A stretch of DNA of 64,000 nucleotides. It comes from Larkinella rosea (GTDB lineage Bacteria > Bacteroidota > Bacteroidia > Cytophagales > Spirosomataceae). The notes beneath the pieces were generated by a model, which was not told the origin of the DNA, searched no databases, and saw only the letters and a list, made by a program, of their open reading frames with translations. Shown here piece after piece: positions 1 through 64,000 of the stretch (its first letter is position 1; every line of letters begins with the position of its first letter). The translations under genes and the position numbers were made by a program. Location of the stretch: positions 62,001 through 126,000 of the forward strand of contig NZ_RQJO01000016.1 in NCBI RefSeq assembly GCF_003858635.1, given 5' to 3'.

Positions 1-2914
1 TGCACCACTGATCGAAGCGGTAGACTTCCACCGGCGGTTTGCCGTCCACAACCACCTCGACGATACCGGTTTTGGGGCCAATCACGTCGTAAACGCCAAA
101 CGTGTTTCCCCGGAATTTCACCGTAAATGATGCATCCGGCGGGTTTGCAGCGGATAATTCCGGCATGAATTGGCCGAATTTCTGCCGCAACTCGTTCGTT
201 TCGGGCAAAACGTCCCACGAACCAGTTCGGCGCAGCTTCGACAACGGAATCAGTTGGGCCGATTCCCAATTACCCTTCTCCAGAGCCGCAGGCAGCGGGT
301 GCGGTTTTTGCCCGGCATTGTCCTCCAGTTTTTTCATAAACTGAATAACCGAATGGGCGTAAATCGGATGCCCGGATAGCGGAAGCGGGTGGGTTTTGTC
401 CGACGTAAAAACCACCTTGTCAGGATGTTCGCCCGGATTTCCGGTAAAAATCAGTTGCCCGGTTTCCAGCAACCGAATCACTTCCACGCCCATGTGAATT
501 GACGGAATCCGGTAATGATCGGCCACCTGTTCCATCGCAATAGCCGAATGCTGGTACTGGCCTTTGCGCATCGTTTCCACCACGTTTTCGGCGATGGTAT
601 ACACAAAGCAAATATCCGCCAAGGGGTATTGTTTCCAGGTTTTCCGGACAATTCCCTCGATGGTTTTTCGGATTTCTCCCTCCGTTCGCCCGTAATCGTT
701 GACGGCAAATTCGACAAACACCAGATCGGGCCGGTGGCTCAGCACGTCCTGCTCCATCCGGAAAACGCCGAGGTCCGAACCGGTGCCGCCGATGGTCGCG
801 TCGATCTGCCGGAACGGTGTGAGCGGGTAATTGGCCCGAAACCAGTTGAACGTCAGATCCCGCCAGCCGTCCTTAGCCTCGGTGATACTGCCGCCGATGT
901 AGGCAATCCGCACGTCCTGTCCCGATTGGATTTTCCGGAAAAAATTCGGCAAACCGCCCCGTTCGTGGGATTCGGCCAGGCCACCTTTCTTCTCCCGCCT
1001 GATTTGCGGGAGGACCCCGGTCCAGTCGACCTGAATCGCTGACGGGCCGGTCTGAATGGCCAGCAGACTGTTGTCCATTCGGATGGCGGGGCTTTCGATC
1101 ATCGGCCACTGTTCGCAGGACGTTTCCGGTTTGCCATTGATCCAGACCGCCGGAACCGACCGCGCCAGGCCGTCGGCATCTACCGGCAAGCCCGGCTGGT
1201 ATTGCATCCGGATTTTGGCGCCCTGGGTCGTCTGGTACGTCAGATCCATCGTGTTCCAGTTCACCGAAACCGGGTTGCGGGGCAGTTGGCTCACAAATTT
1301 TTTAAAACTCCCGAATTCGGCCTCCGTCCCGAGTTCAAAGATAAAACCGGTTTGCGGACCTTCGCTTTTGACGACGTTGAATCCTTCCAGCCCTTTTTCG
1401 GTCAGATTGGTGTGCATCGAATACGGTTTCAGCGGTTTGATGCCGACGTACGTTTTTCCTTCCCGCAGAAAAATCCAGCCGCCGGTTTCCACTTTTTCGT
1501 CGATTGATTTGGGATACCGCAACGCGCCCCATTTCAGCAAATTAGTGGCGTGCCCGTCGCGCCAGGCCCATTTTTCCGGGCTCGGCTGGTTCGGCCAGGG
1601 GTCTTTCTGCGGAATGTCAAAGAGCATGATGGCGGCATTCCGGTAATGCGCCGTCTGCTGAAAGGGCGAGATCGTGCCTTTGTGCCAGGTGTCGGGCGTG
1701 CGGTCTTTGTGGTCGCCGTCGCTGTACCAGTAGGGATGGAAGCAGTTCAGGTAATTGAACCGGTCGGGGCTGCTCCAGACGATGTTGAACCCGTTGGCGT
1801 CGTGGTCGGCGTAATCGCCCCCCGGCACCCACCGGAAATTCCCGCTGCCAATCGCGTATTGCTGCGCCCGGTATCCATTCCGCATCATCATGTGCGGGCG
1901 GGCCCGCTCCCCGGCATAGGGTCCGAAGGTCGAAGCCGATGATTTCAGCGCGTACGGGACGCCCCTGCCTTCGGCCAACTGAAAGAAAACCGCATCCGGA
2001 ATGACGTTGGAAAGCGCGGTGTAAATGGTGTAACTGGTTTCCCAATAATTCGTAAAATCCTGAATTTTAACGGATTTTGTATTCGCTCCCCAACCCCAAT
2101 ACAGCCAGTTTTGGTAAAGCGTGCCGGTTACGTACGGGTCTTTGGGCTGGTAATCTTCCTGGGTATTCATCCGGCCATACGGTGCCAGGGTGCGGCCCTC
2201 AAAATTATTCAGGGCCTGCAACGACCATTTGTAGAGCAGATAGGCTTCGGCAATGGCTTTCACCTCCGGGTCCTGCGCAAACTCGTACAAAATCGCCACC
2301 GGGAAGTTCATCGTAATCTCGTAGGTCGTCGAGAGGTATTCCGTGTAGCCTTTGGCGTAGACATTTTTAAAGGTTTTGCGCAACCGCTCCTTCATCTCGG
2401 CCATCAGCTGGGCGCTGGTCATGCCGTTGGCCCACTTCGCATCCGGAAAATACTGCCCGAACAGGTAGGCGCTGGTCCACATCATGGTGGCGTGGTTTTC
2501 GGTGCCGTGGCCCAGAAAACCTTCTCCGGCATTTTTGTCTTCTTTGGCCAGCCGTTCGGCATCTTTCTGAATCACCGCAACCTGCCCGGGTGTAAAACAC
2601 TGCCGAAACCGCCCCAGGGCCAGCGCAACGCCCGGAAAATCGAACATCGTTTGCTGCGGATGGTGCAGGATGTTGGTGATGTAGTTGATGGCTACGGTAT
2701 CTTTCGGGTTGTTCCAGAGCCGGGCACAGGCTTTGGGCAGGTTGTGTTTGCCCCGCGTGCTGCTATCCGCCACCAGTCGCGCATCGTGTAGTCCTTTCAG
2801 CAGCCACTGCCGACGGCCTTCAAACGTGGCCAACTCCTGCGCCTGGATCAGCCCCGAAAACAGGACTCCGAAAACCGCTAAAAACCACCCTGCCTTCGTC
2901 TGTTTACCCTTCAT
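1..2914 (-). CDS. Secreted polysaccharide-active protein with C-terminal SGNH hydrolase domain (3' end off window)
   Basis: The frame is open from the ATG at 2914 to the window edge: 971 codons with no stop, so the C-terminus lies outside. Residues 1-22 are a signal peptide. Residues about 25-600 look like a polysaccharide-lyase or alpha/alpha-toroid type region (GHGTENH motif), but I cannot assign a family. Residues about 665-850 are an SGNH/GDSL esterase domain: IGGSITE with the nucleophile at Ser676, a GGTGS block, FAVND, and DKTHP with Asp839 and His842. The start follows the SusD stop by 10 bases, so it is the third gene of the SusCD operon. Likely role (inference): deacetylation plus backbone processing of a glycan imported by the pair. 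Domain assignment of the N-terminal half is weak. Confidence 0.8.
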   Translation of the reverse strand, partial: MKGKQTKAGWFLAVFGVLFSGLIQAQELATFEGRRQWLLKGLHDARLVADSSTRGKHNLPKACARLWNNPKDTVAINYITNILHHPQQTMFDFPGVALALGRFRQCFTPGQVAVIQKDAERLAKEDKNAGEGFLGHGTENHATMMWTSAYLFGQYFPDAKWANGMTSAQLMAEMKERLRKTFKNVYAKGYTEYLSTTYEITMNFPVAILYEFAQDPEVKAIAEAYLLYKWSLQALNNFEGRTLAPYGRMNTQEDYQPKDPYVTGTLYQNWLYWGWGANTKSVKIQDFTNYWETSYTIYTALSNVIPDAVFFQLAEGRGVPYALKSSASTFGPYAGERARPHMMMRNGYRAQQYAIGSGNFRWVPGGDYADHDANGFNIVWSSPDRFNYLNCFHPYWYSDGDHKDRTPDTWHKGTISPFQQTAHYRNAAIMLFDIPQKDPWPNQPSPEKWAWRDGHATNLLKWGALRYPKSIDEKVETGGWIFLREGKTYVGIKPLKPYSMHTNLTEKGLEGFNVVKSEGPQTGFIFELGTEAEFGSFKKFVSQLPRNPVSVNWNTMDLTYQTTQGAKIRMQYQPGLPVDADGLARSVPAVWINGKPETSCEQWPMIESPAIRMDNSLLAIQTGPSAIQVDWTGVLPQIRREKKGGLAESHERGGLPNFFRKIQSGQDVRIAYIGGSITEAKDGWRDLTFNWFRANYPLTPFRQIDATIGGTGSDLGVFRMEQDVLSHRPDLVFVEFAVNDYGRTEGEIRKTIEGIVRKTWKQYPLADICFVYTIAENVVETMRKGQYQHSAIAMEQVADHYRIPSIHMGVEVIRLLETGQLIFTGNPGEHPDKVVFTSDKTHPLPLSGHPIYAHSVIQFMKKLEDNAGQKPHPLPAALEKGNWESAQLIPLSKLRRTGSWDVLPETNELRQKFGQFMPELSAANPPDASFTVKFRGNTFGVYDVIGPKTGIVEVVVDGKPPVEVYRFDQWC

Positions 2915-2924
2915 AGAAAACGGA

Positions 2925-4331
2925 TTAGTAGCCCGGATTTTGTTTCAACACACCCTGCATTTTATCGATTTCCGTCTGCGGCAGCGGAAACAGCAGCCAG
3001 TTGTCGTTCGCATTCAGGCCGATGGCTTTCAGGGCCTCGACGGCAGTTCCGGTCCGGACCAGATCGAACCAGCGGACGCATTCGAACATCAGCTCACTGC
3101 GCCGTTCTTTCTGCATCGCCACCCGAAAACTGGCCAGATCCGGCACCTGCGCGCTGGTCAGGTCTTTCAAACCGGCCCGTTTCCGCACCTGATTCAAAAG
3201 CACGAGCGACTCGGTGTTTACTTTGCCGTCTACCTCCGACAACACTTCCGCATACAGCAGCAGCACGTCCGTATACCGCTGCACCGGGAAATCCATGCCC
3301 GATTCGGTCGAAGCCCGGTCGTAGCCGTAATCGAATTTGGTGTTGTTCAGCGCGGCAATTTTGGTTCCTTCCAGCGTTGTGAATTCCTTCGCAATGTTGA
3401 AATCCCGGCGAATATCGCCCGCTTCGTAGGATTCATACACGCCTTTTTCAAACACCGGATTGCCGCCGTAAGCCGGGTTGAACTGCCGCTGGTATTGCGT
3501 ACTTTCGCCAATCCCGCCGATTTTAAACTTCGCTCCCAGAATGACCTCCTTGCCGCGTTCATTTTCCAGCGAAAAAATTTCCGCATACGTCGGCGCAAAG
3601 GCATACTGACCGCTTTTGATGACACTTTCCAGCAGCGGTTTGGCGTCGGCCCAGTGGTTTTCTTTCAGCGGAATACCGCTCATGGTGAGGTAGGCACGGG
3701 CCAGTTCCACTTCGGCGGCCTGTTTCGAAACCCGGCCGTTCTGAGCCGCCGTGAGGGTAGCGGGCAACACCCCGATAGCCGCCGTCAGATCCTTCGTGAT
3801 TTGTCCGTACACCTCCTTGATCGGCGACCGTCCGATTTGCAGGGCTTCGCTGGTGGAAACCTCTTTCAGCACCAGCGGCACATCCCCGAAAATCCGGACG
3901 AGGGCGAAATACCCGTACGCCCGGAAAAACTGCGCTTCGCCTTTGATGCGGGCCTTGACGGCTTCATCCATCGAAACGGCGTCGATGCGGTCCAGAATGA
4001 GGTTCGAATACGTAATCATCTGGTACATCGTATTCCACATCGTGGAGGTCGTGTTCGACTGAAACGCGTTGTTACTGATTTCGGCGTACGAATACATGAT
4101 GTGGGTGTACGTATCCCCCCGAAACTCGTTGTATTCGGTCCACATCGTCGAGTGAACTCCCTGAAAAATATTGTAAACGCCCACAATGGCGGTTTCAAAA
4201 TCCTTCTGGCTTTTGTAAAACGAGTTGAGGTTGGCCGACGAAATCGGATTCAGGTCAATAAAGTCTTCTTGGCAGGCGGTCTGGCTTAAACTGAGCGCAG
4301 CGGCAATGAGTAAAATCGAATATTTTTTCAT
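2925..4331 (-). CDS. SusD/RagB family outer-membrane lipoprotein (locus 1)
   Basis: This is a surface glycan-binding lipoprotein that partners the SusC transporter. The N-terminus MKKYSILLIAAALSL is followed by the lipobox SQTAC. Typical SusD blocks follow: FYKSQKDFETAIVGVYN, RAYGYFALVRIFGDVPLV, the WFDLVRTG segment and the C-terminal LFPLPQTEID...NPGY ending. Length (468 aa) is normal. ATG 4331 is preferred; an ATG two codons earlier (4337) is also possible, and the farther upstream in-frame start is a TTG inside the SusC gene. It sits 20 bases after the SusC stop in the same operon. Confidence 0.95.
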   Translation of the reverse strand: MKKYSILLIAAALSLSQTACQEDFIDLNPISSANLNSFYKSQKDFETAIVGVYNIFQGVHSTMWTEYNEFRGDTYTHIMYSYAEISNNAFQSNTTSTMWNTMYQMITYSNLILDRIDAVSMDEAVKARIKGEAQFFRAYGYFALVRIFGDVPLVLKEVSTSEALQIGRSPIKEVYGQITKDLTAAIGVLPATLTAAQNGRVSKQAAEVELARAYLTMSGIPLKENHWADAKPLLESVIKSGQYAFAPTYAEIFSLENERGKEVILGAKFKIGGIGESTQYQRQFNPAYGGNPVFEKGVYESYEAGDIRRDFNIAKEFTTLEGTKIAALNNTKFDYGYDRASTESGMDFPVQRYTDVLLLYAEVLSEVDGKVNTESLVLLNQVRKRAGLKDLTSAQVPDLASFRVAMQKERRSELMFECVRWFDLVRTGTAVEALKAIGLNANDNWLLFPLPQTEIDKMQGVLKQNPGY

Positions 4332-4351
4332 GATCATAGACGGTTTAGGAA

Positions 4352-7300
4352 TCAAAACGCGACGTTCAAACCCAGAATGAAGGTGCGAGCCAGCGGATAG
4401 GAGCCGTAGTCACCACCGGGAGCCAGTGGGTTACCGCTCCGGGTATTGACTTCCGGGTTGTAGCCCACGTCATATTTGTCGACGGTCAGCAGGTTTTCAC
4501 CCGTAGCATAGATCCGGATTCCGCCCGATTTGATTTTCTGGGATACGGTTTTCGGCACATTGTAGCCCAGGGAAACGTTTTTGATCCGCCAGAATCCGCC
4601 ATCGTACAAATGCCGTGTGGTGTATTGCGAACTCGCCCCCGTCACCAGTTCCGAGGCTGCCGGGGTGGTGCCGTCGCCCGGTTTTTCGGGCGACTGCCAG
4701 CGGTTTACCCAGTTTTTGTAGTGGTTTTTCTGGCTATCCGACGGCCCGTTGAATTCCCGACCGATGTCGTTGAAAATCTTGTTGCCGCCCAGGCCGTAGA
4801 TTAGCACGCTCAGATCAAAACCGGCGTAGGAAAACCGGTTGGTGACACCGAAATAGTATTTCGGCTGGTTCTGGCCCACAATTGTCCGATCGTCGATGTT
4901 GATTTTGCCGTCGCCGTTCACATCCTTGATCCGCACGTCGCCGGGCTGCGAACCCGCCCAGCTGGGGCTGGCGGCAATTTCCTCCTTCGTGTTCCAGATG
5001 CCTTCCTGCACGAGCATGTAATACGCACCGATCGGCTGGCCGACCTGCGTGATGTTCACCTGGCCCCACCAGTCCCCGCCGATGATCGGCGCGTCACCCG
5101 GACCCAGTTGCAGCACCCTGTTTTTGTTGAACGACAGGTTCAGGTTCGTGTTCCACTGAAATTTGCCGACGAGGTTTTTGGTGGCTACCTCAAATTCCCA
5201 GCCCTTGTTTTCGACCCGGCCCAGGTTGCGCAGCTCCGAACTAAAACCGGTAACGGTCGGCACCGGCACATTCAGCAGCAGGTCTTTCGTCTGGTTGTTG
5301 TAGTAATCGATGGATGCGTAGATCCGGTTTTGCCACACGCCCACATCCAGCCCGATGTCGGTACTTGTCGTGGTTTCCCAGCTCAGGTTGCGGTTCGAGA
5401 TCGAGTTCGGGTACATGCCCACCGATACGGCCTCGTCCGTTCCGAACAGATACGCCGACTGGCCTAATAAACCCACCGCGCCGTAATTGGGAATGTTGTT
5501 ATTTCCGGTCGTTCCCCGGCTGGCCCGCAGTTTCAGATCGCTCAAAACCGGTACGGATTTCAGGAAAGCTTCTTCCGAAATCCGCCAGCCGATGGAAGCC
5601 GCCGGAAACCAGCCCCATTTGTTGTCGGCCCCGAACCGCGAGCTGCCGTCGCGTCGTAAACTCGCGCTGATCAGGTACTTGTTGTCGAAAGCATAGTTGA
5701 CCCGCCCCAGATACGACAGCAGCGACCATTCGCTTTCGTTCGTATTGCCCTGGGTGATTTTCCCGGCGGCATTGAGCGTCGGGACCAGGTCGTTGGCAAA
5801 GTTTTCGCCCCGCAGATAGCCCGACTGGTCGTTCTGCCGCTGCGACGTAAAACCGGCCAGTGCCGTGATGCTGTGTTTGGTGTTGATCGTCGTCGCGTAA
5901 TTCAGGATGTTCTCATTCAACCAGTTTAAGCTGACGGTATTCCAGCTTTCGCCGATCGGGGCGCGGGTGCGGGAGATGATCTGGTTCTCAAACCGGTCGC
6001 GCTTGGTGCTGATGTAGTTGGCGCCAAAACTCGTTTTGAAACTGAGCCCTTTCGCCAGTTTGACGGTTGCGAATACGTTGGCCAGCATCTGGCCCCGGGT
6101 TTCCTTATCGATCAGGTTTTCAATGCGTGAAACGACGTTGGCCCCGCCGTCCCAGGACACGGAATAGTCCGTGTATTCCGGCGATTCGCCCCAGATGCCG
6201 GTGCGGATCGGCAGAAACGGATTTGCGTACAGAATGGTGTGCAAAACGCCCCCTTTGCCTTCCGTATCGCGGTCGTTGCTGACCGAGTAGGAAGGCGTCA
6301 GGTTCAGGCCAACATTCAGATACTCATTGACATCCACCGAAACATTTGTCCGGAAAGAATACCGGGTATAATCGGTATTTTTCACAATGCCATCCTGTTT
6401 GAAGTAGTCGGCCGAAACGAGGTATTTTGCTTTCGCACTGCCGCCCGACGCCGTAATCTGGAAGTCCTGCATGGGGGCCGTGCGGTAGGGCCACTTCTGG
6501 TGGTTGTAATACGGCACGCTCGCCGGGTTGGTTTTCCAGACGGGGTCGTACTGGTAATTGCGGGGCCGGGTTGCCATCGGCGCGTTCGGATCACCGCCGG
6601 TTTTGGCCCAGGCGCGGTCGCGGCCATCCACCAGCATCGACAGCCATTCCGTGGTGTTCATCATCGGAATCAGGCGCTCGACGTTCTGAATGCCGGCATA
6701 CGCTTTCACGTCCAGTTTCAGTTCCCCGGCTTTGCCTTGTTTGGTGGTGATGATGACGACCCCGTTGGAACCGCGCGACCCGTAAATCGAAGCCGAAGCG
6801 GCATCTTTCAGCACCTCGATGGATTCGATGTCGCTCAGGTTCATGTTGGCGAACGTGGTCGCATCGATCGGAAAACCGTCTACGACGTACAGCGGATTCG
6901 CGCCTGCCGAAATCGACCCGATGCCCCGAACCTTGATCTCGGCGGCTTTACCCGGTCGGCCGCTCGGCTGCTGCACCTGCACCCCGGCCAGTTGCCCCTG
7001 CAAGGCCTGATCGACGCGCGCAACGGGCCGCACCTGCAACTCCTCCCCGCCCACTTTGGCAATGGCGCTGGTGACGTCGCTTTTGCGTTGCGTGCCGTAG
7101 CCCACCACGACGACTTCTTCCAGGGATTTGGTGTCGGTAAGCAGGCTGACATCAATGGTCGATTGGCCGCCGACCGGTACTTCCTGGTTGATAAAACCGA
7201 TGTAGGAAAACACCAGCGTGCTGCCGGTATTGGGCACCGAAAGCGTGTATTTGCCATCGGCATCCGTTACGGTTCCGTTGGTGGTTCCTTTCACAATAAC

Positions 7301-7480
7301 TGTGACACCCGGCAACGACTTGCCGTCGCTCCGGGCAGAAACCGTCCCTTTAACGGTATTAACACCCTGCGCGTGAACCGCCTGAAACCCCGCCAGAACG
7401 GCTCCTAAAAGGAGGATCAATCGACGAAGTCCGACAACGTCAGTGAGCAGTCGATGCAGTGGGTACAGCTTTTTTTTCAT
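4352..7480 (-). CDS. SusC/RagA family TonB-linked outer-membrane transporter (locus 1)
   Basis: A 1042-aa TonB-dependent beta-barrel transporter that imports oligosaccharides with the SusD protein encoded next. After a signal peptide ending in AVHAQ comes a carboxypeptidase-regulatory-like beta-sandwich (about 40-125; GTVSARSDGKSLPGVTVIVK), then the SusC hallmark EEVVVVGYGTQRKSDVTSAI, a plug domain (about 130-250; IEVLKDAASASIYGSRGSNG) and the barrel, ending in the aromatic-terminated strand LGLNVAF. It heads the SusC-SusD-SGNH operon. No STN domain is present, so it is not an anti-sigma-coupled transducer. Confidence 0.96.
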   Translation of the reverse strand: MKKKLYPLHRLLTDVVGLRRLILLLGAVLAGFQAVHAQGVNTVKGTVSARSDGKSLPGVTVIVKGTTNGTVTDADGKYTLSVPNTGSTLVFSYIGFINQEVPVGGQSTIDVSLLTDTKSLEEVVVVGYGTQRKSDVTSAIAKVGGEELQVRPVARVDQALQGQLAGVQVQQPSGRPGKAAEIKVRGIGSISAGANPLYVVDGFPIDATTFANMNLSDIESIEVLKDAASASIYGSRGSNGVVIITTKQGKAGELKLDVKAYAGIQNVERLIPMMNTTEWLSMLVDGRDRAWAKTGGDPNAPMATRPRNYQYDPVWKTNPASVPYYNHQKWPYRTAPMQDFQITASGGSAKAKYLVSADYFKQDGIVKNTDYTRYSFRTNVSVDVNEYLNVGLNLTPSYSVSNDRDTEGKGGVLHTILYANPFLPIRTGIWGESPEYTDYSVSWDGGANVVSRIENLIDKETRGQMLANVFATVKLAKGLSFKTSFGANYISTKRDRFENQIISRTRAPIGESWNTVSLNWLNENILNYATTINTKHSITALAGFTSQRQNDQSGYLRGENFANDLVPTLNAAGKITQGNTNESEWSLLSYLGRVNYAFDNKYLISASLRRDGSSRFGADNKWGWFPAASIGWRISEEAFLKSVPVLSDLKLRASRGTTGNNNIPNYGAVGLLGQSAYLFGTDEAVSVGMYPNSISNRNLSWETTTSTDIGLDVGVWQNRIYASIDYYNNQTKDLLLNVPVPTVTGFSSELRNLGRVENKGWEFEVATKNLVGKFQWNTNLNLSFNKNRVLQLGPGDAPIIGGDWWGQVNITQVGQPIGAYYMLVQEGIWNTKEEIAASPSWAGSQPGDVRIKDVNGDGKINIDDRTIVGQNQPKYYFGVTNRFSYAGFDLSVLIYGLGGNKIFNDIGREFNGPSDSQKNHYKNWVNRWQSPEKPGDGTTPAASELVTGASSQYTTRHLYDGGFWRIKNVSLGYNVPKTVSQKIKSGGIRIYATGENLLTVDKYDVGYNPEVNTRSGNPLAPGGDYGSYPLARTFILGLNVAF

Positions 7481-7832
7481 TTTTGAGAATCGGGTTTAGG
7501 AATAATCCGGTCATGACTAACGGAAATTCAAATATCACCGAGCCCCGAAAAAATGGCAGTCCGGAATGTTCCAAATGCATGTCCTAATGTTGCATGCTTC
7601 GAAAAATTGTAAAATCAGGACGTTTTTTTGACTTATTTCGACCGTTGCGGAGTGCCGGAATTGAAAATGGCTCCGGTTTTTTGAAAGAGGTATTCCAGAA
7701 GCTTCGGAAATGGAGCAACGAAAAACCGGTAGCCGCAGAGCGCCACTACCGGTTGGAAGGATTTTTGGGAGATGGTTGGTCTGCCGATGTGCAGGTTCAA
7801 CTTTCAGCAGACTGGAAAAGCAGCGGTTTGCC
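7481..7832. other. Intergenic region between signalling operon terminator and SusC promoter
   Basis: This stretch holds no convincing gene. On the minus strand it carries the terminator of the upstream signalling operon (7720-7754) and then the promoter region of the SusC gene. I found no exact TAnnTTTG box. Possible regulatory marks are two TGCATG palindromes at 7576-7581 and 7591-7596 and the palindrome around GAAGCTTC at about 7693-7709. Confidence 0.5.
7720..7754 (-). terminator. Intrinsic terminator of the signalling operon
   Basis: On the minus strand AACCGGTAG (7754-7746) pairs perfectly with CTACCGGTT (7732-7724) and is followed by a short T-run. It lies about 80 bases past the stop codon of the last gene of the signalling operon (7833). 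Confidence 0.65.
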
Positions 7833-8264
7833 TCAATACTCCGTCAGCCGGGGCAGTTCCACGGTCCGGAGCCAGTAGCGAAGCGTAGTCTGTAACTGTT
7901 CCTGCCAGTCTTCAAACAAAACCGGTTTGGTATGGAACGCCCGTGCACCGAGCCAATAGGCCTGGCTGATGTCTTCGGGCCGCGACGAACCGGACCACAT
8001 TACGACGGGGATTTGCTGGTAGTTTTCGTTGGCTTTCAGCCGACCGAGGGTTTTCAGGCCGTCCAGCACCGGCATAAAAAAGTCCAGCATAATCAGGGAA
8101 GGGTAATCTTCCGGAAGAATAGTCTCGAGGTGGGCCAGCAAAGCCGCTCCGTGTAAAAACCGCCGGATTTTCAGGTTCGGATGAATCTCGTGAATGGCCC
8201 GATCAATGTGGGTAAAATCCTCCTGATCGTCTTCCACAACATAAAATGTGATAGTTGTTTCCAT
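7833..8264 (-). CDS. Single-domain response regulator
   Basis: A 143-aa stand-alone receiver (CheY-like) protein with no output domain. The acidic pocket is Glu11-Asp12-Asp13, the phosphoacceptor is Asp61 (LIMLDFFMPVLDG) and the conserved Lys is Lys113 (FHTKP). It is the last gene of the five-gene signalling operon, 9 bases after the receiver-kinase stop. Receivers of this type in Bacteroidota usually act as phosphorelay or protein-interaction partners of hybrid kinases; the partner here is inferred from position only. Confidence 0.92.
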   Translation of the reverse strand: METTITFYVVEDDQEDFTHIDRAIHEIHPNLKIRRFLHGAALLAHLETILPEDYPSLIMLDFFMPVLDGLKTLGRLKANENYQQIPVVMWSGSSRPEDISQAYWLGARAFHTKPVLFEDWQEQLQTTLRYWLRTVELPRLTEY

Positions 8265-8273
8265 GCGTATGCG

Positions 8274-9386
8274 TTACTTCATCCATTCAAAATAAAAGGT
8301 ACTTCCTTTTCCGATTTCCGACTCGACCCAGACTTTCCCCCCCTGTTCTTCCACGAGCATTTTCAGGATGAACAACCCAACACCAGTGCTGCTTTCGGCC
8401 TGGGCCACGTTCGACGTGGTTCGGAACAGCTTGAAAATGGCTTCGTGTTCATCCGACGAAATGCCCGGCCCGTTGTCTTTCACGTAAAACTCAACCATCC
8501 GGCCCCGGTCCTGAAAACCAATCTCAATGAGTCCTTCGGTTTTATCGCTGTATTTGACCGCATTACTGATCAGGTTCTGAAAGATTTGATGAAGTTTTAT
8601 TTTTTTCGTTTTTAAAACCGGCAATCGCCCGGCAATGTCAATCGAAATGTGTTTGGGCGGAAAAATCAACATCGCAATCTGCTCAACCAGCTCGTGCACA
8701 TCGACTTCCTCAACGGTTTGCTGCGACACATTTTTCCGGGAATATTCCAGCAACGAATTGATCATGTCGGACAGGTGAAAAGCCGCCGACTTGGAATGAC
8801 CCACATACTCCTGAATTTCTTCCCGCGGCACCACCTCCTCTTCGTTTTTCATTTCGAGCAGCGAAAGAGCTGCAATCATCCCGACCAGGGGCGACTTCAG
8901 ATCGTGGGCCACGATGTAGACGAATTTTTCGAGTTGTTTATTGATTTTCTCGAGCTGGAGCGCCGTCTGTTTCAGCTCCTGCTGGTAATGATAGAGCTGC
9001 TCGAAGACGTTGACCTTGGCTTTGGTCACGTTGACATCGAGCGGTTTTTGCAGGTAATCGACCGCGCCCTCGCCAAAGCCTTTCAAAATATAATGCTCTT
9101 CCTTGTTGATAGCGGTGACAAAAATGATCGAAATATCCTTGGTTTTGGGATTCGATTTCAGAATCCGGGCCACCTCAAAACCGTCCATTTCGGGCATCTG
9201 GACGTCGAGCATGACCAGGCCGATCTGGTCGTTTTTCAGCGCATACCGCAGCGCTTCATTGCCGGAAGTAGCCTTGATAAACTTTCGCTGGTCACTGGCC
9301 AGCATTTCCTCGAGTACGAGCAAGTTCTCCTCGCGGTCGTCGACCAGCATGATGGTAATATCCGGGGAGTTGTTCGCTGTTACCAT
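8274..9386 (-). CDS. Response regulator-histidine kinase fusion (REC-HisKA-HATPase)
   Basis: A 370-aa cytoplasmic protein with an N-terminal receiver (Asp61 in LVMLDVQMPEMDG; Lys in YLQKP), a short coiled-coil linker (about 130-155), a dimerisation/phosphotransfer domain with His161 (FVYIVAHDLKSPLVG) and an ATPase domain with DNGPGIS and GVGLFILKMLVEEQGG. There is no membrane segment, so its input is probably phosphoryl transfer from another kinase. It begins 10 bases after the CheB stop. Confidence 0.94.
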   Translation of the reverse strand: MVTANNSPDITIMLVDDREENLLVLEEMLASDQRKFIKATSGNEALRYALKNDQIGLVMLDVQMPEMDGFEVARILKSNPKTKDISIIFVTAINKEEHYILKGFGEGAVDYLQKPLDVNVTKAKVNVFEQLYHYQQELKQTALQLEKINKQLEKFVYIVAHDLKSPLVGMIAALSLLEMKNEEEVVPREEIQEYVGHSKSAAFHLSDMINSLLEYSRKNVSQQTVEEVDVHELVEQIAMLIFPPKHISIDIAGRLPVLKTKKIKLHQIFQNLISNAVKYSDKTEGLIEIGFQDRGRMVEFYVKDNGPGISSDEHEAIFKLFRTTSNVAQAESSTGVGLFILKMLVEEQGGKVWVESEIGKGSTFYFEWMK

Positions 9387-9396
9387 TCGTGTAGAG

Positions 9397-9966
9397 TTAA
9401 TCGTTGAGTGCGTGTAAAAAAGTTGCGATTTGTTCAGGTTTCATGATTAATACACGTTTATTTCGGTCCAGAGCCGCCTGTGGCATGACCGGATATTCGG
9501 CGGTAGCAGGATCCTGCACAATGGCCGTTCCGCCCGCACCGACAATGGCGAGCAGTCCGTCGGCGCCGTCCTTGTTGGCACCGCTCAGCAAAATTCCCAC
9601 CGCACTCCCGGCATACGCCTGCGCGACGCTTTCAAAAGTTACATCAATCGACGGCCGACTGTAATGAACCAGCTCGGAATAGTCGAGACTGATCGTTTTA
9701 TCGGGTTCGATCAGCAGGTGGTAATTTTGCGGCACCAGATAAATATGGTGGCCCTGAATCACCTCCTTGTCGTCCGGTTCTTCCACCAGAATACCGTTTC
9801 CCTTGTTCATCAGAATCATGTCCATGCTGCTGGCCACGTTCTTCAGGCGGTGTAACACAATGAATACACTATAGGTAAAGTGTTCCGGCAGCGCTTTCAG
9901 CAATTCCACCACGATCGGAATGCTCCCCGCCGAACCACCAATCACCACCGCCTTGCATTCGTTCAT
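9397..9966 (-). CDS. CheB-type methylesterase (catalytic domain only)
   Basis: A 189-aa protein made only of the CheB methylesterase domain, without the usual N-terminal receiver. The catalytic triad is visible: Ser12 (IGGSAGS), His39 (VLHR) and Asp133 (SGANKDGADG). In classical chemotaxis CheB demethylates chemoreceptors; here no methyl-accepting protein, CheA or CheW is encoded nearby, so it more likely works with the adjacent CheR and hybrid kinases in a non-motility signalling system (inference). Confidence 0.93.
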   Translation of the reverse strand: MNECKAVVIGGSAGSIPIVVELLKALPEHFTYSVFIVLHRLKNVASSMDMILMNKGNGILVEEPDDKEVIQGHHIYLVPQNYHLLIEPDKTISLDYSELVHYSRPSIDVTFESVAQAYAGSAVGILLSGANKDGADGLLAIVGAGGTAIVQDPATAEYPVMPQAALDRNKRVLIMKPEQIATFLHALND

Positions 9967-10074
9967 TGGGGTTTCGGTTTTCAGTTTGCGGTATTCGGTT
10001 TACGGTTTCTGGTATTCGCCGGGCCAACGTTCCGGTGGCTAATGCGTCAGCCAACCGAAAACCGAAAACGGGTT
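9967..10074 (-). repeat. Low-complexity CGGTTT-rich spacer inside the operon
   Basis: This 108-base gap between CheR and CheB contains many near-repeats of CGGTTT/GGTATTCGG (for example TATTCGGTTTACGGTTTCTG) and no gene. All other junctions of the operon are under 12 bases or overlapping, so the spacer may be a later insertion or a processing site. Confidence 0.4.
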
Positions 10075-10902
10075 TTATGTCTTACTTCGGTAAATTCGAA
10101 CCGCCGGGCTGACGACATCGAACTGATGCCGGGCTTCCGAAAACAGCAACGATTCCTTCATGCCGAGCGCCAGATACCCCAGCGGGCTCAGGCTGTTGCT
10201 GAACAAAGTCATGACCCGGTTTTGTAAAGTCCGGTTGAAATAAATCAGCACATTCCGGCAGCACACCAGTTGAAATTCGTTAAAAACCTGATCCGTTGCC
10301 AGATTGTGCGTTGCAAACACCAGATTTTTCCGGTATTCTTTATGAATGATTGCGTTATCGTAGCGGGCCGTATAATACGACGAAAAATCCCGGATTCCGC
10401 CCGACTGAATGTAGTTCGACGTATATTCCTTCATGTTCTGCAACGGCACGATTCCCTGCCGCGCCCGCTCCAGATTGGCCGGATTCAAGTCGGTCGCGTA
10501 AAGCCGCGCCCGGTTGAGCAACCCCACTTCGTGCAACAGAATGGCCATCGAAAACACCTCCTCGCCGGTCGAGCAGCCCGCGTGCCAGATTTTGATGGTC
10601 GGGTACGACGCCAGCTTGGGCAACACATTATTTCTCAGCTCTTTATAAAACGCCGGATCGCGAAACATTTCCGTTACATTCACCGTCAGCGACTCGATAA
10701 ACCAGGTAAAAAACCGGCTATCGTTGGTCAGTTGGTACTTCAGTTCGTAGGCCGTCAGACAGCCGGCCTTCTGCATACAGCGAATCACCCGGCGCTGCAG
10801 CGAAGCCCGGGCATAATCACCAAAATCGTATCCATACTGTTTCCGGACAAGTAGAATAATTTCTTCCAGTTCCTCCGTTGAAATGTGACTATGAACTGTC
10901 AT
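10075..10902 (-). CDS. CheR-type protein methyltransferase
   Basis: A 275-aa SAM-dependent glutamate methyltransferase. The N-terminal helical CheR domain (about 1-75) is followed by the Rossmann methyltransferase domain with WHAGCSTGEEVFSMAILL (SAM binding), ATDLNPANLERAR and the CRNVLIYFN signature. The start overlaps the stop of the upstream hybrid kinase by four bases (ATGA), indicating translational coupling. The neighbouring CheB domain forms the opposing activity. Confidence 0.95.
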   Translation of the reverse strand: MTVHSHISTEELEEIILLVRKQYGYDFGDYARASLQRRVIRCMQKAGCLTAYELKYQLTNDSRFFTWFIESLTVNVTEMFRDPAFYKELRNNVLPKLASYPTIKIWHAGCSTGEEVFSMAILLHEVGLLNRARLYATDLNPANLERARQGIVPLQNMKEYTSNYIQSGGIRDFSSYYTARYDNAIIHKEYRKNLVFATHNLATDQVFNEFQLVCCRNVLIYFNRTLQNRVMTLFSNSLSPLGYLALGMKESLLFSEARHQFDVVSPAVRIYRSKT

Positions 10903-13900
10903 GCTTTGACGGATAGCCAGACCCGCATTAACGAAAATAAACGCCCGCTGTCAACGGGTTTGGTAATATAATCCGATGCGCCGGCTTCGATGGTTTTTTC
11001 GCGGTCACCAGCCATTGCCTTGGCGGTCAGGGCAATCACCGGCAGTTGCGTCATTTTCAAATCCGTGCGAATCCGCCGGGTTGCTTCATAGCCGTCCATT
11101 TCGGGCATCATAATGTCCATCAGCACAATGTCGGTATCGGGATTTTCCTGCAATAGTTCCAGGGCTTCCCGGCCATCGACCGCCGTCAGGACGTTCATTT
11201 GCTGCTCTTCCAGCAGGGTACTCAGGGCAAAAACGTTCCGCATGTCGTCGTCGACCAGCAACACTTTTTTCCCCTGCAAACTCTGGTCGTTGATTTGCGT
11301 CAGCGGTTTGGGCAATTCTTTGGTTTGCACTTCCTGTACACGATACAAAAACAGTTCCAGTTCGTCCATCAGCCGGTCAATGGCCTGCGAAGATTCCCGA
11401 ATCACCACATCCGACAGCTTTTTGAGCTGGTATTCATCGGCCGGTTTCAGGTCCTTGTCCATGTAAATGATCACCGGCAGCGACTCCGCCGGCATGTCTT
11501 CCCGCAGCTGTTTCAACTGTTGAACCCCCTGCTCCAGATCGCCCCCCATATCGACAATCAGACAGTCGTAGGTGTGTTCCCGAAGTTTTTTCAGCGCTTC
11601 TGCATTGGTGGCAACGTACTCACATTCCAGGTCGGCATGCCGCTGACTGATGATTTTCCGCAAGGAGTCGTCGTTCAGGTAATCGCCCGACAACACCAGC
11701 ACTTTCTTGATATGCCCCTGCAAATGGTCACTGATCCGCCCAAATGCTTTCTCCAGATCTTCTTTTTCGACCGGTTTTCGGATGTAGGCCAGTGCGCTCC
11801 CTATGCCCGACTTCGGCTCGTCGGCCGCCGACATCACGTGCACCGGAATCGTTTTCAGGCTATCATCATTTTTCAGCCAGTTAATGACGCTCCAGCCATC
11901 GACCACCGGCAACTGCATGTCCAGAATAATCGCCGACGGTTTATACTTTCGGGCGTAATAGATGCCCTCATCGCCCCGCAAAGCCACCACGGTTTTGTAG
12001 TTTTTACTACGGGCAAAATCCTGAACCACAGCGGCAAAAGTGGGATCGTCTTCAATAATAAGCATCACCTTATCGCCTTTTTGCAAGGTATGCCGGTCGT
12101 CTTTCAGCGTATTCTGCTCCTCCACGTTGTGCATCAACTGGGGCACAATGTCCTTCAAAGGTACACTTTCTTTTGTTGGTTCCGGCACAACTGCCGTGTG
12201 ATTATCAGACGCCGAAACTTCGGTAAGCGGCAGGTAAACCGTAAACGTGCTGCCCGCTCCTTCCGTACTTTGCAGCCGCATTTCACCCCCGAGCCGTTTC
12301 ACGAGTTCCTTGCTGATGGAAAGCCCCAGCCCCGTTCCGCCGTACTTCCGGCTGGTCGAGCCGTCGGCCTGTTGAAACGCTTCAAAAATCACCTGCTGCT
12401 TGTCCGGTGGAATACCGATGCCCGTATCCTGCACCGAAATCACCAGCAGCTGGCGGGCTTTCACCAGCGGTTCGTTCGAAAAACCGCCCATTGGCCCCTG
12501 CGTCCGGAACGCCAGTGTGACGGTTCCTCCCGAAGGTGTAAACTTGAACGCGTTGGATAACAGGTTCTTAATAACTTGTTCGAGCCGTTGTTTCGCGATG
12601 AATAAAACCGATGGTACCGACTCATCTACTTTCGTTACCAGTTGAACGCCTTTCTGATCGGCCACCACACTGAACAGTTGTTCCTGATCATGAACCATGC
12701 CACTGACCGACGTATTTTCGGCCACCATGTCGATTTTCCCGGCTTCAATTTTGGACAAATCCAGAATATCGTTGATCAGATTAAGCAAATCCGAGCCCGA
12801 TTTATGAATGACATTGGCGTATTCAACCTGTTTGCCGGTCAGGTTGCTGGTCTTATTCTCAGACAGCATTTTGGCCAGAATCAGGACGCTGTTCAGCGGA
12901 GTCCGTAATTCGTGCGACATATTGGCCAGAAATTCCGACTTATACCGACCGGTTTCTTCCAGTTCGCGGGCTTTCAGCGCCAGGGTCTGCCGCCCCACTT
13001 CCACGGCTTCGTTTTTCTCTTCCAGTTCGGCGTTAATCTGGCGCAATTCTTCTTCCTGCACCTTCAGTTCTTCTTCCGATGCCTGCAAAATTTCGGCCTG
13101 CCGCGTCAGTTCTTCGTTCGACTGCTGGAGTTCTTCCTGCTGATTTTCCAGAATTTCTTTCTGTTCCTGCACCTGCTCGAGCAACCGAATGACTTTTTTA
13201 CGGGCGTCGGCCGCGTTCAAAGCGATGGCAATGTTATCGGCAACCGTTTGCAGCAGATCCAGTTGCGCCTGGCTCATCGGCCGGAATGTCGCCAGTTCAA
13301 TCACTCCTTTCAATTCTTTTTTATACCACAGCGGAATAAAAACCAGCTGCCCCGGAACAGATTTTCCGCTGCCCGACTGAATGGTCCAGTAGTCGGGCGG
13401 AACCTGGTTGACGACCAATAGCTCGCTGCTCGTTGCGGCCTGTCCCACCAAGCCTTCCTGCAAACCGTACATACGTGCGGTGTGCTTCGGCAACGCAACC
13501 GACGCATTCAGGTCCAGTCGCTCCTTTTCCTCGTCGTAACAGTAAAAACCGCCCGCCTGAACGTTGAGGTACTGACTGAGATTTTTCAATACTTCGTGCG
13601 CCAGCGACTCCGTTTCGCTGGCACCCTGCATCGAATCGTTCACGACGCTCACGCCCGTCAGCAACCAGTTTTTTTCGACGCTCACCTGATTGAGTTGCTC
13701 CAGTTCTTCCAGATTCTGATTCAACTGAACTTCGGCTTTCAGGCGCTTCTTCAGTTCAAAATAGAATAAAAAGGAAATGACGATGCCCAGCACTAACAGG
13801 AAAACTCCGCCGATCGTGAACACGTAAATAGCGGAGGAAACGGCGCTTTCGCTTTCTTTCTCCCGATTTGCCAGCAGCAGTTTCTCAACCTGGCTCATGT

Positions 13901-14369
13901 CGCTCAGCTTCCGCCGGATTTCGTCCATCCGTTGTTTTTCGCCGTCGGTGATCCGGACGATGTCGGCCCGGGTATAACCGCCGGCCTCCGTGCCGAGTCC
14001 TTTCCAGTATACCAGCAAATTCTGAATCAGCCTTTCCGTTTCAATGGATCGCTCGGTTTGTTCAGGATTGTCCGTCACAAGATTCCGGATCGCGTGGGCC
14101 GACGGAATCACGTTTCCCAGGGCTGCATTATAGGGCTGCAAAAAACGCTTTTCGTTCGTAGACCGGAATGCCCTCCGGCCCGTTTCCATGTCGATCAGAT
14201 ACTGTTCCGTAATGGCAATATGACTCAATACCTTGTAACTATGCCGCACCCAACGCGCTTCTTCCAGCTGATTTTGAATTGTACGGAAGGCAATTCCTCC
14301 CAGCACAACCAGCAGAAAAAGGGCAAAGGCAATACCGATAAACAACCGATTGGTCGACGTAAATTTCAT
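10899..14369 (-). CDS. CHASE3-GAF hybrid histidine kinase with three receiver domains
   Basis: A 1156-aa membrane sensor. Order: transmembrane helix 1 (about 8-28), periplasmic CHASE3-type four-helix sensor, transmembrane helix 2 (about 183-205), GAF domain (about 240-385), a long Glu/Gln-rich coiled coil (about 390-465), HisKA with His486 (FLANMSHELRTPLN), HATPase, then three receivers. The first has Asp817 (IILDMQLPVVDG) and the last Asp1085 (IVLMDIMMPEMDG). The middle one keeps an Asp in LIVDMGGD but lacks the KP lysine motif and looks degenerate. ATG 14369 (MKFTSTNRL) is chosen over a TTG eight codons upstream. It is the first gene of the signalling operon. Confidence 0.95.
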   Translation of the reverse strand: MKFTSTNRLFIGIAFALFLLVVLGGIAFRTIQNQLEEARWVRHSYKVLSHIAITEQYLIDMETGRRAFRSTNEKRFLQPYNAALGNVIPSAHAIRNLVTDNPEQTERSIETERLIQNLLVYWKGLGTEAGGYTRADIVRITDGEKQRMDEIRRKLSDMSQVEKLLLANREKESESAVSSAIYVFTIGGVFLLVLGIVISFLFYFELKKRLKAEVQLNQNLEELEQLNQVSVEKNWLLTGVSVVNDSMQGASETESLAHEVLKNLSQYLNVQAGGFYCYDEEKERLDLNASVALPKHTARMYGLQEGLVGQAATSSELLVVNQVPPDYWTIQSGSGKSVPGQLVFIPLWYKKELKGVIELATFRPMSQAQLDLLQTVADNIAIALNAADARKKVIRLLEQVQEQKEILENQQEELQQSNEELTRQAEILQASEEELKVQEEELRQINAELEEKNEAVEVGRQTLALKARELEETGRYKSEFLANMSHELRTPLNSVLILAKMLSENKTSNLTGKQVEYANVIHKSGSDLLNLINDILDLSKIEAGKIDMVAENTSVSGMVHDQEQLFSVVADQKGVQLVTKVDESVPSVLFIAKQRLEQVIKNLLSNAFKFTPSGGTVTLAFRTQGPMGGFSNEPLVKARQLLVISVQDTGIGIPPDKQQVIFEAFQQADGSTSRKYGGTGLGLSISKELVKRLGGEMRLQSTEGAGSTFTVYLPLTEVSASDNHTAVVPEPTKESVPLKDIVPQLMHNVEEQNTLKDDRHTLQKGDKVMLIIEDDPTFAAVVQDFARSKNYKTVVALRGDEGIYYARKYKPSAIILDMQLPVVDGWSVINWLKNDDSLKTIPVHVMSAADEPKSGIGSALAYIRKPVEKEDLEKAFGRISDHLQGHIKKVLVLSGDYLNDDSLRKIISQRHADLECEYVATNAEALKKLREHTYDCLIVDMGGDLEQGVQQLKQLREDMPAESLPVIIYMDKDLKPADEYQLKKLSDVVIRESSQAIDRLMDELELFLYRVQEVQTKELPKPLTQINDQSLQGKKVLLVDDDMRNVFALSTLLEEQQMNVLTAVDGREALELLQENPDTDIVLMDIMMPEMDGYEATRRIRTDLKMTQLPVIALTAKAMAGDREKTIEAGASDYITKPVDSGRLFSLMRVWLSVKA

Positions 14370-14703
14370 GCGTTCAAAACGGAATAGAGACAAGTGACGG
14401 ATGTCGCACGTAAGCGAAGCTGTATCCCAAATTAACCTGCAATCAGGTATAAATCCAGTATGGACAAAACGAGCGGAAAATTCGGTTGGTGGAAACGAAA
14501 CGCCAGGTTATAATGCCATTAAATAAATACAAAAAGGCAAAAACCATACCGCTATTGTTACTAGATTTACAAATCAGTAGATTTAATATTATTCGATAAA
14601 ACTAGTAAGGAATTCCATTTGTCAGACAAAAATTTAGCTTTTTTTTTGTACTGTTGTTCCCGAAAGTTGTTATGAGTCTATGCCAGGTATTTCGATTTAA
14701 GCC
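14370..14703. other. AT-rich divergent intergenic region
   Basis: This gap between the hybrid kinase (minus) and the receiver-HPt gene (plus) must hold both promoters. It is clearly more AT-rich than the flanking genes, especially 14520-14650. I found no exact TAnnTTTG box in either direction and no hairpin worth naming. Confidence 0.5.
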
Positions 14704-15453
14704 ATGAACCCTCCAATTGCTAACCAAAACAGAAAGGCTGACTTGAGTGTTCGGGTTCTGATCGTCGAAGACAATTTCATTAACCAGACATTTTTATCGA
14801 CGCTCCTTCGCAAATATGGTGTGCCGAGTGTAGTGGTCAGCAACGGTCTGGAAGCCATCAATTTTTTGAAATCCCAGCGTGTCGATCTGATCCTGATGGA
14901 CATTCAGATGCCGGTGATGGACGGACTGACGGCCACGCAGCAGATCCGGCAACAGTTGCAGCTAACCGTTCCCGTGGTAGCTGTTACGTCCAATCCCGAA
15001 TTTGACGCCCGCCCCCGTTGCCGGGAGGCTGGCATGGACGATTTCCTGTCGAAACCCATCCAAAAAAAGCAGCTGGAAGCGATATTAGAGCGGTTTTTGC
15101 CCTCAAAAGAGGAAAAACCGCCGGTGGTCAATCAGGACTATTTGCGCGACATAACCGGCGGAGATGCGGGCTTGCTGACGGAACTGATCACGCTTTTCAA
15201 AACGGATTTGTCCGCCAATCGACAGGCGCTTTTTGCCGCGATTGAAACCAATAAGCGTGACGAATTCGACCACCTGGCGCATCGTTTCCGCTCTTCGCTG
15301 AACTCCGTTGCCATGCTGGATACCGCGGTCGAATTGAAAAAACTGGAACGCAACCCGACCCTGACGGACGCGGAAATCGGGCAACGACTGGAAGCGATAT
15401 TCGACGAAATAACGATTGGCATTCGTACGTTGGATCAATTAACCGAAAAGTAA
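14704..15453 (+). CDS. Receiver-HPt phosphotransfer protein
   Basis: A 249-aa cytoplasmic protein. The N-terminal receiver (about 15-130) has Asp66 (LILMDIQMPVMDG) and Lys117 (FLSKP). The C-terminal histidine phosphotransfer domain (about 150-245) has His193 in HLAHRFRSSLNSVA, with Arg-Ser in place of the usual Lys-Gly after the His. It is divergent from the hybrid kinase operon and is a plausible phosphorelay intermediate for it (inference from position). Confidence 0.93.
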   Translation: MNPPIANQNRKADLSVRVLIVEDNFINQTFLSTLLRKYGVPSVVVSNGLEAINFLKSQRVDLILMDIQMPVMDGLTATQQIRQQLQLTVPVVAVTSNPEFDARPRCREAGMDDFLSKPIQKKQLEAILERFLPSKEEKPPVVNQDYLRDITGGDAGLLTELITLFKTDLSANRQALFAAIETNKRDEFDHLAHRFRSSLNSVAMLDTAVELKKLERNPTLTDAEIGQRLEAIFDEITIGIRTLDQLTEK

Positions 15454-15470
15454 CCGCCCCGAATAATTCC

Positions 15471-16472
15471 TTAAATCGATTCCCGCACCACCAGCGTGCT
15501 TTCCAGCACCACCCGGTCGAACGTAAACCGGGCATTGTTTAATTCACTGAAAACCAGTTCCACGGCCCGAACACCCATTTCAAACGCCGGTTGCGCCACC
15601 GAACTCAGGGGCGGATCGAGCAGTTCGTTGGCCGGTTCGTTGTAAAAACCGATGATCGCCAGCTCGTCCGGAATCCGGATGCCCTTGCGTTTGGCCATCA
15701 CCAGCCCCCATTGGGCAATCTGATCGCTGTACGCCAGAATCGCATCCGGTCGTTCGGGCGCATCCAGCACCTCGTTCAGCGACGCCAGCATGGCATCTTT
15801 TTCCAGACTCACGACCTTGATCAGCGTTTCGTCCGGCGGAACACCCGCGTCCCGCAGCGCCTGACGGTATCCTTCCAATCGTTTCTGGCTGATTTGCAGG
15901 TGCGTAGGTCCACCGAGGTAGGCGATTCGCTGCCGCCCCTTCCGAATCAGTACCCGGACGGCTTCGTAGGCGGCTTTATGGTTGTCGATGATTACTTTCG
16001 AACACGCAATTTCTTCGCAATCCCGGTTGAACAACACCAGCGGCACCTTTTTACTCTGAATCTTCCGCAGGTGATCAAACTGGGTGGTATTGGCCGAAAG
16101 CGACAGAATAATGCCCGACACCCGTGAACTCAACAAGCTCTGCACCTGCCGGATTTCCTTTTCATAGCTGTCGTCGGTCTGGCAAATCAGGAGCTGGTAA
16201 CCATACCGCTCGGCCACTTCGGCCATACCCGGAATCGCCTGAGCGTATAATGAATACGTGATTTTAGGCACCAGCACGCCAATCGTATTGCTCCGGCGGT
16301 TCAGCAGTTGGGCCGCCAGTTGATTGGGCTCGTATTCCAGTTGTTCGGCCAGCTCAAAAACCGCCTTTTTGGTGCTGTCCTTGATGTCCGGATGGTTGCG
16401 GAGCGCCCGCGAAACCGTCGAGATGGAAATACCCAGTCGGGTGGCAATGGTCTTCAATGATATTTCTTCCAT
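15471..16472 (-). CDS. LacI family transcriptional regulator
   Basis: A 333-aa regulator with an N-terminal LacI helix-turn-helix (SLKTIATRLGISISTVSRAL, then hinge LNRRSNTIGVLVP) and a periplasmic-binding-protein-like sugar sensor domain. ATG 16472 is chosen; the upstream in-frame start is only a TTG. It is divergent from the locus 2 SusC gene, and a LacI-type palindrome lies between them, so it probably controls that locus and itself. The ligand is unknown. Confidence 0.94.
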   Translation of the reverse strand: MEEISLKTIATRLGISISTVSRALRNHPDIKDSTKKAVFELAEQLEYEPNQLAAQLLNRRSNTIGVLVPKITYSLYAQAIPGMAEVAERYGYQLLICQTDDSYEKEIRQVQSLLSSRVSGIILSLSANTTQFDHLRKIQSKKVPLVLFNRDCEEIACSKVIIDNHKAAYEAVRVLIRKGRQRIAYLGGPTHLQISQKRLEGYRQALRDAGVPPDETLIKVVSLEKDAMLASLNEVLDAPERPDAILAYSDQIAQWGLVMAKRKGIRIPDELAIIGFYNEPANELLDPPLSSVAQPAFEMGVRAVELVFSELNNARFTFDRVVLESTLVVRESI

Positions 16473-16575
16473 GGTGTGGTTCCCCGAAAAGTCTAACAAA
16501 CATTCAACAGTCCAAAAGCCGCCAATGACCCCTCTTCTACAAATATATTCTATGATTCGGGGAATCTAAAAAATA

Positions 16576-16589
16576 TGCAAAGGTTTGCG
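16576..16589. promoter_or_regulatory. Candidate LacI-family operator
   Basis: TGCAAAGGTTTGCG contains the perfect inverted arms GCAAA/TTTGC around GG, close to the general LacI/PurR-type operator (TGCAAACGTTTGCA). It lies between the divergent LacI gene and the locus 2 SusC gene, 104 bases from one start and about 130 from the other. Confidence 0.6.
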
Positions 16590-16717
16590 GCAAGGATTGC
16601 AGAAATTTTTTAAGGTTTTTACTTGAAAACACAGAATAATCACTAATCATTTGATTGATAATCCAACGAAATACAGCATTCAACACTTTAATGTTTCTCG
16701 GTAAAATACAATATGAT

Positions 16718-19700
16718 ATGAAAAAGAACAGCTACTACCTGAGCCGATTGCTGCTCTGTCTCCTCCTTGCGGCTGTTGGCAGGCCCGGGGCCTACGCCCA
16801 GCTGATGGCATCGGCGGCCGGAACCCTTCCCGCTAACCTACCGCTCGCCAAAACCGCCCTCAGCGTCAAAGGCCGGGTAACGTCCGAAAAAGGCGAAGCG
16901 CTGGTGGGCGTCAACGTCATTCTGAAAGGGACCACCACCGGGATGACTACCGACGCCAACGGCGATTATACCATCAACGTGCCCGACGAATCAGCGGTTT
17001 TGGTTTTCAGTTTTATCGGGTACAAAAAACGGGAAGTTGCGGTCGGCAACCAGTCGATCCTCAATGTAACGATGCAGCCCGATAACCAGACGCTGAACGA
17101 GGTCGTCGTGACGGCGTATAGCTCGCAACGCAAAAAAGACATTACCGGGGCCGTGGCGGTGGTGAACGTCAACGACATCACCAAACAACCGACCGGTTTT
17201 GTGACCAATCAGTTGCAAGGCCAGGCCGCCGGGGTGACGGTTATTTCGTCCGGCCAACCGGGCAGCGATCCGCAGATTCGGATTCGCGGGATCAACACGT
17301 TTGGGAACAACACCCCGCTGTATATTGTCGATGGGGTGCCGACGCAGAACATCACGAACCTGAACCCGAACGACGTGGGCTCGATTCAGGTGTTGAAAGA
17401 TGCCGGGGCGGCTTCGATTTACGGATCGCGGGCGTCGAACGGGGTGATTATTATTACGACCAAGAAAGGCCACGGCAAGGTCAATGTGCAGTACGACGGT
17501 TTTTACGGGGTGCAGACGCCGATGAAGGGTAATGTCTGGGACCTGCTCAATCCGCAGGAAGAAGCCAATCTGCGGTGGGTCGCCAACAAAAATTCGGGGA
17601 TTGCGATCAACGATCCGATGTACGGCAAGGGCGCGACACCGGTTTTGCCGGATTACATCCTGCCGCTGGGCAAAATGGAAGGCGATCCGGCAGTTGATCC
17701 GGCTAAGTATTACGTCAACCCCAACTACACCAGCGCCGACGATTACAACACCTTTTACCGCATCATCAAAGCCAACAAAGCCGGAACGGACTGGTTCCAC
17801 GAAGTGTTCAAACCGGCCACCAACACCAGCCACAATCTGACAGTCAACGGGGGCACCGAACGCGGAAGCTATTTATTTTCACTGAATTACCTCAACCAGC
17901 AGGGAACGCTCCTGAGCACGTACCTCAAACGCTACACCCTCCGGTCCAACACCCAGTTCAACGTTTCTGACCATATCCGCATCGGCGAAAACCTGACGTA
18001 CACCATCAGCCAGAATCCGAAAATCGACGAACAGGCCAACAACAACGTCATTTCGGTAACCTATTCGATGGCCCCGATTCTGCCGGTTTACGATATTAAA
18101 GGCAATTACGCCGGGGCATTCAATACCGGTTACAACGGCAACAACCCCGTCGCGACGCTCCAGCGCAATGCCCGCAGCAACCGCGATATGGGCCACCGGT
18201 TGTTCGGGAACATGTACGCCGAAGTCGATTTCCTGAAAAACTTCACGCTGCGGACCAATTTCGGGGGCGAAACCTACTTCAACTCGGCGCGCTCGTTCTG
18301 GTACCCGATGTACGAAAATCCGGAAAACTCGAACACGAACTCCTTTTCGCAAAGTTCGAATACCGGCTATACCTGGACCTGGACCAATACACTGACGTTT
18401 CAAAAACAATTCGGCACCAGCCACGATCTGAAGGTGGTGGTTGGAACGGAAGCCTACAAGAATTACTTCGAAAACCTCGGCGGCACCACCTTGAGCTACT
18501 TCACCTTCGATCCGAATTACACGACGCTCTCGACCGGTTCGGGCATTCAGACCAACTTCAGCGGCCGCAGCCAGGAAACGCTCAGTTCGGAGTTCGGGCG
18601 GGTCGATTACAGTTTTCAGGATAAATACCTGCTGAGCGGAACGATCCGGCGCGACGGTTCGTCCAAGTTCGTACAGGAACAATACGGCTGGTTTCCGGCG
18701 GTAAGCGCGGGCTGGCGGGTTTCGAAGGAAAACTTCATGTCGGGCATGAAATGGCTCTCCGACCTCAAACTTCGGGGAAGCTGGGGTGTGATGGGCAACC
18801 AGCTGAATGTCAACGCCAACAACGGGTATTACACCTTCGTGATGGATAAAAGCGCGTCGTATTACGACCTGGGCCGCACCAACAATTCGAACATGGCCGG
18901 TTTTCAGGTCGGTCAGATCGGAAATCCGAACGCCAGATGGGAGAAAAACATCAACGCCAACCTCGGAATCGACGCCACGCTGCTGAATGGGGCCATCGAC
19001 ATTTCGGCGGATGTGTTCCGGAAAGACATCAGAGATTTGCTCTACAACCCAGCCATTCCGGGTACGCAGGGCGTCGGGACGGTGCCGTTTGTCAACATCG
19101 CGGGCGTTAAAAATACCGGTCTGGACCTGAGCATCAACGGCAACAAAACGTTCGGGAGCGAGCTGCGGGCCACGCTGGGGCTGACGTTCACGACCTACAA
19201 AAACGAAGTGACGCAGGTAACCGACAACACGAATTTCTTCTTCTCGCCCGGTCGCCAGCACAACGGCGTCGATTTTGTGCGCAACGAAGTCGGCCACCCG
19301 ATTGGTTCATTTTACGGCTACCAGATCGCCGGCTTCTGGAACTCGACGGAAGAGTTGAACAGCGCCAATGCAAAAGCGCAGCAAGCCACCGGCAACCCGG
19401 CTGAGGTGTACCAGACCGACCAGGCACTGGGTCGTTTCCGCTACACCGACACCAACGGCGACGGCCGGATTACGCCGGAAGACCGGATTTTCCTCGGCAA
19501 CCCGAACCCGGATTTCAACTACGGCATCAACCTGGGCCTGACCTACAAACAGTTCGATTTCAGCGCGTTCTTCTACGGCGTGCAGGGCAACGACCTCTGG
19601 AATTACAACCGGTATTACACCGATTTCTACGCGTCGTTCCTGCAAGCCAAGAGCAAAACCGCCTACTACGACGCCTGGACGCCCGAAAACCACAACGCCA

Positions 19701-20008
19701 AAGTCGCCATTCAGGAAACCAAAATGACCTTCAGCACGAACGGCGCACCCAATTCCTACTACGTCGAAAACGGTTCCTACCTGAAACTCAAGAACATGCA
19801 GATCGGCTACAACCTGCCGACGGCCCTGTCGAAAAAAGTGGGCGTTGAAAAGCTGCGGGTGTACGTACAGGCGGCTAACCTGTTCACGCTCACGAAATAC
19901 ACCGGTCTGGACCCGGAAATCAGCGGTTCGGCGGTTAGTTTCGGTGTCGATCGGGGCGTGTATCCCAATGATCGTCAGTACTTAATGGGCCTTCGGTTGA
20001 GTTTCTAA
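16718..20008 (+). CDS. SusC/RagA family TonB-linked outer-membrane transporter (locus 2)
   Basis: A 1096-aa transporter. The signal peptide (MKKNSYYLSRLLLCLL...AYAQ) precedes a carboxypeptidase-regulatory-like domain (GRVTSEKGEALVGVNVILKG), the SusC signature NEVVVTAYSSQRKKDITGAV (a variant of the usual GYGTQ), the plug (VLKDAGAASIYGSRASNG) and the barrel ending MGLRLSF. ATG 16718 is preferred because it starts the signal peptide; an upstream TTG would add 21 residues. It heads an operon with SusD, a heparinase-like lyase and an esterase. Confidence 0.96.
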   Translation: MKKNSYYLSRLLLCLLLAAVGRPGAYAQLMASAAGTLPANLPLAKTALSVKGRVTSEKGEALVGVNVILKGTTTGMTTDANGDYTINVPDESAVLVFSFIGYKKREVAVGNQSILNVTMQPDNQTLNEVVVTAYSSQRKKDITGAVAVVNVNDITKQPTGFVTNQLQGQAAGVTVISSGQPGSDPQIRIRGINTFGNNTPLYIVDGVPTQNITNLNPNDVGSIQVLKDAGAASIYGSRASNGVIIITTKKGHGKVNVQYDGFYGVQTPMKGNVWDLLNPQEEANLRWVANKNSGIAINDPMYGKGATPVLPDYILPLGKMEGDPAVDPAKYYVNPNYTSADDYNTFYRIIKANKAGTDWFHEVFKPATNTSHNLTVNGGTERGSYLFSLNYLNQQGTLLSTYLKRYTLRSNTQFNVSDHIRIGENLTYTISQNPKIDEQANNNVISVTYSMAPILPVYDIKGNYAGAFNTGYNGNNPVATLQRNARSNRDMGHRLFGNMYAEVDFLKNFTLRTNFGGETYFNSARSFWYPMYENPENSNTNSFSQSSNTGYTWTWTNTLTFQKQFGTSHDLKVVVGTEAYKNYFENLGGTTLSYFTFDPNYTTLSTGSGIQTNFSGRSQETLSSEFGRVDYSFQDKYLLSGTIRRDGSSKFVQEQYGWFPAVSAGWRVSKENFMSGMKWLSDLKLRGSWGVMGNQLNVNANNGYYTFVMDKSASYYDLGRTNNSNMAGFQVGQIGNPNARWEKNINANLGIDATLLNGAIDISADVFRKDIRDLLYNPAIPGTQGVGTVPFVNIAGVKNTGLDLSINGNKTFGSELRATLGLTFTTYKNEVTQVTDNTNFFFSPGRQHNGVDFVRNEVGHPIGSFYGYQIAGFWNSTEELNSANAKAQQATGNPAEVYQTDQALGRFRYTDTNGDGRITPEDRIFLGNPNPDFNYGINLGLTYKQFDFSAFFYGVQGNDLWNYNRYYTDFYASFLQAKSKTAYYDAWTPENHNAKVAIQETKMTFSTNGAPNSYYVENGSYLKLKNMQIGYNLPTALSKKVGVEKLRVYVQAANLFTLTKYTGLDPEISGSAVSFGVDRGVYPNDRQYLMGLRLSF

Positions 20009-20026
20009 CCTTCAAAAATCATTCAC

Positions 20027-21781
20027 ATGAAATCCTTTCGAATTTTAATACTCCTGCTGGCTGCCGTCGGTTTTTCGACGCAGTCGTGCAAAGAAGATTT
20101 TCTGGATTATACGCCCCAGGGTGCGCTGAGCGAAGACGTGCTCGCCAACAAAACCGGGGTCAACTCGCTCTTGATCGGGGCTTATGCCGCCCTCGACGGA
20201 CAGGGCGCTTACGGAGGAAACATCAGCGGTGGAACGGCCTGGGCCACTCCGCCCGATAACTGGATTTACGGCAGCGAATACGGCGGTGAAGCCCATGCCA
20301 ACGCCCTGGCCACCAGCATCGAAGCCACGAACGCGTTCTTCAACGAAAAATGGAAAGCCGACTACGCGGGCGTCAGCCGCTGCAATGCGGTGTTGCGGGT
20401 GGTGGGCAAAGCTACTGACATGACGGATGCCGAAAAGAATAACGTGATTGGGCAGGCCCGGTTTCTGCGCGGTTATTTCTATTCCGACCTGAAAAAGATG
20501 TTCAACAAGGTGCCCTGGATCGACGAAAACACGACCGATTTCAAACAGCCCAACGACAAGGACATCTGGCCCCAGATCGAAGCCGACTTCAAGTTTGGCA
20601 TGGACAACATGCCCGAAACGCAGAAAACGGCAGCCAGCGCGAACAAATGGGCGTCGGCGGCTTTTCTGGCGAAATCGTACCTGTACCAGAAGAAATATAC
20701 CGAAGCCAAAACGCTGTTCGATCAGGTGATTACGAGCGGAAAAACCGCCAACGGCATCGCCTACGACCTGCACAAGGAGTTTGAGGATAACTTCCGGCCC
20801 GAGAAAGAAATCACCAGCCCGGAAGCGCTTTTCTCGGTCGAAATGTCGGCCAACGTCGGCAACGGTACCATCGCCACCGGCAACCAGGGCACGATGCTGA
20901 ATTTCCCGATCAACAGCCCGTTCCGCTGCTGCGGCAACTTCATGCCGTCGTTCGACCTCGTCAACTCGTTCCGCACCAACCCCGAAACCGGTCTGCCCTA
21001 CCTCGATGATTACAATGCGAACGCGATCAAAAGCGACATGGGGGTTCTCTCGACGCAGGCATTTACGCCCGAAACCGGAACTGTCGATCCGAGGCTCGAC
21101 TGGACGGCGGGTCGGCGGGGACTGCCGTTCAAGGATTGGGGCCTGATGCCGGGGCAAGCCTGGATTCGGAACCAGTCGGCGACCGGTCCGTACGTTAATT
21201 TGAAGAACATTTACTGGAAAGCCACGAGCGATAAATATTACGACGGCATTGCCTGGGCACCCGGTTCGGCCATCAACTACGTGATCATTACGTTCTCGGA
21301 CGTGCTGCTGATGGCGGCCGAAACCGAAGCGCAACTCGGCAATCTGGAGAAAGCGCAAACGTACGTGAACCGCGTCCGCACCCGGGCGGCCAACCCGAGC
21401 GGTTTTCTGTATAAATACAACGACGACGCCAAACCGGAAAGCGGTTTTTCCAAAACGCCTGCAGCCAATTATAAAATTGGGATTTACCCGGCCGGAGCCT
21501 TTGCGGCTGGCGGCAAAACCTATGCGCTGAAAGCCATTTATTTCGAGCGGAAGCTCGAACTGGCCATGCAGGGCCACCGGTTTTTCGACCTCGTCCGCTG
21601 GGGCATCGCCGACAAGGAGCTGAACACCTATTACGCCTACGAATCGAAGCTGGTGACGGAAGCTGTCGGCATGAGTTTCATTCCGAACAAAAACGAATAT
21701 TACCCGATTCCGCAGGCCCAGATCGACATCAGCACGGTCAACGGCAAACCCACGCTGATTCAGAATCCGGGGTACAAATAA
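20027..21781 (+). CDS. SusD/RagB family outer-membrane lipoprotein (locus 2)
   Basis: A 584-aa glycan-binding lipoprotein with lipobox STQSC right after the signal peptide and the SusD pattern CKEDFLDYTPQGALSEDV, RFLRGYFYSDLKKMFNKVPW, GHRFFDLVRWGIAD and the C-terminal YYPIPQAQID...NPGYK. It lies 18 bases after SusC in the same operon. It is longer than the other two SusD proteins of the window, with an extended region around residues 250-400. Confidence 0.95.
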   Translation: MKSFRILILLLAAVGFSTQSCKEDFLDYTPQGALSEDVLANKTGVNSLLIGAYAALDGQGAYGGNISGGTAWATPPDNWIYGSEYGGEAHANALATSIEATNAFFNEKWKADYAGVSRCNAVLRVVGKATDMTDAEKNNVIGQARFLRGYFYSDLKKMFNKVPWIDENTTDFKQPNDKDIWPQIEADFKFGMDNMPETQKTAASANKWASAAFLAKSYLYQKKYTEAKTLFDQVITSGKTANGIAYDLHKEFEDNFRPEKEITSPEALFSVEMSANVGNGTIATGNQGTMLNFPINSPFRCCGNFMPSFDLVNSFRTNPETGLPYLDDYNANAIKSDMGVLSTQAFTPETGTVDPRLDWTAGRRGLPFKDWGLMPGQAWIRNQSATGPYVNLKNIYWKATSDKYYDGIAWAPGSAINYVIITFSDVLLMAAETEAQLGNLEKAQTYVNRVRTRAANPSGFLYKYNDDAKPESGFSKTPAANYKIGIYPAGAFAAGGKTYALKAIYFERKLELAMQGHRFFDLVRWGIADKELNTYYAYESKLVTEAVGMSFIPNKNEYYPIPQAQIDISTVNGKPTLIQNPGYK

Positions 21782-21788
21782 CGGGGCG

Positions 21789-21827
21789 TTTGTGAGTATG
21801 TAAAGGCGGTTTTTGCCTACTCACAAA
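21789..21827 (+). promoter_or_regulatory. Stem-loop between SusD and downstream enzymes
   Basis: TTTGTGAGTA (21789-21798) pairs perfectly with TACTCACAAA (21818-21827), with a GGC/GCC pairing possible inside the loop. No T-run follows, so it is more likely an attenuator or mRNA-stability hairpin that lowers expression of the downstream enzymes than a full terminator. Confidence 0.5.
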
Positions 21828-21845
21828 AGATAACCGCCTGATTTT

Positions 21846-23801
21846 ATGAAGCCATTGCATCGGTATTTATTATTTTTTTTAGGACTCTGGATGATGTTTC
21901 CGCTTCGGCTCCCGGCGCAGCAAGCCCGCAATCTGTTAAGCCGGTTTTCGACCGACGAGATTGCGCGCTCGCTGCTGCCCCGGGCCGACTGGAAACCGTT
22001 TCCGAAAACCGCTGCGGAATGGCAGGCCATTTTGCCCGATTCGGTCCGGAAGTCGTTCGTTCAGCAGGCCGAAAACTACCGCCAGACGCCGTTTGAAGCC
22101 ATTCCCGCTTCGCTGATGCTGGAGTATCAGCGAACAGGGCTTCGGATCAATTACGAAAACGTTTCGCTGAAAAAACGGGCGCAGTTGTTCACCCTGTTGC
22201 TGGCCGAAATGGTGGAACAAAAGGGGCGGTTTCTGGACGCTATTGTCGACGGAATCTGGTCGCATTGTGAAGAAAGTATGTGGGGAATCCCCGCCCATTT
22301 GTACCAGCAGAAAGCCGGTTTGGGGCTGGTCGATGTGGAAGATCAATCGGTTGATATTTTTGCCGGAGATACCGGAACCTTGCTGGCGCTGACGGATTAC
22401 CTGCTCGGGCCGCAGTTGGATAGCCTCTCGCCTTTGCTGCGGAAACGGATTTATTACGAAGTCAACACCCGGATTTTCAGCCCGTTGGAAAAAGACAGCG
22501 GACGGTACTGGTATCTGAAGCCCGGCACTAAACAGAATCCGGTGAACAATTGGAATCCGTGGGTGATCAGCAACTGGATGGCGACTTTGTTGCTGCTCGA
22601 ACGCGACGAAACGCGCCGGGCCAAAGAACTCCGGCACGCCCTGACGCTGCTGGATCATTACCTCAACTGGCTCGGCGACGACGGTGCCATCGACGAAGGC
22701 CCAAGCTATTGGAACGGTGCCATCGGGCGGTTGTTCGATGCCCTGGTGCTTCTCGAAAGTGCTTCTGCCGGTAAGTTGACCATTTATCAGGAACCGCTCG
22801 TTCAGAACGTGGGCGCTTATCTGTACAAAATGCACATTGCCGGACAGTATTTCATCAACGTCGCCGATGCCTCACCGGTTTTGAACGTGGACGGTTTGCA
22901 GGTTTATCGGATCGGCAAAACCGTCCGGGACACGACCATGCAACGCTTCGGAGCCTGGGCGTTTCGGAGCAACAAGGAACGGCGGGATCTTTCCAACGGT
23001 TCTACCCGCTTATCGACGCTCTGGAATCTACTCGCGTTGAGGGAATGCGCCAATCAGCCAGGCCGTCCGCCGATGCTGCCGGATGTCTGGTTAAAGAGCA
23101 TTCAACTGATGGCGGGCCGAACGCCGGGCGGTTTGTTTGTCGCATCGCACGGCGGCCACAATGCCGAAAGTCACAACCACAACGATGTCGGCGATTTTAT
23201 CGTCTACGCCAACGGCCAGCCGGTGATCATCGACGTGGGTTTCGGCACCTACACGGCCAAAACGTTTTCGAAAGAACGCTACACGCTTTGGTACAACAAC
23301 TCGGCGTACCATAACCTGCCGACAATCAACGGGTTTACGCAACAGGCCGGAACGCAGTTCGAAGCCCGCAACGTGCAGTACAACAAAACCACCGGTAACG
23401 CTACATTGCAAATGGACCTGGCCGCAGCCTACCCCGCCGAAGCGGGCATCCAGCAGTGGAACCGAACCGTAAACCTGGAGAAAAACCGAAATACCGTATC
23501 GGTAACCGACCACTACAAGCTGCAACAACCTGTCCGGGAATTAACCCAAACATTCATGACGGTTTGCCCGGTCGATCTGAGTCAGCCGGGGAAAATCAGC
23601 TTTACGGTTTCCGGCACCAAACCGGTTATACTGGAATATGATGCGTCGGCCTGGACGGTCAAAAAAGAGCAAATGCCGGGCGACGCGCCGGATGAAAAAC
23701 GAATCGTGGACAACTGGAGCCGCCGACCGATCTGGCGGGTATTACTGGTGAACAAAAGCCACAAAAAAACAGGCACTTTCAAGTATATAATCAGACAATA
23801 A
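21846..23801 (+). CDS. Heparinase II/III family polysaccharide lyase-like protein
   Basis: A 651-aa secreted protein (signal peptide ending LPAQ). The first about 380 residues form an alpha-helical toroid-like region; the C-terminal part is the heparinase II/III beta-sandwich with GGHNAESHNHNDVGDFIVY and PVIIDVGFGTYTAKTF, including the His-rich motif typical of the family. Such enzymes eliminate uronate-containing glycans (heparinoids, alginate, others); the actual substrate cannot be read from sequence. It belongs to the locus 2 operon. Confidence 0.88.
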   Translation: MKPLHRYLLFFLGLWMMFPLRLPAQQARNLLSRFSTDEIARSLLPRADWKPFPKTAAEWQAILPDSVRKSFVQQAENYRQTPFEAIPASLMLEYQRTGLRINYENVSLKKRAQLFTLLLAEMVEQKGRFLDAIVDGIWSHCEESMWGIPAHLYQQKAGLGLVDVEDQSVDIFAGDTGTLLALTDYLLGPQLDSLSPLLRKRIYYEVNTRIFSPLEKDSGRYWYLKPGTKQNPVNNWNPWVISNWMATLLLLERDETRRAKELRHALTLLDHYLNWLGDDGAIDEGPSYWNGAIGRLFDALVLLESASAGKLTIYQEPLVQNVGAYLYKMHIAGQYFINVADASPVLNVDGLQVYRIGKTVRDTTMQRFGAWAFRSNKERRDLSNGSTRLSTLWNLLALRECANQPGRPPMLPDVWLKSIQLMAGRTPGGLFVASHGGHNAESHNHNDVGDFIVYANGQPVIIDVGFGTYTAKTFSKERYTLWYNNSAYHNLPTINGFTQQAGTQFEARNVQYNKTTGNATLQMDLAAAYPAEAGIQQWNRTVNLEKNRNTVSVTDHYKLQQPVRELTQTFMTVCPVDLSQPGKISFTVSGTKPVILEYDASAWTVKKEQMPGDAPDEKRIVDNWSRRPIWRVLLVNKSHKKTGTFKYIIRQ

Positions 23802-23824
23802 CTGACTATTCCTAAACCTGAACT

Positions 23825-25726
23825 ATGATGAATCGTTTCAAAAAAAGGGTTGCGGTGGGGCTGCTCATCGCAACCGGTTTTCTGCCCTTCCGGGTTTTCG
23901 CGCAGGACGATAACACGCAGCAACCTTACCGCGATCTGACGCACGAAAGCCGGGTTTTCGGCCACGCCAAATCCTATCGCCTGTACCTGCCGCAGGGGTA
24001 TTCGACCTCTGGGAAACGGTATCCGGTCATCTATTTTTTTCACGGCTGGGGTGGTCGGCATTACATGGACGATAATGCGAAGCTGGCGTACGAAAAACTG
24101 AAGCAACTCGTCGACAAATACGACCTGATCCTGGTGATGTGGGACGGTAACATCGACGGCAAAGAACCGCGCCCCTACAACATCGGCAACCACAACGACG
24201 TGAAGTTTTCAGTGCAGATGAAAGACTACTTTCCGGAGCTGGTTTCGCACATTGACCAGACGTACCGCACGCTCACCGACCGCAATCACCGGGGGATTAT
24301 CGGATTTTCGATGGGCGGTTTTATGTCGCTTTTCCTGTCCGGCAAATACCCCGATCAGGTGTGCGCCGGGGTCAGTATCATGGGCAGTCCGGAGTTCTTC
24401 GTCGGATCGCCGGAAAACCACACGCTGTATCCCATTCGCTACACCTTTAAAAATGTACAGGACGTGGATTTCCGCATCCACACCAGCGACACCGACATCC
24501 TGTACAACCTGAACGAAGAGGTCAAATACGGAGCTGCCTGGGAGGGAAAACCGGTCGAATCGGAAACTTTTCCGGGTGGGCACCGGGTCGATAACGCGGG
24601 CGAAACCGTCATTTTCGAAAAGGCGCTGAAATTTGTGGCCGATTCGTTTAAAAAACCGCACAAAGCCCCTGATCGCTGGTCGCATTTTGACCTGTATCCG
24701 AACTTCAGGTTGTGGGGGTATTCGGTCGAAAGCAACAAGCAGCAGCCCGGTTTTATCTTCCTTAAAAACGTGGATAAGAAGGGCTTCGGCGGTTATACGA
24801 AGCAGTGGCTCCCCGACGGCCCGGCACTGGCGATTGGTCCGTTAAAAGTAACGACGGCTCCGGTTTATGCTCCCAACAAAACCTACCAGGTTGCTACCTA
24901 TTCAGTTCCGACGGGCAAAACCGTACTGAGCGAACGAAAAAGCGACGCCAACGGCCAACTGGCACTGGAAGTGGATGCGCGCGGGGGCGAAGTCGGCATT
25001 TTCGAGAAAACCGACGCCCCGGCCTGGGTTTGTCTGGATTATAAAGTGAACGGCAAAAGCCGGTTTTTAGAAACCGGACCGGCCAACCAACTAACGCTCC
25101 GGCTGTTTAACCGGGGCGGTGAAAAAGCTGGCTCTCAGCCGATTCGGGTGGTTGTCAGTACCTTTGATAAGGACATTATTCTGAAAGATTCTGTAGTAAA
25201 GGTGAAACCGACGGCGGCTGAACACGCGCTGGCGTTGCCGCCACTGACCATTTCCTGCGCCAAACAGCCGATGCCACACGCGGAACCCTCGGCCGTTAAG
25301 TTCAGGGTGACGGTTTACGCAGGTGATCAGGTCAGTAAAGACGAACTGGAGATTCCGGTTCGGTACGAGGTACCGGTTTTCAATGCGGTCAGCGTTGACG
25401 ACGGAAAAGTAATTCGGGACCAGGCCAACGGGAAAGGAAACGCCGACGGTGTGGTGAATCCCGGCGAAAAAGTGATGCTGTACGCAGGCAAAAACCGGCT
25501 CCGGCTCTACACCGAAGATCCGTGGGTGCGCGAAGAATGGGCCGACGAAATGATTCCGGCGCGGTGGCCCGACGGTTTTACGCAGCAATCCATCCTTCAG
25601 ATTTCGCCCGATTGCCCCGACGGCCACCGGATCGAATGCCTGGCCAACTACGAAACCAAGACGTTCAATCCCATCGAGCGAAACGTGACCTGGGGAAAAG
25701 TGACCTTCACGGTTCGGCGGAAATGA
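23825..25726 (+). CDS. Secreted esterase (esterase D/CE1-like) with C-terminal extension
   Basis: A 633-aa protein with a signal peptide (MMNRFKKRVAVGLLIATGF...VFAQ), an alpha/beta-hydrolase esterase domain (about 35-290) with FFHGWGG oxyanion region, nucleophile Ser162 in GFSMGG and a likely catalytic His in FPGGHR, then about 340 residues of beta-rich sequence of unknown type. It is 23 bases after the lyase gene and probably removes acyl groups from the same glycan (inference). The start could also be the second Met. Confidence 0.85.
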   Translation: MMNRFKKRVAVGLLIATGFLPFRVFAQDDNTQQPYRDLTHESRVFGHAKSYRLYLPQGYSTSGKRYPVIYFFHGWGGRHYMDDNAKLAYEKLKQLVDKYDLILVMWDGNIDGKEPRPYNIGNHNDVKFSVQMKDYFPELVSHIDQTYRTLTDRNHRGIIGFSMGGFMSLFLSGKYPDQVCAGVSIMGSPEFFVGSPENHTLYPIRYTFKNVQDVDFRIHTSDTDILYNLNEEVKYGAAWEGKPVESETFPGGHRVDNAGETVIFEKALKFVADSFKKPHKAPDRWSHFDLYPNFRLWGYSVESNKQQPGFIFLKNVDKKGFGGYTKQWLPDGPALAIGPLKVTTAPVYAPNKTYQVATYSVPTGKTVLSERKSDANGQLALEVDARGGEVGIFEKTDAPAWVCLDYKVNGKSRFLETGPANQLTLRLFNRGGEKAGSQPIRVVVSTFDKDIILKDSVVKVKPTAAEHALALPPLTISCAKQPMPHAEPSAVKFRVTVYAGDQVSKDELEIPVRYEVPVFNAVSVDDGKVIRDQANGKGNADGVVNPGEKVMLYAGKNRLRLYTEDPWVREEWADEMIPARWPDGFTQQSILQISPDCPDGHRIECLANYETKTFNPIERNVTWGKVTFTVRRK

Positions 25727-25730
25727 ACTC

Positions 25731-25789
25731 AGAGAATAGACAAGAGACTAAAAATTAATGGGGTAGTCTCTTGTCTCTTCTCTATTCTC
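25731..25789. repeat. Imperfect inverted repeat after esterase gene
   Basis: AGAGAATAGACAAGAGACTA (25731-25750) is mirrored by TAGTCTCTTGTCT..TCTATTCTCT (25764-25789), with a 6-base insertion in the right arm. The arms are purine- and pyrimidine-rich. It sits just before the strong terminator in a convergent gap. Confidence 0.6.
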
Positions 25790-25817
25790 TCTTGTCTATA
25801 GAAGATTGGTGAAAAGT

Positions 25818-25853
25818 AAAAACCGGGCGAGGTTTCCTTCGCCCGGTTTTTTG
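25818..25853. terminator. Bidirectional intrinsic terminator
   Basis: AAACCGGGCGA (25820-25830) and TCGCCCGGTTT (25839-25849) form a perfect GC-rich stem with an A-run on one side and a T-run on the other. It lies between convergent genes (esterase on plus, pseudouridine synthase on minus) and can serve both. Confidence 0.88.
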
Positions 25854-25864
25854 TATGAAGTCGA

Positions 25865-27820
25865 TTACAGCAGGAATTTCAACCGAATCACCTCTTTTTC
25901 GTCCAGATACCGCCACGAACCGCGCGGCAGTTCTTTCTTGGTCAGCCCGGCGTAAACCGTCCGATCCAACTTAGTGACTTCGTAGCCAAAATGTTCGAAA
26001 ATCCGGCGCACAATCCGGTTGCGACCGCTGTGGATTTCAATGCCAATCACCTGCGCATCCGGCGTCACAATTCCCAGATCGTCGGGTTTGATGTAGCCGT
26101 CTTCCAGTTCAAACCCATCGCGAATGGCTTCAAAATGCTCGTTGGTTAACGGTTTGTCGAGTTCCGCCTGGTATACCTTCTTGATTTCGTTCGATGGATG
26201 CGTCAGTTTTTCCACCAATTCGCCGTCGTTGGTCAGCAGCAGCAAACCGGTCGTGTTGCGGTCCAGGCGGCCCACCGGGTAAATCCGGTACGGCGTCGCC
26301 CCCGCCACCAGTTCCATGACGGTATGCCGATCTTCCGGATCTTCGGTCGTCGTGATGTAATCTTTGGGTTTGTTCAGCAGCACATACGTCATTTTCTCCG
26401 GATTCAGCACCCGGCTGCCGTATTTGATCACGTCGGTGGGTTTCACTTTGTAACCCATTTCGGTCACCACCTTGCCATTCACGCTCACATCCCCCCGGGC
26501 AATCAGTTCGTCGGCATCCCGGCGCGAACAGATTCCGGAATTGGCGATGTAGCGGTTCAGCCGAATCAGGGTTGATTCGGGATCACGCGGTTTTTTAGCG
26601 CTGTTTCGATCCGCACTTCCGCTTCGATCCTGGCCCGGGCGCTTCGCTTTTTTGTCGCGCGGGTCCCGCCCTCCGAAGGCTTTTTCCTTCATTTTATCCA
26701 GGTCGAACTCCGGAGCCCGCTGACTGCCGACCTGTCGGCTCCGACTATCTTCAATTTTACGCTGCCGCTCTTCCTCGCTTTCGGTCCGACGTGGCCGTTC
26801 CGGGCGCGATTCGCGGTCATCCCGGCGGGGTCCTCCGCCTTCAAAACGATCGTTGCCCCGGCGAAAGTCCCGGTTTTCGTCCCGATTAAAACGCGGACGT
26901 TCCTCCCGATCCCGACCAGACTCCCGACGTTCGCCGTAACCGCGCTCGTTGCCAAACCGGTTTTCCCGGCGTTCGGGCCGATCCGAATCATTTCCGGGTT
27001 CGTTGTTGCGCGAACGCGCTCCGAGCGAACGCTCTCCGCCAAACCGGTCATTCCGGGCGTCGCTGGTACCCGGACGGCCGTAGCGGGGTTTTTCATCGCG
27101 GGAATCCGGTTTTCCAAACCGGCTGCGGTTCTCGTCGCGATTGGGTCGATCATCGTTTCGATCAAAGCGGGGGCGTTCCGGCCGTTCACTGTCGCGACGG
27201 AAGCCCCGGTTTTCATCCTGATTAAAACGCGGACGTTCCTCCCGATCCCGGTTGAAATCCCGGCGCGGCCCACCGCCTTCGAAGCGGTTTCCCCGGTTTT
27301 CACTGCGTTCCGGTCGCTCATCGTTCCGGTCGAAACGGGGACGTTCCGGCCGATCACTGTCATTCCGGCGGAAACCCCGGTTTTCGTCCCGGTTAAAGCG
27401 CGGGCGATCCTCCTGATTTCGGTCCGATTCCCGGCGTTCGCCGTAACCGCGTTCGTTGCCAAACGGGCTTTCCCGGCGCGGTCCGGCACCTTCGAAACGC
27501 CCCCCGCGCGGGTTTTCGTTGCGCGACGAATCGTTGCGTTGCCGATCCGAGGATCGACGGTCGTCACTCCGTTCAAAACGGGGGCGATCGTCGGAAGACC
27601 GGTTGGGCCGGGTATCGTCAAACCGCCGACCGCCTTCGTCCGACCGGTTTCCGCGCGGTTTATCGAAGCTGCGTTCCCGGCGGTCGTAGTCTGTATTGCC
27701 GTCTTTCTGACCGGCCTCTTTGTTGAATTTGCTGTAAAATTGCCGGGCTGGTTCCGGCCTTCCTGATCCCTCTTTCCTGTCGCCCCGGCGGCCTTCTGAT
27801 TCTTCTCTTTTCTTGCTCAT
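25865..27820 (-). CDS. RsuA/RluB-type pseudouridine synthase with giant disordered N-terminal extension
   Basis: A 651-aa protein. Residues about 415-651 are a complete rRNA pseudouridine synthase: an S4 RNA-binding domain (LIRLNRYIANSGICSRRDAD) and the catalytic domain with the Asp in YPVGRLDRNTTGLLLL and the RNRIVRR motif. Residues 1-410 are low-complexity and rich in Arg, Asp, Glu, Gly and Asn, with recurring units such as RPRFNRDENRGFRR and RPERPRFDRND. Normal family members are about 240-300 aa, so the extension more than doubles the protein. RNA-helper or condensate-forming roles are possible but inferred. Confidence 0.93.
   Translation of the reverse strand: MSKKREESEGRRGDRKEGSGRPEPARQFYSKFNKEAGQKDGNTDYDRRERSFDKPRGNRSDEGGRRFDDTRPNRSSDDRPRFERSDDRRSSDRQRNDSSRNENPRGGRFEGAGPRRESPFGNERGYGERRESDRNQEDRPRFNRDENRGFRRNDSDRPERPRFDRNDERPERSENRGNRFEGGGPRRDFNRDREERPRFNQDENRGFRRDSERPERPRFDRNDDRPNRDENRSRFGKPDSRDEKPRYGRPGTSDARNDRFGGERSLGARSRNNEPGNDSDRPERRENRFGNERGYGERRESGRDREERPRFNRDENRDFRRGNDRFEGGGPRRDDRESRPERPRRTESEEERQRKIEDSRSRQVGSQRAPEFDLDKMKEKAFGGRDPRDKKAKRPGQDRSGSADRNSAKKPRDPESTLIRLNRYIANSGICSRRDADELIARGDVSVNGKVVTEMGYKVKPTDVIKYGSRVLNPEKMTYVLLNKPKDYITTTEDPEDRHTVMELVAGATPYRIYPVGRLDRNTTGLLLLTNDGELVEKLTHPSNEIKKVYQAELDKPLTNEHFEAIRDGFELEDGYIKPDDLGIVTPDAQVIGIEIHSGRNRIVRRIFEHFGYEVTKLDRTVYAGLTKKELPRGSWRYLDEKEVIRLKFLL
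26590..27820 (-). repeat. Arg/Asp-rich degenerate repeat region within the pseudouridine synthase gene
   Basis: The coding DNA repeats CGG/GAT-rich units that encode variants of ERPRFNRDENRGFRR, RPERPRFDRNDERP and GNERGYGERRES, spaced 30-60 residues apart. The units are similar but not identical at DNA level, as expected for a region that expands and contracts by recombination. Confidence 0.75.
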
Positions 27821-27903
27821 AAAAGTTGCAGTATCACTACTGTAGTTAGTATAAATTACATTGATTATCAGCCAGTTTACAAAAACTATACTGAAATGGG
27901 CTG

Positions 27904-27911
27904 CAAAGTTA
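27904..27911 (-). promoter_or_regulatory. Bacteroidota -7 box for the pseudouridine synthase gene
   Basis: Read on the minus strand this is TAACTTTG, an exact match to TAnnTTTG, about 84 bases upstream of the ATG. No clear TTTG -33 partner is seen. Confidence 0.5.
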
Positions 27912-28019
27912 GCGTATTTTACCGTAACTTCTGGCTTTGTTCAGAAACGGAACACTTTTTAAGAAGAAAAGGGTTTCGAAAACGACCCAATTTAGACTCC
28001 GCCCTATTCCCCGAACGAG

Positions 28020-30077
28020 ATGGCTGCTGCAAAAACGCCGATACAACCCGAAAACAAAAAACCGCTCTGGAAACCGGATCGGCGACTCATCGACCAATCC
28101 CAACTAAAGCGGTATCTGGACTGGCTGTTTGTCAAGAAAGGATTGTATTTCCGCGACTACCATGATCTGTGGGACTGGTCGACCACCGATCTCGAAGATT
28201 TCTGGCAGAGTATCTGGCAGTATTTCAACATACAAAGTCACCGTGATTACCAGGAAGTGATTGAAAAACCAGCTTCGGGTATGATCGGAACCCGCTGGTT
28301 TCCGGGTGCTACGCTCAACTACGCCGAACACATTTTCCGCAATAAAACCAACGAACGCCCGGCCATCCTGTTTCAGTCGGAACAACACCCGCTGACGTCC
28401 CTGAGCTGGAACGAACTGGAGAAACAGGTGGCCGCCGTTGCCCAGTTTTTACGCGAAAACAACGTTCGCTCCGGCGACCGCGTGGTATCGGTTCTGCCCA
28501 ATATTCCGGAAGCAGTCGTTGCGTTTCTGGCAACCAACAGCCTGGGTGCCATCTGGTCGAGCTGTTCACCGGACTTCGGAACGCCCAGCATCATCGACCG
28601 GTTTCGGCAGATTGAGCCCAAGGTTCTGTTCGCGGTCGATGGCTATTCGTACAATGGCAAAAAGATCGACAAAACCGATGCGCTGAGCGATTTGCAGACG
28701 GCCTTGCCCAGCCTGAAAAAAGTAGTCTGGGTTGCCAGCCTCGATCCCGATTTTGAACCCCGAACGAATGCGCGGGTCGAATCGGTTTTGTGGCATTCGG
28801 TTTTACAAACCGGCCCGGCACTGCCCCTCACCTTCGAACCGGTGCCGTTCGAACACCCGATCTGGATTCTGTTTTCGTCGGGCACGACGGGCAAACCAAA
28901 AGCCATTACCCACAGCGTCGGAGGCTGTTTGCTCGAACACCTGAAAGCGCTGGCGCTGCACCAGGATGTTCAGCCCGGCGACCGGTATTTCTGGTATTCC
29001 ACCACCGGCTGGATGATGTGGAACTATTCCGTTGCGTCGTTGCTGGTGGGTGCCACACTGGTTATTTACGACGGTTCGGCGGGTTATCCCAACATGGATG
29101 TGCTCTGGAACCTGGCCGATCGGGCCAAGGTCAACCATTTCGGAGCGGGAGCCGCTTATTTGCTGGCCTGCATGCGGGCGGGTTTGTCCTTCATCGACAG
29201 TTCCCGCCTGGTTCACCTCAAAACCATCGGTTCCACGGGTTCGCCCCTGCCGCCCGAAGGGTACCGCTGGGTGTACGAATCGGTCCGGAAAGACGTCTGG
29301 CTGATTTCCATCAGCGGTGGCACGGACATTTGCAGTGCGTTTGTCGGCGGTTGTCCGCTGTTGCCGGTGTATGAAGGTGAAATTCAGTGCCGGATGCTGG
29401 GGTGTAAGCTGGAGTCGTTCGACGAAAGTGCCAAACCGATCCGGGAGGAACTGGGCGAAATGGTTATTCTGGAACCCATGCCGTCGATGCCGATTTACTT
29501 CTGGAATGACGGCAACGGCGAACCCAACGGTAACCAGAAATACCGAGCCAGTTACTTCGAACAATACGACGGCATCTGGCGGCACGGCGACTGGATTAAA
29601 ATTACCGACCGGAAAACCGTCATCATTTACGGTCGCTCCGATGCGACGCTCAACCGCGATGGCGTGCGGATTGGCACAAGTGAGGTTTATAGCGCCGTTG
29701 AGAGTGTACCCGATGTGGCCGATAGCCTGGTTATTTGCCTGGAACTGCCCGGTGGGCGGTACTTCATGCCTCTTTTTGTGGTGCTGAAAGGCCAAACCGA
29801 CGTTCCGGCCACTGAACTCAACGAAGAAACCGCGCAGCGAATCCGGCTGGCGCTCCGGTCGCAATACAGCCCCCGGCACGTTCCGGATGCCCTTTTTCAG
29901 GTGCCGGAAATACCGTATACGATTAGTGGCAAAAAAGTGGAAACGCCCATCAAAAAAATACTCATGGGCCTCTCCCCCGATCGGGTTGCCAGCCGGGATA
30001 CGCTCCGAAATCCGTCGGCGCTCGATATTTTTATCCAGCTAGCCGATACCATGAAATCGGATTTGACGGTAAAATAA
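28020..30077 (+). CDS. Acetoacetate-CoA ligase
   Basis: A 685-aa ANL-superfamily adenylating enzyme that activates acetoacetate to acetoacetyl-CoA in the cytosol. Visible features: the acetyl-CoA-synthetase-like N-terminus (DLEDFWQSIWQYFNIQSH, RWFPGATLNYAEHIF), the P-loop-like WILFSSGTTGKPKAITHS, the ISGGTDICSAFVGGCP segment typical of this ligase, GRSDATLNRDGVRIGTSEVY and the C-terminal catalytic Lys region YTISGKKVETPIKKIL. Length fits acetoacetate-CoA ligases (about 650-680) better than acetyl-CoA synthetase. Confidence 0.93.
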   Translation: MAAAKTPIQPENKKPLWKPDRRLIDQSQLKRYLDWLFVKKGLYFRDYHDLWDWSTTDLEDFWQSIWQYFNIQSHRDYQEVIEKPASGMIGTRWFPGATLNYAEHIFRNKTNERPAILFQSEQHPLTSLSWNELEKQVAAVAQFLRENNVRSGDRVVSVLPNIPEAVVAFLATNSLGAIWSSCSPDFGTPSIIDRFRQIEPKVLFAVDGYSYNGKKIDKTDALSDLQTALPSLKKVVWVASLDPDFEPRTNARVESVLWHSVLQTGPALPLTFEPVPFEHPIWILFSSGTTGKPKAITHSVGGCLLEHLKALALHQDVQPGDRYFWYSTTGWMMWNYSVASLLVGATLVIYDGSAGYPNMDVLWNLADRAKVNHFGAGAAYLLACMRAGLSFIDSSRLVHLKTIGSTGSPLPPEGYRWVYESVRKDVWLISISGGTDICSAFVGGCPLLPVYEGEIQCRMLGCKLESFDESAKPIREELGEMVILEPMPSMPIYFWNDGNGEPNGNQKYRASYFEQYDGIWRHGDWIKITDRKTVIIYGRSDATLNRDGVRIGTSEVYSAVESVPDVADSLVICLELPGGRYFMPLFVVLKGQTDVPATELNEETAQRIRLALRSQYSPRHVPDALFQVPEIPYTISGKKVETPIKKILMGLSPDRVASRDTLRNPSALDIFIQLADTMKSDLTVK

Positions 30078-30256
30078 CAGACATAAAAAAATTCTCTTTC
30101 TTTCATGACGCATCGGCAAACATTTTGCCTATATTTTATCGTTAATTACATACCCACAGACTAAAAGTCCGTGAGATCCCAATTCCAGCTGAGTTTTGAA
30201 ATGTTAAGAATTACACGGACTAAACAGGCCCGCCCGGCGGTCCGTAGATACGAAAT

Positions 30257-31939
30257 ATGAGAGGACCTGAACGCGAAAAAATTCAGAACGACAAAGCGAC
30301 CGTTCGTTTGCCGATTTTACTGGGCATCACGCTGGCAGCCGGCATGTTGATCGGCGCTACGTTTTTTGGGGGCGGCAAAAGCCTCAACAACATCGGACGC
30401 GGGTACTCCAAATTCAAGGAAGTTCTCCAACTCATTGAAAATAACTACGTTGACTCGGTCAATACGGACGAGCTGGTGGATTATTCGATTTCCAAAATGC
30501 TGGAAAAACTCGATCCGCACACCACGTATATGAACCCCACCGACGCCGTAGCCGCCCGCACGCAACTGGAAGGCGGTTTTGATGGCATCGGCGTCGAATT
30601 CAACATTTATAAAGATACCGTCTACGTCGTGACGCCGATGGCCGGTGGCCCGTCCGAAACCGCCGGTATTTTGAGCGGTGATAAGATCATCAAGGTCGAC
30701 GACACCGACATGACCGGAAGCAAACTCGACAACGCGCTGGTATTTAAAAAGTTACGCGGCAAAAAAGGAACCGAAGTCAAGCTGTTCGTTCTGCGGAAAG
30801 GTGAGAAAAAACCGCTGACGTTTACGATCCACCGCGACCGGATTCCGACCTACTCGGTCGATGCGGCTTACATGGTCGATGACAAAACCGGTTATATCAA
30901 GGTAAACCGGTTCTCGGAATCCACGTATGACGAATTCAAAAAGGCGCTGGGAACGCTGAAACAGAAAGGCATGACCCAGATGGTGCTCGATCTGCGCAAC
31001 AACCCCGGCGGGTACATGGACCGGGCGACGAGCCTGGCCGACGAATTTATTTCCGGCGATAAACTGCTGGTGTATACCGACGGTAAAGACGACCGGTACG
31101 ATCGCCAGACCAAAGCCCGCATTGCCGGACAGTTTGAAGACGGCCCCGTCATTGTGCTGATGGACGAAGGCAGTGCGTCGGCGTCGGAGATTGTGGCGGG
31201 GGCATTGCAGGATCAGGACCGGGCGTTGATTGTCGGACGGCGGTCGTTCGGCAAAGGGCTGGTGCAGATGCCGGTGATGTTGTCCGATGGCTCCGAACTG
31301 CGGCTGACCATCTCCCGGTATTATACGCCCAGCGGTCGGAGCATTCAGAAACCGTACGTTGCCGGGCACGGGGAGGATTACGAAAAAGACCTCGAAATGC
31401 GCTCGAAAAGCGGGGAATATTACATTGCCGACAGCATCAAGAACAACGAAAAATACAAGTTCAAAACAATGGGGGGCCGGACGGTTTTTGGTGCTGGCGG
31501 CATTACGCCCGACGTTTTCGTTCCCCGCGACACGCTGTTCATGACCAAATACCTGATTCAGTTATTTAACAAAAACATTGTGCGGGAAATGGCGATGGAA
31601 TACGCCAACGATCACCGCAAACAACTGGAGAAAGACGGTTTTACGGCCTACAAAAAGAATTTTGTGGTTAGTGAAGCGATGTTGAAACGCCTGACGGACG
31701 ACGCGACGGCGCAGGGAATCAAATTCAATGAAGCCGAATACAAGCGTTCGAAGAAATACATTCAGACGCAGCTCAAGGCGTATATTGCCCAGTATGCGTG
31801 GCGGCAGGGCCACCGCGACGGTCTGAATAACGAGTTTTTTGAAATGCTGTCGGAAAGCGACGAAACGTATAAGAAAGCGCTGACGCTCTTCGATCAGGCG
31901 CGGTTGTTGGAAAAAGGCGGTTATGCCTCCCACAAATAA
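30257..31939 (+). CDS. S41 family C-terminal processing protease
   Basis: A 560-aa periplasmic serine protease anchored by one N-terminal membrane helix (about 17-37; LPILLGITLAAGMLIGATFF). A PDZ domain (about 110-190; GIGVEFNIYKDTVYVVTPMA) precedes the S41 protease domain with Ser308 (GSASASEI) and Lys333 (RRSFGKGLVQ), 25 residues apart as in CtpA/Tsp. A helical C-terminal region of about 140 residues follows. The 179-base gap upstream contains AGTCCGTG and CACGGACT, which could form a long-range hairpin in the leader. Confidence 0.94.
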   Translation: MRGPEREKIQNDKATVRLPILLGITLAAGMLIGATFFGGGKSLNNIGRGYSKFKEVLQLIENNYVDSVNTDELVDYSISKMLEKLDPHTTYMNPTDAVAARTQLEGGFDGIGVEFNIYKDTVYVVTPMAGGPSETAGILSGDKIIKVDDTDMTGSKLDNALVFKKLRGKKGTEVKLFVLRKGEKKPLTFTIHRDRIPTYSVDAAYMVDDKTGYIKVNRFSESTYDEFKKALGTLKQKGMTQMVLDLRNNPGGYMDRATSLADEFISGDKLLVYTDGKDDRYDRQTKARIAGQFEDGPVIVLMDEGSASASEIVAGALQDQDRALIVGRRSFGKGLVQMPVMLSDGSELRLTISRYYTPSGRSIQKPYVAGHGEDYEKDLEMRSKSGEYYIADSIKNNEKYKFKTMGGRTVFGAGGITPDVFVPRDTLFMTKYLIQLFNKNIVREMAMEYANDHRKQLEKDGFTAYKKNFVVSEAMLKRLTDDATAQGIKFNEAEYKRSKKYIQTQLKAYIAQYAWRQGHRDGLNNEFFEMLSESDETYKKALTLFDQARLLEKGGYASHK

Positions 31940-31940
31940 T

Positions 31941-31970
31941 AAAGAGGGCGGAGTCAACTCCGCCCTCTTT
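31941..31970. terminator. Bidirectional intrinsic terminator
   Basis: AAAGAGGGCGGAGT (31941-31954) and ACTCCGCCCTCTTT (31957-31970) form a perfect 14-bp stem with a two-base centre and an A/T-run on both sides. It lies between the convergent protease and ffh genes. Confidence 0.92.
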
Positions 31971-31995
31971 TTATGCGTTTTCAGACCCATTCCGG

Positions 31996-33315
31996 TTATT
32001 TCATCATTCGGCTGAGTTTCCCGGATGCGTTCATCTGGTTCATTTTCTTCATCATTTTCCGCATCTCGTCAAACTGTTTCAGCAGGTTGTTCACTTCCTG
32101 AATCGACGTGCCGCTGCCGTTGGCGATGCGTTTTTTGCGGTTTCCGTCAATAATATCGGGGCGTTCGCGTTCGAGGGGTGTCATGGAACCGATGATGGCT
32201 TCGATGGGTTTGAACGAGTCGTTGTCGATATCGACGTCCTTCATCATCTTGCCCATGCCGGGAATCATGCCGATGAGGTCTTTGATATTTCCCATTTTTT
32301 TGATTTGCTGCAACTGCCCCCGGAAGTCGTTGAAATCAAACTTGTTCTGGCGCATTTTGGAGCTGATGCGCTTGGCTTCGTCTTCATCAAACGCCTGCTG
32401 CGCCCGCTCAACGAGCGAAATCACATCGCCCATGCCCAGAATCCGGCTGGCCATCCGATCGGGATAGAAGACGTCGAGCGCTTCCATTTTCTCGCCCGTA
32501 CTGATGAACTTGATCGGTTTTTGCACCACCCCCCGAATCGAAAGCGCGGCCCCACCACGGGCGTCACCGTCCAGTTTGGTCAGCACCACGCCGTCGAAAT
32601 TCAGCCGGTCGTTGAACGTTTTGGCCGTGTTGACCGCATCCTGCCCCGTCATCGAATCGACAACGAACAGGGTTTCCGACGGATTTAAGGCTTTCTTGAG
32701 GTTTTCCACCTCCTTCATCATCACCTCATCAACGGCCAGACGACCGGCGGTATCGACAATGACGACTTTCTTACCGGTTTTACGGGCGTGCGCCAGGGCG
32801 TTCTGGGCAATCTCGACCGCGTTCTTGTTTTCCGGTTCGGCATATACTTCCACGCCCACCTGCTCGCCCAGCACTTTCAACTGGTCGATAGCAGCCGGGC
32901 GGTAAATGTCGCAGGCCGTCAGCAGCACGTTGCGTCCCTGCTTTTTCAGGTAAGCAGCTAATTTGCCCGAGAAGGTCGTTTTACCCGAACCCTGCAAACC
33001 CGCAATCAGAATAATGGCCGGTTCACCTTTGAGGTTGATGCTCTGGGCCTCACCACCCATCAGATCGGTCAGTTCTTCCTGAACGATCTTGACGAACAAC
33101 TGGCCCGGCTCCACCGCGATGAGGACTTTCCGATCGAGGGCTTTCTCCTTGACGCGGTCGGTCACCTCTTTGGCTACTTTGTAGTTGACGTCGGCATCGG
33201 TTAAGGCCCGGCGCACTTCCTTAACGGTTGTGGCAACGTTAATTTCGGTAATCCGGCCCTGTCCTTTCAAGGTCTTGAAAGCCTGATTAAGCTTATCCTG
33301 AAGATTTTCAAACAT
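31996..33315 (-). CDS. ffh: Signal recognition particle protein (Ffh/SRP54)
   Basis: A 439-aa SRP GTPase that binds signal sequences of nascent membrane proteins with the 4.5S RNA. N domain (MFENLQDKLNQAFKTLKGQG), G domain with GLQGSGKTT, DIYRPAA, DTAGR and TKLDGDARGG motifs, and the Met-rich M domain ending MKKMNQMNASGKLSRMMK. Length and motifs are complete. No 4.5S RNA gene was recognised nearby. Confidence 0.98.
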   Translation of the reverse strand: MFENLQDKLNQAFKTLKGQGRITEINVATTVKEVRRALTDADVNYKVAKEVTDRVKEKALDRKVLIAVEPGQLFVKIVQEELTDLMGGEAQSINLKGEPAIILIAGLQGSGKTTFSGKLAAYLKKQGRNVLLTACDIYRPAAIDQLKVLGEQVGVEVYAEPENKNAVEIAQNALAHARKTGKKVVIVDTAGRLAVDEVMMKEVENLKKALNPSETLFVVDSMTGQDAVNTAKTFNDRLNFDGVVLTKLDGDARGGAALSIRGVVQKPIKFISTGEKMEALDVFYPDRMASRILGMGDVISLVERAQQAFDEDEAKRISSKMRQNKFDFNDFRGQLQQIKKMGNIKDLIGMIPGMGKMMKDVDIDNDSFKPIEAIIGSMTPLERERPDIIDGNRKKRIANGSGTSIQEVNNLLKQFDEMRKMMKKMNQMNASGKLSRMMK

Positions 33316-33332
33316 GATTCGATTCTTTATAA

Positions 33333-33426
33333 CTCCGCTTAACTCTCTTTTTCTCTGCTTATCTCCGCGAAATAGTTTTCAAAATTGTTTCGCGAAGCCA
33401 AGCGGAGGAAACAGAGTTGAGCGGAG
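33333..33426. repeat. Imperfect 40-bp inverted repeat in the ffh leader
   Basis: The left arm (33333-33372, CTCCGCTTAACTCT...CGCGAAA) is mirrored by the right arm (33388-33426, TTTCGCG...GAGTTGAGCGGAG) with a few mismatches around a 15-base AT-rich centre. It lies between the ffh -7 box and the ffh ATG, so it would be transcribed in the 5' leader. Confidence 0.7.
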
Positions 33427-33431
33427 AATCA

Positions 33432-33463
33432 CAAAGTTAGTGAATTTTAGGGCAGGTTGGAAA
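33432..33463 (-). promoter_or_regulatory. ffh promoter (Bacteroidota type)
   Basis: On the minus strand TAACTTTG (33439-33432) is an exact TAnnTTTG -7 box; TTTC (33463-33460), one mismatch from the -33 TTTG, lies 20 bases upstream, which is the normal spacing. Confidence 0.65.
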
Positions 33464-33520
33464 TACCTTTGGGGTAGGTTACCTTTGAGTTAATCGCAAA
33501 TTCATCGTCTAAGGAGTAGG

Positions 33521-33930
33521 GAAGTCAAAATCAAAAATCAGAGCCCCTCGGAGAGCCGCCTGGAAAGCACCTCGGAAACCGGGTCAACGCACCGGTTAAC
33601 CGTAGCCGAATACCGCAATCTGGAGTTCGACGACAATGACACCCACCTGTACGAACTCATTGACGGAAAACTGGTGAGAAGATCTGCTCCGGCCCCCAAA
33701 CACCAGCGCTGGAGGTCGAAATCATTTCTCCTTCTTCCATCGTCCGCGATCGGGTCATAAAAAAGATCTTTACGAACGGTTTGCTGTCCCGGAATATGGG
33801 CTGATCGATCCGGCGAATCAGGAAATCGAAATTTATGCGCTGGAAGGCGGTTTTTATAAATTGTTCAGCGCAATCTCCGCCGTCAAGCGAGAAGTGGTTT
33901 CGAAACAATTATCGGGTTTTGAACGGGCTG
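33521..33930 (+). pseudogene. Remnant of a Uma2-family (DUF820) PD-(D/E)XK endonuclease gene
   Basis: In one frame 33593 onward encodes RLTVAEYRNLEF..THLYELIDGKLV, the N-terminal Uma2 pattern. After about 33690 the frame changes to LEVEIISPSSIVRDR (the family's VE(I/V)xSPS core), and near 33760 it changes again to KDLYERFAVPEYGLIDPANQEIEIYAL. The middle of the domain, with about 60-80 residues, is missing and no intact start is present. The gene is therefore broken by an internal deletion and frameshifts. Confidence 0.8.
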
Positions 33931-34015
33931 TTTGCCTGAGTTCTGTTATTCTTTTTATAAATTTTGGGGTTTCAACACCTGGGCTATTTCTGTTTTTTTC
34001 CAGCGCTTCTCTTCG

Positions 34016-34219
34016 TCACTCCTCAATATCATCCAACTGAAATAAGACTTCGACGGTCGTATTAAACACTTTAGCCATTCGCAGGGCCAGTACAGTGGAT
34101 GGAATAAACTTCCCGGTTTCAATCGAATTTAAACCCTGCCGTGATATCCCGATGTGTCTGGCAAGATCGGCCTGGGTCCAATTTTTCTTTGCTCGCTCCA
34201 CCTTAATCGTGTTTTTCAT
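34016..34219 (-). CDS. XRE-family (Cro/CI-type) small transcriptional regulator
   Basis: A 67-aa helix-turn-helix protein (MKNTIKVERAKKNWTQADLA; HTH helices TQADLARHIG and SRQGLNSIETG), the size of minimal XRE regulators. ATG 34219 is chosen; it overlaps the stop of the membrane-protein gene by four bases (ATGA), so the two are translationally coupled. Similar regulator/membrane-protein pairs are common in Firmicutes and Bacteroidota; autoregulation is inferred. Confidence 0.88.
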   Translation of the reverse strand: MKNTIKVERAKKNWTQADLARHIGISRQGLNSIETGKFIPSTVLALRMAKVFNTTVEVLFQLDDIEE

Positions 34220-34611
34220 ACCCCATACTTTTTTTTCGAAATGAACCAACCAATAAAATAAAAGCCCCAGCAATAGCCCACCAGATGCCCATAGCTAAAC
34301 CACACGGGATTCGAAAGATCACACAGGCTAAGCAAAAATAAAAGCATCATCAACATGGCCGTCAATGAAAAACCGATAACAATGGCTTCCAACTGGACCC
34401 GTTGCTTTACTTCGTCCATAATCGAAAAGGCTTTGATTAATTTAAAAACAAAAATGGCGAATGTGACAACGGGCACTATTGCAAGAATGACCGAAAAAGG
34501 CGGGTCGACGACATGATGTTTCAACAGCCATGTTGCAGGCAAATAAGTGGCACCGTGCAGAAGAGCGAAAACAATGGATTGCCGGTTTACGGTTTTTTTA
34601 GATTGTTCCAT
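34216..34611 (-). CDS. Small four-helix membrane protein paired with XRE regulator
   Basis: A 131-aa protein with about four hydrophobic helices (residues about 12-30, 35-55, 72-95, 100-122) and a basic C-terminus (ISKKKYGV). I do not recognise a named family. ATG 34611 (MEQSKK) is chosen because the earlier in-frame ATG at 34653 lies upstream of the -7 box at 34644-34637 and could not be in the transcript. It is the first gene of a two-gene operon with the XRE regulator. Confidence 0.75.
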   Translation of the reverse strand: MEQSKKTVNRQSIVFALLHGATYLPATWLLKHHVVDPPFSVILAIVPVVTFAIFVFKLIKAFSIMDEVKQRVQLEAIVIGFSLTAMLMMLLFLLSLCDLSNPVWFSYGHLVGYCWGFYFIGWFISKKKYGV

Positions 34612-34802
34612 GATAATTCGATTAGTTAGTTGCTCACAAAGATATGTAAACATTTCTTTATGTCAAGTATTGTAGACTTTTTGTCTATAATAATGGCTTT
34701 TCATTCATTGAAAATTAGGCTCAATGCCGAATACCGAAGCATTGGAAGATGGATCTCTTCGAGCTCCCTGGGCCACGCAGCGAATCGGGTGAGGCAGGTC
34801 GT
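34612..34802. other. Divergent regulatory region, no gene seen
   Basis: The left part holds the promoter of the membrane-protein/XRE pair. The rest, to 34802, shows no gene or hairpin I can support before the island promoter that begins at 34803. Confidence 0.4.
34637..34687 (-). promoter_or_regulatory. Promoter and candidate operator of the membrane-protein/XRE operon
   Basis: On the minus strand TATCTTTG (34644-34637) is an exact -7 box, with CTTGACA 19 bases upstream (34667-34661 region). Immediately upstream TAGAC-TTTTT-GTCTA (34673-34687) is a perfect palindrome, a likely binding site for the small XRE regulator. Confidence 0.6.
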
Positions 34803-34866
34803 GAAAGATAATATCACAAATACATAGAGAAGTAGAAGAAAGCGGGAACCTCAGAAGTTAGCTTTG
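34803..34866 (+). promoter_or_regulatory. Island regulon promoter, copy A (upstream of 34919 operon)
   Basis: Positions 34803-34838 match the 36-bp element upstream of the locus 3 SusC gene at 29 of 36 positions (for example ATCACAAATACA and AAGTAG). Exactly 20 bases later comes TAGCTTTG (34859-34866), a perfect TAnnTTTG -7 box; no -33 TTTG is present, as expected for an activator-dependent promoter. The ATG follows 53 bases after the -7 box. Confidence 0.8.
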
Positions 34867-34918
34867 TAAAATCAGTGTCTGCAAAACTAACATCGTAAAT
34901 CGACCACAACCCGCTTGC

Positions 34919-36745
34919 ATGAAATCTGAAAACAAGAAAAACCGCCGGGATTTTTTGCGCAGCGGTTTACTCACCGCCACCACAGCACCGCTCCTACCGA
35001 ATCTTTTAGCAACAGCACCGACCAACCGGCCGGACGCTGCCCCGCCCAAAAAAAACGCGCTGGATAATCACCGCAACCTGTTCAACGGCGATACCTGCGT
35101 CTATTTTTACAACCCCGAACTCTGGCAACCGGAAGATTATGCGCTGAAGACCGTCGCCAATCCGCGCACCGGCAAGATGGGCACCAAACCGGTGGCAGTG
35201 GGCGGGCCGTTTAAGGCCAAAGCCATTCACCGCTACGTGGATGTATTGGCCGACAACGGAATCGACACGTTCGTGATCAACGCCAACGCCAACCGCGCCT
35301 GGTATCCGAGCAAGAAAATCCCCAGCATTCTCGACGGTTACAAGCGCGGGGATCGTAATTTTTTTCGCGGACACGCCATTTGTCAGGGCATTACGGAACC
35401 CGAAGCCGTCGAAGAATTTCTCGATAACTTCTCGCGGTTCATGGATCGCTACCAGGACCTGATCGACGCGGGCGTAGACTGGCTGGCCGAAACGTCCAAA
35501 GCCTGTCGGCGCCGGAAAATCTCGCCCTGGGTCAGCATCCGGATGAACGACATGCACGGCAGCCGGAACGTGGAAGGCAGTTTTTTCAATTTGCCGCTGT
35601 TTAAGAAAGACGAAATGCGGCTCAAACATGCGTCGTACGGGTTGCAGAACGCGCAGGACCGAATTGGCTTGAATTACGAAAAACCGGAGGTTCGCGCCCT
35701 GATGTTCGAGCAGATTCGGGAAGTGGTGGAGGATTACGATTTCGAAGGCCTGGAACTCGACTGGTGGCGGCAACCGCTGTGTTGTGAACCCGGCGCATCG
35801 CCCGAAACCGTCGCGATGATGAATGACTGGTTTCGCCAGATCCGGGCGCTCACCCAGCGCCAAGCCAAGAAAACCGGAAAACCGTATCCGTTCGGGATGC
35901 GGATTCCCGGCGCACTGGGCCCGCTGAAAGAGATCGGGGTGGATGTAGTAACGCTGTGTCAGGACGGAACGCTCGATTTTGTGATTCCGGGCGGTTTCTG
36001 GCCCACGACCTGGGACATGCCCCACGACGAGTTTCGGAAACAACTCGGCGGCCGCGTGGCCATTTACGGGTCCATCGACGACGGAGCCAATTCGCTGCCG
36101 ACGCAAAACGAATCGGGAACCGTCAAAGAGCGGATGCGGTACATCGGCGCCAGTCCGGCGATTGAACGCGCCAACGCGGCCGGTAAACTGGCGATGGGCG
36201 TCCACGGCATCGAATGGTTCAATTTTTTCTGTTCGGATCAGCCCCTCCAGTCGGGCATCCGGGCCGATTATACGGCCCTGCGCGACATTCATAAACTGGA
36301 TTTCTTGCGGGGAAAACCGAAACACTACTGTTTCAGCACCGCCGGAGCTTTTTTTAATCCGACTCCGTTTGAGTTGCCTGCCCAGATGCCCGCCAGCATC
36401 GGCCCGTTTGCGCAACGCCCGTTTAAATTGGCGATGTGTGCCGAACCTGCCAATCAAAATCTGGAAGTGGTGGTGCAAGTGGTGCTCAAAGCAGACGACA
36501 AACCCGCTCACCTGCCGGTTTCCATTAACGGTTGCTGGCCGAATCTCAAAAACGAATCGACCGGCAAACTGCTCCTTCCCTGCGGTTCGCTGACGCACTT
36601 GACCAAAGACCATGTGGGTTACAATTACCGGTTTCCGGTTTCGCTCATCGCCGACGGCTGGAACCAGATTGTCGTTGAAAACCAAAACAAAGACCTGATT
36701 ACGGTGGCCGCCATTGAAATTGCCATCCTGCCCAAAACGGCTTAA
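34919..36745 (+). CDS. Exported TIM-barrel glycoside-hydrolase-like protein
   Basis: A 608-aa protein with a Tat-type signal (NRRDFLRSGLLTATTAPLLP). Residues about 60-450 look like a TIM barrel of the GHL10/family-10-like putative glycosidases: DNGIDTFVINANANRAWYP, SPWVSIRMNDMH, FEGLELDWWRQPLC (acidic pair on a strand end) and GVHGIEWFNFF. The last 130 residues are a beta-rich domain. It heads an operon with the sugar-acid dehydratase and dehydrogenase. Substrate unknown. Confidence 0.75.
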   Translation: MKSENKKNRRDFLRSGLLTATTAPLLPNLLATAPTNRPDAAPPKKNALDNHRNLFNGDTCVYFYNPELWQPEDYALKTVANPRTGKMGTKPVAVGGPFKAKAIHRYVDVLADNGIDTFVINANANRAWYPSKKIPSILDGYKRGDRNFFRGHAICQGITEPEAVEEFLDNFSRFMDRYQDLIDAGVDWLAETSKACRRRKISPWVSIRMNDMHGSRNVEGSFFNLPLFKKDEMRLKHASYGLQNAQDRIGLNYEKPEVRALMFEQIREVVEDYDFEGLELDWWRQPLCCEPGASPETVAMMNDWFRQIRALTQRQAKKTGKPYPFGMRIPGALGPLKEIGVDVVTLCQDGTLDFVIPGGFWPTTWDMPHDEFRKQLGGRVAIYGSIDDGANSLPTQNESGTVKERMRYIGASPAIERANAAGKLAMGVHGIEWFNFFCSDQPLQSGIRADYTALRDIHKLDFLRGKPKHYCFSTAGAFFNPTPFELPAQMPASIGPFAQRPFKLAMCAEPANQNLEVVVQVVLKADDKPAHLPVSINGCWPNLKNESTGKLLLPCGSLTHLTKDHVGYNYRFPVSLIADGWNQIVVENQNKDLITVAAIEIAILPKTA

Positions 36746-36763
36746 AATCTGCCGAACCGATTG

Positions 36764-38020
36764 ATGAAAATTACCGACGTTCAAACGATATTATTGACGG
36801 GTCCCTGCACCGGCGATCCGTTTCTTTCCGAAGCCCGCCAACTGCGGTCGGCGGCTTTTATCCGCATTGAAACCGATGCCGGAATCACCGGGCTGGGCGA
36901 AACCTACGCCGGTTATTTTTTCCCGGAAGGCGTGCCCGGTATCGTGGATTTTTTCAAACCGATTCTAATCGGCAATACCGTCGATGACATTCCCGAACTC
37001 TGGCGACGGATGTACCAGTGCGGCAATTTCTGGTGCCGCGTGGGCCTGGGAGCCATCGTACTGGCCGGGATCGAAGCCGCCCTCTGGGACCTGAAAGGAA
37101 AGGCGCTGGGTGTACCGGTTTACAAACTGCTGGGCGAAAACTGGAAAGGTGGTTTTCCCGAAACCAAAGAAAATCAGTTTGTTGCTCAGGGTCAATTGCC
37201 CGCTTATGCCACGGGCGGCCCCAGCAATTATCCGCTGGAAAAACTGGGCGATAAAATTGCGTTTTACCAGTCACTGGGCTTTCAGGGCGTGAAGATTGGG
37301 GCCGGAGCGTATTGGAAAGAGACCGGCTTTGCGGTTTCCATCGACCCCGCCGAAGCTGCCGATCTGGAAGCCACCAAAGCCGCCTACGTCCGCCAGCAGT
37401 TTGGCAACGACCTCCGACTGCTCTTCGACGCGCACATGGGCAACAGCCCGACGCTGACCTGGGGACTCGAAACCGCCACCGCCGTGGCCCGCGCGCTGGA
37501 ACCGTACAACCTGTTTTTTCTGGAAGAACCGCTGCACTACACCCGCCCGGATTTATACGCCGAACTGCGCCGGAACACCAAAACCGTGATTGCCGGGGGC
37601 GAATGCCTGACGGCAGTTTGCGAATGGCAGACATTCATCGAGCAGGATAGTTTCGGCGTTGGCCAGCCGGATGCGTCGTTTACGGCGGGGCTGGATCAAT
37701 TCATGCAGGTGGCTTCGAGTCTGGCGCAGCGCGGGCAGCACATTGCGCCCCACGCCTGGGGGGCGGGCGGTTCGCAGATGCAGAACATTCACGCCGGTTT
37801 TGCCTGCCCGAACACGGTTATTCTGGAAGTGGCCCCGGCGTATGGGCCGCTGCACAGCGAAGTAATCGGTGACAGTTTGCTGCTAAAAAACGGCTTCGTG
37901 CAGCGTCCCGAAAAACCGGGTCTGGGCATTGAGCTGACCGACGAAACCATCCGCCGGTTTCCGTTTGTTCCCGGTACCGGCGAATTCAACAGCGTTCCCG
38001 GCAAAATCCTGACGACCTGA
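36764..38020 (+). CDS. Enolase-superfamily sugar-acid dehydratase (MR subgroup)
   Basis: A 418-aa cytoplasmic enzyme of the mandelate racemase/muconate lactonising family. Metal ligands: Asp222 (LLFDAHMGN), Glu254/255 (FFLEEPL) and Glu280 (AGGECLT). Catalytic dyad: Asp303 (GQPDASF) and His330 (APHAWGAG). The D-x-H at 222-224 resembles galactonate and mannonate dehydratases, so dehydration of a sugar acid is likely. The usual KxK on strand 2 reads KIG (GVKIGAG). ATG 36764 is used instead of the TTG one codon earlier. It is 18 bases after the preceding gene. Confidence 0.88.
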   Translation: MKITDVQTILLTGPCTGDPFLSEARQLRSAAFIRIETDAGITGLGETYAGYFFPEGVPGIVDFFKPILIGNTVDDIPELWRRMYQCGNFWCRVGLGAIVLAGIEAALWDLKGKALGVPVYKLLGENWKGGFPETKENQFVAQGQLPAYATGGPSNYPLEKLGDKIAFYQSLGFQGVKIGAGAYWKETGFAVSIDPAEAADLEATKAAYVRQQFGNDLRLLFDAHMGNSPTLTWGLETATAVARALEPYNLFFLEEPLHYTRPDLYAELRRNTKTVIAGGECLTAVCEWQTFIEQDSFGVGQPDASFTAGLDQFMQVASSLAQRGQHIAPHAWGAGGSQMQNIHAGFACPNTVILEVAPAYGPLHSEVIGDSLLLKNGFVQRPEKPGLGIELTDETIRRFPFVPGTGEFNSVPGKILTT

Positions 38021-38026
38021 AAAACC

Positions 38027-39040
38027 ATGCTGAAGGTATTGATTGACATGCCGGTGTATGAACCGGTGCTGCGGCAGTTGCAACAAACGCCGGGTATTTC
38101 GGTGGAAGTGGTGGCGCAGCCGGAAGAAAAAGTGCGGCCTTTGCCGCTGAGCCAGATTCAGGATTGCGACGTGTTGTTTTGCACCTTCCTGCCCGAAAAC
38201 CACGAAGCGATGACGCGGCTGAAACTGGTGCAGATCAGTTCGGCGGGGTATAGTCAATTGTTCGGCAAAAAGCTGGTGGAGCGGGGCGTTCGGGCGTGTA
38301 ATTCGCTGGGTGTGTTCGACATACCGATTGCCGAATGGAACATCGCGATGATGATCAATCTGGCGCGGGATGTGCGCGGGCTGATTCGGAATCAGGAAAA
38401 CCGCATCTGGGATCGGTCGGCACGGTTTCAGAAAGAAATCCGCGGATCGGTCGTCGGCATCTGGGGTTATGGCGGTATTGGCCGCGAAACCGCCCGGCTG
38501 GCGAAAGCCCTCGGCATGACGGTTCACGTGCTGGTTCGACAGGAAATTCAGAAACGGAATACGGTTTTCTGCGTCCCCGGCACCGGCGACCCCGACGGCA
38601 CATTCCCTGATCGGATTTTTTATGGTCACGAAAAAGAAGCGTTTCTGAACAGCCTCGATTTTCTGGTGATGGCCGTTCCCCAAACCGCCACCACCACGGG
38701 AATCATGGGCGAAACTGAACTGCGAATGCTGAAACCCACGGCTTTTGTGCTGAATCCGGCGCGGGGTCCTCTGATTCAGGAACAAGCCCTGATTCGCGCG
38801 TTGGAAGAAGGCTGGATTGCAGGGGCCGCGCTCGACACGCATTATTACTACCCCATGCCGCCGGATCATCCGCTCTGGGCTCTCCCCAACGTGATCCTGA
38901 CACCCCACATTTCCGGTTCCAGCCTAAGCCCCCGGTTTTTAGAACGGGTTTCCACTATTTTTTTAGAAAATGTCGTGCGGTTTTCAGCCGGTGAACCCTT
39001 GTTGAATGAGCTGACGGTTTCGCAATTGGCGGGGAATTGA
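38027..39040 (+). CDS. D-2-hydroxyacid dehydrogenase family protein with altered active site
   Basis: A 337-aa NAD(P)-dependent oxidoreductase with the Rossmann motif GIWGYGGIGRETARLAKALG and the active-site Arg246 (NPARGPL) and His294 (TPHISG). The third catalytic residue, normally Glu in a D-V-F-E-x-E-P context, lies in the segment DTHYYYP (270-276), where Tyr275 replaces it. It begins 6 bases after the dehydratase, suggesting reduction or oxidation of that enzyme's product, but the altered residue makes activity uncertain. Confidence 0.88.
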   Translation: MLKVLIDMPVYEPVLRQLQQTPGISVEVVAQPEEKVRPLPLSQIQDCDVLFCTFLPENHEAMTRLKLVQISSAGYSQLFGKKLVERGVRACNSLGVFDIPIAEWNIAMMINLARDVRGLIRNQENRIWDRSARFQKEIRGSVVGIWGYGGIGRETARLAKALGMTVHVLVRQEIQKRNTVFCVPGTGDPDGTFPDRIFYGHEKEAFLNSLDFLVMAVPQTATTTGIMGETELRMLKPTAFVLNPARGPLIQEQALIRALEEGWIAGAALDTHYYYPMPPDHPLWALPNVILTPHISGSSLSPRFLERVSTIFLENVVRFSAGEPLLNELTVSQLAGN

Positions 39041-39047
39041 TGTCTAA

Positions 39048-39190
39048 CAGCCCACGGTTTTAACCGTGGGAAACCGAAAATGGGCATGGTTTTTTTGAAC
39101 CGTTTTAACGGTTTTGAGGGACAGAAACCGTTGAAACGGTTTGTATAAACGCCGTTTTTGCTAAGAACCCACGGTTAAAACCGTGGGCTG
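39048..39190. repeat. 143-bp nested palindromic element with 23-bp terminal inverted repeats
   Basis: CAGCCCACGGTTTTAACCG.. at 39048-39070 is the exact reverse complement of 39168-39190. Each arm is itself nearly palindromic (CCCACGG..CCGTGGG), and the interior carries two more palindromes, GAACCGTTTTAACGGTT and AAACCGTTGAAACGGTTT. This is a REP/BIME-like arrangement without coding capacity. Confidence 0.8.
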
Positions 39191-39234
39191 GTAAAATAAA
39201 ACGAACGAGAGGTTGTCTGACTACTCTCCGAAAT

Positions 39235-39260
39235 CCGTGGTCGGTGTCTTCACAGACCAT
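39235..39260 (+). repeat. Dispersed repeat, copy 1 (GGTGTCTTCACAGACCAT)
   Basis: CCGTGGTCGGTGTCTTCACA.. at 39235-39260 matches 39740-39765 at 25 of 26 positions in the same orientation. The two copies bracket the small hypothetical gene at 39272-39697. Confidence 0.75.
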
Positions 39261-39271
39261 GGAGAGGAATA

Positions 39272-39697
39272 TCAGAGCTTGATTTCACGCAAAATTTCTC
39301 CTGATATCCGCCTTATTTCGCTCCAATAAGAATTGTTAAGAGAGTCAACATGCCACATGGCTGGATTTGTACCCTCACTCATACTGTCTAATAAAGTATT
39401 TATTCTTTCGGCTTTATGAAGAGCCTCTGGACTGATGCTTATTTGGTTTAAAGCCGATTTCCAAGGTTGATAGGCATCGTCAAACTCGAGAGCAAGTTCA
39501 TCAGTAGATGGGAAAGCGTTCAGCTTAATTAAATAGCTCCTTTGCTCCTCGATTGAAGAAGCTAAGAGGGTAATCACTCTAATTAGTTGACTATCTTTTA
39601 GGTTCATTTTTGTTGCATAATCAAATCTTGTTTTGTCCAAATTAATAAAAAGCAGAATCTGTTCATTTAAGTCCATAAAACGACAGGTTGAACGCAT
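39272..39697 (-). CDS. Hypothetical protein, AT-rich, between repeats
   Basis: A 141-aa (or 134-aa if starting at the second Met, 39676) soluble, mostly helical protein (DLNEQILLFINLDKTRFDYA; IRRISGEILREIKL). No family recognised, no signal or membrane segment. Its DNA is visibly more AT-rich than the flanking genes, it lies on the opposite strand to its left neighbours, and it is flanked by 26-bp direct repeats. These are signs of a later insertion. Confidence 0.6.
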   Translation of the reverse strand: MRSTCRFMDLNEQILLFINLDKTRFDYATKMNLKDSQLIRVITLLASSIEEQRSYLIKLNAFPSTDELALEFDDAYQPWKSALNQISISPEALHKAERINTLLDSMSEGTNPAMWHVDSLNNSYWSEIRRISGEILREIKL

Positions 39698-39736
39698 TAA
39701 AATCAGTGTAGTTCTGTTTGAATGCAGAAGTTTGTA

Positions 39737-39808
39737 AACCCGTGGTTGGTGTCTTCACAGACCATAATTGTATAAAAAAGAGGTTTGTGAAGACACCAAC
39801 CACGGGTT
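39737..39808. repeat. Perfect 23-bp inverted repeat (second copy of dispersed repeat and its mirror)
   Basis: AACCCGTGGTTGGTGTCTTC.. (39737-39759) is the exact reverse complement of 39786-39808, separated by 26 AT-rich bases. The left arm overlaps repeat copy 2 (39740-39765). It lies just upstream of the SGNH hydrolase ATG at 39831. Confidence 0.8.
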
Positions 39809-39830
39809 CGATATTCATTAGGCGAATGAT

Positions 39831-40517
39831 ATGAAAACCGTAGCGCTATTCACATTTTTACTGTTCGGAAGTTGTGCGGTTTTTGCGCAGGAAGCGAAGT
39901 GGGACAGCACCATTCGGCCGGATATTTACAAGGCCCGGGTCGATCTGTTCCGGTCGCTGCCGCATTCGCGGAAGGATGTGGTTTTTCTCGGAAACAGCCT
40001 GACGTTCTGGGCGGACTGGAGCGACATGCTGGGCGATACGCGGTATAAAAACCGGGGCATTCCGGGCGATATGACGTTCGGCGTGCTGGAACGGCTGGAT
40101 GAAGTCATTCAGGGAAAACCGGCCAAAGTTTTCATCCTGATCGGCATCAACGACCTGGCCCGCAACGTCCCCGACAGCATTATTGTACGGAATTACCGCC
40201 GGATGGTCCGGCGGATCAAAACCGGGTCGCCCAAAACCCGGATTTATTTCCAGACGCTGCTGCCGACCAATGATTCGTTTCAGAAACTAAAGAGCCATTA
40301 CAACAAGGAAGAACACATCCGGTTTCTCAATTCCACCCTGAAAGAAATGGCTGCAACCGAGTCGTTTGAAGTCATCGACCTCCACCCGCATTTCGTGGAC
40401 GAAACCGGCAAGCTCAGAAAGGAATACACCTGGGACGGCGTTCATCTGACACTAGCCGGCAACCGAAAGTGGGCAGAGGTTTTGAGTAACGGTGGGTACG
40501 TGAAATGGAAGCGTTGA
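39831..40517 (+). CDS. Secreted SGNH/GDSL hydrolase (GNS variant)
   Basis: A 228-aa exported esterase/lipase-type protein with signal peptide ending VFAQ. The nucleophile Ser56 is in FLGNSLTFW (Asn in place of Asp in the GDS block), Asn107 in LIGINDLA, and Asp202/His205 in WDGVHL. It probably deacylates carbohydrates or lipids outside the cytoplasm. It is a single gene convergent with the long minus operon; only 9 bases separate the stops. Confidence 0.9.
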   Translation: MKTVALFTFLLFGSCAVFAQEAKWDSTIRPDIYKARVDLFRSLPHSRKDVVFLGNSLTFWADWSDMLGDTRYKNRGIPGDMTFGVLERLDEVIQGKPAKVFILIGINDLARNVPDSIIVRNYRRMVRRIKTGSPKTRIYFQTLLPTNDSFQKLKSHYNKEEHIRFLNSTLKEMAATESFEVIDLHPHFVDETGKLRKEYTWDGVHLTLAGNRKWAEVLSNGGYVKWKR

Positions 40518-40526
40518 CGTTCGGCA

Positions 40527-41303
40527 TCAGGCATTTAGCCCGCCGTCCATCAGAATATTTTCACCATTGATGTAGGCCCCGGCCTGCGATGCCAGCAGCA
40601 CGATCAATCCCTTGATGTCGTCGTTGTTGGCCATGCGTCGCAACGGCACTTTTTTGGTGTAATTTTCCAGAAACCGCTCCGGCTGGTGGTTGAAAAGGCC
40701 GCCGGGACTGATGCAGTTGACCCGCACGTTTTTGCCCGCCAGCACCTGCGCCAGGTATTTCGTCAGGTTGAGCAAACCCGCGTTGTGGAAGAAATAATCG
40801 GGGGGCGGGGTACCCATCGTCGTGCCTTCGTAATTAGATAAATCCGGGCCGTACATGCCCATCATCGAACCAATATTGATGATACTGCCCCCACCCGCCT
40901 GCACGATCAGATCGGCCATTTCGCGCAGGATATCCATCGACCCGGTGGCGTTGACCCGCATCGATTCCGCAAAATCGGCCATCGGGCCATCGTAGCCTTT
41001 CATCGGGCGCGAAACCGCATTGTTGACGAACACATCCAGTCGGCCGAATTGGGAGAGAATCTGCGCTTTCAGATTTTGTACGGAAACCGGATCGCCCTGA
41101 TCGACTTGAAGGGCGTGAACATCCAGTCCGTTCGCCCGAAACCGGGTTGCCACTTCCTCACTCGTTTCCAGATTTCGGGAAGCAATGATCACCGTGGAGC
41201 CGGCTTCGGCCAGCCCTTCCGCAATGCATTTTCCGTAGTTCCCGGCGCCACCCGTCACCAGACTGACTTTTGTTTTTAAGCTAAATAACTCGTTGATATG
41301 CAT
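40527..41303 (-). CDS. Short-chain dehydrogenase/reductase
   Basis: A 258-aa SDR oxidoreductase: NAD(P)-binding VTGGAGNYGKCIAEG, NNAVSRP on strand 4, the catalytic Ser in INIGSMMG, and the C-terminal NGENILMDGGLNA. At the catalytic Tyr/Lys position the segment reads FFHNAGLLNLTKYLAQ, so a standard YxxxK is not obvious (N-A-G-L-L-N-L-T-K keeps the Lys). ATG 41303 is used; the upstream frame opens with a TTG. It is the last gene of the 11-gene operon. Confidence 0.87.
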   Translation of the reverse strand: MHINELFSLKTKVSLVTGGAGNYGKCIAEGLAEAGSTVIIASRNLETSEEVATRFRANGLDVHALQVDQGDPVSVQNLKAQILSQFGRLDVFVNNAVSRPMKGYDGPMADFAESMRVNATGSMDILREMADLIVQAGGGSIINIGSMMGMYGPDLSNYEGTTMGTPPPDYFFHNAGLLNLTKYLAQVLAGKNVRVNCISPGGLFNHQPERFLENYTKKVPLRRMANNDDIKGLIVLLASQAGAYINGENILMDGGLNA

Positions 41304-41317
41304 GAGGTTGTTCGCGT

Positions 41318-42274
41318 TTAGTTTAACCAGCCCATCCGATCCCAATACGGCAAATCCAGAAATGCAGGATCAGGAAACGCCAGGGCTTTTGCCCGCGCCA
41401 TTGTTTCGACGCTGAGATGCGGGCCATTAATGGACGCCAGCGACTGATTCAAATAGTCCTGATTATCAATGCCGACCAGCAGGGATGAAACAGCCGGAAA
41501 GGACGCGACAAACCGGATGGCCAGGGTCGACAAATTCGGAAAACCGGTTTGGACCAGTTCATCGAACCGGCGAAGGTGGTTTTCGACATTGGCCAGGGCC
41601 GGGTGCAGTTGCTGGCCTTTGCTCGTCAGCAAGCCTTTGAGCAACACCGAACGCACTACGATTCCGACGCCATTTTCGGCCGCCTGGTCAAACAGAGCCG
41701 CCTGCCGCTGGTCCATCAGATTGAACGGCAGTTGAACGACATCCCAGACGCCGGTTTCAATGGCTTTCCGGGTTTCTTCGACCGCATACGTGGAGACGCC
41801 CATGCTCCGAATCGCGCCCTGGGCCTTTAAATCGGTGAAAATCCGGGCGATTTCGTCGTTCTCCAGAATGCCCAAATCAGCCTGATGGAGCATGTACACA
41901 TCGACGTAATCCGTCTGCAAGGCCGTCAGGCTCTCCAGCAACGAGGTTTTGATGATCTTTTTCAGCGTAGCGCCATCCGGCAAATCGCCGTTCGTGTCCC
42001 GCAACTGACGGCATTTGGTTTCCAGAATTACCTGCCCGCGCCGGTCCTGAAACGCTTTGCCCATGATGGTTTCGCTGTTGCCATAAAGCCGGGCCGTGTC
42101 GAAAAAGTTAACGCCCGACTCGATGGCGGTGTGCAACAACTGAACGGCTTCCGATTCCGTAATCATGTCGGCCTGGCTCTTGACGCCAATGCCGTACGGC
42201 ATTCCGATTTCGACCCCTCCAAAAGCAAGTTCCGAAACCGTAATTCCGGTTTTTCCCAATGGCTTTTTTCTCAT
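41318..42274 (-). CDS. Aldo/keto reductase
   Basis: A 318-aa cytoplasmic NADPH-dependent reductase: KTGITVSELAFGGVEIG, NFFDTARLYGNSE (Asp and Tyr of the tetrad), the catalytic Lys in VILETKCRQ, and VDVYMLHQADLG (His). The ATG shares one base with the TGA of the aldolase gene upstream, so translation is coupled. In this setting it may reduce the aldehyde released by the aldolase (inference). Confidence 0.9.
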   Translation of the reverse strand: MRKKPLGKTGITVSELAFGGVEIGMPYGIGVKSQADMITESEAVQLLHTAIESGVNFFDTARLYGNSETIMGKAFQDRRGQVILETKCRQLRDTNGDLPDGATLKKIIKTSLLESLTALQTDYVDVYMLHQADLGILENDEIARIFTDLKAQGAIRSMGVSTYAVEETRKAIETGVWDVVQLPFNLMDQRQAALFDQAAENGVGIVVRSVLLKGLLTSKGQQLHPALANVENHLRRFDELVQTGFPNLSTLAIRFVASFPAVSSLLVGIDNQDYLNQSLASINGPHLSVETMARAKALAFPDPAFLDLPYWDRMGWLN

Positions 42275-43080
42275 CACTTATAACCGCCCTGCGCCGGTTG
42301 AGCGGCCGTGACGTCGTTGTTGAATTTGCTGACCAGACCGTGACAGTAGTTGCTGATGCCCACGACATCGGCCCCGACATTGATGAATTTGTAACCCAGC
42401 GAAATAAACTCTTCCAGCCGGTCGATGGGTCCGGTGGTGGCGGCAAACTTGCCGTGTCTGATGCACGCTTCAGCGACGCGTTTCCGGGCATCCACCAGCC
42501 GGGGGTGGTTCCACTCGCCGGGTGCCCCGATGGCCTGACTGAAATCGCCGGGGCCGAAAAACAGCATGTCCACGCCGTCGAGAGCGGCAATTTCGTCCAG
42601 CTCGTCGAGCGGTTCGGGGTCTTCGATCTGAAGCCCTACAAACCGCTGGCGGTTGGCTTGCTCGAGGTAATCACTGAACGCCATGTTGGTATAAGCGCCG
42701 TCGGCATTGCCGCCGTCGATGGCGCGCAGGCCCTGTGGATGGAACCGGGTCATTTTCACCACGTTCTTCGCATCTTCCACGCCCATGCAGTGCGGCACCA
42801 GAATACCGCTGGCGTCCAGTTCAAGCGGTCTGACGTAGTCGCTGTAACTGCCGCGCGGCACCCGCACCATGATGTCGGCCTGCTGCGATTTGGTGGCCCA
42901 GATGTGGGAACTCACCACCGACCAGTCCTGCCCCTGGTGTTCCTGGTCGATCCAGATGCAGTCAAAACCGGTCATCGCCACCAGTTCCGACACTTGTGCG
43001 TCACCAATATTTACTTTAAAACAACTGACCACTTCGCCAGCTCGTAACTTCTTCAAAACCCGGCTTTCGCGCATGTTCAT
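42274..43080 (-). CDS. HpcH/HpaI family aldolase
   Basis: A 268-aa class II (metal-dependent) aldolase of the HpcH/HpaI citrate-lyase-beta-like family. Key parts: DCIWIDQEHQGQDW, the metal ligands Glu and Asp in FVGLQIEDPEPL and LFFGPGDFSQAIG, and the Arg in ADIMVRVPRG. These enzymes cleave 4-hydroxy-2-oxo acids to pyruvate and an aldehyde. A second Met two residues in is an alternative start. It stands just upstream of the aldo/keto reductase. Confidence 0.92.
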   Translation of the reverse strand: MNMRESRVLKKLRAGEVVSCFKVNIGDAQVSELVAMTGFDCIWIDQEHQGQDWSVVSSHIWATKSQQADIMVRVPRGSYSDYVRPLELDASGILVPHCMGVEDAKNVVKMTRFHPQGLRAIDGGNADGAYTNMAFSDYLEQANRQRFVGLQIEDPEPLDELDEIAALDGVDMLFFGPGDFSQAIGAPGEWNHPRLVDARKRVAEACIRHGKFAATTGPIDRLEEFISLGYKFINVGADVVGISNYCHGLVSKFNNDVTAAQPAQGGYK

Positions 43081-43103
43081 GGTAAAATCTGTTTTCCGTT
43101 TCG

Positions 43104-44060
43104 TTATACCCGCTTCAATTGCATCGGATAGGCTTTATTCGCATTCCATTGGCAAACATACACATTCTCGTCCGCGTCGATGCATACGTCGTGCGGATGA
43201 ACAAAAACCGGTTGTTGCTGGAATTGGGTCTGTAAGTTTCCGTCGACATAAACCGGTTCCGTTCCTCCCGGTGTCGAGATTACGCGGTCGTTTTCGTCCA
43301 GAACGGTGATGTAGCCCGAGCCGAAATTCCGGTTGGTCGTCGACCGGAAAACCGCAGCAAAAACAAACCGATCGTGCAAAACCGGTCGGCAGACGAAGGA
43401 ACCAGGCAACGGAATGGTCGCCAGGTATTTCCCGTCCAACGTAAAGCGCTTCAGAACATTATCGTTCCGGGATGTGATCAGCAAGGTTGGTTCGCCCGGT
43501 TTTCGGGTGTCGAGCGCAATGCCGTGAACGCAGTCGAACTGCTCGTTCGCGCTGCCCCGTCCGCCCCAGTGCCGGATGTATTCGCCCTGCGGAGTGTACT
43601 GGATGACATACTGCAAACCGTAGCCGTCGGTGACGTAAATGTCGCCGGTGGGGCCAATAGCGGTTTCGGTGGGCATAAACTGCTCCGCCGACGTATAGTG
43701 ACTGATTTCCTTCGGATAATCGATGGTCATCACCACCCGCCCCTCCAGCGTCGTTTTGATGACCTGATGGCGTTCAATATCGGTGATGAACAGAAACTCG
43801 TCGCCGTTTTCGTTGCTTAACGTCAACCCGTGGCCGCCGGGATACTCCGTTCCCCACGCATCCAGCCGTTTCCCGGAGCGGTCGTAGATCAGGATGTTGT
43901 TGCGGGTTTCGTTGGTCAGCATGAAAATCCGGCCTTGGGCGTCGAGCTGCATTTCGTGGCAATCGTTCACCGGATGCGTCGCCGGATTCAGGTTTCCCCA
44001 GTCCGGGAAAACCCGATACCGGTGGGTGTTGTGACCAATAACGGTGTTCGGGTCGCTCAT
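43104..44060 (-). CDS. NHL-repeat beta-propeller protein (cytoplasmic)
   Basis: A 318-aa protein with about six repeats of the NHL type, for example HEMQLDAQGRIFMLTN, ETAIGPTGDIYVTDGYG, HGIALDTRKPGEPTLLITS and HDVCIDADENVYVCQWN. There is no signal peptide. It may be a lactonase-like or binding propeller; no catalytic assignment is possible. It starts 1 base after the PhyH stop. Confidence 0.85.
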   Translation of the reverse strand: MSDPNTVIGHNTHRYRVFPDWGNLNPATHPVNDCHEMQLDAQGRIFMLTNETRNNILIYDRSGKRLDAWGTEYPGGHGLTLSNENGDEFLFITDIERHQVIKTTLEGRVVMTIDYPKEISHYTSAEQFMPTETAIGPTGDIYVTDGYGLQYVIQYTPQGEYIRHWGGRGSANEQFDCVHGIALDTRKPGEPTLLITSRNDNVLKRFTLDGKYLATIPLPGSFVCRPVLHDRFVFAAVFRSTTNRNFGSGYITVLDENDRVISTPGGTEPVYVDGNLQTQFQQQPVFVHPHDVCIDADENVYVCQWNANKAYPMQLKRV

Positions 44061-44061
44061 T

Positions 44062-44808
44062 TTACGCGGTTTCAGCCTGGAGTTTCTTCTGGTAAGCTGC
44101 CTTGGCTTCGGTGTCTTCCTGCGCCGATGCCGCCCAGTAAATCCAGCCGAGCGCCTTGCGCGTGCGCTCGCTGCGGTTGGCTTCCGCCCAGTGAATGGTC
44201 ATCGAATGGTGAATGAGCAAATCACCGGCTTTGGCCGGAAACGCCACGGCTTTGGCCTGATCGTCGTCGGTCCAGAAATCCGTAATGCCCTGCGAAAAAC
44301 CGAGCGTCTGCGTCCGGCCGTGCGGGCGAACGCCGTGGAGGTGCGAACCGGTCACGTACCGAACGCAACCGTTTTCGGCATCGACATCTTCCAATGCCAG
44401 CCACATGGTAGCGGCTTCGGCCGGTTTCAGCATGAAGTAGTAATTGTCCTGGTGCGGGGGAGTCGGTTTGCCAATGCGGGGCGGTTTGTTGAAATATTCC
44501 AGCGTTTTGGGAATCACCGCGTCATCGAGCAGCAGTTCGGCCAGTTGCTTGAACTTACTGTCGTTCAGCATCTTGTCGAAATACGGATCGTATCGCTGCA
44601 TATCGATCAACTGCTTCAGGGTCGTCGGATCATTCTTATCCTCGTAAAAGATGTGCCCCCAGGGCATGTCGGCCACCTGACTGGCGATAAAATGCTGGAC
44701 TTTGTCGTTCAGTTCACTTACTTCTTCGGCGGATAAAAAACCGGGCAGAAAAACGTAGCCATTGGTTCGAAACGACTCTTTCAGGGCTTGGGTGTCGATT
44801 GTTTCCAT
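44062..44808 (-). CDS. Phytanoyl-CoA dioxygenase (PhyH) family protein
   Basis: A 248-aa Fe(II)/2-oxoglutarate dioxygenase. The iron ligands are His119 and Asp121 (PPHQDNYYF) and His206 (HHSMTIHWA); Arg217 probably binds 2-oxoglutarate. Length is typical. PhyH proteins hydroxylate diverse small molecules; here the substrate is unknown, but a hydroxylation step before the aldolase encoded downstream would make chemical sense (inference). Confidence 0.92.
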   Translation of the reverse strand: METIDTQALKESFRTNGYVFLPGFLSAEEVSELNDKVQHFIASQVADMPWGHIFYEDKNDPTTLKQLIDMQRYDPYFDKMLNDSKFKQLAELLLDDAVIPKTLEYFNKPPRIGKPTPPHQDNYYFMLKPAEAATMWLALEDVDAENGCVRYVTGSHLHGVRPHGRTQTLGFSQGITDFWTDDDQAKAVAFPAKAGDLLIHHSMTIHWAEANRSERTRKALGWIYWAASAQEDTEAKAAYQKKLQAETA

Positions 44809-44852
44809 CGGGATTTGAACAGTTTTGTATACAGTTGACCCGGTTTTCGGGC

Positions 44853-46199
44853 TTATTTTTCAAGCAGTTCGGCCAGTTTGGTTCGGATGGCCTCTTCGGC
44901 GCCCGGTTCCAGAAAACTGGTTCGGCAGCGCCAGGTTTCGTAACCGCCCCGTTCGATTTCGTGCGCGGGCGGAATGTAACCGATGTAGCCGTTCGCCATC
45001 GTGATCGTAAAATACGGCGAGCGGTTTTCCTTGAGCCGCAACCCGGTTTCGGCAAAAAACTCCCCGCCCAGCGCGCCAATCTGGCCGTCGCCAATCCGGA
45101 TGGCCTGCACCGGAAACACATTGATGTCCGGGTAGTCGTTGAGCAACACCTGCTCGCGGGCGTAAATCCGGCGCAGCACGTCCATATCCAGGTGCTGAAT
45201 GTTTTCGTAATGCGTTTCGGCCACCAGCAAGGTAGCCGCTTCCAGTTCTTCCGCCGACGGTTTTCGGACACCGGTTTCCACGTCGGCGTATTGCGCCGAC
45301 AAAACCGGATTGTCCTGCCAGTCAATGGTTTGCAAGGCTTCGAAGACCTTTCCGGCAATGGCCTTGCCGATCAAATCGCTTTTGGCGAAATGTGCCTTCG
45401 GGTAGCGGTCCGGGTCCAGAAAATCCCAGATGTTGGCTTCGCCACTGGTGCCGTTGCTCATCATCCCGACGAAGGCCGGGCCCGCATTCAGCAAGCGGCC
45501 GATTTCGTTGGAAAACACACCGAAATAGTCGGCGGTAATCGTGCCGTTTTCCCAGTCGCCGACATAATGCAGCGAGTAATTCGCCAACAGGCTAATCCAC
45601 TGATCGTCCGATCCTTTTACCGCCAGAAAGCCAACTTGTGGATCAACGGGAACCACGCGCCGGTCGATCTGCTGTTCATCGCCAAACGGATTGGTTTTCA
45701 CACCGTCGACTCCCCCGCTGACGGGATTATGCGCGACATAGCCTTCTTTCATGAAAAACCGCCGACAAACGACGTGTTCCGGTACGTCCACCGCCCCGAA
45801 TCCGATTTTAGCCGGACGCAAATTTTGCGAAGCCATTTTAACGGATTCCACGAGTAAACCGGGCAGTTTTTGGCGATACGGCAAATCGGCTGCGCCCAGC
45901 AAGAGGCTGGCAATGGAACCGGCCGCGTGCGTGTGCGTGCTGGCAATCAGTACATTCTGGGGCAAAAGACCGGTTTCGTCCTGAATCCTGATTTTGACCG
46001 CATCCAGAAAATCCCGAGGCATGGCGCAGATATCGACAATCACCAGCGCCACCCGCGTGTCGCCCTGTTGCAAAACCAGCGCTTTGGCGAATAAAGGATC
46101 GTGGATAAAACGGGCGTAATGAGTAATGAAATCGCCGTTGATCAACGTTCCCAATGGGGGCGTAATGTCCACCTGAGCCGCTCCGGCTTGAAAAGTCAT
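44853..46199 (-). CDS. Neutral/alkaline ceramidase-like N-terminal-domain hydrolase
   Basis: A 448-aa protein matching the N-terminal catalytic domain of neutral/alkaline non-lysosomal ceramidases: AAQVDITPPLGTLINGD, ALVIVDICAMP, STHTHAAGS (His zinc-site region) and MMSNGTSGEANIWDF. It lacks the C-terminal immunoglobulin-like domain of true ceramidases and has no signal peptide, so it is probably a cytoplasmic metal-dependent amidase acting on another substrate. Confidence 0.88.
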   Translation of the reverse strand: MTFQAGAAQVDITPPLGTLINGDFITHYARFIHDPLFAKALVLQQGDTRVALVIVDICAMPRDFLDAVKIRIQDETGLLPQNVLIASTHTHAAGSIASLLLGAADLPYRQKLPGLLVESVKMASQNLRPAKIGFGAVDVPEHVVCRRFFMKEGYVAHNPVSGGVDGVKTNPFGDEQQIDRRVVPVDPQVGFLAVKGSDDQWISLLANYSLHYVGDWENGTITADYFGVFSNEIGRLLNAGPAFVGMMSNGTSGEANIWDFLDPDRYPKAHFAKSDLIGKAIAGKVFEALQTIDWQDNPVLSAQYADVETGVRKPSAEELEAATLLVAETHYENIQHLDMDVLRRIYAREQVLLNDYPDINVFPVQAIRIGDGQIGALGGEFFAETGLRLKENRSPYFTITMANGYIGYIPPAHEIERGGYETWRCRTSFLEPGAEEAIRTKLAELLEK

Positions 46200-46225
46200 A
46201 GTTCGTTCGGTTTTAGGGTCGGTTC

Positions 46226-46287
46226 ACCGCTGTCAGGGTCTTTGGCCGCTGACAGGGTGTCGCACGGTCAAAGACCCTGACAGCGGT
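46226..46287. repeat. Perfect 19-bp inverted repeat inside the operon
   Basis: ACCGCTGTCAGGGTCTTTG (46226-46244) is the exact reverse complement of 46269-46287, with 24 bases between. It lies in the 95-base gap between the dipeptidase and ceramidase-like genes and would fold in the mRNA. No T-run follows, so it is not a normal terminator. Confidence 0.75.
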
Positions 46288-46294
46288 CAAAATT

Positions 46295-47377
46295 TTATTT
46301 CCAGGCCCGGCGCAAAAACCGGAGCCAGTTTCCGTGAAAAATATTGTCGATATCCGATGGCTGATAGCCTCTTTTTTCAAGTATCGTCTCGTATTTCCGC
46401 AAATCGGCAATCGAGTTCATGTCCCAGGGCGACTGCTCGGTGCCGAAAATACCGTCGAGGTCGCTGCCAATGGCGACGTGATGACTGTTACCGGCAATCT
46501 GGCAGATGTGATCCCAATGGTCGACGAGGTTTTCGAGCCGGATGTCCAGTTGCCAGGGGTCCGAAACCGTATCGATAAACCGGATGTCCATCGCCCAGCA
46601 GTCCAGCATCCCGCCAATGACTGCATCGCGTTCAATGAGTTGTTTAATCTGTTCGTCCGTGAGTTGGCGCTGGTTCGGAACGATTTTTCGGACGTTGTGG
46701 TGACTGGCCCAAACCGGTCCCTGGTATAATTCCATCACCTGCTCAAAGCCTTCGTCGGTCAGGTGCGTAACGTCCAGAATCAGGTTGAGTTTGCCCATTT
46801 CGTTCAGTAAATCCAGTCCCAGGGGCGTCAGCGGGCCCTCCATCTTCGTGCCCGGCGCATACCGCCCCGGTCCGAAATGCGACAGCCCCATCGCCCGCAA
46901 GCCGTAGTCATAAGCCCGGTGCAAATACGAACTATCGACCAGCGAATCCGCCCCTTCCAGACTTAAAATATAGCCGATGGCTTTCGTCTCGTCCGGTATT
47001 TCGGTGTTTTCCCAAAGCGCCAAATGGGTTTCCAGTTCGGTCAAATTGGTGATCTGCACCATTTCGCCGAGGGCTTCCATTTCGCGGTACCAGACCAGTT
47101 GGGCCTGCGTCATGGCCCAGGCCTGCTGGGGCGAATGCCAGCCGGGCAGCGCGCTCCCCGGCGGAGTCACCCGCGACAGTTGCGTGGCCACCACCAGCCC
47201 AATCCCGCCCTTCCGCAGTTCGGGCAAACAAACCGTGCCCCGGCCCCGGTCGGGCTTGTCTTTCATTCCCATTTCCCGTTGCCGGATTTCGACCAGCGGG
47301 CGCGACAGATCCCGGTTCCATTCCAGCGCGTTCATCGCCAGATCGAGATGGGCGTCAAAAATCAATCGTTTTTTCAT
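46295..47377 (-). CDS. M19 (renal-dipeptidase-like) membrane dipeptidase family protein
   Basis: A 360-aa metallopeptidase of the amidohydrolase fold. Zinc motif His10-x-Asp12 (FDAHLDLAM), the bridging Glu in ILSLEGADSL, and later His in LILDVTHLTDEGF and WASHHNVRK. There is no signal peptide, so it acts in the cytosol, cleaving dipeptides, D-amino-acid conjugates or a lactam. Its ATG overlaps the preceding gene by four bases. Confidence 0.9.
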   Translation of the reverse strand: MKKRLIFDAHLDLAMNALEWNRDLSRPLVEIRQREMGMKDKPDRGRGTVCLPELRKGGIGLVVATQLSRVTPPGSALPGWHSPQQAWAMTQAQLVWYREMEALGEMVQITNLTELETHLALWENTEIPDETKAIGYILSLEGADSLVDSSYLHRAYDYGLRAMGLSHFGPGRYAPGTKMEGPLTPLGLDLLNEMGKLNLILDVTHLTDEGFEQVMELYQGPVWASHHNVRKIVPNQRQLTDEQIKQLIERDAVIGGMLDCWAMDIRFIDTVSDPWQLDIRLENLVDHWDHICQIAGNSHHVAIGSDLDGIFGTEQSPWDMNSIADLRKYETILEKRGYQPSDIDNIFHGNWLRFLRRAWK

Positions 47378-48339
47378 TGCACAACCGGCTGTTTACGAAT
47401 CGGTTGCGGCACTTCGGCGTAGTCAAACGGATACTTGCTGATCAGGTCGCGAATCTGGTGGCTAAACTCCCGAAACGATTCTTCCCACTGCTCGGCTTCG
47501 TCTTTTTTGTACGCATAAAATCCTTTTTCGGTTACCATTCCCAAACCGCCGTCCTGCACGATTTCGTTGAAAAACCGGGGAACATGGCGGGCTTTCGACA
47601 GTTCAGGAAACAGATCCTGCATCACCACGCCGTAAATGAAGGTGCCCATCAAATCCATGTACCGGAAATTGCCCGAAAACGGCAGGTAATAACCGGGATC
47701 GTTCCGGCAGGCGCGGTCGACATCCTCGACGGTCACGTAGCCATTTTCCACCAGGTAAAACGCTTCCCGAATCATGGCGCACAACAGGCGCGTTCGGATA
47801 CCGTTGTCGTTGCGAACCACATACGGGTCTTTTTGCCAGACCAGTTTGGCCGTCGTATAAAACGCATTGACCTGGCGGCTGTCCGTTTTATCATTGGCAA
47901 TAATTTCCAGAAAATAAGTTGTATCGGCGGGAATTGTCCAGTTGACGCCAATGATCCGTTCCGGGTTGGAGGCCTCCTGCTGAAGCGTGCTGAGCGGAAT
48001 GCTTTCGGTATTGATGGCAATCAGCGCATCGGACGGAAGAACCGCTTCCAGTTGCCGGATCAGGGCTTTTTTCTGAACCTCATTTTCATCCGTACAGGCA
48101 ATCACCTGGCTAAAATCGGCGGCTTCGTCCAGCCGGTCGATTACCGTCAAAAACCGGTCTGATGAATTGATTTCCAGTTGATTCGGCGAAACCGGCGCAC
48201 TCGCAGGGTTCTCAAACCGACTGTCGGCACAGACCGTAACCGGGTGGCCCGCCTGTCGTAAACAGTTGACAATTCCGGTCGTCAGTTTGCTCCAGCCCGT
48301 GACGAGGATCGGTTCTCTTTCAGGTGATGTATGACTCAT
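47374..48339 (-). CDS. Degenerate 3-hydroxyacyl-CoA dehydrogenase paralogue (probable pseudoenzyme)
   Basis: A 321-aa protein homologous over its full length to the intact enzyme at 49717-50694 (shared REAFYLVENG/REGLHLVENG and EKGFYAY/AKGLYDY regions). The nucleotide-binding GLGLMG reads GWSKLT here. Aligned active-site positions are changed: Ser124 to Glu112, His145 to Asn133, Asn196 to Thr183; only the Glu (145) is kept. The reading frame is intact and ATGA-coupled to the dipeptidase gene, so it is probably expressed with a non-redox role. Confidence 0.85.
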   Translation of the reverse strand: MSHTSPEREPILVTGWSKLTTGIVNCLRQAGHPVTVCADSRFENPASAPVSPNQLEINSSDRFLTVIDRLDEAADFSQVIACTDENEVQKKALIRQLEAVLPSDALIAINTESIPLSTLQQEASNPERIIGVNWTIPADTTYFLEIIANDKTDSRQVNAFYTTAKLVWQKDPYVVRNDNGIRTRLLCAMIREAFYLVENGYVTVEDVDRACRNDPGYYLPFSGNFRYMDLMGTFIYGVVMQDLFPELSKARHVPRFFNEIVQDGGLGMVTEKGFYAYKKDEAEQWEESFREFSHQIRDLISKYPFDYAEVPQPIRKQPVVQ

Positions 48340-48408
48340 AATTCAGGTGTGTTAAAACGCGGGGAACACGTACGCTTCGACGTTCTGCACTTATTTCCGG
48401 TTTTCCAA

Positions 48409-49707
48409 CTATAGATTTCCAAGCACTTCGCGGGCCGTTTCGATGGCATGGTCGATGTCGGCTTCGGTATGGGCGGCACTGATGTACCACAGCCCCCGGC
48501 CAATGACCCGAACGCCTTTGTCGTGCATACCCGCAATAAATTTGCCGAGTTTCGCCTTGTCATACGACAGCGTATCCCGGTAATCGGTAACGCTTTCCAG
48601 ATTGGTAAACCCGGAATGGAACATCGGCCCGAGGCCCTGTACCTTCAGATTCTGACCGGTTTCGGCGGCTGCCTGCCGCAAACCCGCCATCAGTTTCTGA
48701 CCAAACCGGTACAGCCGCTCGTGTGGTTGATCGCGCTCCAGAACCTGAATCGTGGCCAAGGCGGCTGCAATGGTCGGATTTCCGGCGTTCATCGTCCCCG
48801 CGTGAATGACCCTGGCTTCTTCGATCAGGCGCATCCAGTCGTATTTACCAACAATGGCGCTGATCGGATACCCGCTGGCGATGGCTTTGGCGAAAATGGA
48901 CAGATCGGGCGTGATGCCAAAATAATGCTGCGCCCCCCGGAGCGAAACCCGAAAACCGGTGATCACTTCGTCGAAAATGAGGGCGATCCCGTATTCATCG
49001 CAGATGTCGCGCAAGCCCTGCAAAAAACCGTCTTTGGGCAGAATGCAGCCGTTGTTGCACATAATCGGCTCGGTAATGATGGCGGCCAGTTCGTGGTGGT
49101 GTTCGGCAACGGTTTTTCGAACCAGTTCCAGATCGTTCCACGGCAGAATCAGGAATTCGTCGCGGGCGTTGTCGGCCAAACCGGCGCTCCAGGGATACGC
49201 ATTCGGAGACTCCCGATCGCCCAAGGCGTCGGCGGAGGGCTGCGAAAGCCCCCACGCGACGTTATCCAACCAACCGTGATAATGGCCTTCAAAACGGAGA
49301 AATTTGGGTTTGCCGGTTTTGGCGCGGGCGATCCGAAAAGCGGTTTGCACGGCTTCGGAACCGTCGAGGCAAAACCGCATCAATTCGGCAGAGGGAATCA
49401 GGTCGGCGAGCTTCTCGGCAAGTTCGATTTCCCGGTGGTGTTGTCCGGCAAAGAGCTGGCCTTTTTCGGAATACTCGTTAATGGCCTGCAACACGTCCGG
49501 ATGCGAATGGCCGAGCAACAACGGCCCCTGGCTCAGCGTAAAATCCAGGTATTCGTTGCCGTCGACGTCGTAGATCCGACTTCCTTTCCCATGCGTATAA
49601 AAAATAGCGTGTGGATGATTGTACTTACGAAACTCGGACGAAACGCCCCCGGCCAGTACTTTTTTCGCCCGTTCGAGCAGGGCGGCCGATTCGGTATACT
49701 GTGTCAT
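48409..49707 (-). CDS. Class III PLP aminotransferase (glutamate-1-semialdehyde aminomutase-like)
   Basis: A 432-aa aminotransferase of the hemL-like branch of class III. PLP Lys274 is in IFAKAIASGYPISAI; FDEVITGFR carries the Asp that binds the pyridine nitrogen; GSEAVQTAFRIARA and HYHGWLDNV are also typical. True haem-pathway aminomutases are not found in such catabolic operons, and related beta-amino-acid transaminases have the same features, so transamination of a beta- or omega-amino acid is likely (inference). Confidence 0.88.
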   Translation of the reverse strand: MTQYTESAALLERAKKVLAGGVSSEFRKYNHPHAIFYTHGKGSRIYDVDGNEYLDFTLSQGPLLLGHSHPDVLQAINEYSEKGQLFAGQHHREIELAEKLADLIPSAELMRFCLDGSEAVQTAFRIARAKTGKPKFLRFEGHYHGWLDNVAWGLSQPSADALGDRESPNAYPWSAGLADNARDEFLILPWNDLELVRKTVAEHHHELAAIITEPIMCNNGCILPKDGFLQGLRDICDEYGIALIFDEVITGFRVSLRGAQHYFGITPDLSIFAKAIASGYPISAIVGKYDWMRLIEEARVIHAGTMNAGNPTIAAALATIQVLERDQPHERLYRFGQKLMAGLRQAAAETGQNLKVQGLGPMFHSGFTNLESVTDYRDTLSYDKAKLGKFIAGMHDKGVRVIGRGLWYISAAHTEADIDHAIETAREVLGNL

Positions 49708-49716
49708 TGTGTTGAT

Positions 49717-50694
49717 TTAGCCGATTCGCTGGTCGGTCCGGAACGGATACCGGGCGGCCAATTGGTAAATATCTTTGTTAAAAACCGCAAAGGCTTTGTC
49801 CCATTCCTTCGCTTCTTCTTCGGTATAGTCATACAAGCCCTTCGCGCTCTGCGTTCCCCGGAGTTGCTGATCGACAAGCTGTTGCATTAGTTTGGGAACC
49901 TGTTCGGAGTTCGACAGCAGCGGAAAAAGGCGCCGGAAGATTTCGGGATAATCCTGCAAACCGGTGTAGTCCATCCGCCGGAAAATGCCCATCATCGTGA
50001 TCCAGGAACCGGCATCGTACCGGAACGCTTTGTCGACATCCTCCAGGCTCGCATCACCGTTTTCCACCAGGTGCAGGCCTTCGCGGTAAATGGCGTACAT
50101 CAGCCGGTTGGTGACAAAACCGCGAATGTCTTTCCGCAGCAGTGTGGGTTCTTTTTTCCAGTAATGGGCCAGTTCGAACGCCCAGTTGGCGCGTTCCAGC
50201 GAGGTTTCTGTACCGCAGGTAATTTCCATAAACCGGGTCATGTACGCCGGTTCGGCCCAGTGAATGCCCAAAAACCGCTCCGGATTCGGGACATACTGCT
50301 GCAGCATGCTGATCGGAATGGCCGACGTATTGCTGGCAATGATGGCATCGCTGCTGACCACGTCCGCAATTTTCCGGTAAACGATCTGTTTGATGGCAAT
50401 TTTTTCCGTCACACATTCCAGCACCATCTGACAATCGCTCAGGACGCTATAATCCGCCGAAACCGTCAGTTGGGCCATGTATTCCGCCACCGATTGGGTG
50501 AGTAAATCCGCTTCCTCGCCGTGTCTGATCTGACTTTGAATGCGTTCCGGCGCGTCGGCCAGCTCATCGGGCAGCGGAGCAATCGCTTTCACCGGGTGGC
50601 CCGCCAGCAGCAGAGCCGCCACGATGCTGCTTCCCATCAACCCAAGTCCGACAACGCCTACGCTGATCTCCCTCGTTTGTATAGTCTCATCCAT
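49717..50694 (-). CDS. 3-hydroxyacyl-CoA dehydrogenase family enzyme
   Basis: A 325-aa NAD-dependent dehydrogenase with the intact Rossmann motif VGVVGLGLMGSSIVAALLLAG and all four active-site residues: Ser124 (SNTSAIP), His145 (GIHWAEP), Glu157 (RFMEITCG) and Asn196 (GFVTNRL). Size matches short family members such as 3-hydroxybutyryl-CoA, L-gulonate and carnitine dehydrogenases; without CoA genes nearby a free 3-hydroxy acid is possible. It is the second gene of the operon, 14 bases after RidA. Confidence 0.92.
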   Translation of the reverse strand: MDETIQTREISVGVVGLGLMGSSIVAALLLAGHPVKAIAPLPDELADAPERIQSQIRHGEEADLLTQSVAEYMAQLTVSADYSVLSDCQMVLECVTEKIAIKQIVYRKIADVVSSDAIIASNTSAIPISMLQQYVPNPERFLGIHWAEPAYMTRFMEITCGTETSLERANWAFELAHYWKKEPTLLRKDIRGFVTNRLMYAIYREGLHLVENGDASLEDVDKAFRYDAGSWITMMGIFRRMDYTGLQDYPEIFRRLFPLLSNSEQVPKLMQQLVDQQLRGTQSAKGLYDYTEEEAKEWDKAFAVFNKDIYQLAARYPFRTDQRIG

Positions 50695-50708
50695 TCGCCG
50701 AACCGGTT

Positions 50709-51098
50709 TTAGGCCGGGAGTTTAACAATGCAATCAATTTCTACTTTCAATCCTTCCGCCAGCACCGACTGCACCGTAGTCCGGGCGGGTTTGATGCCCG
50801 GAAAATAACTGGCATACACCACATTGTAGCGATCGAAGTCGGCAATGTCGGCCAGGTGGGCAGTACATTTTACGACATCGTCCATCGTGGCACCCGCCGA
50901 TTCGATGATGGCTTTGATATTGGTCAGGGTCAGGTGGGTTTCTTCTTCAATGGATCCCAGCACGAATTGGGACGTTTTAAAATCAACGGCGGCTTGTCCG
51001 CTAATGAACAGAAAGCCACCGGCAATCACGCCATCCGAATAGGCACCGGTTGCAAAGGCGGGATCGCGGTCGGGGTGGATTACTTTTGTTTTACTCAT
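50709..51098 (-). CDS. RidA (YjgF/UK114) family enamine/imine deaminase
   Basis: A 129-aa protein with the RidA pattern GGFLFISGQAAVD, the substrate-binding Arg in KPARTTVQSVLAEG and EIDCIVKLP at the C-terminus. RidA proteins hydrolyse reactive imine/enamine intermediates released by PLP enzymes, which fits the aminotransferase encoded two genes later. It is the first gene of the 11-gene operon, about 60 bases after the inferred transcription start. Confidence 0.95.
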   Translation of the reverse strand: MSKTKVIHPDRDPAFATGAYSDGVIAGGFLFISGQAAVDFKTSQFVLGSIEEETHLTLTNIKAIIESAGATMDDVVKCTAHLADIADFDRYNVVYASYFPGIKPARTTVQSVLAEGLKVEIDCIVKLPA

Positions 51099-51166
51099 GC
51101 GTGAAAATGCAGTGATAGAATAGAAGGTCGTCGGAGGGCATGCAGTATCGGCCCTCTAATTATCAG

Positions 51167-51230
51167 CAAAAGTAGTCCCGCAAGTTTGCTATTCCTGTTA
51201 CTTTTATCCATATTTCTAATACTATTTTTC
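51167..51230 (-). promoter_or_regulatory. Island regulon promoter, copy B (RidA operon)
   Basis: Read on the minus strand, 51230-51195 matches the 36-bp element at 52213-52248 at 31 of 36 positions (GAAAAATAGTATTA and ATAAAAGTA are identical). Exactly 20 bases later TACTTTTG (51174-51167) is a perfect TAnnTTTG box. A GAGGGC/GCCCTC hairpin (51135-51156) lies in the leader. No -33 TTTG is present. Confidence 0.82.
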
Positions 51231-51301
51231 ATAACTCTTCGCCGAAATCAGGATTTTCGATATACTTACTGACCGGTTTTATCTTCTATGCCCTATTTAC
51301 G

Positions 51302-52171
51302 ATGAAAACAGTTGAATTTCGGTTACCGCAGGAATATGACAAATCTTTTATTGTATTTCAGGAAATTGGCCAATTTTTTCCTTGTCCCTGGCATTATCAT
51401 CCCGAATACGAGCTGGTTCTGGTGTTAAAAAGTACCGGTCGGCGAATGGTGGGCGATCACATCGGTTATTTCGACGCGGGTGATCTGGTTTTTATGGGGC
51501 CGTCGCTGCCGCACGTCTGGGTGAACGATCCGGAGTTTTTCAAGGGCGAAGCCGGTTATCAGGCCGACGCCATCGTGGTGCAGTTCGTCGATGCGTTTCT
51601 GGGCAAGCCGTTCATGGAAATCCCCGAAATGGAAGCATTCCGCAGTTTCCTGCTACGATCCAACCGGGGCATGGTCATTAAAGGTGAAACCCGTGAAAAA
51701 ATAACCGCTCTGATGACCCAAATGCTACCGATGAACGGGCTGCAGCGGCTATCGTCCCTCCTCCAACTATTTGACCTTCTGGCACATACAACTGAATACG
51801 AATACCTGGCGAGCCCCGGTTTTGTGCAGAATACCCAGCTCAAGTCGTCCGATCACCTCCGGAAGATCAACCAATATATAATGCAGAATTTTCAGGAAGA
51901 AATCACATTGTCAGAAATTGCGGGTGTAGCCAATATGGCCCTGACCACGTTCTGCTGTTTTTTCAAGGATCACTACCGGGTCTCGTTTGTCGAATACCTG
52001 AATACCGTGCGTATCGGGTACGCGTGCAAGCTGATTTCCGAGAAGGATCTGAACATTGTGGAAGCCGCCGGTGAGAGCGGTTTTAATAACCTGGCCAACT
52101 TCAACCGGCAGTTCAAAAAAATCAAAAATATGACCCCCAGTGAGTATCGGAGGACGCTAAACGTCGTCTAA
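51302..52171 (+). CDS. AraC family transcriptional regulator with cupin sensor domain
   Basis: A 289-aa regulator. The N-terminal cupin (about 15-110; WHYHPEYELVLVLKS, YFDAGDLVFMGPSLPHVW) senses a ligand; the C-terminal AraC double helix-turn-helix (about 185-285; EEITLSEIAGVANMALTTF, VEAAGESGFNNLANFNRQFK, TPSEYRRTL) binds DNA. It is divergent from the RidA operon and directly precedes the locus 3 SusC gene. Both flanking promoters, and that at 34803, carry the same element, so it is the most likely activator of the island. Confidence 0.94.
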   Translation: MKTVEFRLPQEYDKSFIVFQEIGQFFPCPWHYHPEYELVLVLKSTGRRMVGDHIGYFDAGDLVFMGPSLPHVWVNDPEFFKGEAGYQADAIVVQFVDAFLGKPFMEIPEMEAFRSFLLRSNRGMVIKGETREKITALMTQMLPMNGLQRLSSLLQLFDLLAHTTEYEYLASPGFVQNTQLKSSDHLRKINQYIMQNFQEEITLSEIAGVANMALTTFCCFFKDHYRVSFVEYLNTVRIGYACKLISEKDLNIVEAAGESGFNNLANFNRQFKKIKNMTPSEYRRTLNVV

Positions 52172-52183
52172 ACTTCTTTTCTC

Positions 52184-52276
52184 CCGAAAAATAGTATCGT
52201 TGCTGCTTTTCCGAAAAATAGTATTACAAATACAAATAAAAGTAGCAGAATACAATAGAAACGAAACTTAATTTTG
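52184..52276 (+). promoter_or_regulatory. Island regulon promoter, copy C (locus 3 SusC)
   Basis: The 36-bp element is at 52213-52248, followed by exactly 20 bases and the perfect -7 box TAATTTTG (52269-52276); the ATG is 40 bases further. CCGAAAAATAGTAT occurs twice as a direct repeat (52184-52197 and 52211-52224, 27 bases apart). Within the element AATAGTA and AAAAGTA are 21 bases apart, two helical turns, as expected for an AraC-type dimer on direct half-sites. No -33 TTTG is present. Confidence 0.82.
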
Positions 52277-52315
52277 CTATCGTCAAATTTGGTACGACTT
52301 TCTATTTAAGATACT

Positions 52316-55300
52316 ATGGAAAAGAAAACTTTACCTGCTGTTTTTTTCGAAAAACGCTGTTTTTTGCTGGTCGTCCTCTTCTTCACCAGTCTGGCCGTTT
52401 TCGCTCAGCAAACCCGCTCTGTCAAAGGAAAAATTACCGATGAACGCAACGAAGGTTTACCCGGCGTCAGCATCGTTCTGAAAGGAACCACCACCGGAAC
52501 CACTACGGATGCCAGTGGTCAGTACACGCTCAACGTACCGAACAACCAGGCGGTTTTGGTCTTCAGCTTTCTGGGGTACGAATCCCAGGAAATCGTCGTT
52601 GGCAACCAGGCGCTGCTGGATGTGACGCTGAAAGGCGATAGTAAAACCCTGAACGAAGTCGTTGTTGTCGGTTACGGAACGCAGTCGCGGGAAGTGCTGA
52701 CAACCTCCGTTTCGAAGCTGGACACGAAAGTGCTGGAAAACATTCCGTACGCCAACGCGGCTTCGGCCTTGCAGGGTACGCTGCCGGGCGTTCGGGTGCA
52801 GGGAACGGAATCCGGTGGGCAACCGGGCGCGGCTCCCCGGATCATCATTCGCGGGGGAACGTCCATCAACAACCCCAACGGCGCGGCCCCGCTTTACATC
52901 ATCGACGGGATCATTCGGACCAATATGAATGACATCAACCCCGACGACATCGAGTCGCTGCAAGTGCTGAAAGATGCCGCTTCGACGGCTATTTATGGCG
53001 CGCGGGGTTCCAACGGGGTGGTGATTATTACCACTAAAACCGGTAAGAGCGGCAAAACCCGGGTGACCTATTCGTATGACCTGATTTTCTCAAAACCGGG
53101 TAAAATGTACGAAATGGCCTCGGCCCGCGACTACATTTACCTGCAACGACTCGGGGCGGTTCGCTCGGCGAAAAAAGACCCGACGGCCACGCGGCAGTTG
53201 ACGTTGGCGACCGGTGCGGGAACCGGTAACGACCTGACGAACAACACGGTATACACGACCCAATACCTCACGGAAGCCAATAAATACAAACTGAACGAAG
53301 GCTGGGAAAGCATGCCCGACCCGCTGGATTCGTCCAAAACGATCATTTTTCAGGGGACTGATTACCAGAAACTGATTTATCAGGACGGGGTTTCGCACAA
53401 CCATTACGTTTCATTGACCGGCGGTTCCGAAAAAGCGACGTTCAACGCGGGCATCGGCTATCTGAACAATCAGGGAACGGTGATCACGACCAAATACGAC
53501 CGCCTGACCTTCAACCTCAACGGCGAACTCAAGGTGCGGGACAACCTGACGTTCTTTGGCCGGACGATGTACACCCGTTCGAGCAACAACGAGGTGTATA
53601 ATATTTCGCAGATTTTCTACCGCTCGGCGGCCAACGTGCCGACCTCGAAACTGTATTACGAAGACGGTTCGCTGGCACCGGGCTCCAACCGGGGTAACGG
53701 AAATCCGTTGTACTTCCTGAACAAGGACAAACGCGGCAATTCCATCGAAAACATGACGCTGTCGGTCGGTGGCCGCTGGGATATTTTGCCGGGTCTTTCG
53801 TTCGAACCCCAGGTTTCGATGTATAAACTGGCGACCGATGGCTATTCGTTTCTTCCCTCCTATTACAACGGAACCACGGCAGTAACGACACGGGCGGCCA
53901 GTTCTTCTTACACGAAGTTGACTCAGTATCAGGCGGATGCCGTTTTATCCTACGACAAAACGTTTGCCACATCGCATAATCTATCGATCAAAGGCGGTTT
54001 TTCTTACTTCGGTCGAAACAGCTTTGCCTTATCGGCCAGCGGCCAGGGCGCAGCTACGGATCTGATTCCGACGCTGAATGCGGCCACGACGCCGGTTTCG
54101 GTGGGTGGTTCGGTCAGTGATCAGGTGATTCTGGGCTATTTTGGCCGGGTCAACTACGATTACAAGCAGAAGTACCTGTTCTCGCTGAACGCCCGCTACG
54201 ACGGTGCTTCCAACCTGGGTGCCAGTCACAAATGGGGCTTTTTCCCGGGTGTTTCGGTCGGTTGGAACCTCCACCACGAAGAGTTCTGGAAAGCACTGCC
54301 CGCCGATCTGATTCAGTTGAAACTACGCGGAAGTTACGGGGTGAACGGAAACATCAGTGGTCTTTCCGACTTCCAGTCGCAGGGAGAATACGGTGTCGGT
54401 GCGCGTTATCTGGGCGTTTCTGCCGTACAAAATACCGTGATTCCAAACCCGAATCTGAAATGGGAACAGTCCAAGACCTTCAACGTCGGTGCCGATCTCG
54501 GCCTGTTCAAAAGCCGGGTAAACCTGATTGTCGATGTGTACCGTCGTGTGACCGACAACCTGCTGACCAGCCTGACGCTGCCGCCCTCGACCGGTTTTTC
54601 GAGTATCTTCACGAACCTGGCCAGCCTCGAAAACAAAGGGGTTGAACTCGAACTCAGCGCGCAGGTTCTGTCGCCCTCTTCCGCGCTGCAGTGGCAGATC
54701 GGCCTGAATGCGGCCAAAACCACGCACAAAATTCTGAAGCTGCCCTTCAACGGAACCGCAAACAACCGGATCGGTGGGTACAACGTGTATGATGCCGCCA
54801 GCGGATCATACATCTGGGTTGCTGGTTTGCAGGAAGGTGGGCGGATTGGCGACCATTACGCCTGGAACCAGATTGGCGTCTATGCCACGGACGAAGCCGC
54901 CAAATCAGCACCGGTGGATCAGATGATTACCTACGCCGATAAAACCAAATACGGTGGCGATGCGATCTTCCAGGATCTGGACGGCAACAACATCATCGAC
55001 GAACGGGATCGCGTTTACATGGGCAATCCGTTCCCGCTCTGGACCGGCGGTATTTCCAACACCCTGTCGTACAAGAACTTCAACTTCCTGATTCGGATGG
55101 ATTACGCGACGGGCCACACCATTTATAACTACGCCCGGGCGTTCATGGACGGTCAGTGGGCCGGGGTGAGCATGACGAAGGAAATGGCCGAAAAATCCTG
55201 GAAAAAACAGGGTGATATTGCCAGCATGGTGCAGTACCAGCCGGGGATTGGCAACTACAGCAACTGGCGCGGAACGGCCTGGCACGAATTAACGACCAAT

Positions 55301-55537
55301 TCCATCTATTACGAAAAAGGCGATTACCTGTGTCTGCGGGAAGTTACCCTGAGCTACAGCGTTCCGACGGCGGTTTTGCAGCGGTTTAAACTCAGTAACC
55401 TGCGCTTCAACCTGACCGGCAGCAACCTACATTACTTTACGGCTTACAAAGGCTTGAATCCGGAAGACGGCACCCGGGACAACGGTCGGTATCCGATTCC
55501 GAAGAACATCGCGTTTGGGGCTTCTCTTACCTTCTAA
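52316..55537 (+). CDS. SusC/RagA family TonB-linked outer-membrane transporter (locus 3)
   Basis: A 1073-aa transporter with a signal peptide ending VFAQQ, a carboxypeptidase-regulatory-like domain (GKITDERNEGLPGVSIVLKG), the SusC signature NEVVVVGYGTQSREVLTTSV, the plug (LQVLKDAASTAIYGARGSNG) and the barrel ending FGASLTF. It is preceded by the island regulon promoter and paired with the SusD gene 14 bases downstream. It is the only uptake system in the island and so the likely entrance for the substrate degraded by the co-regulated operons. Confidence 0.96.
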   Translation: MEKKTLPAVFFEKRCFLLVVLFFTSLAVFAQQTRSVKGKITDERNEGLPGVSIVLKGTTTGTTTDASGQYTLNVPNNQAVLVFSFLGYESQEIVVGNQALLDVTLKGDSKTLNEVVVVGYGTQSREVLTTSVSKLDTKVLENIPYANAASALQGTLPGVRVQGTESGGQPGAAPRIIIRGGTSINNPNGAAPLYIIDGIIRTNMNDINPDDIESLQVLKDAASTAIYGARGSNGVVIITTKTGKSGKTRVTYSYDLIFSKPGKMYEMASARDYIYLQRLGAVRSAKKDPTATRQLTLATGAGTGNDLTNNTVYTTQYLTEANKYKLNEGWESMPDPLDSSKTIIFQGTDYQKLIYQDGVSHNHYVSLTGGSEKATFNAGIGYLNNQGTVITTKYDRLTFNLNGELKVRDNLTFFGRTMYTRSSNNEVYNISQIFYRSAANVPTSKLYYEDGSLAPGSNRGNGNPLYFLNKDKRGNSIENMTLSVGGRWDILPGLSFEPQVSMYKLATDGYSFLPSYYNGTTAVTTRAASSSYTKLTQYQADAVLSYDKTFATSHNLSIKGGFSYFGRNSFALSASGQGAATDLIPTLNAATTPVSVGGSVSDQVILGYFGRVNYDYKQKYLFSLNARYDGASNLGASHKWGFFPGVSVGWNLHHEEFWKALPADLIQLKLRGSYGVNGNISGLSDFQSQGEYGVGARYLGVSAVQNTVIPNPNLKWEQSKTFNVGADLGLFKSRVNLIVDVYRRVTDNLLTSLTLPPSTGFSSIFTNLASLENKGVELELSAQVLSPSSALQWQIGLNAAKTTHKILKLPFNGTANNRIGGYNVYDAASGSYIWVAGLQEGGRIGDHYAWNQIGVYATDEAAKSAPVDQMITYADKTKYGGDAIFQDLDGNNIIDERDRVYMGNPFPLWTGGISNTLSYKNFNFLIRMDYATGHTIYNYARAFMDGQWAGVSMTKEMAEKSWKKQGDIASMVQYQPGIGNYSNWRGTAWHELTTNSIYYEKGDYLCLREVTLSYSVPTAVLQRFKLSNLRFNLTGSNLHYFTAYKGLNPEDGTRDNGRYPIPKNIAFGASLTF

Positions 55538-55551
55538 TCACTCGCTGAACC

Positions 55552-57033
55552 ATGAAATCACGCTATAAACTTTTTTCGGGATTGCTGCTGGGCCTGCTGA
55601 TCAGTACCTCTTCCTGCACCGATCAATTGAATGTTGAACCGACGAGCGTCATCACGAATGCGTCGTTCTGGAAAACGGAAGACGACGCCAAAGGCGGGTT
55701 GAACGGGATGTACGTCAAACTGCGGAACGAAGCGCTGCTCAACCTGTTCATTTACGGCGAAGGGCGCAGTGAAGTGATGCAGAAATCGCTGGCCGGTACA
55801 CTCGATTATGACCGTTTCTACCTGAATACCATCAGCCAGGCTGGTGCCGGACCCGACTGGATCGGTCTGTATTCGGCGGTCAATGCGGCTAACCTGATTC
55901 TGAAATACGCGCCGACGATTACCTTTAGTTCGGAAAGTGCAAAAAACACTACGATAGCGCAGGCCTACGCGATGCGGGCGTACCTCTACTTCGTCATGGT
56001 CCGGACCTGGGGCGACCTGCCCCTGCGAACCCTGCCCACCGAAGGTTACGACCCGGAAACGACCTTTATTGAACGCTCGCCCGTTGCGGATGTCTTTAAA
56101 CTGATCAAAGAAGACATTGAAAAAGCGCTGCAACTCTTTCCGGACAACAATTTTACGAACGGCCGGAGCATGTGGTCGAAACCGTCGGTCAATGCACTGA
56201 AAGCCGATGTGTATTTGTGGACGGGCAAACGCCTGAACGGTGGTCAGGCCGATTTCACGACGGCGCTGGCAGCCTGCGACGAAGTGGGCAAAGCCGACGT
56301 TTCGCTGCTGGCCGACTACGCCAGCCTGTTCAAATACACCAACAAAGGCAGCAAGGAAATCCTGATGTCGGTGGGCTTCCGGTACCTGGAAGCAACCGAT
56401 AACTACTTCAATAACATCTACATGGCCGTTGGAGTCTTGCCGGCCAATGCCGAAGCCATTTCGAAAACCATCGTGGGCGTTTCGGGTGGAAACAACGTGT
56501 GGGAACCCAGTGCGCTCGTCCGCAATCAGTTTTCGGTCGACGATCAACGCCGGGCCGGAACCTTCCACGAGGTTTATACGACCGGAGCCAATGGCGCCCG
56601 CAACTACTTCATCTCGGTGCAGACGAAAGGCCAGGGAACGGTCGAAGGCGGGGTGCGGTTTTTCGTCGATGACATCATCCTGTACCGCTACGCTGACGTG
56701 CTGCTGCTGAAAGCCGAAGCCAAAAATGCGCTCGGACAAGACCCCAGCACGGAGATGAACCTGATCCGCCAACGGGCATACGGCACCAAGTTCGATGCCT
56801 ACAAATTCGTCAACGGCACGAAGGAAGCCAACGACGCGGCCATCCTGAAAGAACGCTTGCTGGAACTGATGCTGGAAGGCAAACGCTGGTGGGATCTGGT
56901 GCGGTTTGGCAAAGCGTTCGACATCGTGCCGTCGCTCCAGGCTCAGAAAGGCAAGGATTACCTGCTGCTGTTCCCGATTTCCAGCAACGTACTGAGTCTG
57001 GAACCCAAAATCAAGCAGAATCCGGGCTACTAA
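55552..57033 (+). CDS. SusD/RagB family outer-membrane lipoprotein (locus 3)
   Basis: A 493-aa glycan- or ligand-binding lipoprotein with lipobox STSSC, then QLNVEPTSVITNASFWKTED, AMRAYLYFVMVRTWGDLPL, EGKRWWDLVRFGKAFD and the C-terminal LLLFPISSNVLSL...NPGY. It partners the SusC upstream. A terminator-like hairpin follows its stop. Confidence 0.95.
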   Translation: MKSRYKLFSGLLLGLLISTSSCTDQLNVEPTSVITNASFWKTEDDAKGGLNGMYVKLRNEALLNLFIYGEGRSEVMQKSLAGTLDYDRFYLNTISQAGAGPDWIGLYSAVNAANLILKYAPTITFSSESAKNTTIAQAYAMRAYLYFVMVRTWGDLPLRTLPTEGYDPETTFIERSPVADVFKLIKEDIEKALQLFPDNNFTNGRSMWSKPSVNALKADVYLWTGKRLNGGQADFTTALAACDEVGKADVSLLADYASLFKYTNKGSKEILMSVGFRYLEATDNYFNNIYMAVGVLPANAEAISKTIVGVSGGNNVWEPSALVRNQFSVDDQRRAGTFHEVYTTGANGARNYFISVQTKGQGTVEGGVRFFVDDIILYRYADVLLLKAEAKNALGQDPSTEMNLIRQRAYGTKFDAYKFVNGTKEANDAAILKERLLELMLEGKRWWDLVRFGKAFDIVPSLQAQKGKDYLLLFPISSNVLSLEPKIKQNPGY

Positions 57034-57041
57034 TTTCCTCC

Positions 57042-57079
57042 ACCGGCATCCTAGGTCCAAACCGACGGTGCCGGTTTTT
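57042..57079 (+). terminator. Terminator or attenuator after SusD (locus 3)
   Basis: ACCGGCA (57042-57048) pairs with TGCCGGT (57069-57075), followed by a run of five T. It lies 9 bases after the SusD stop and would reduce read-through into the sialidase-like genes. Confidence 0.6.
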
Positions 57080-57099
57080 CTATTCCTATCCTTGACCAG

Positions 57100-57159
57100 T
57101 TCTATTTCTTCTTTTCCTGCCAATCCGGTTTTGGATTGGCAGGAAAAGAAGAAATAGAA
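57100..57159. repeat. Perfect 27-bp hairpin between SusD and sialidase-like gene
   Basis: 57100-57126 (TTCTATTTCTTCTTTTCCTG..) is the exact reverse complement of 57133-57159, with the 6-base loop GGTTTT. The stem is strongly pyrimidine-rich on one arm and purine-rich on the other. It ends 15 bases before the ATG at 57175 and would sequester the leader of that gene. Confidence 0.85.
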
Positions 57160-57174
57160 TAACCTTCTAACCCC

Positions 57175-58512
57175 ATGAAAAACTATTTTCTCGTCGTTCT
57201 GCTCGGTTCGCTGCCCTGGGTTGGAAAAAGCCAGCCGACGGCGCCGGTTAACTGGGAAGAACAAAAAAACGTCCGCTTCACCGTCATTTCGCACGGGATT
57301 CCGGCGTATGGCAAAACGGAAGGCCTTTATAAACAGAATGGCAGCGAAAAATACCGGATCACCCTGGGCGAACCGGTGGTGGTAACCGTCGCCGAAAAAC
57401 CGGAAGGTTGGGGTTTTATCCAGTTCCCGAAGCTGTATCGAAGCATCGACGGAGCGATTGTGGCAACCTGGGCCATGCACACCGACCACGCCGAGAGTTA
57501 TGGCAAAGACAGCGACGGTTTTGCGGTTTCGAAGGACGGCGGAAAAACCTGGACGTTTCCCGGTGGACCCAAACCGCCGGGCGATGGCTTATTGCTGCCC
57601 AACGGCGATATCATCCGGAATTATACGCCCCCCGCGCTGGACACCGCAAGCCTGAAATTGCCCAGAAAAGTAGGTACGGTTTCGGAAAACTACGGCCGGA
57701 CGTTTTCCTATTACAAACTGGATCAGCTTCCTGAAAAATTACAGGGCGTTTACCTCAATCGGTTGAAAAAAGGCCAGAAAGAATGGTCGCTGGAACACAG
57801 CCAACTGCTTGATCCGACGGCGGTTCGCTACACCGACAACAAGCTGTTTCCGCTGGTGTGGTGGGGCGACATGAAAATGGAATCGACCAACGACATTGTG
57901 ACGGGTATCTACCCCGGTTTTTCGCTCGAAAACGGCAAAGTTCCGGCGTCGGGCGTGCTGTTTTACCGCTCTTCCGATCAGGGAAAAACCTGGAAAGCGG
58001 TCGGCAAAATTCCGTACGCGCCGGATGTAACGCAGGACCCCAACGGCAACAAACGACTGGCGCTGGGTTTTACGGAACCGGCTTTCGAAATTCTGGCCGA
58101 TGGTTCCTACCTGTGCGTCCTCCGGACGTCCGACGGCCTGGGCAATAGTCCCATGTACGTCAGCCGGTCGGTCGATAAAGGAGCGAACTGGAGCCGGCCG
58201 AAGGTTTTCACCAGTTCGGGGGTATTGCCCAAATTGCTCCAGCTAAAAAACGGGGTCGTCGCCCTGGCGTCGGGCCGACCGGGCATGCAACTCCGGTTTT
58301 CCAACGGATCGAAGGGGTTGCAATGGAGCGACGCCTTTGAAATGCTGCCTTTTACGGACCAGAAAGATGCCGTCTCCTGCGGGTATCCCGATCTGCTGGC
58401 GCTGGGGCCGGATAAATTCCTGCTCGTTTATTCCGATTTTAAATACAAAAATGCGCAGGGCGAAATCCGCAAGGCCATTAAAGTTCGGGAAGTAACGGTT
58501 ACACCGCGCTGA
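57175..58512 (+). CDS. Secreted sialidase-like (BNR/Asp-box) beta-propeller protein, copy 1
   Basis: A 445-aa exported protein of the sialidase/neuraminidase superfamily, with a signal peptide (MKNYFLVVLLGSLPWVGKSQ). Asp boxes are visible: SKDGGKTW, SSDQGKTWKAV and SVDKGANWSRP. The N-terminal KYRITLGEPVV stands where sialidases have FRIP. The catalytic set cannot be confirmed, so substrate specificity is unknown. It is closely similar to the next gene along its whole length (tandem duplication). Confidence 0.83.
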   Translation: MKNYFLVVLLGSLPWVGKSQPTAPVNWEEQKNVRFTVISHGIPAYGKTEGLYKQNGSEKYRITLGEPVVVTVAEKPEGWGFIQFPKLYRSIDGAIVATWAMHTDHAESYGKDSDGFAVSKDGGKTWTFPGGPKPPGDGLLLPNGDIIRNYTPPALDTASLKLPRKVGTVSENYGRTFSYYKLDQLPEKLQGVYLNRLKKGQKEWSLEHSQLLDPTAVRYTDNKLFPLVWWGDMKMESTNDIVTGIYPGFSLENGKVPASGVLFYRSSDQGKTWKAVGKIPYAPDVTQDPNGNKRLALGFTEPAFEILADGSYLCVLRTSDGLGNSPMYVSRSVDKGANWSRPKVFTSSGVLPKLLQLKNGVVALASGRPGMQLRFSNGSKGLQWSDAFEMLPFTDQKDAVSCGYPDLLALGPDKFLLVYSDFKYKNAQGEIRKAIKVREVTVTPR

Positions 58513-58535
58513 CGATTTTCTGCTCAATTACCCAC

Positions 58536-59888
58536 ATGACAAAATCCTACCTGCTGTTTCTTGGCCTCATTCTGAGCGGTTTTGCGACCGCTCAGAAAAC
58601 CGCTATCCCGGCGACCGATTGGGCCGAACGGAGCAACGAACCGCTTTCCGTCATTACCAACGGCATTCCGGCGTTTGACAAAACCGTTATTCAGTACAAA
58701 CAGAATGGCAGGCTAAAATACCGCGTCACGCTGGGCGAACCGGTGGTGGTGAGCGTGGCCGATAAGGAAGAAAAATGGGGCCATTTTCAGTTTCCGGACA
58801 TTGCCCGCACGATCGACGGAACCATCGCCGTGAAGTGGAACATGGCCAACGACAACATGGAAGCCTACGGCGGCACTTCATCGCCGACGGCCATTTCGGC
58901 CGATGGTGGCAAGACCTGGAAACCCGGCCCGACCGACTGGGAACATACCATCCTGGCTGAAGGAGTGCTGATGCCCAACGGCGAACGGATCAAGATCGTG
59001 ACGCCCAAACCGGTCAAGGAATCCGAATTGACGATGCCCAGCCCGGTTGGCTCGATGACCCGCCGGAATTACAAACACACGTTTTATAAACTCACCGAAA
59101 TGCCTGCCAGTCGGCAGGGCGTTTTTCTGGCGCGCCGGAAAGAGGGGGAACGAGCCTGGCAGAACGAACAGGCCACGCTCGACGATCCGCAGGCGTTGCG
59201 CTACAGCCTGCGCGGCATGGTGCCGGTGGTCTGGTGGGGCGATCTGAAAGTGGCCGCCGACCGGTCGGTGGTGGCTTGCGTGTACCCCGGTTTTCACATC
59301 CGGGACGACGGCAGTGTGGACACCAAAGGCGGGGTTTTCTTTTACCGCTCCACGGATTCGGGGCATTCCTGGAAAATCCTGAGCCGCATTCCGTATCAGC
59401 CGGACACCAAAATTGATACGAACGGCGTAAATAAGTTCTGGTTTACCGAACCGGCTTTCGAAATCCTGTCCAACGGCACCTACCTCAGCGTCATTCGGTC
59501 GCACGACATTTACAGCGGCCCGCTATATGCCAGCCGTTCCACGGATCAGGGCAAAACGTTCACGAAACCCGAGGTCTTTGCCCCCAACGGCGTCTTTCCG
59601 CGCTTGTTGCAGTTGAAAAACGGGGTTACGGTGGTAGCTTCCGGTCGTCCGGGCGTACAAATCCGGTTTTCGAACGACGGTAAAGGGGAACAGTGGACGA
59701 ATGCCTTCGAAATGCTGCCCTTTGGCAAAAACAGTACCTACGACCAGGTTTCCTGCGGGTATACCGGTTTGTTGCCCACCGGCGACAATTCATTCCTGAT
59801 TGTTTATTCGGATTTTGATTTCAAGAATCCACAGGGCCAGATTCGTAAAGCAATTAAAGTGCGCGAGGTGACGGTTTCTCCGCGTTGA
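58536..59888 (+). CDS. Secreted sialidase-like (BNR/Asp-box) beta-propeller protein, copy 2
   Basis: A 450-aa paralogue of the preceding gene, 23 bases downstream. Shared segments include KYRVTLGEPVVVSVADKEEKWG, VPVVWWGDLK, FTEPAFEILSNGTYLSV, LLQLKNGV..ASGRPG and the ending IRKAIKVREVTVSPR. Asp boxes: SADGGKTWKPG, STDSGHSWKIL, STDQGKTFTKP. Signal peptide ends FATAQ. The two copies differ most around residues 90-200, which suggests divergent substrate recognition. Confidence 0.83.
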   Translation: MTKSYLLFLGLILSGFATAQKTAIPATDWAERSNEPLSVITNGIPAFDKTVIQYKQNGRLKYRVTLGEPVVVSVADKEEKWGHFQFPDIARTIDGTIAVKWNMANDNMEAYGGTSSPTAISADGGKTWKPGPTDWEHTILAEGVLMPNGERIKIVTPKPVKESELTMPSPVGSMTRRNYKHTFYKLTEMPASRQGVFLARRKEGERAWQNEQATLDDPQALRYSLRGMVPVVWWGDLKVAADRSVVACVYPGFHIRDDGSVDTKGGVFFYRSTDSGHSWKILSRIPYQPDTKIDTNGVNKFWFTEPAFEILSNGTYLSVIRSHDIYSGPLYASRSTDQGKTFTKPEVFAPNGVFPRLLQLKNGVTVVASGRPGVQIRFSNDGKGEQWTNAFEMLPFGKNSTYDQVSCGYTGLLPTGDNSFLIVYSDFDFKNPQGQIRKAIKVREVTVSPR

Positions 59889-59971
59889 ATTGGGAATTAA
59901 TTTTTGGAGGAAAGAGCCGATTGGAAAAAGGCTTTTGCATGGGAATAGATGCTTACATCGAGGTAGACACA

Positions 59972-60129
59972 GATCGCATAGCGACCAAATATTTGTAGAC
60001 AAAACGTCCTCAGTATCGCCGTGATCGCGTAGCGATCGAACCGGTTTTGGCGGGTTTGTTCGGTCGCTATGCGACCCAGGTCCATTCCCAATCCAGGTTT
60101 TCTACAAACATTTAGTCGCTATGCGACCG
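59972..60129. repeat. REP-like cluster: four copies of a GGTCGCATAGCGACC-type palindrome
   Basis: Palindromic units lie at 59972-59986, 60023-60037, 60062-60076 and 60114-60128. The outer two, with their flanks (AAATATTTGTAGAC at left; CTACAAACATTT at right), are inverted copies of each other, and the inner two are likewise inverted. This is the head-to-tail layout of BIME/REP clusters. No transposase is present. Confidence 0.8.
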
Positions 60130-60179
60130 AACTTTCAGGAGCGTACAAAACGGTTTTACAATACTCAATGGCATTCAGC

Positions 60180-61979
60180 ATGAATTATCGCAAGTGTTTT
60201 TTTCTGGTCTTGGGTTTAGTTTATACGGTTTCTGTCGGTGCAACGGGTGGAAAGATTGCGGATTCTACTAAAAAACCGGCCATCGCCGATTCGAGCCAGA
60301 CGTCCCGCGCCAAAAAGCCGAAGAAAGAAGCTACACCGTTTCTATACAGTCCGCAGGCGGCTCCAAGTCCAAAACTGCTGTTTGATTATTACCACCGCAA
60401 AGGGCCCAGCACCAAGGTCGGCAACTACATGGTGACGGGGGCCTGGACGACCATCAACGGCCGCTACGGCTGGGACGATTTTGTGCACACCAATTCCTTC
60501 GACCCGGTTTTTGTGGCGCTGGAAAAAGAGTATGCCATTTCGATGGCGCAGGAACCGTATTCCGACGCGACGCTGGCCACGAAAGACGCCGTGGTCATTG
60601 TTAATCCCGACAACCCGAAACTCGACCCCACGGCCAACGTCCTGACCGATGCCGAGATTGCGATGCTCCGGCGGTATGTCGAGAAAGGCGGCAGCCTGAT
60701 GGTCATGATCAACAGCGGGGGCGAAGGCCGGGCCGCCGAGGATTTTGAAGACGTTCAGTTGCGCAAACTGGCGCGCGGTTTCGGCCTCGACTGGAACAGC
60801 GACGACACCCATTATTCCGACGTGTTCATTGGCGAAACCCACCCCTATTTCTACGATGTGCCCATTTTTCACTACGGCTCGGGCTGCACGCTCAAGATTT
60901 TGCCGGAAGCGAAAAATCCGACGGTTTTAATGCAGGTTGCGTCCGATGCGGGTTATCCCGACCGCAACGTCAAAGGTCCCGGAATTGTGATGACGCGGCC
61001 CGGCAAAGGCAAGTTTATTCTGGTGGGTGACAACGGTTCCTGGACCGGCAACATGTCGCGTCCCTGGGCCGAGAACGAGCGGATTCTCAAGCAGTTGTTT
61101 CGGTACCTGAAACCGGATCAGGGTGTCAAAACCCCGCAATTACCGGCCGACAAATCGTTTCAGTACGAAGTGACCGTGGCCGAATTGCAGGGTATTCCGG
61201 TTACCAATACGCTCAAGGAAATGGAGCATCCGCACTTCAAGATGTTCTCACCCCGACCGGCCACGAACATGCCGTACCTGGAAGCCACGGCCGACCTGAC
61301 GCTGAAAGTGGGTAAACACGGCCCCGACGAAGCCGCCCCGCTGACCGCCGACGTGAACGGTTTTCGGTGGTTCGAGGAAACGCCACAGGAAAAACAGCAG
61401 ATTCAGATGGTCGCCAGTCGGCAGGGAAAAGTGAGCCAGCTTGTTGCCAAAGGCCAGGCCGCCCGGTGGCTGGCGCCGGATGTATCCATTCTGGTGCCGC
61501 TGTTGCCGGTCGACGGAATTCGGCCGGGCGATCACTGGGAAAGCATTGAAAATGTGCGGGTTCCGATGCTGAACGGCACGGATTTGCCCCCGCTCAAACC
61601 GACTCCGATGAGCCTGACGTACATTGCCGATACGGAACTCAACGGTCGGGCGTGTCGGCTCATTCGGGCCACGGGTGAACGCTGGCTCAGTGATCTGGGT
61701 GTACGGGTCGAGGAGTTGCTGCCCGACGAAGAGGTTCGGCAGGTGGGCGGTTCGCGCTACCGGTTTTTCAACGAACACGGCGGCAAAATTCTGTACAAAC
61801 GCGAGCAGTGGGTGGATCGGGAAACCGGGACGGTGATCAAGGGCCGGGTGCAGACGCGGATTGTCGCCTGGATTCAGGACAAAACCGTTCCCGTCGGCAG
61901 CAGCAACGCCGTCAAAGACCAGCAAATGATCGTTTCGATGGCCCACAGCTCCACCTTTACTCTGAAGGAAGCAAAATGA
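60180..61979 (+). CDS. Exported DUF4350-like (glutamine-amidotransferase-fold) protein
   Basis: A 599-aa protein with signal peptide MNYRKCFFLVLGLVYTVSVGA and a Lys/Ser-rich linker, then a domain (about 60-300) like the amidotransferase-fold DUF4350 proteins: AVVIVNPDNPKLD, VLTDAEIAMLRRYVEKGGSL, FILVGDNGSW. No catalytic Cys is evident. The C-terminal 250 residues are unassigned. ATG 60180 (or 60168) is preferred because upstream frame lies in the REP cluster. Its stop overlaps the next ATG by four bases. Confidence 0.7.
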   Translation: MNYRKCFFLVLGLVYTVSVGATGGKIADSTKKPAIADSSQTSRAKKPKKEATPFLYSPQAAPSPKLLFDYYHRKGPSTKVGNYMVTGAWTTINGRYGWDDFVHTNSFDPVFVALEKEYAISMAQEPYSDATLATKDAVVIVNPDNPKLDPTANVLTDAEIAMLRRYVEKGGSLMVMINSGGEGRAAEDFEDVQLRKLARGFGLDWNSDDTHYSDVFIGETHPYFYDVPIFHYGSGCTLKILPEAKNPTVLMQVASDAGYPDRNVKGPGIVMTRPGKGKFILVGDNGSWTGNMSRPWAENERILKQLFRYLKPDQGVKTPQLPADKSFQYEVTVAELQGIPVTNTLKEMEHPHFKMFSPRPATNMPYLEATADLTLKVGKHGPDEAAPLTADVNGFRWFEETPQEKQQIQMVASRQGKVSQLVAKGQAARWLAPDVSILVPLLPVDGIRPGDHWESIENVRVPMLNGTDLPPLKPTPMSLTYIADTELNGRACRLIRATGERWLSDLGVRVEELLPDEEVRQVGGSRYRFFNEHGGKILYKREQWVDRETGTVIKGRVQTRIVAWIQDKTVPVGSSNAVKDQQMIVSMAHSSTFTLKEAK

Positions 61980-63676
61980 GGAAACCGATTTCCCGCCGTG
62001 AACTGATCAAAAAAACCGGTGCGTTGAGCACAGGTCTGGTAGTGGGGCCATTTCCGCTCACTGCCCTCAGCCGGGCGGCCGGTGTCGGTAACACAAAATT
62101 GTCGGATGTCAATGACACGGACCTCAAAGGGGCGATTACGCTCGGCTGCGAAACGATGAGCAACGTGTTCAACGCCGATGACAACGACATTCCTTACTTT
62201 GGATCAGCGATCTCGACGGTCGGCGGGGAATCCTATTTCCGATTCAGCAGTACCCATACCGAATCCCACATTCCCGGTCGGCATCTGAATGCGCTTTTGA
62301 ATGCTGAAAATGCGATTGGCTACAAAATTGCCCCGGGCGTGATCGAAAAACACGCCAAAGCCGCCTTCTATTCCTACAGTGGCGCTATTCCGGTTCCGCT
62401 CAACCGCGACAAAATTGGAGGATCATTGATTCGTTTTGCACCGCACAACATTCGCGAAGGGTTCCACGCCCTGTATGCGTTGGCAAAGTACCGGAATTCG
62501 GAGGAAGCCCGGGAAACCGCCCGCAAAAGCATCGACTTTATTCAGAAAACCTGGAGCCCGGAATCAGGATGGGACAAAGATGCCATTGAAAAGCGGGGGG
62601 TCCTGCTCATCGAATCGAAGTCGCCCCGCTCCCATTTTGTCACCGGTTTGGGCCGGGCTCTCGGACCGCTGGTGAAATATTACCGGGCAACGGGTTACAA
62701 ACAAGCACTCGATCTGGCCATCGCCATGAAAGACAAGCTGTTGCGCGATCATTTCTACGAAGATGGGAGCTTTTCGCTGGAGCGGTTGGGCAGTCATCCG
62801 CATTCCATTACGTGTGTGCTGTCGTCGCTGGCCCAGTTGGCAGACCTGACGTCGGATCGCCCATTGATGCTTCGGGTAAAGGCATTTTTTGACAAGGGAC
62901 TTTTACAAATTAGCGACGAAATTGGCTGGTCGATCGAAAATTGCGATCCGGCTTCCAGCGCCAATCCTGACCGGGGCGAAGTGAACAATACGGGCGACAT
63001 CATCGAAACTGCATTGATTTTGGGAAAATCCGGTTTTCCGGTTTATTACCAGAAAGCCGAGCTGATGCTGCGGGCTCATGTGCTACCCAGTCAGTTACGG
63101 GATATTTCGTTCATCAAGGAAACGGCTAATCCGACCAACGAGGACGCCAAACGGGACGTCGCCCGTCGGCACCGGGGTGCTTTTGGCTTCCCCGCTCCCT
63201 ACGGCCACAAACCGGCCGGTTTTCCGGCAGAAATCTCATTCAACATGGACATCGTGGGCGGAACCGTCGGCTCGCTCTGCGAAGCGTACCGGGAAATAGC
63301 AAGCGTTTCAGCAAGCGGTATTCGGATTAATCTGTTGTTTGATTTCGAATCGGATGCGATTGCCATCGAATCGCCCTATACTCATCCGGCCCTCAGGATT
63401 CGGGTTAAAAAACCAGCTTCCTTATGGGTCCGAATCCCGGCCTGGGCCGACCGAAATTCATTGGCCAGGTCGTTGAAATCAGCCTCCCTAAATGGCGATT
63501 ATCTGCATTTCCTGACGCCACCCGTTAATGAATTCATCACCCTACCATTTCCCCTCCCCATCCGGGAACTAACGCTGAACCACCGCACCCGGGCAATTCG
63601 GGTTCGGCTGAAGGGCGACCGGGTGGTAGCAATAGATCATTTCGACGCGGATCTCACTTTTTTCGACCGGTTTTAA
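61976..63676 (+). CDS. Exported six-hairpin glycosidase-like protein
   Basis: A 566-aa protein with a Tat-type signal (SRRELIKKTGALSTGLVVGP). Residues about 60-430 form an alpha/alpha-toroid of the kind found in GH127/GH105-like hydrolases and lyases (FAPHNIREGFHALYALAKYR, GLGRALGPLVKYYRATGYK, NTGDIIETALILGKSG), followed by a beta-rich end. The family cannot be fixed from sequence alone. ATG 61976 overlaps the preceding stop (ATGA), indicating coupled translation. Confidence 0.72.
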   Translation: MRKPISRRELIKKTGALSTGLVVGPFPLTALSRAAGVGNTKLSDVNDTDLKGAITLGCETMSNVFNADDNDIPYFGSAISTVGGESYFRFSSTHTESHIPGRHLNALLNAENAIGYKIAPGVIEKHAKAAFYSYSGAIPVPLNRDKIGGSLIRFAPHNIREGFHALYALAKYRNSEEARETARKSIDFIQKTWSPESGWDKDAIEKRGVLLIESKSPRSHFVTGLGRALGPLVKYYRATGYKQALDLAIAMKDKLLRDHFYEDGSFSLERLGSHPHSITCVLSSLAQLADLTSDRPLMLRVKAFFDKGLLQISDEIGWSIENCDPASSANPDRGEVNNTGDIIETALILGKSGFPVYYQKAELMLRAHVLPSQLRDISFIKETANPTNEDAKRDVARRHRGAFGFPAPYGHKPAGFPAEISFNMDIVGGTVGSLCEAYREIASVSASGIRINLLFDFESDAIAIESPYTHPALRIRVKKPASLWVRIPAWADRNSLARSLKSASLNGDYLHFLTPPVNEFITLPFPLPIRELTLNHRTRAIRVRLKGDRVVAIDHFDADLTFFDRF

Positions 63677-63692
63677 AAATAGCCCTTCCACA

Positions 63693-64000
63693 ATGATCAA
63701 GTTCTTTCGGACCTCTTTTGGTATAGTTATGCAGAATCACGCTACACGACATACAGTATTGGGTTGCCTGCTGACGGGAATACTGCTTTCTCCATCGGTG
63801 AGTGCGCAGGAAAGCCGGGTGTCGAAAGTGCCGTTTTTCACCTTCGGAACGACGCTGGAAGAACAGGAAAAACAGCTAAAAACCAATCCGTTGCTGAAAC
63901 GGTTTAAAGTCTCCAGCCAGGAACTCGCCAAAGATCACCACCGACCCACGTACCATTACGTCAGTCCGGAAGGCATCATGAACGATCCGAACGGCTTGTG
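63693..64000 (+). CDS. GH32 family glycosidase, N-terminal part (3' end off window)
   Basis: The open frame begins with a signal peptide (either MIKFFRTSFG or, from ATG 63729, MQNHATRHTVLGCLL...VSAQ) and reaches HRPTYHYVSPEGIMNDPNGL at the edge. MNDPNG is the hallmark of glycoside hydrolase family 32 (fructan, inulin, levan or sucrose hydrolases), its Asp being the nucleophile. The rest lies outside the window. It continues the locus 3 gene series, 16 bases after the preceding stop. Confidence 0.85.
   Translation, partial: MIKFFRTSFGIVMQNHATRHTVLGCLLTGILLSPSVSAQESRVSKVPFFTFGTTLEEQEKQLKTNPLLKRFKVSSQELAKDHHRPTYHYVSPEGIMNDPNGL

Follow-up and report, generated by a model that had tools for sequence, protein, structure and literature searches.

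At araI1-I2 of Escherichia coli, AraC binds two direct-repeat half-sites, the downstream one of which abuts the upstream promoter box, and activates transcription in the class-II manner. The element described here from Larkinella rosea is laid out in the same way, as direct-repeat half-sites with the downstream one at the promoter box. The E. coli system differs in using another sigma factor and another promoter consensus, and the L. rosea regulator resembles the E. coli AraC sensor domain (2arc) only at the level of the fold, with 14% identity.

Further related systems are known from three reports. An AraC regulator acts positively on the carrageenan cluster of another member of the Bacteroidota (PMC5698469), and the predicted motifs of AraC-type L-rhamnose regulators show a 21-bp periodicity (PMC3870299). 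The latter, the Bacteroides RhaR rhamnose regulon among them, share with the present locus an AraC-family regulator, a catabolic operon and a predicted 21-bp direct repeat. The RhaR regulon differs in its gene set, and the motifs of those regulators are described as unique to each group; L. rosea is set apart by having five candidate units in its genome, each with the -7 box at a constant distance of 20 nt. The hybrid two-component regulons of Bacteroides, which control polysaccharide-utilisation loci, likewise combine an AraC-type DNA-binding domain with tandem sites about 21 bp apart, the direct repeats averaging 21 bp (PMC3878776). In contrast, the L. rosea regulator is a 289-aa protein of predicted cupin-HTH type, in which Pfam detected no kinase or receiver domain. 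We found no distance rule in the available part of PMC11253607 and no account of this regulon among the papers listed by searches of an open-access library; when the literature was searched for a similar set of genes, one unrelated paper came up. The architecture is known in kind, the regulon, the motif and the fixed distance being the apparently new part.

The element and its promoters

The window, i.e., the whole 64,000-nucleotide stretch analysed, covers positions 62001-126000 of contig 16 in the 8.17-Mb L. rosea genome. An initial annotation of the window had proposed that three promoters share a 36-bp element, and all three copies were found at the positions and on the strands that it gave (Table 1). 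The identities it reported, 31/36 between B and C and 29/36 between A and C, were reproduced, and A and B are identical at 25/36 positions. Also as described, the gap between the element and the TAnnTTTG box is exactly 20 nt in A, B and C, AATAGTA and AAAAGTA lie 21 bp apart in copy C, the AraC gene is situated between copies B and C, and none of the three promoters has TTTG at the place generally assigned to the -33 box. TAnnTTTG occurs only 24 times in the window on both strands (~1.9e-4 per position), so that three boxes at one exact offset are far from chance. With A and B excluded, no sequence of the window matched copy C at more than 21/36 positions, and the best match per window in 30 Markov-simulated windows ranged from 20 to 24/36. 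Chance similarity was ruled out by the simulated windows together with the reversed and shuffled controls described below. The predicted 5' leaders are 48 (A), 64 (B) and 35 nt (C) long.

Table 1. Promoter elements, genes and associated sites (window coordinates unless a contig is named; E-values from model R1, see below)
Feature	Position	Strand	Description
Element A	34803-34838	+	Half-sites 34808-34817 and 34829-34838, 21 bp apart; E=3.1e-6
-7 box, promoter A	34859-34866	+	TAGCTTTG; start predicted near 34871
Operon A	34919-39040	+	Tat-signal-like protein (signal judged by eye) with weak GHL10 match just under Pfam cutoff; MR_MLE (enolase superfamily) protein; 2-hydroxyacid dehydrogenase (Pfam)
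Operon B (11 genes)	40527-51098	-	RidA, 3HCDH, class-III aminotransferase, 3HCDH, M19 dipeptidase, ceramidase-like, PhyH, NHL, HpcH aldolase, aldo/keto reductase, SDR (ORFs, Pfam)
-7 box, promoter B	51167-51174	-	TACTTTTG
Element B	51230-51195	-	Half-sites 51225-51216 and 51204-51195; E=2.8e-8
AraC-family regulator, 289 aa	51302-52171	+	Predicted cupin sensor and two-HTH DNA-binding domain
Extra half-site	52186-52198	+	GAAAAATAGTATC; begins 27 bp upstream of element C
Element C	52213-52248	+	Half-sites 52218-52227 and 52239-52248; E=4.6e-9
-7 box, promoter C	52269-52276	+	TAATTTTG
SusC, SusD, two BNR-repeat proteins	52316-59888	+	Downstream of C; operon extent putative
Site D	C16:127429		1.4 kb past the window end; box at +20
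Genes after D	contig 16		BNR, MFS, DHDPS-family, HEAT, Gfo/Idh, SDR and one frame without Pfam match
Site E	contig 14		Box at +20; precedes BNR protein with Tat-like leader

The anatomy of the element was read from 34 sites chosen for a box at +20, with redundant ones dropped. Over offsets 8-25 the correlation between columns in direct orientation was 0.70 at 21, 0.59 at 24 (an overlap of 12 columns) and at most 0.39 elsewhere, which marks the element as a direct repeat of 21 bp. An inverted-repeat operator was rejected, as the inverted correlation reached at most 0.44. The spacer between element and box has no conserved column, and no conserved -33 TTTG was found, columns 31-53 holding TTTG in only two of the 34 aligned sites, at columns 40 and 46, respectively. 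In PMC9723704 the TAnnTTTG -7 box occupies -12 to -5, by which the element spans about -68 to -33. Thus, the downstream half-site ends where the -33 box, at its generally assigned place, would begin. In these sites, preselected for a box at +20, the layout is that of a class-II promoter: a half-site abuts the place of the upstream promoter box, and a good -33 box is missing.

Distribution of the element

We searched the L. rosea genome with a pattern of 27 bases from the element, the box excluded, allowing up to 3 mismatches. Seven places matched, whereas the reversed control matched once. Two of the four matches beyond A, B and C, sites D and E, carry TAnnTTTG at exactly +20, and the two boxless ones (C11 and C12) are regarded as chance. 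The TAnnTTTG sequence of Bacteroidota primary-sigma promoters is thereby present at all five candidate promoters, A to E. Model R1, which was built without Larkinella sites from sites originally found with the own-site matrix, was used to score the best 150 of 2016 first-look candidates. Its top five matches were A to E (4.6e-9 to 4.9e-5), with the next at 0.04, and four of the five strong sites in that set lie within 31 kb on one contig. A, B and C were recovered among the top five, and the regulon is larger than the initial annotation had claimed; the many unrelated copies elsewhere that it had named as evidence against its reading were not seen, there being five strong sites among the best 150 of 2016 candidates. 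The seven pattern matches and five strong sites also rule out an abundant unrelated repeat. The regulon would consist of A to E plus a probable araC operator. A weak partial match (E 0.04) at C16:143656 (L011:17656-17687) lies near a SusC-sized gene beyond the window.

Within the genus, a relaxed pattern with 1 mismatch, of which the box was not part, matched at 34 places across nine genomes, and its reversed form matched once. Three of the 34 came without a locus, leaving 31 loci that were read, five own and 26 others. The box stands at exactly +20 in 29 of the 31, and in 24 of the 26 newly read ones, although orthologous promoters of one genus are non-independent. The two exceptions are a near-box, TAATTTTA, and an apparent chance match. 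A half-site similar, not identical, to GAAAAATAGTATC stands at an equal distance upstream of C in three Larkinella species.

A matrix derived from the five L. rosea sites served to scan 42 AraC-orthologue loci outside the genus (803 kb) and 35 paralogue loci (587 kb), with flanks of at most 10 kb. At threshold 20 it found 45 matches, not all independent as some of the species are closely related, in 28 of the 42 orthologue loci, vs none in the 35 paralogue loci; the reversed matrix gave 0 and 20 column-shuffled matrices a mean of 0.45 (at most 2). At threshold 17 the matches numbered 53 and 3, respectively, and 12 of the 42 orthologue loci had no element even at this threshold within the flanks scanned. 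Among offsets 0 to 79, the box occurred at 20 in 20 of the 45 threshold-20 matches and once each at 8, 21, 61, 69 and 74. The other 25 matches lack a box; 18 of them are araC-adjacent, within 300 nt upstream of the gene, and 7 are elsewhere. An element scoring at least 12 was found upstream of araC in 28 of the 42 orthologue loci, always pointing away from araC, vs 4 of the 35 paralogue loci, by a matrix from 34 sites of which some are themselves araC-adjacent and with lowest scores that may be chance. Two of those four paralogue loci also have a box at +20. The araC-side element of other genera mostly lies 55 to 76 nt before araC (range 40 to 249). The element recurs at promoters in the genus and, with its 20-nt geometry, near the AraC orthologue in other genera, and it is weak or missing next to most of the paralogues examined.

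The same catabolic genes recur around the AraC orthologue. At 34 boxed sites from other genera, the first downstream gene encodes SusC (9, one only 30% identical), 3HCDH (8), RidA (7, with one place counted twice, as L018 and L210), HpcH aldolase (4), PhyH (1), MFS (1) and others (4). Boxed elements in other genera also precede a glucosamine-6-phosphate-deaminase-like gene (L034 3667-3730) and a sodium-solute-symporter-like gene (L021 19670-19733), and a weak boxed site precedes an iron-type alcohol-dehydrogenase-like gene (L037, + strand, near 11184), the genes being named from their translations.

Across 150 genomes of the family, 17 contain an AraC orthologue, at 59% or above, and the best match after these stands at 46%. 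Model R2 was built from the sequences of 34 sites, including those of the genus and of the G024 genome (L018), and favours the box; seven other-genus orthologue genomes (G023, G076, G086, G104, G112, G120 and G123) apparently did not contribute to it. Its best E was 5.0e-7 or lower in all 17 orthologue genomes, 9 of which belong to one genus, and the best of the other 133 was 2.7e-4. Among these 133, thirteen scored a match at E<=0.01. Four of the 13 sites have the box, including one next to an AraC paralogue of 40%, and one of the 13 was not readable. In three genera (g5, g31 and g32), only some members, 6 of 46 by hand count, possess the orthologue together with strong sites. A 2-mismatch pattern was uninformative, since it matched 129 of the 150 genomes and the reversed control was frequent too; in the 17 orthologue genomes a hand sum gave 94 matches vs 39 for the control.

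The regulator and its candidate targets

The C-terminal two-HTH domain of the AraC protein exceeded the Pfam cutoff (HTH_18, E=2.6e-19), and the structure model shows a helical C-terminal domain. The N-terminus is predicted to be a cupin sensor domain, as is frequent among sugar-type members of the AraC/XylS family. Cupin_2 scored 21.7 bits, under the Pfam cutoff of 27.2, and the predicted structure (pLDDT 78.7, pTM 0.60) resembles solved full-length AraC-family proteins (TM about 0.5-0.6) as well as the AraC and RhaR sensor domains. The nearest named orthologues, in Larkinella humicola, L. soli and L. terrae, are 88-91% identical. We aligned the recognition regions of 24 orthologues (that of the window, one from another Larkinella, and 22 drawn from the 42 non-Larkinella ones) with those of 11 of the 35 paralogues. 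The first region mostly reads NMAxTTFCNFFK in the orthologues, with FCCFFK in two Larkinella-type rows, vs mostly NMSxxxFCRYFK in the paralogues.

Sequence searches of the target genes against Pfam, NCBIfam and PDB returned superfamilies: sugar-acid dehydratase, HpcH/HpaI aldolase, NAL/DapA-type aldolase, D-galactonate-type MFS, SDR and glutamate-semialdehyde-aminomutase-like transaminase. Among the NCBIfam matches listed, no equivalog model scored above its cutoff, and those that passed, for Rid and SusC, were of the subfamily or signature type. We name no pathway for this reason. Judged from the gene content, it looks like the breakdown of a sugar acid or a related compound, and such a compound is probably the ligand as well as the substrate of the regulon.

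Proposed mode of action and alternatives

The small number of genome sites, the recurrence in the genus and in other genera, and the co-occurrence with the orthologue (17/17 vs 0/133 genomes) support the AraC regulon that the initial annotation had suggested. From sequence, spacing, conservation and co-occurrence we infer with considerable confidence that the AraC encoded at 51302-52171 has the 36-bp element as its operator and is a tandem-bound class-II activator, which would replace the -33 contact at five units and probably regulates its own gene. Two AraC monomers would bind in tandem to the direct-repeat half-sites, of consensus near AAWAGTAnnA, which are 21 bp, or two helical turns, apart and lie on one face of the DNA. 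As the downstream half-site ends at the start of the -33 region, 20 nt before the box, ligand-bound AraC is most likely a class-II activator contacting the sigma factor or polymerase in place of the missing -33 contact, and this contact would account for the fixed spacing. The units that it would co-activate are A, B and C within the window, D a little past its end, and E, which lies on a different contig. Regulator and element thereby appear to switch on a single catabolic programme in soil Bacteroidota. At the SusC promoter, the extra half-site (Table 1) is perhaps the site of a third monomer. The frequency of elements upstream of araC at orthologue loci, compared with paralogue loci, suggests autoregulation: in other genera the araC-side element, often without a -7 box, most likely autoregulates araC, and in Larkinella the araC-side copy would also drive the divergent operon.

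The neighbouring AraC would be incidental if the element were bound by a different regulator, either an AraC paralogue or a hybrid two-component system. AraC matches at E<=1e-40 do number at least 11 in the genome, 21-bp direct repeats are described for the hybrid systems of Bacteroides too (PMC3878776), and weak elements of similar appearance, some of them boxed, occur at a few paralogue loci. We nevertheless consider a different regulator improbable, because the strongest sites track the orthologue across the family, also inside the three mixed genera, because the element adjoins araC more often at orthologue than at paralogue loci (28/42 vs 4/35, score >=12), and because threshold-20 matches are absent from the 35 paralogue loci. 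It is marginally less probable still that AraC acts as a repressor at these sites. The 18 boxless araC-adjacent elements outside the genus are what one would expect of an autorepression operator; at the target promoters, however, the element ends just upstream of -33, conservation of a -33 box is lacking and the 20-nt spacing is constant, all of which suits activation. Finally, about 1 kb separates B from C, and the two are 31/36 identical, as would be seen if stretches of promoter DNA had recently been duplicated with no regulatory role. Such an origin of the three copies is scarcely credible, since the spacers differ while element and box are alike, and the element is conserved across genera and at unlinked sites.

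The locus offers a concrete, testable list of operator, regulator and targets for an uncharacterised catabolic programme across many Bacteroidota. The rigid 20-nt rule between the end of the element and the -7 box shows a way in which, in this phylum, an activator of the AraC type could stand in for the -33 contact, and might serve to annotate other AraC regulons in it. It is attractive to speculate, albeit tentatively and at somewhat less than even chances, that araC, its operator and several 20-nt target promoters are gained and lost together as a patchy module in Bacteroidota, and that a wider cupin-AraC subfamily (paralogues of about 40-46%) shares the geometry with diverged half-sites. 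If this is the case, operators would be predictable genome-wide from geometry alone. Several paralogous AraC genes (~40-43% identical) are accompanied by weaker, diverged elements with TAnnTTTG at 20 nt, in L223 (near 1500), L069 and L070 (upstream of the AraC gene at 10001), hinting that the wider subfamily may share the 20-nt geometry.
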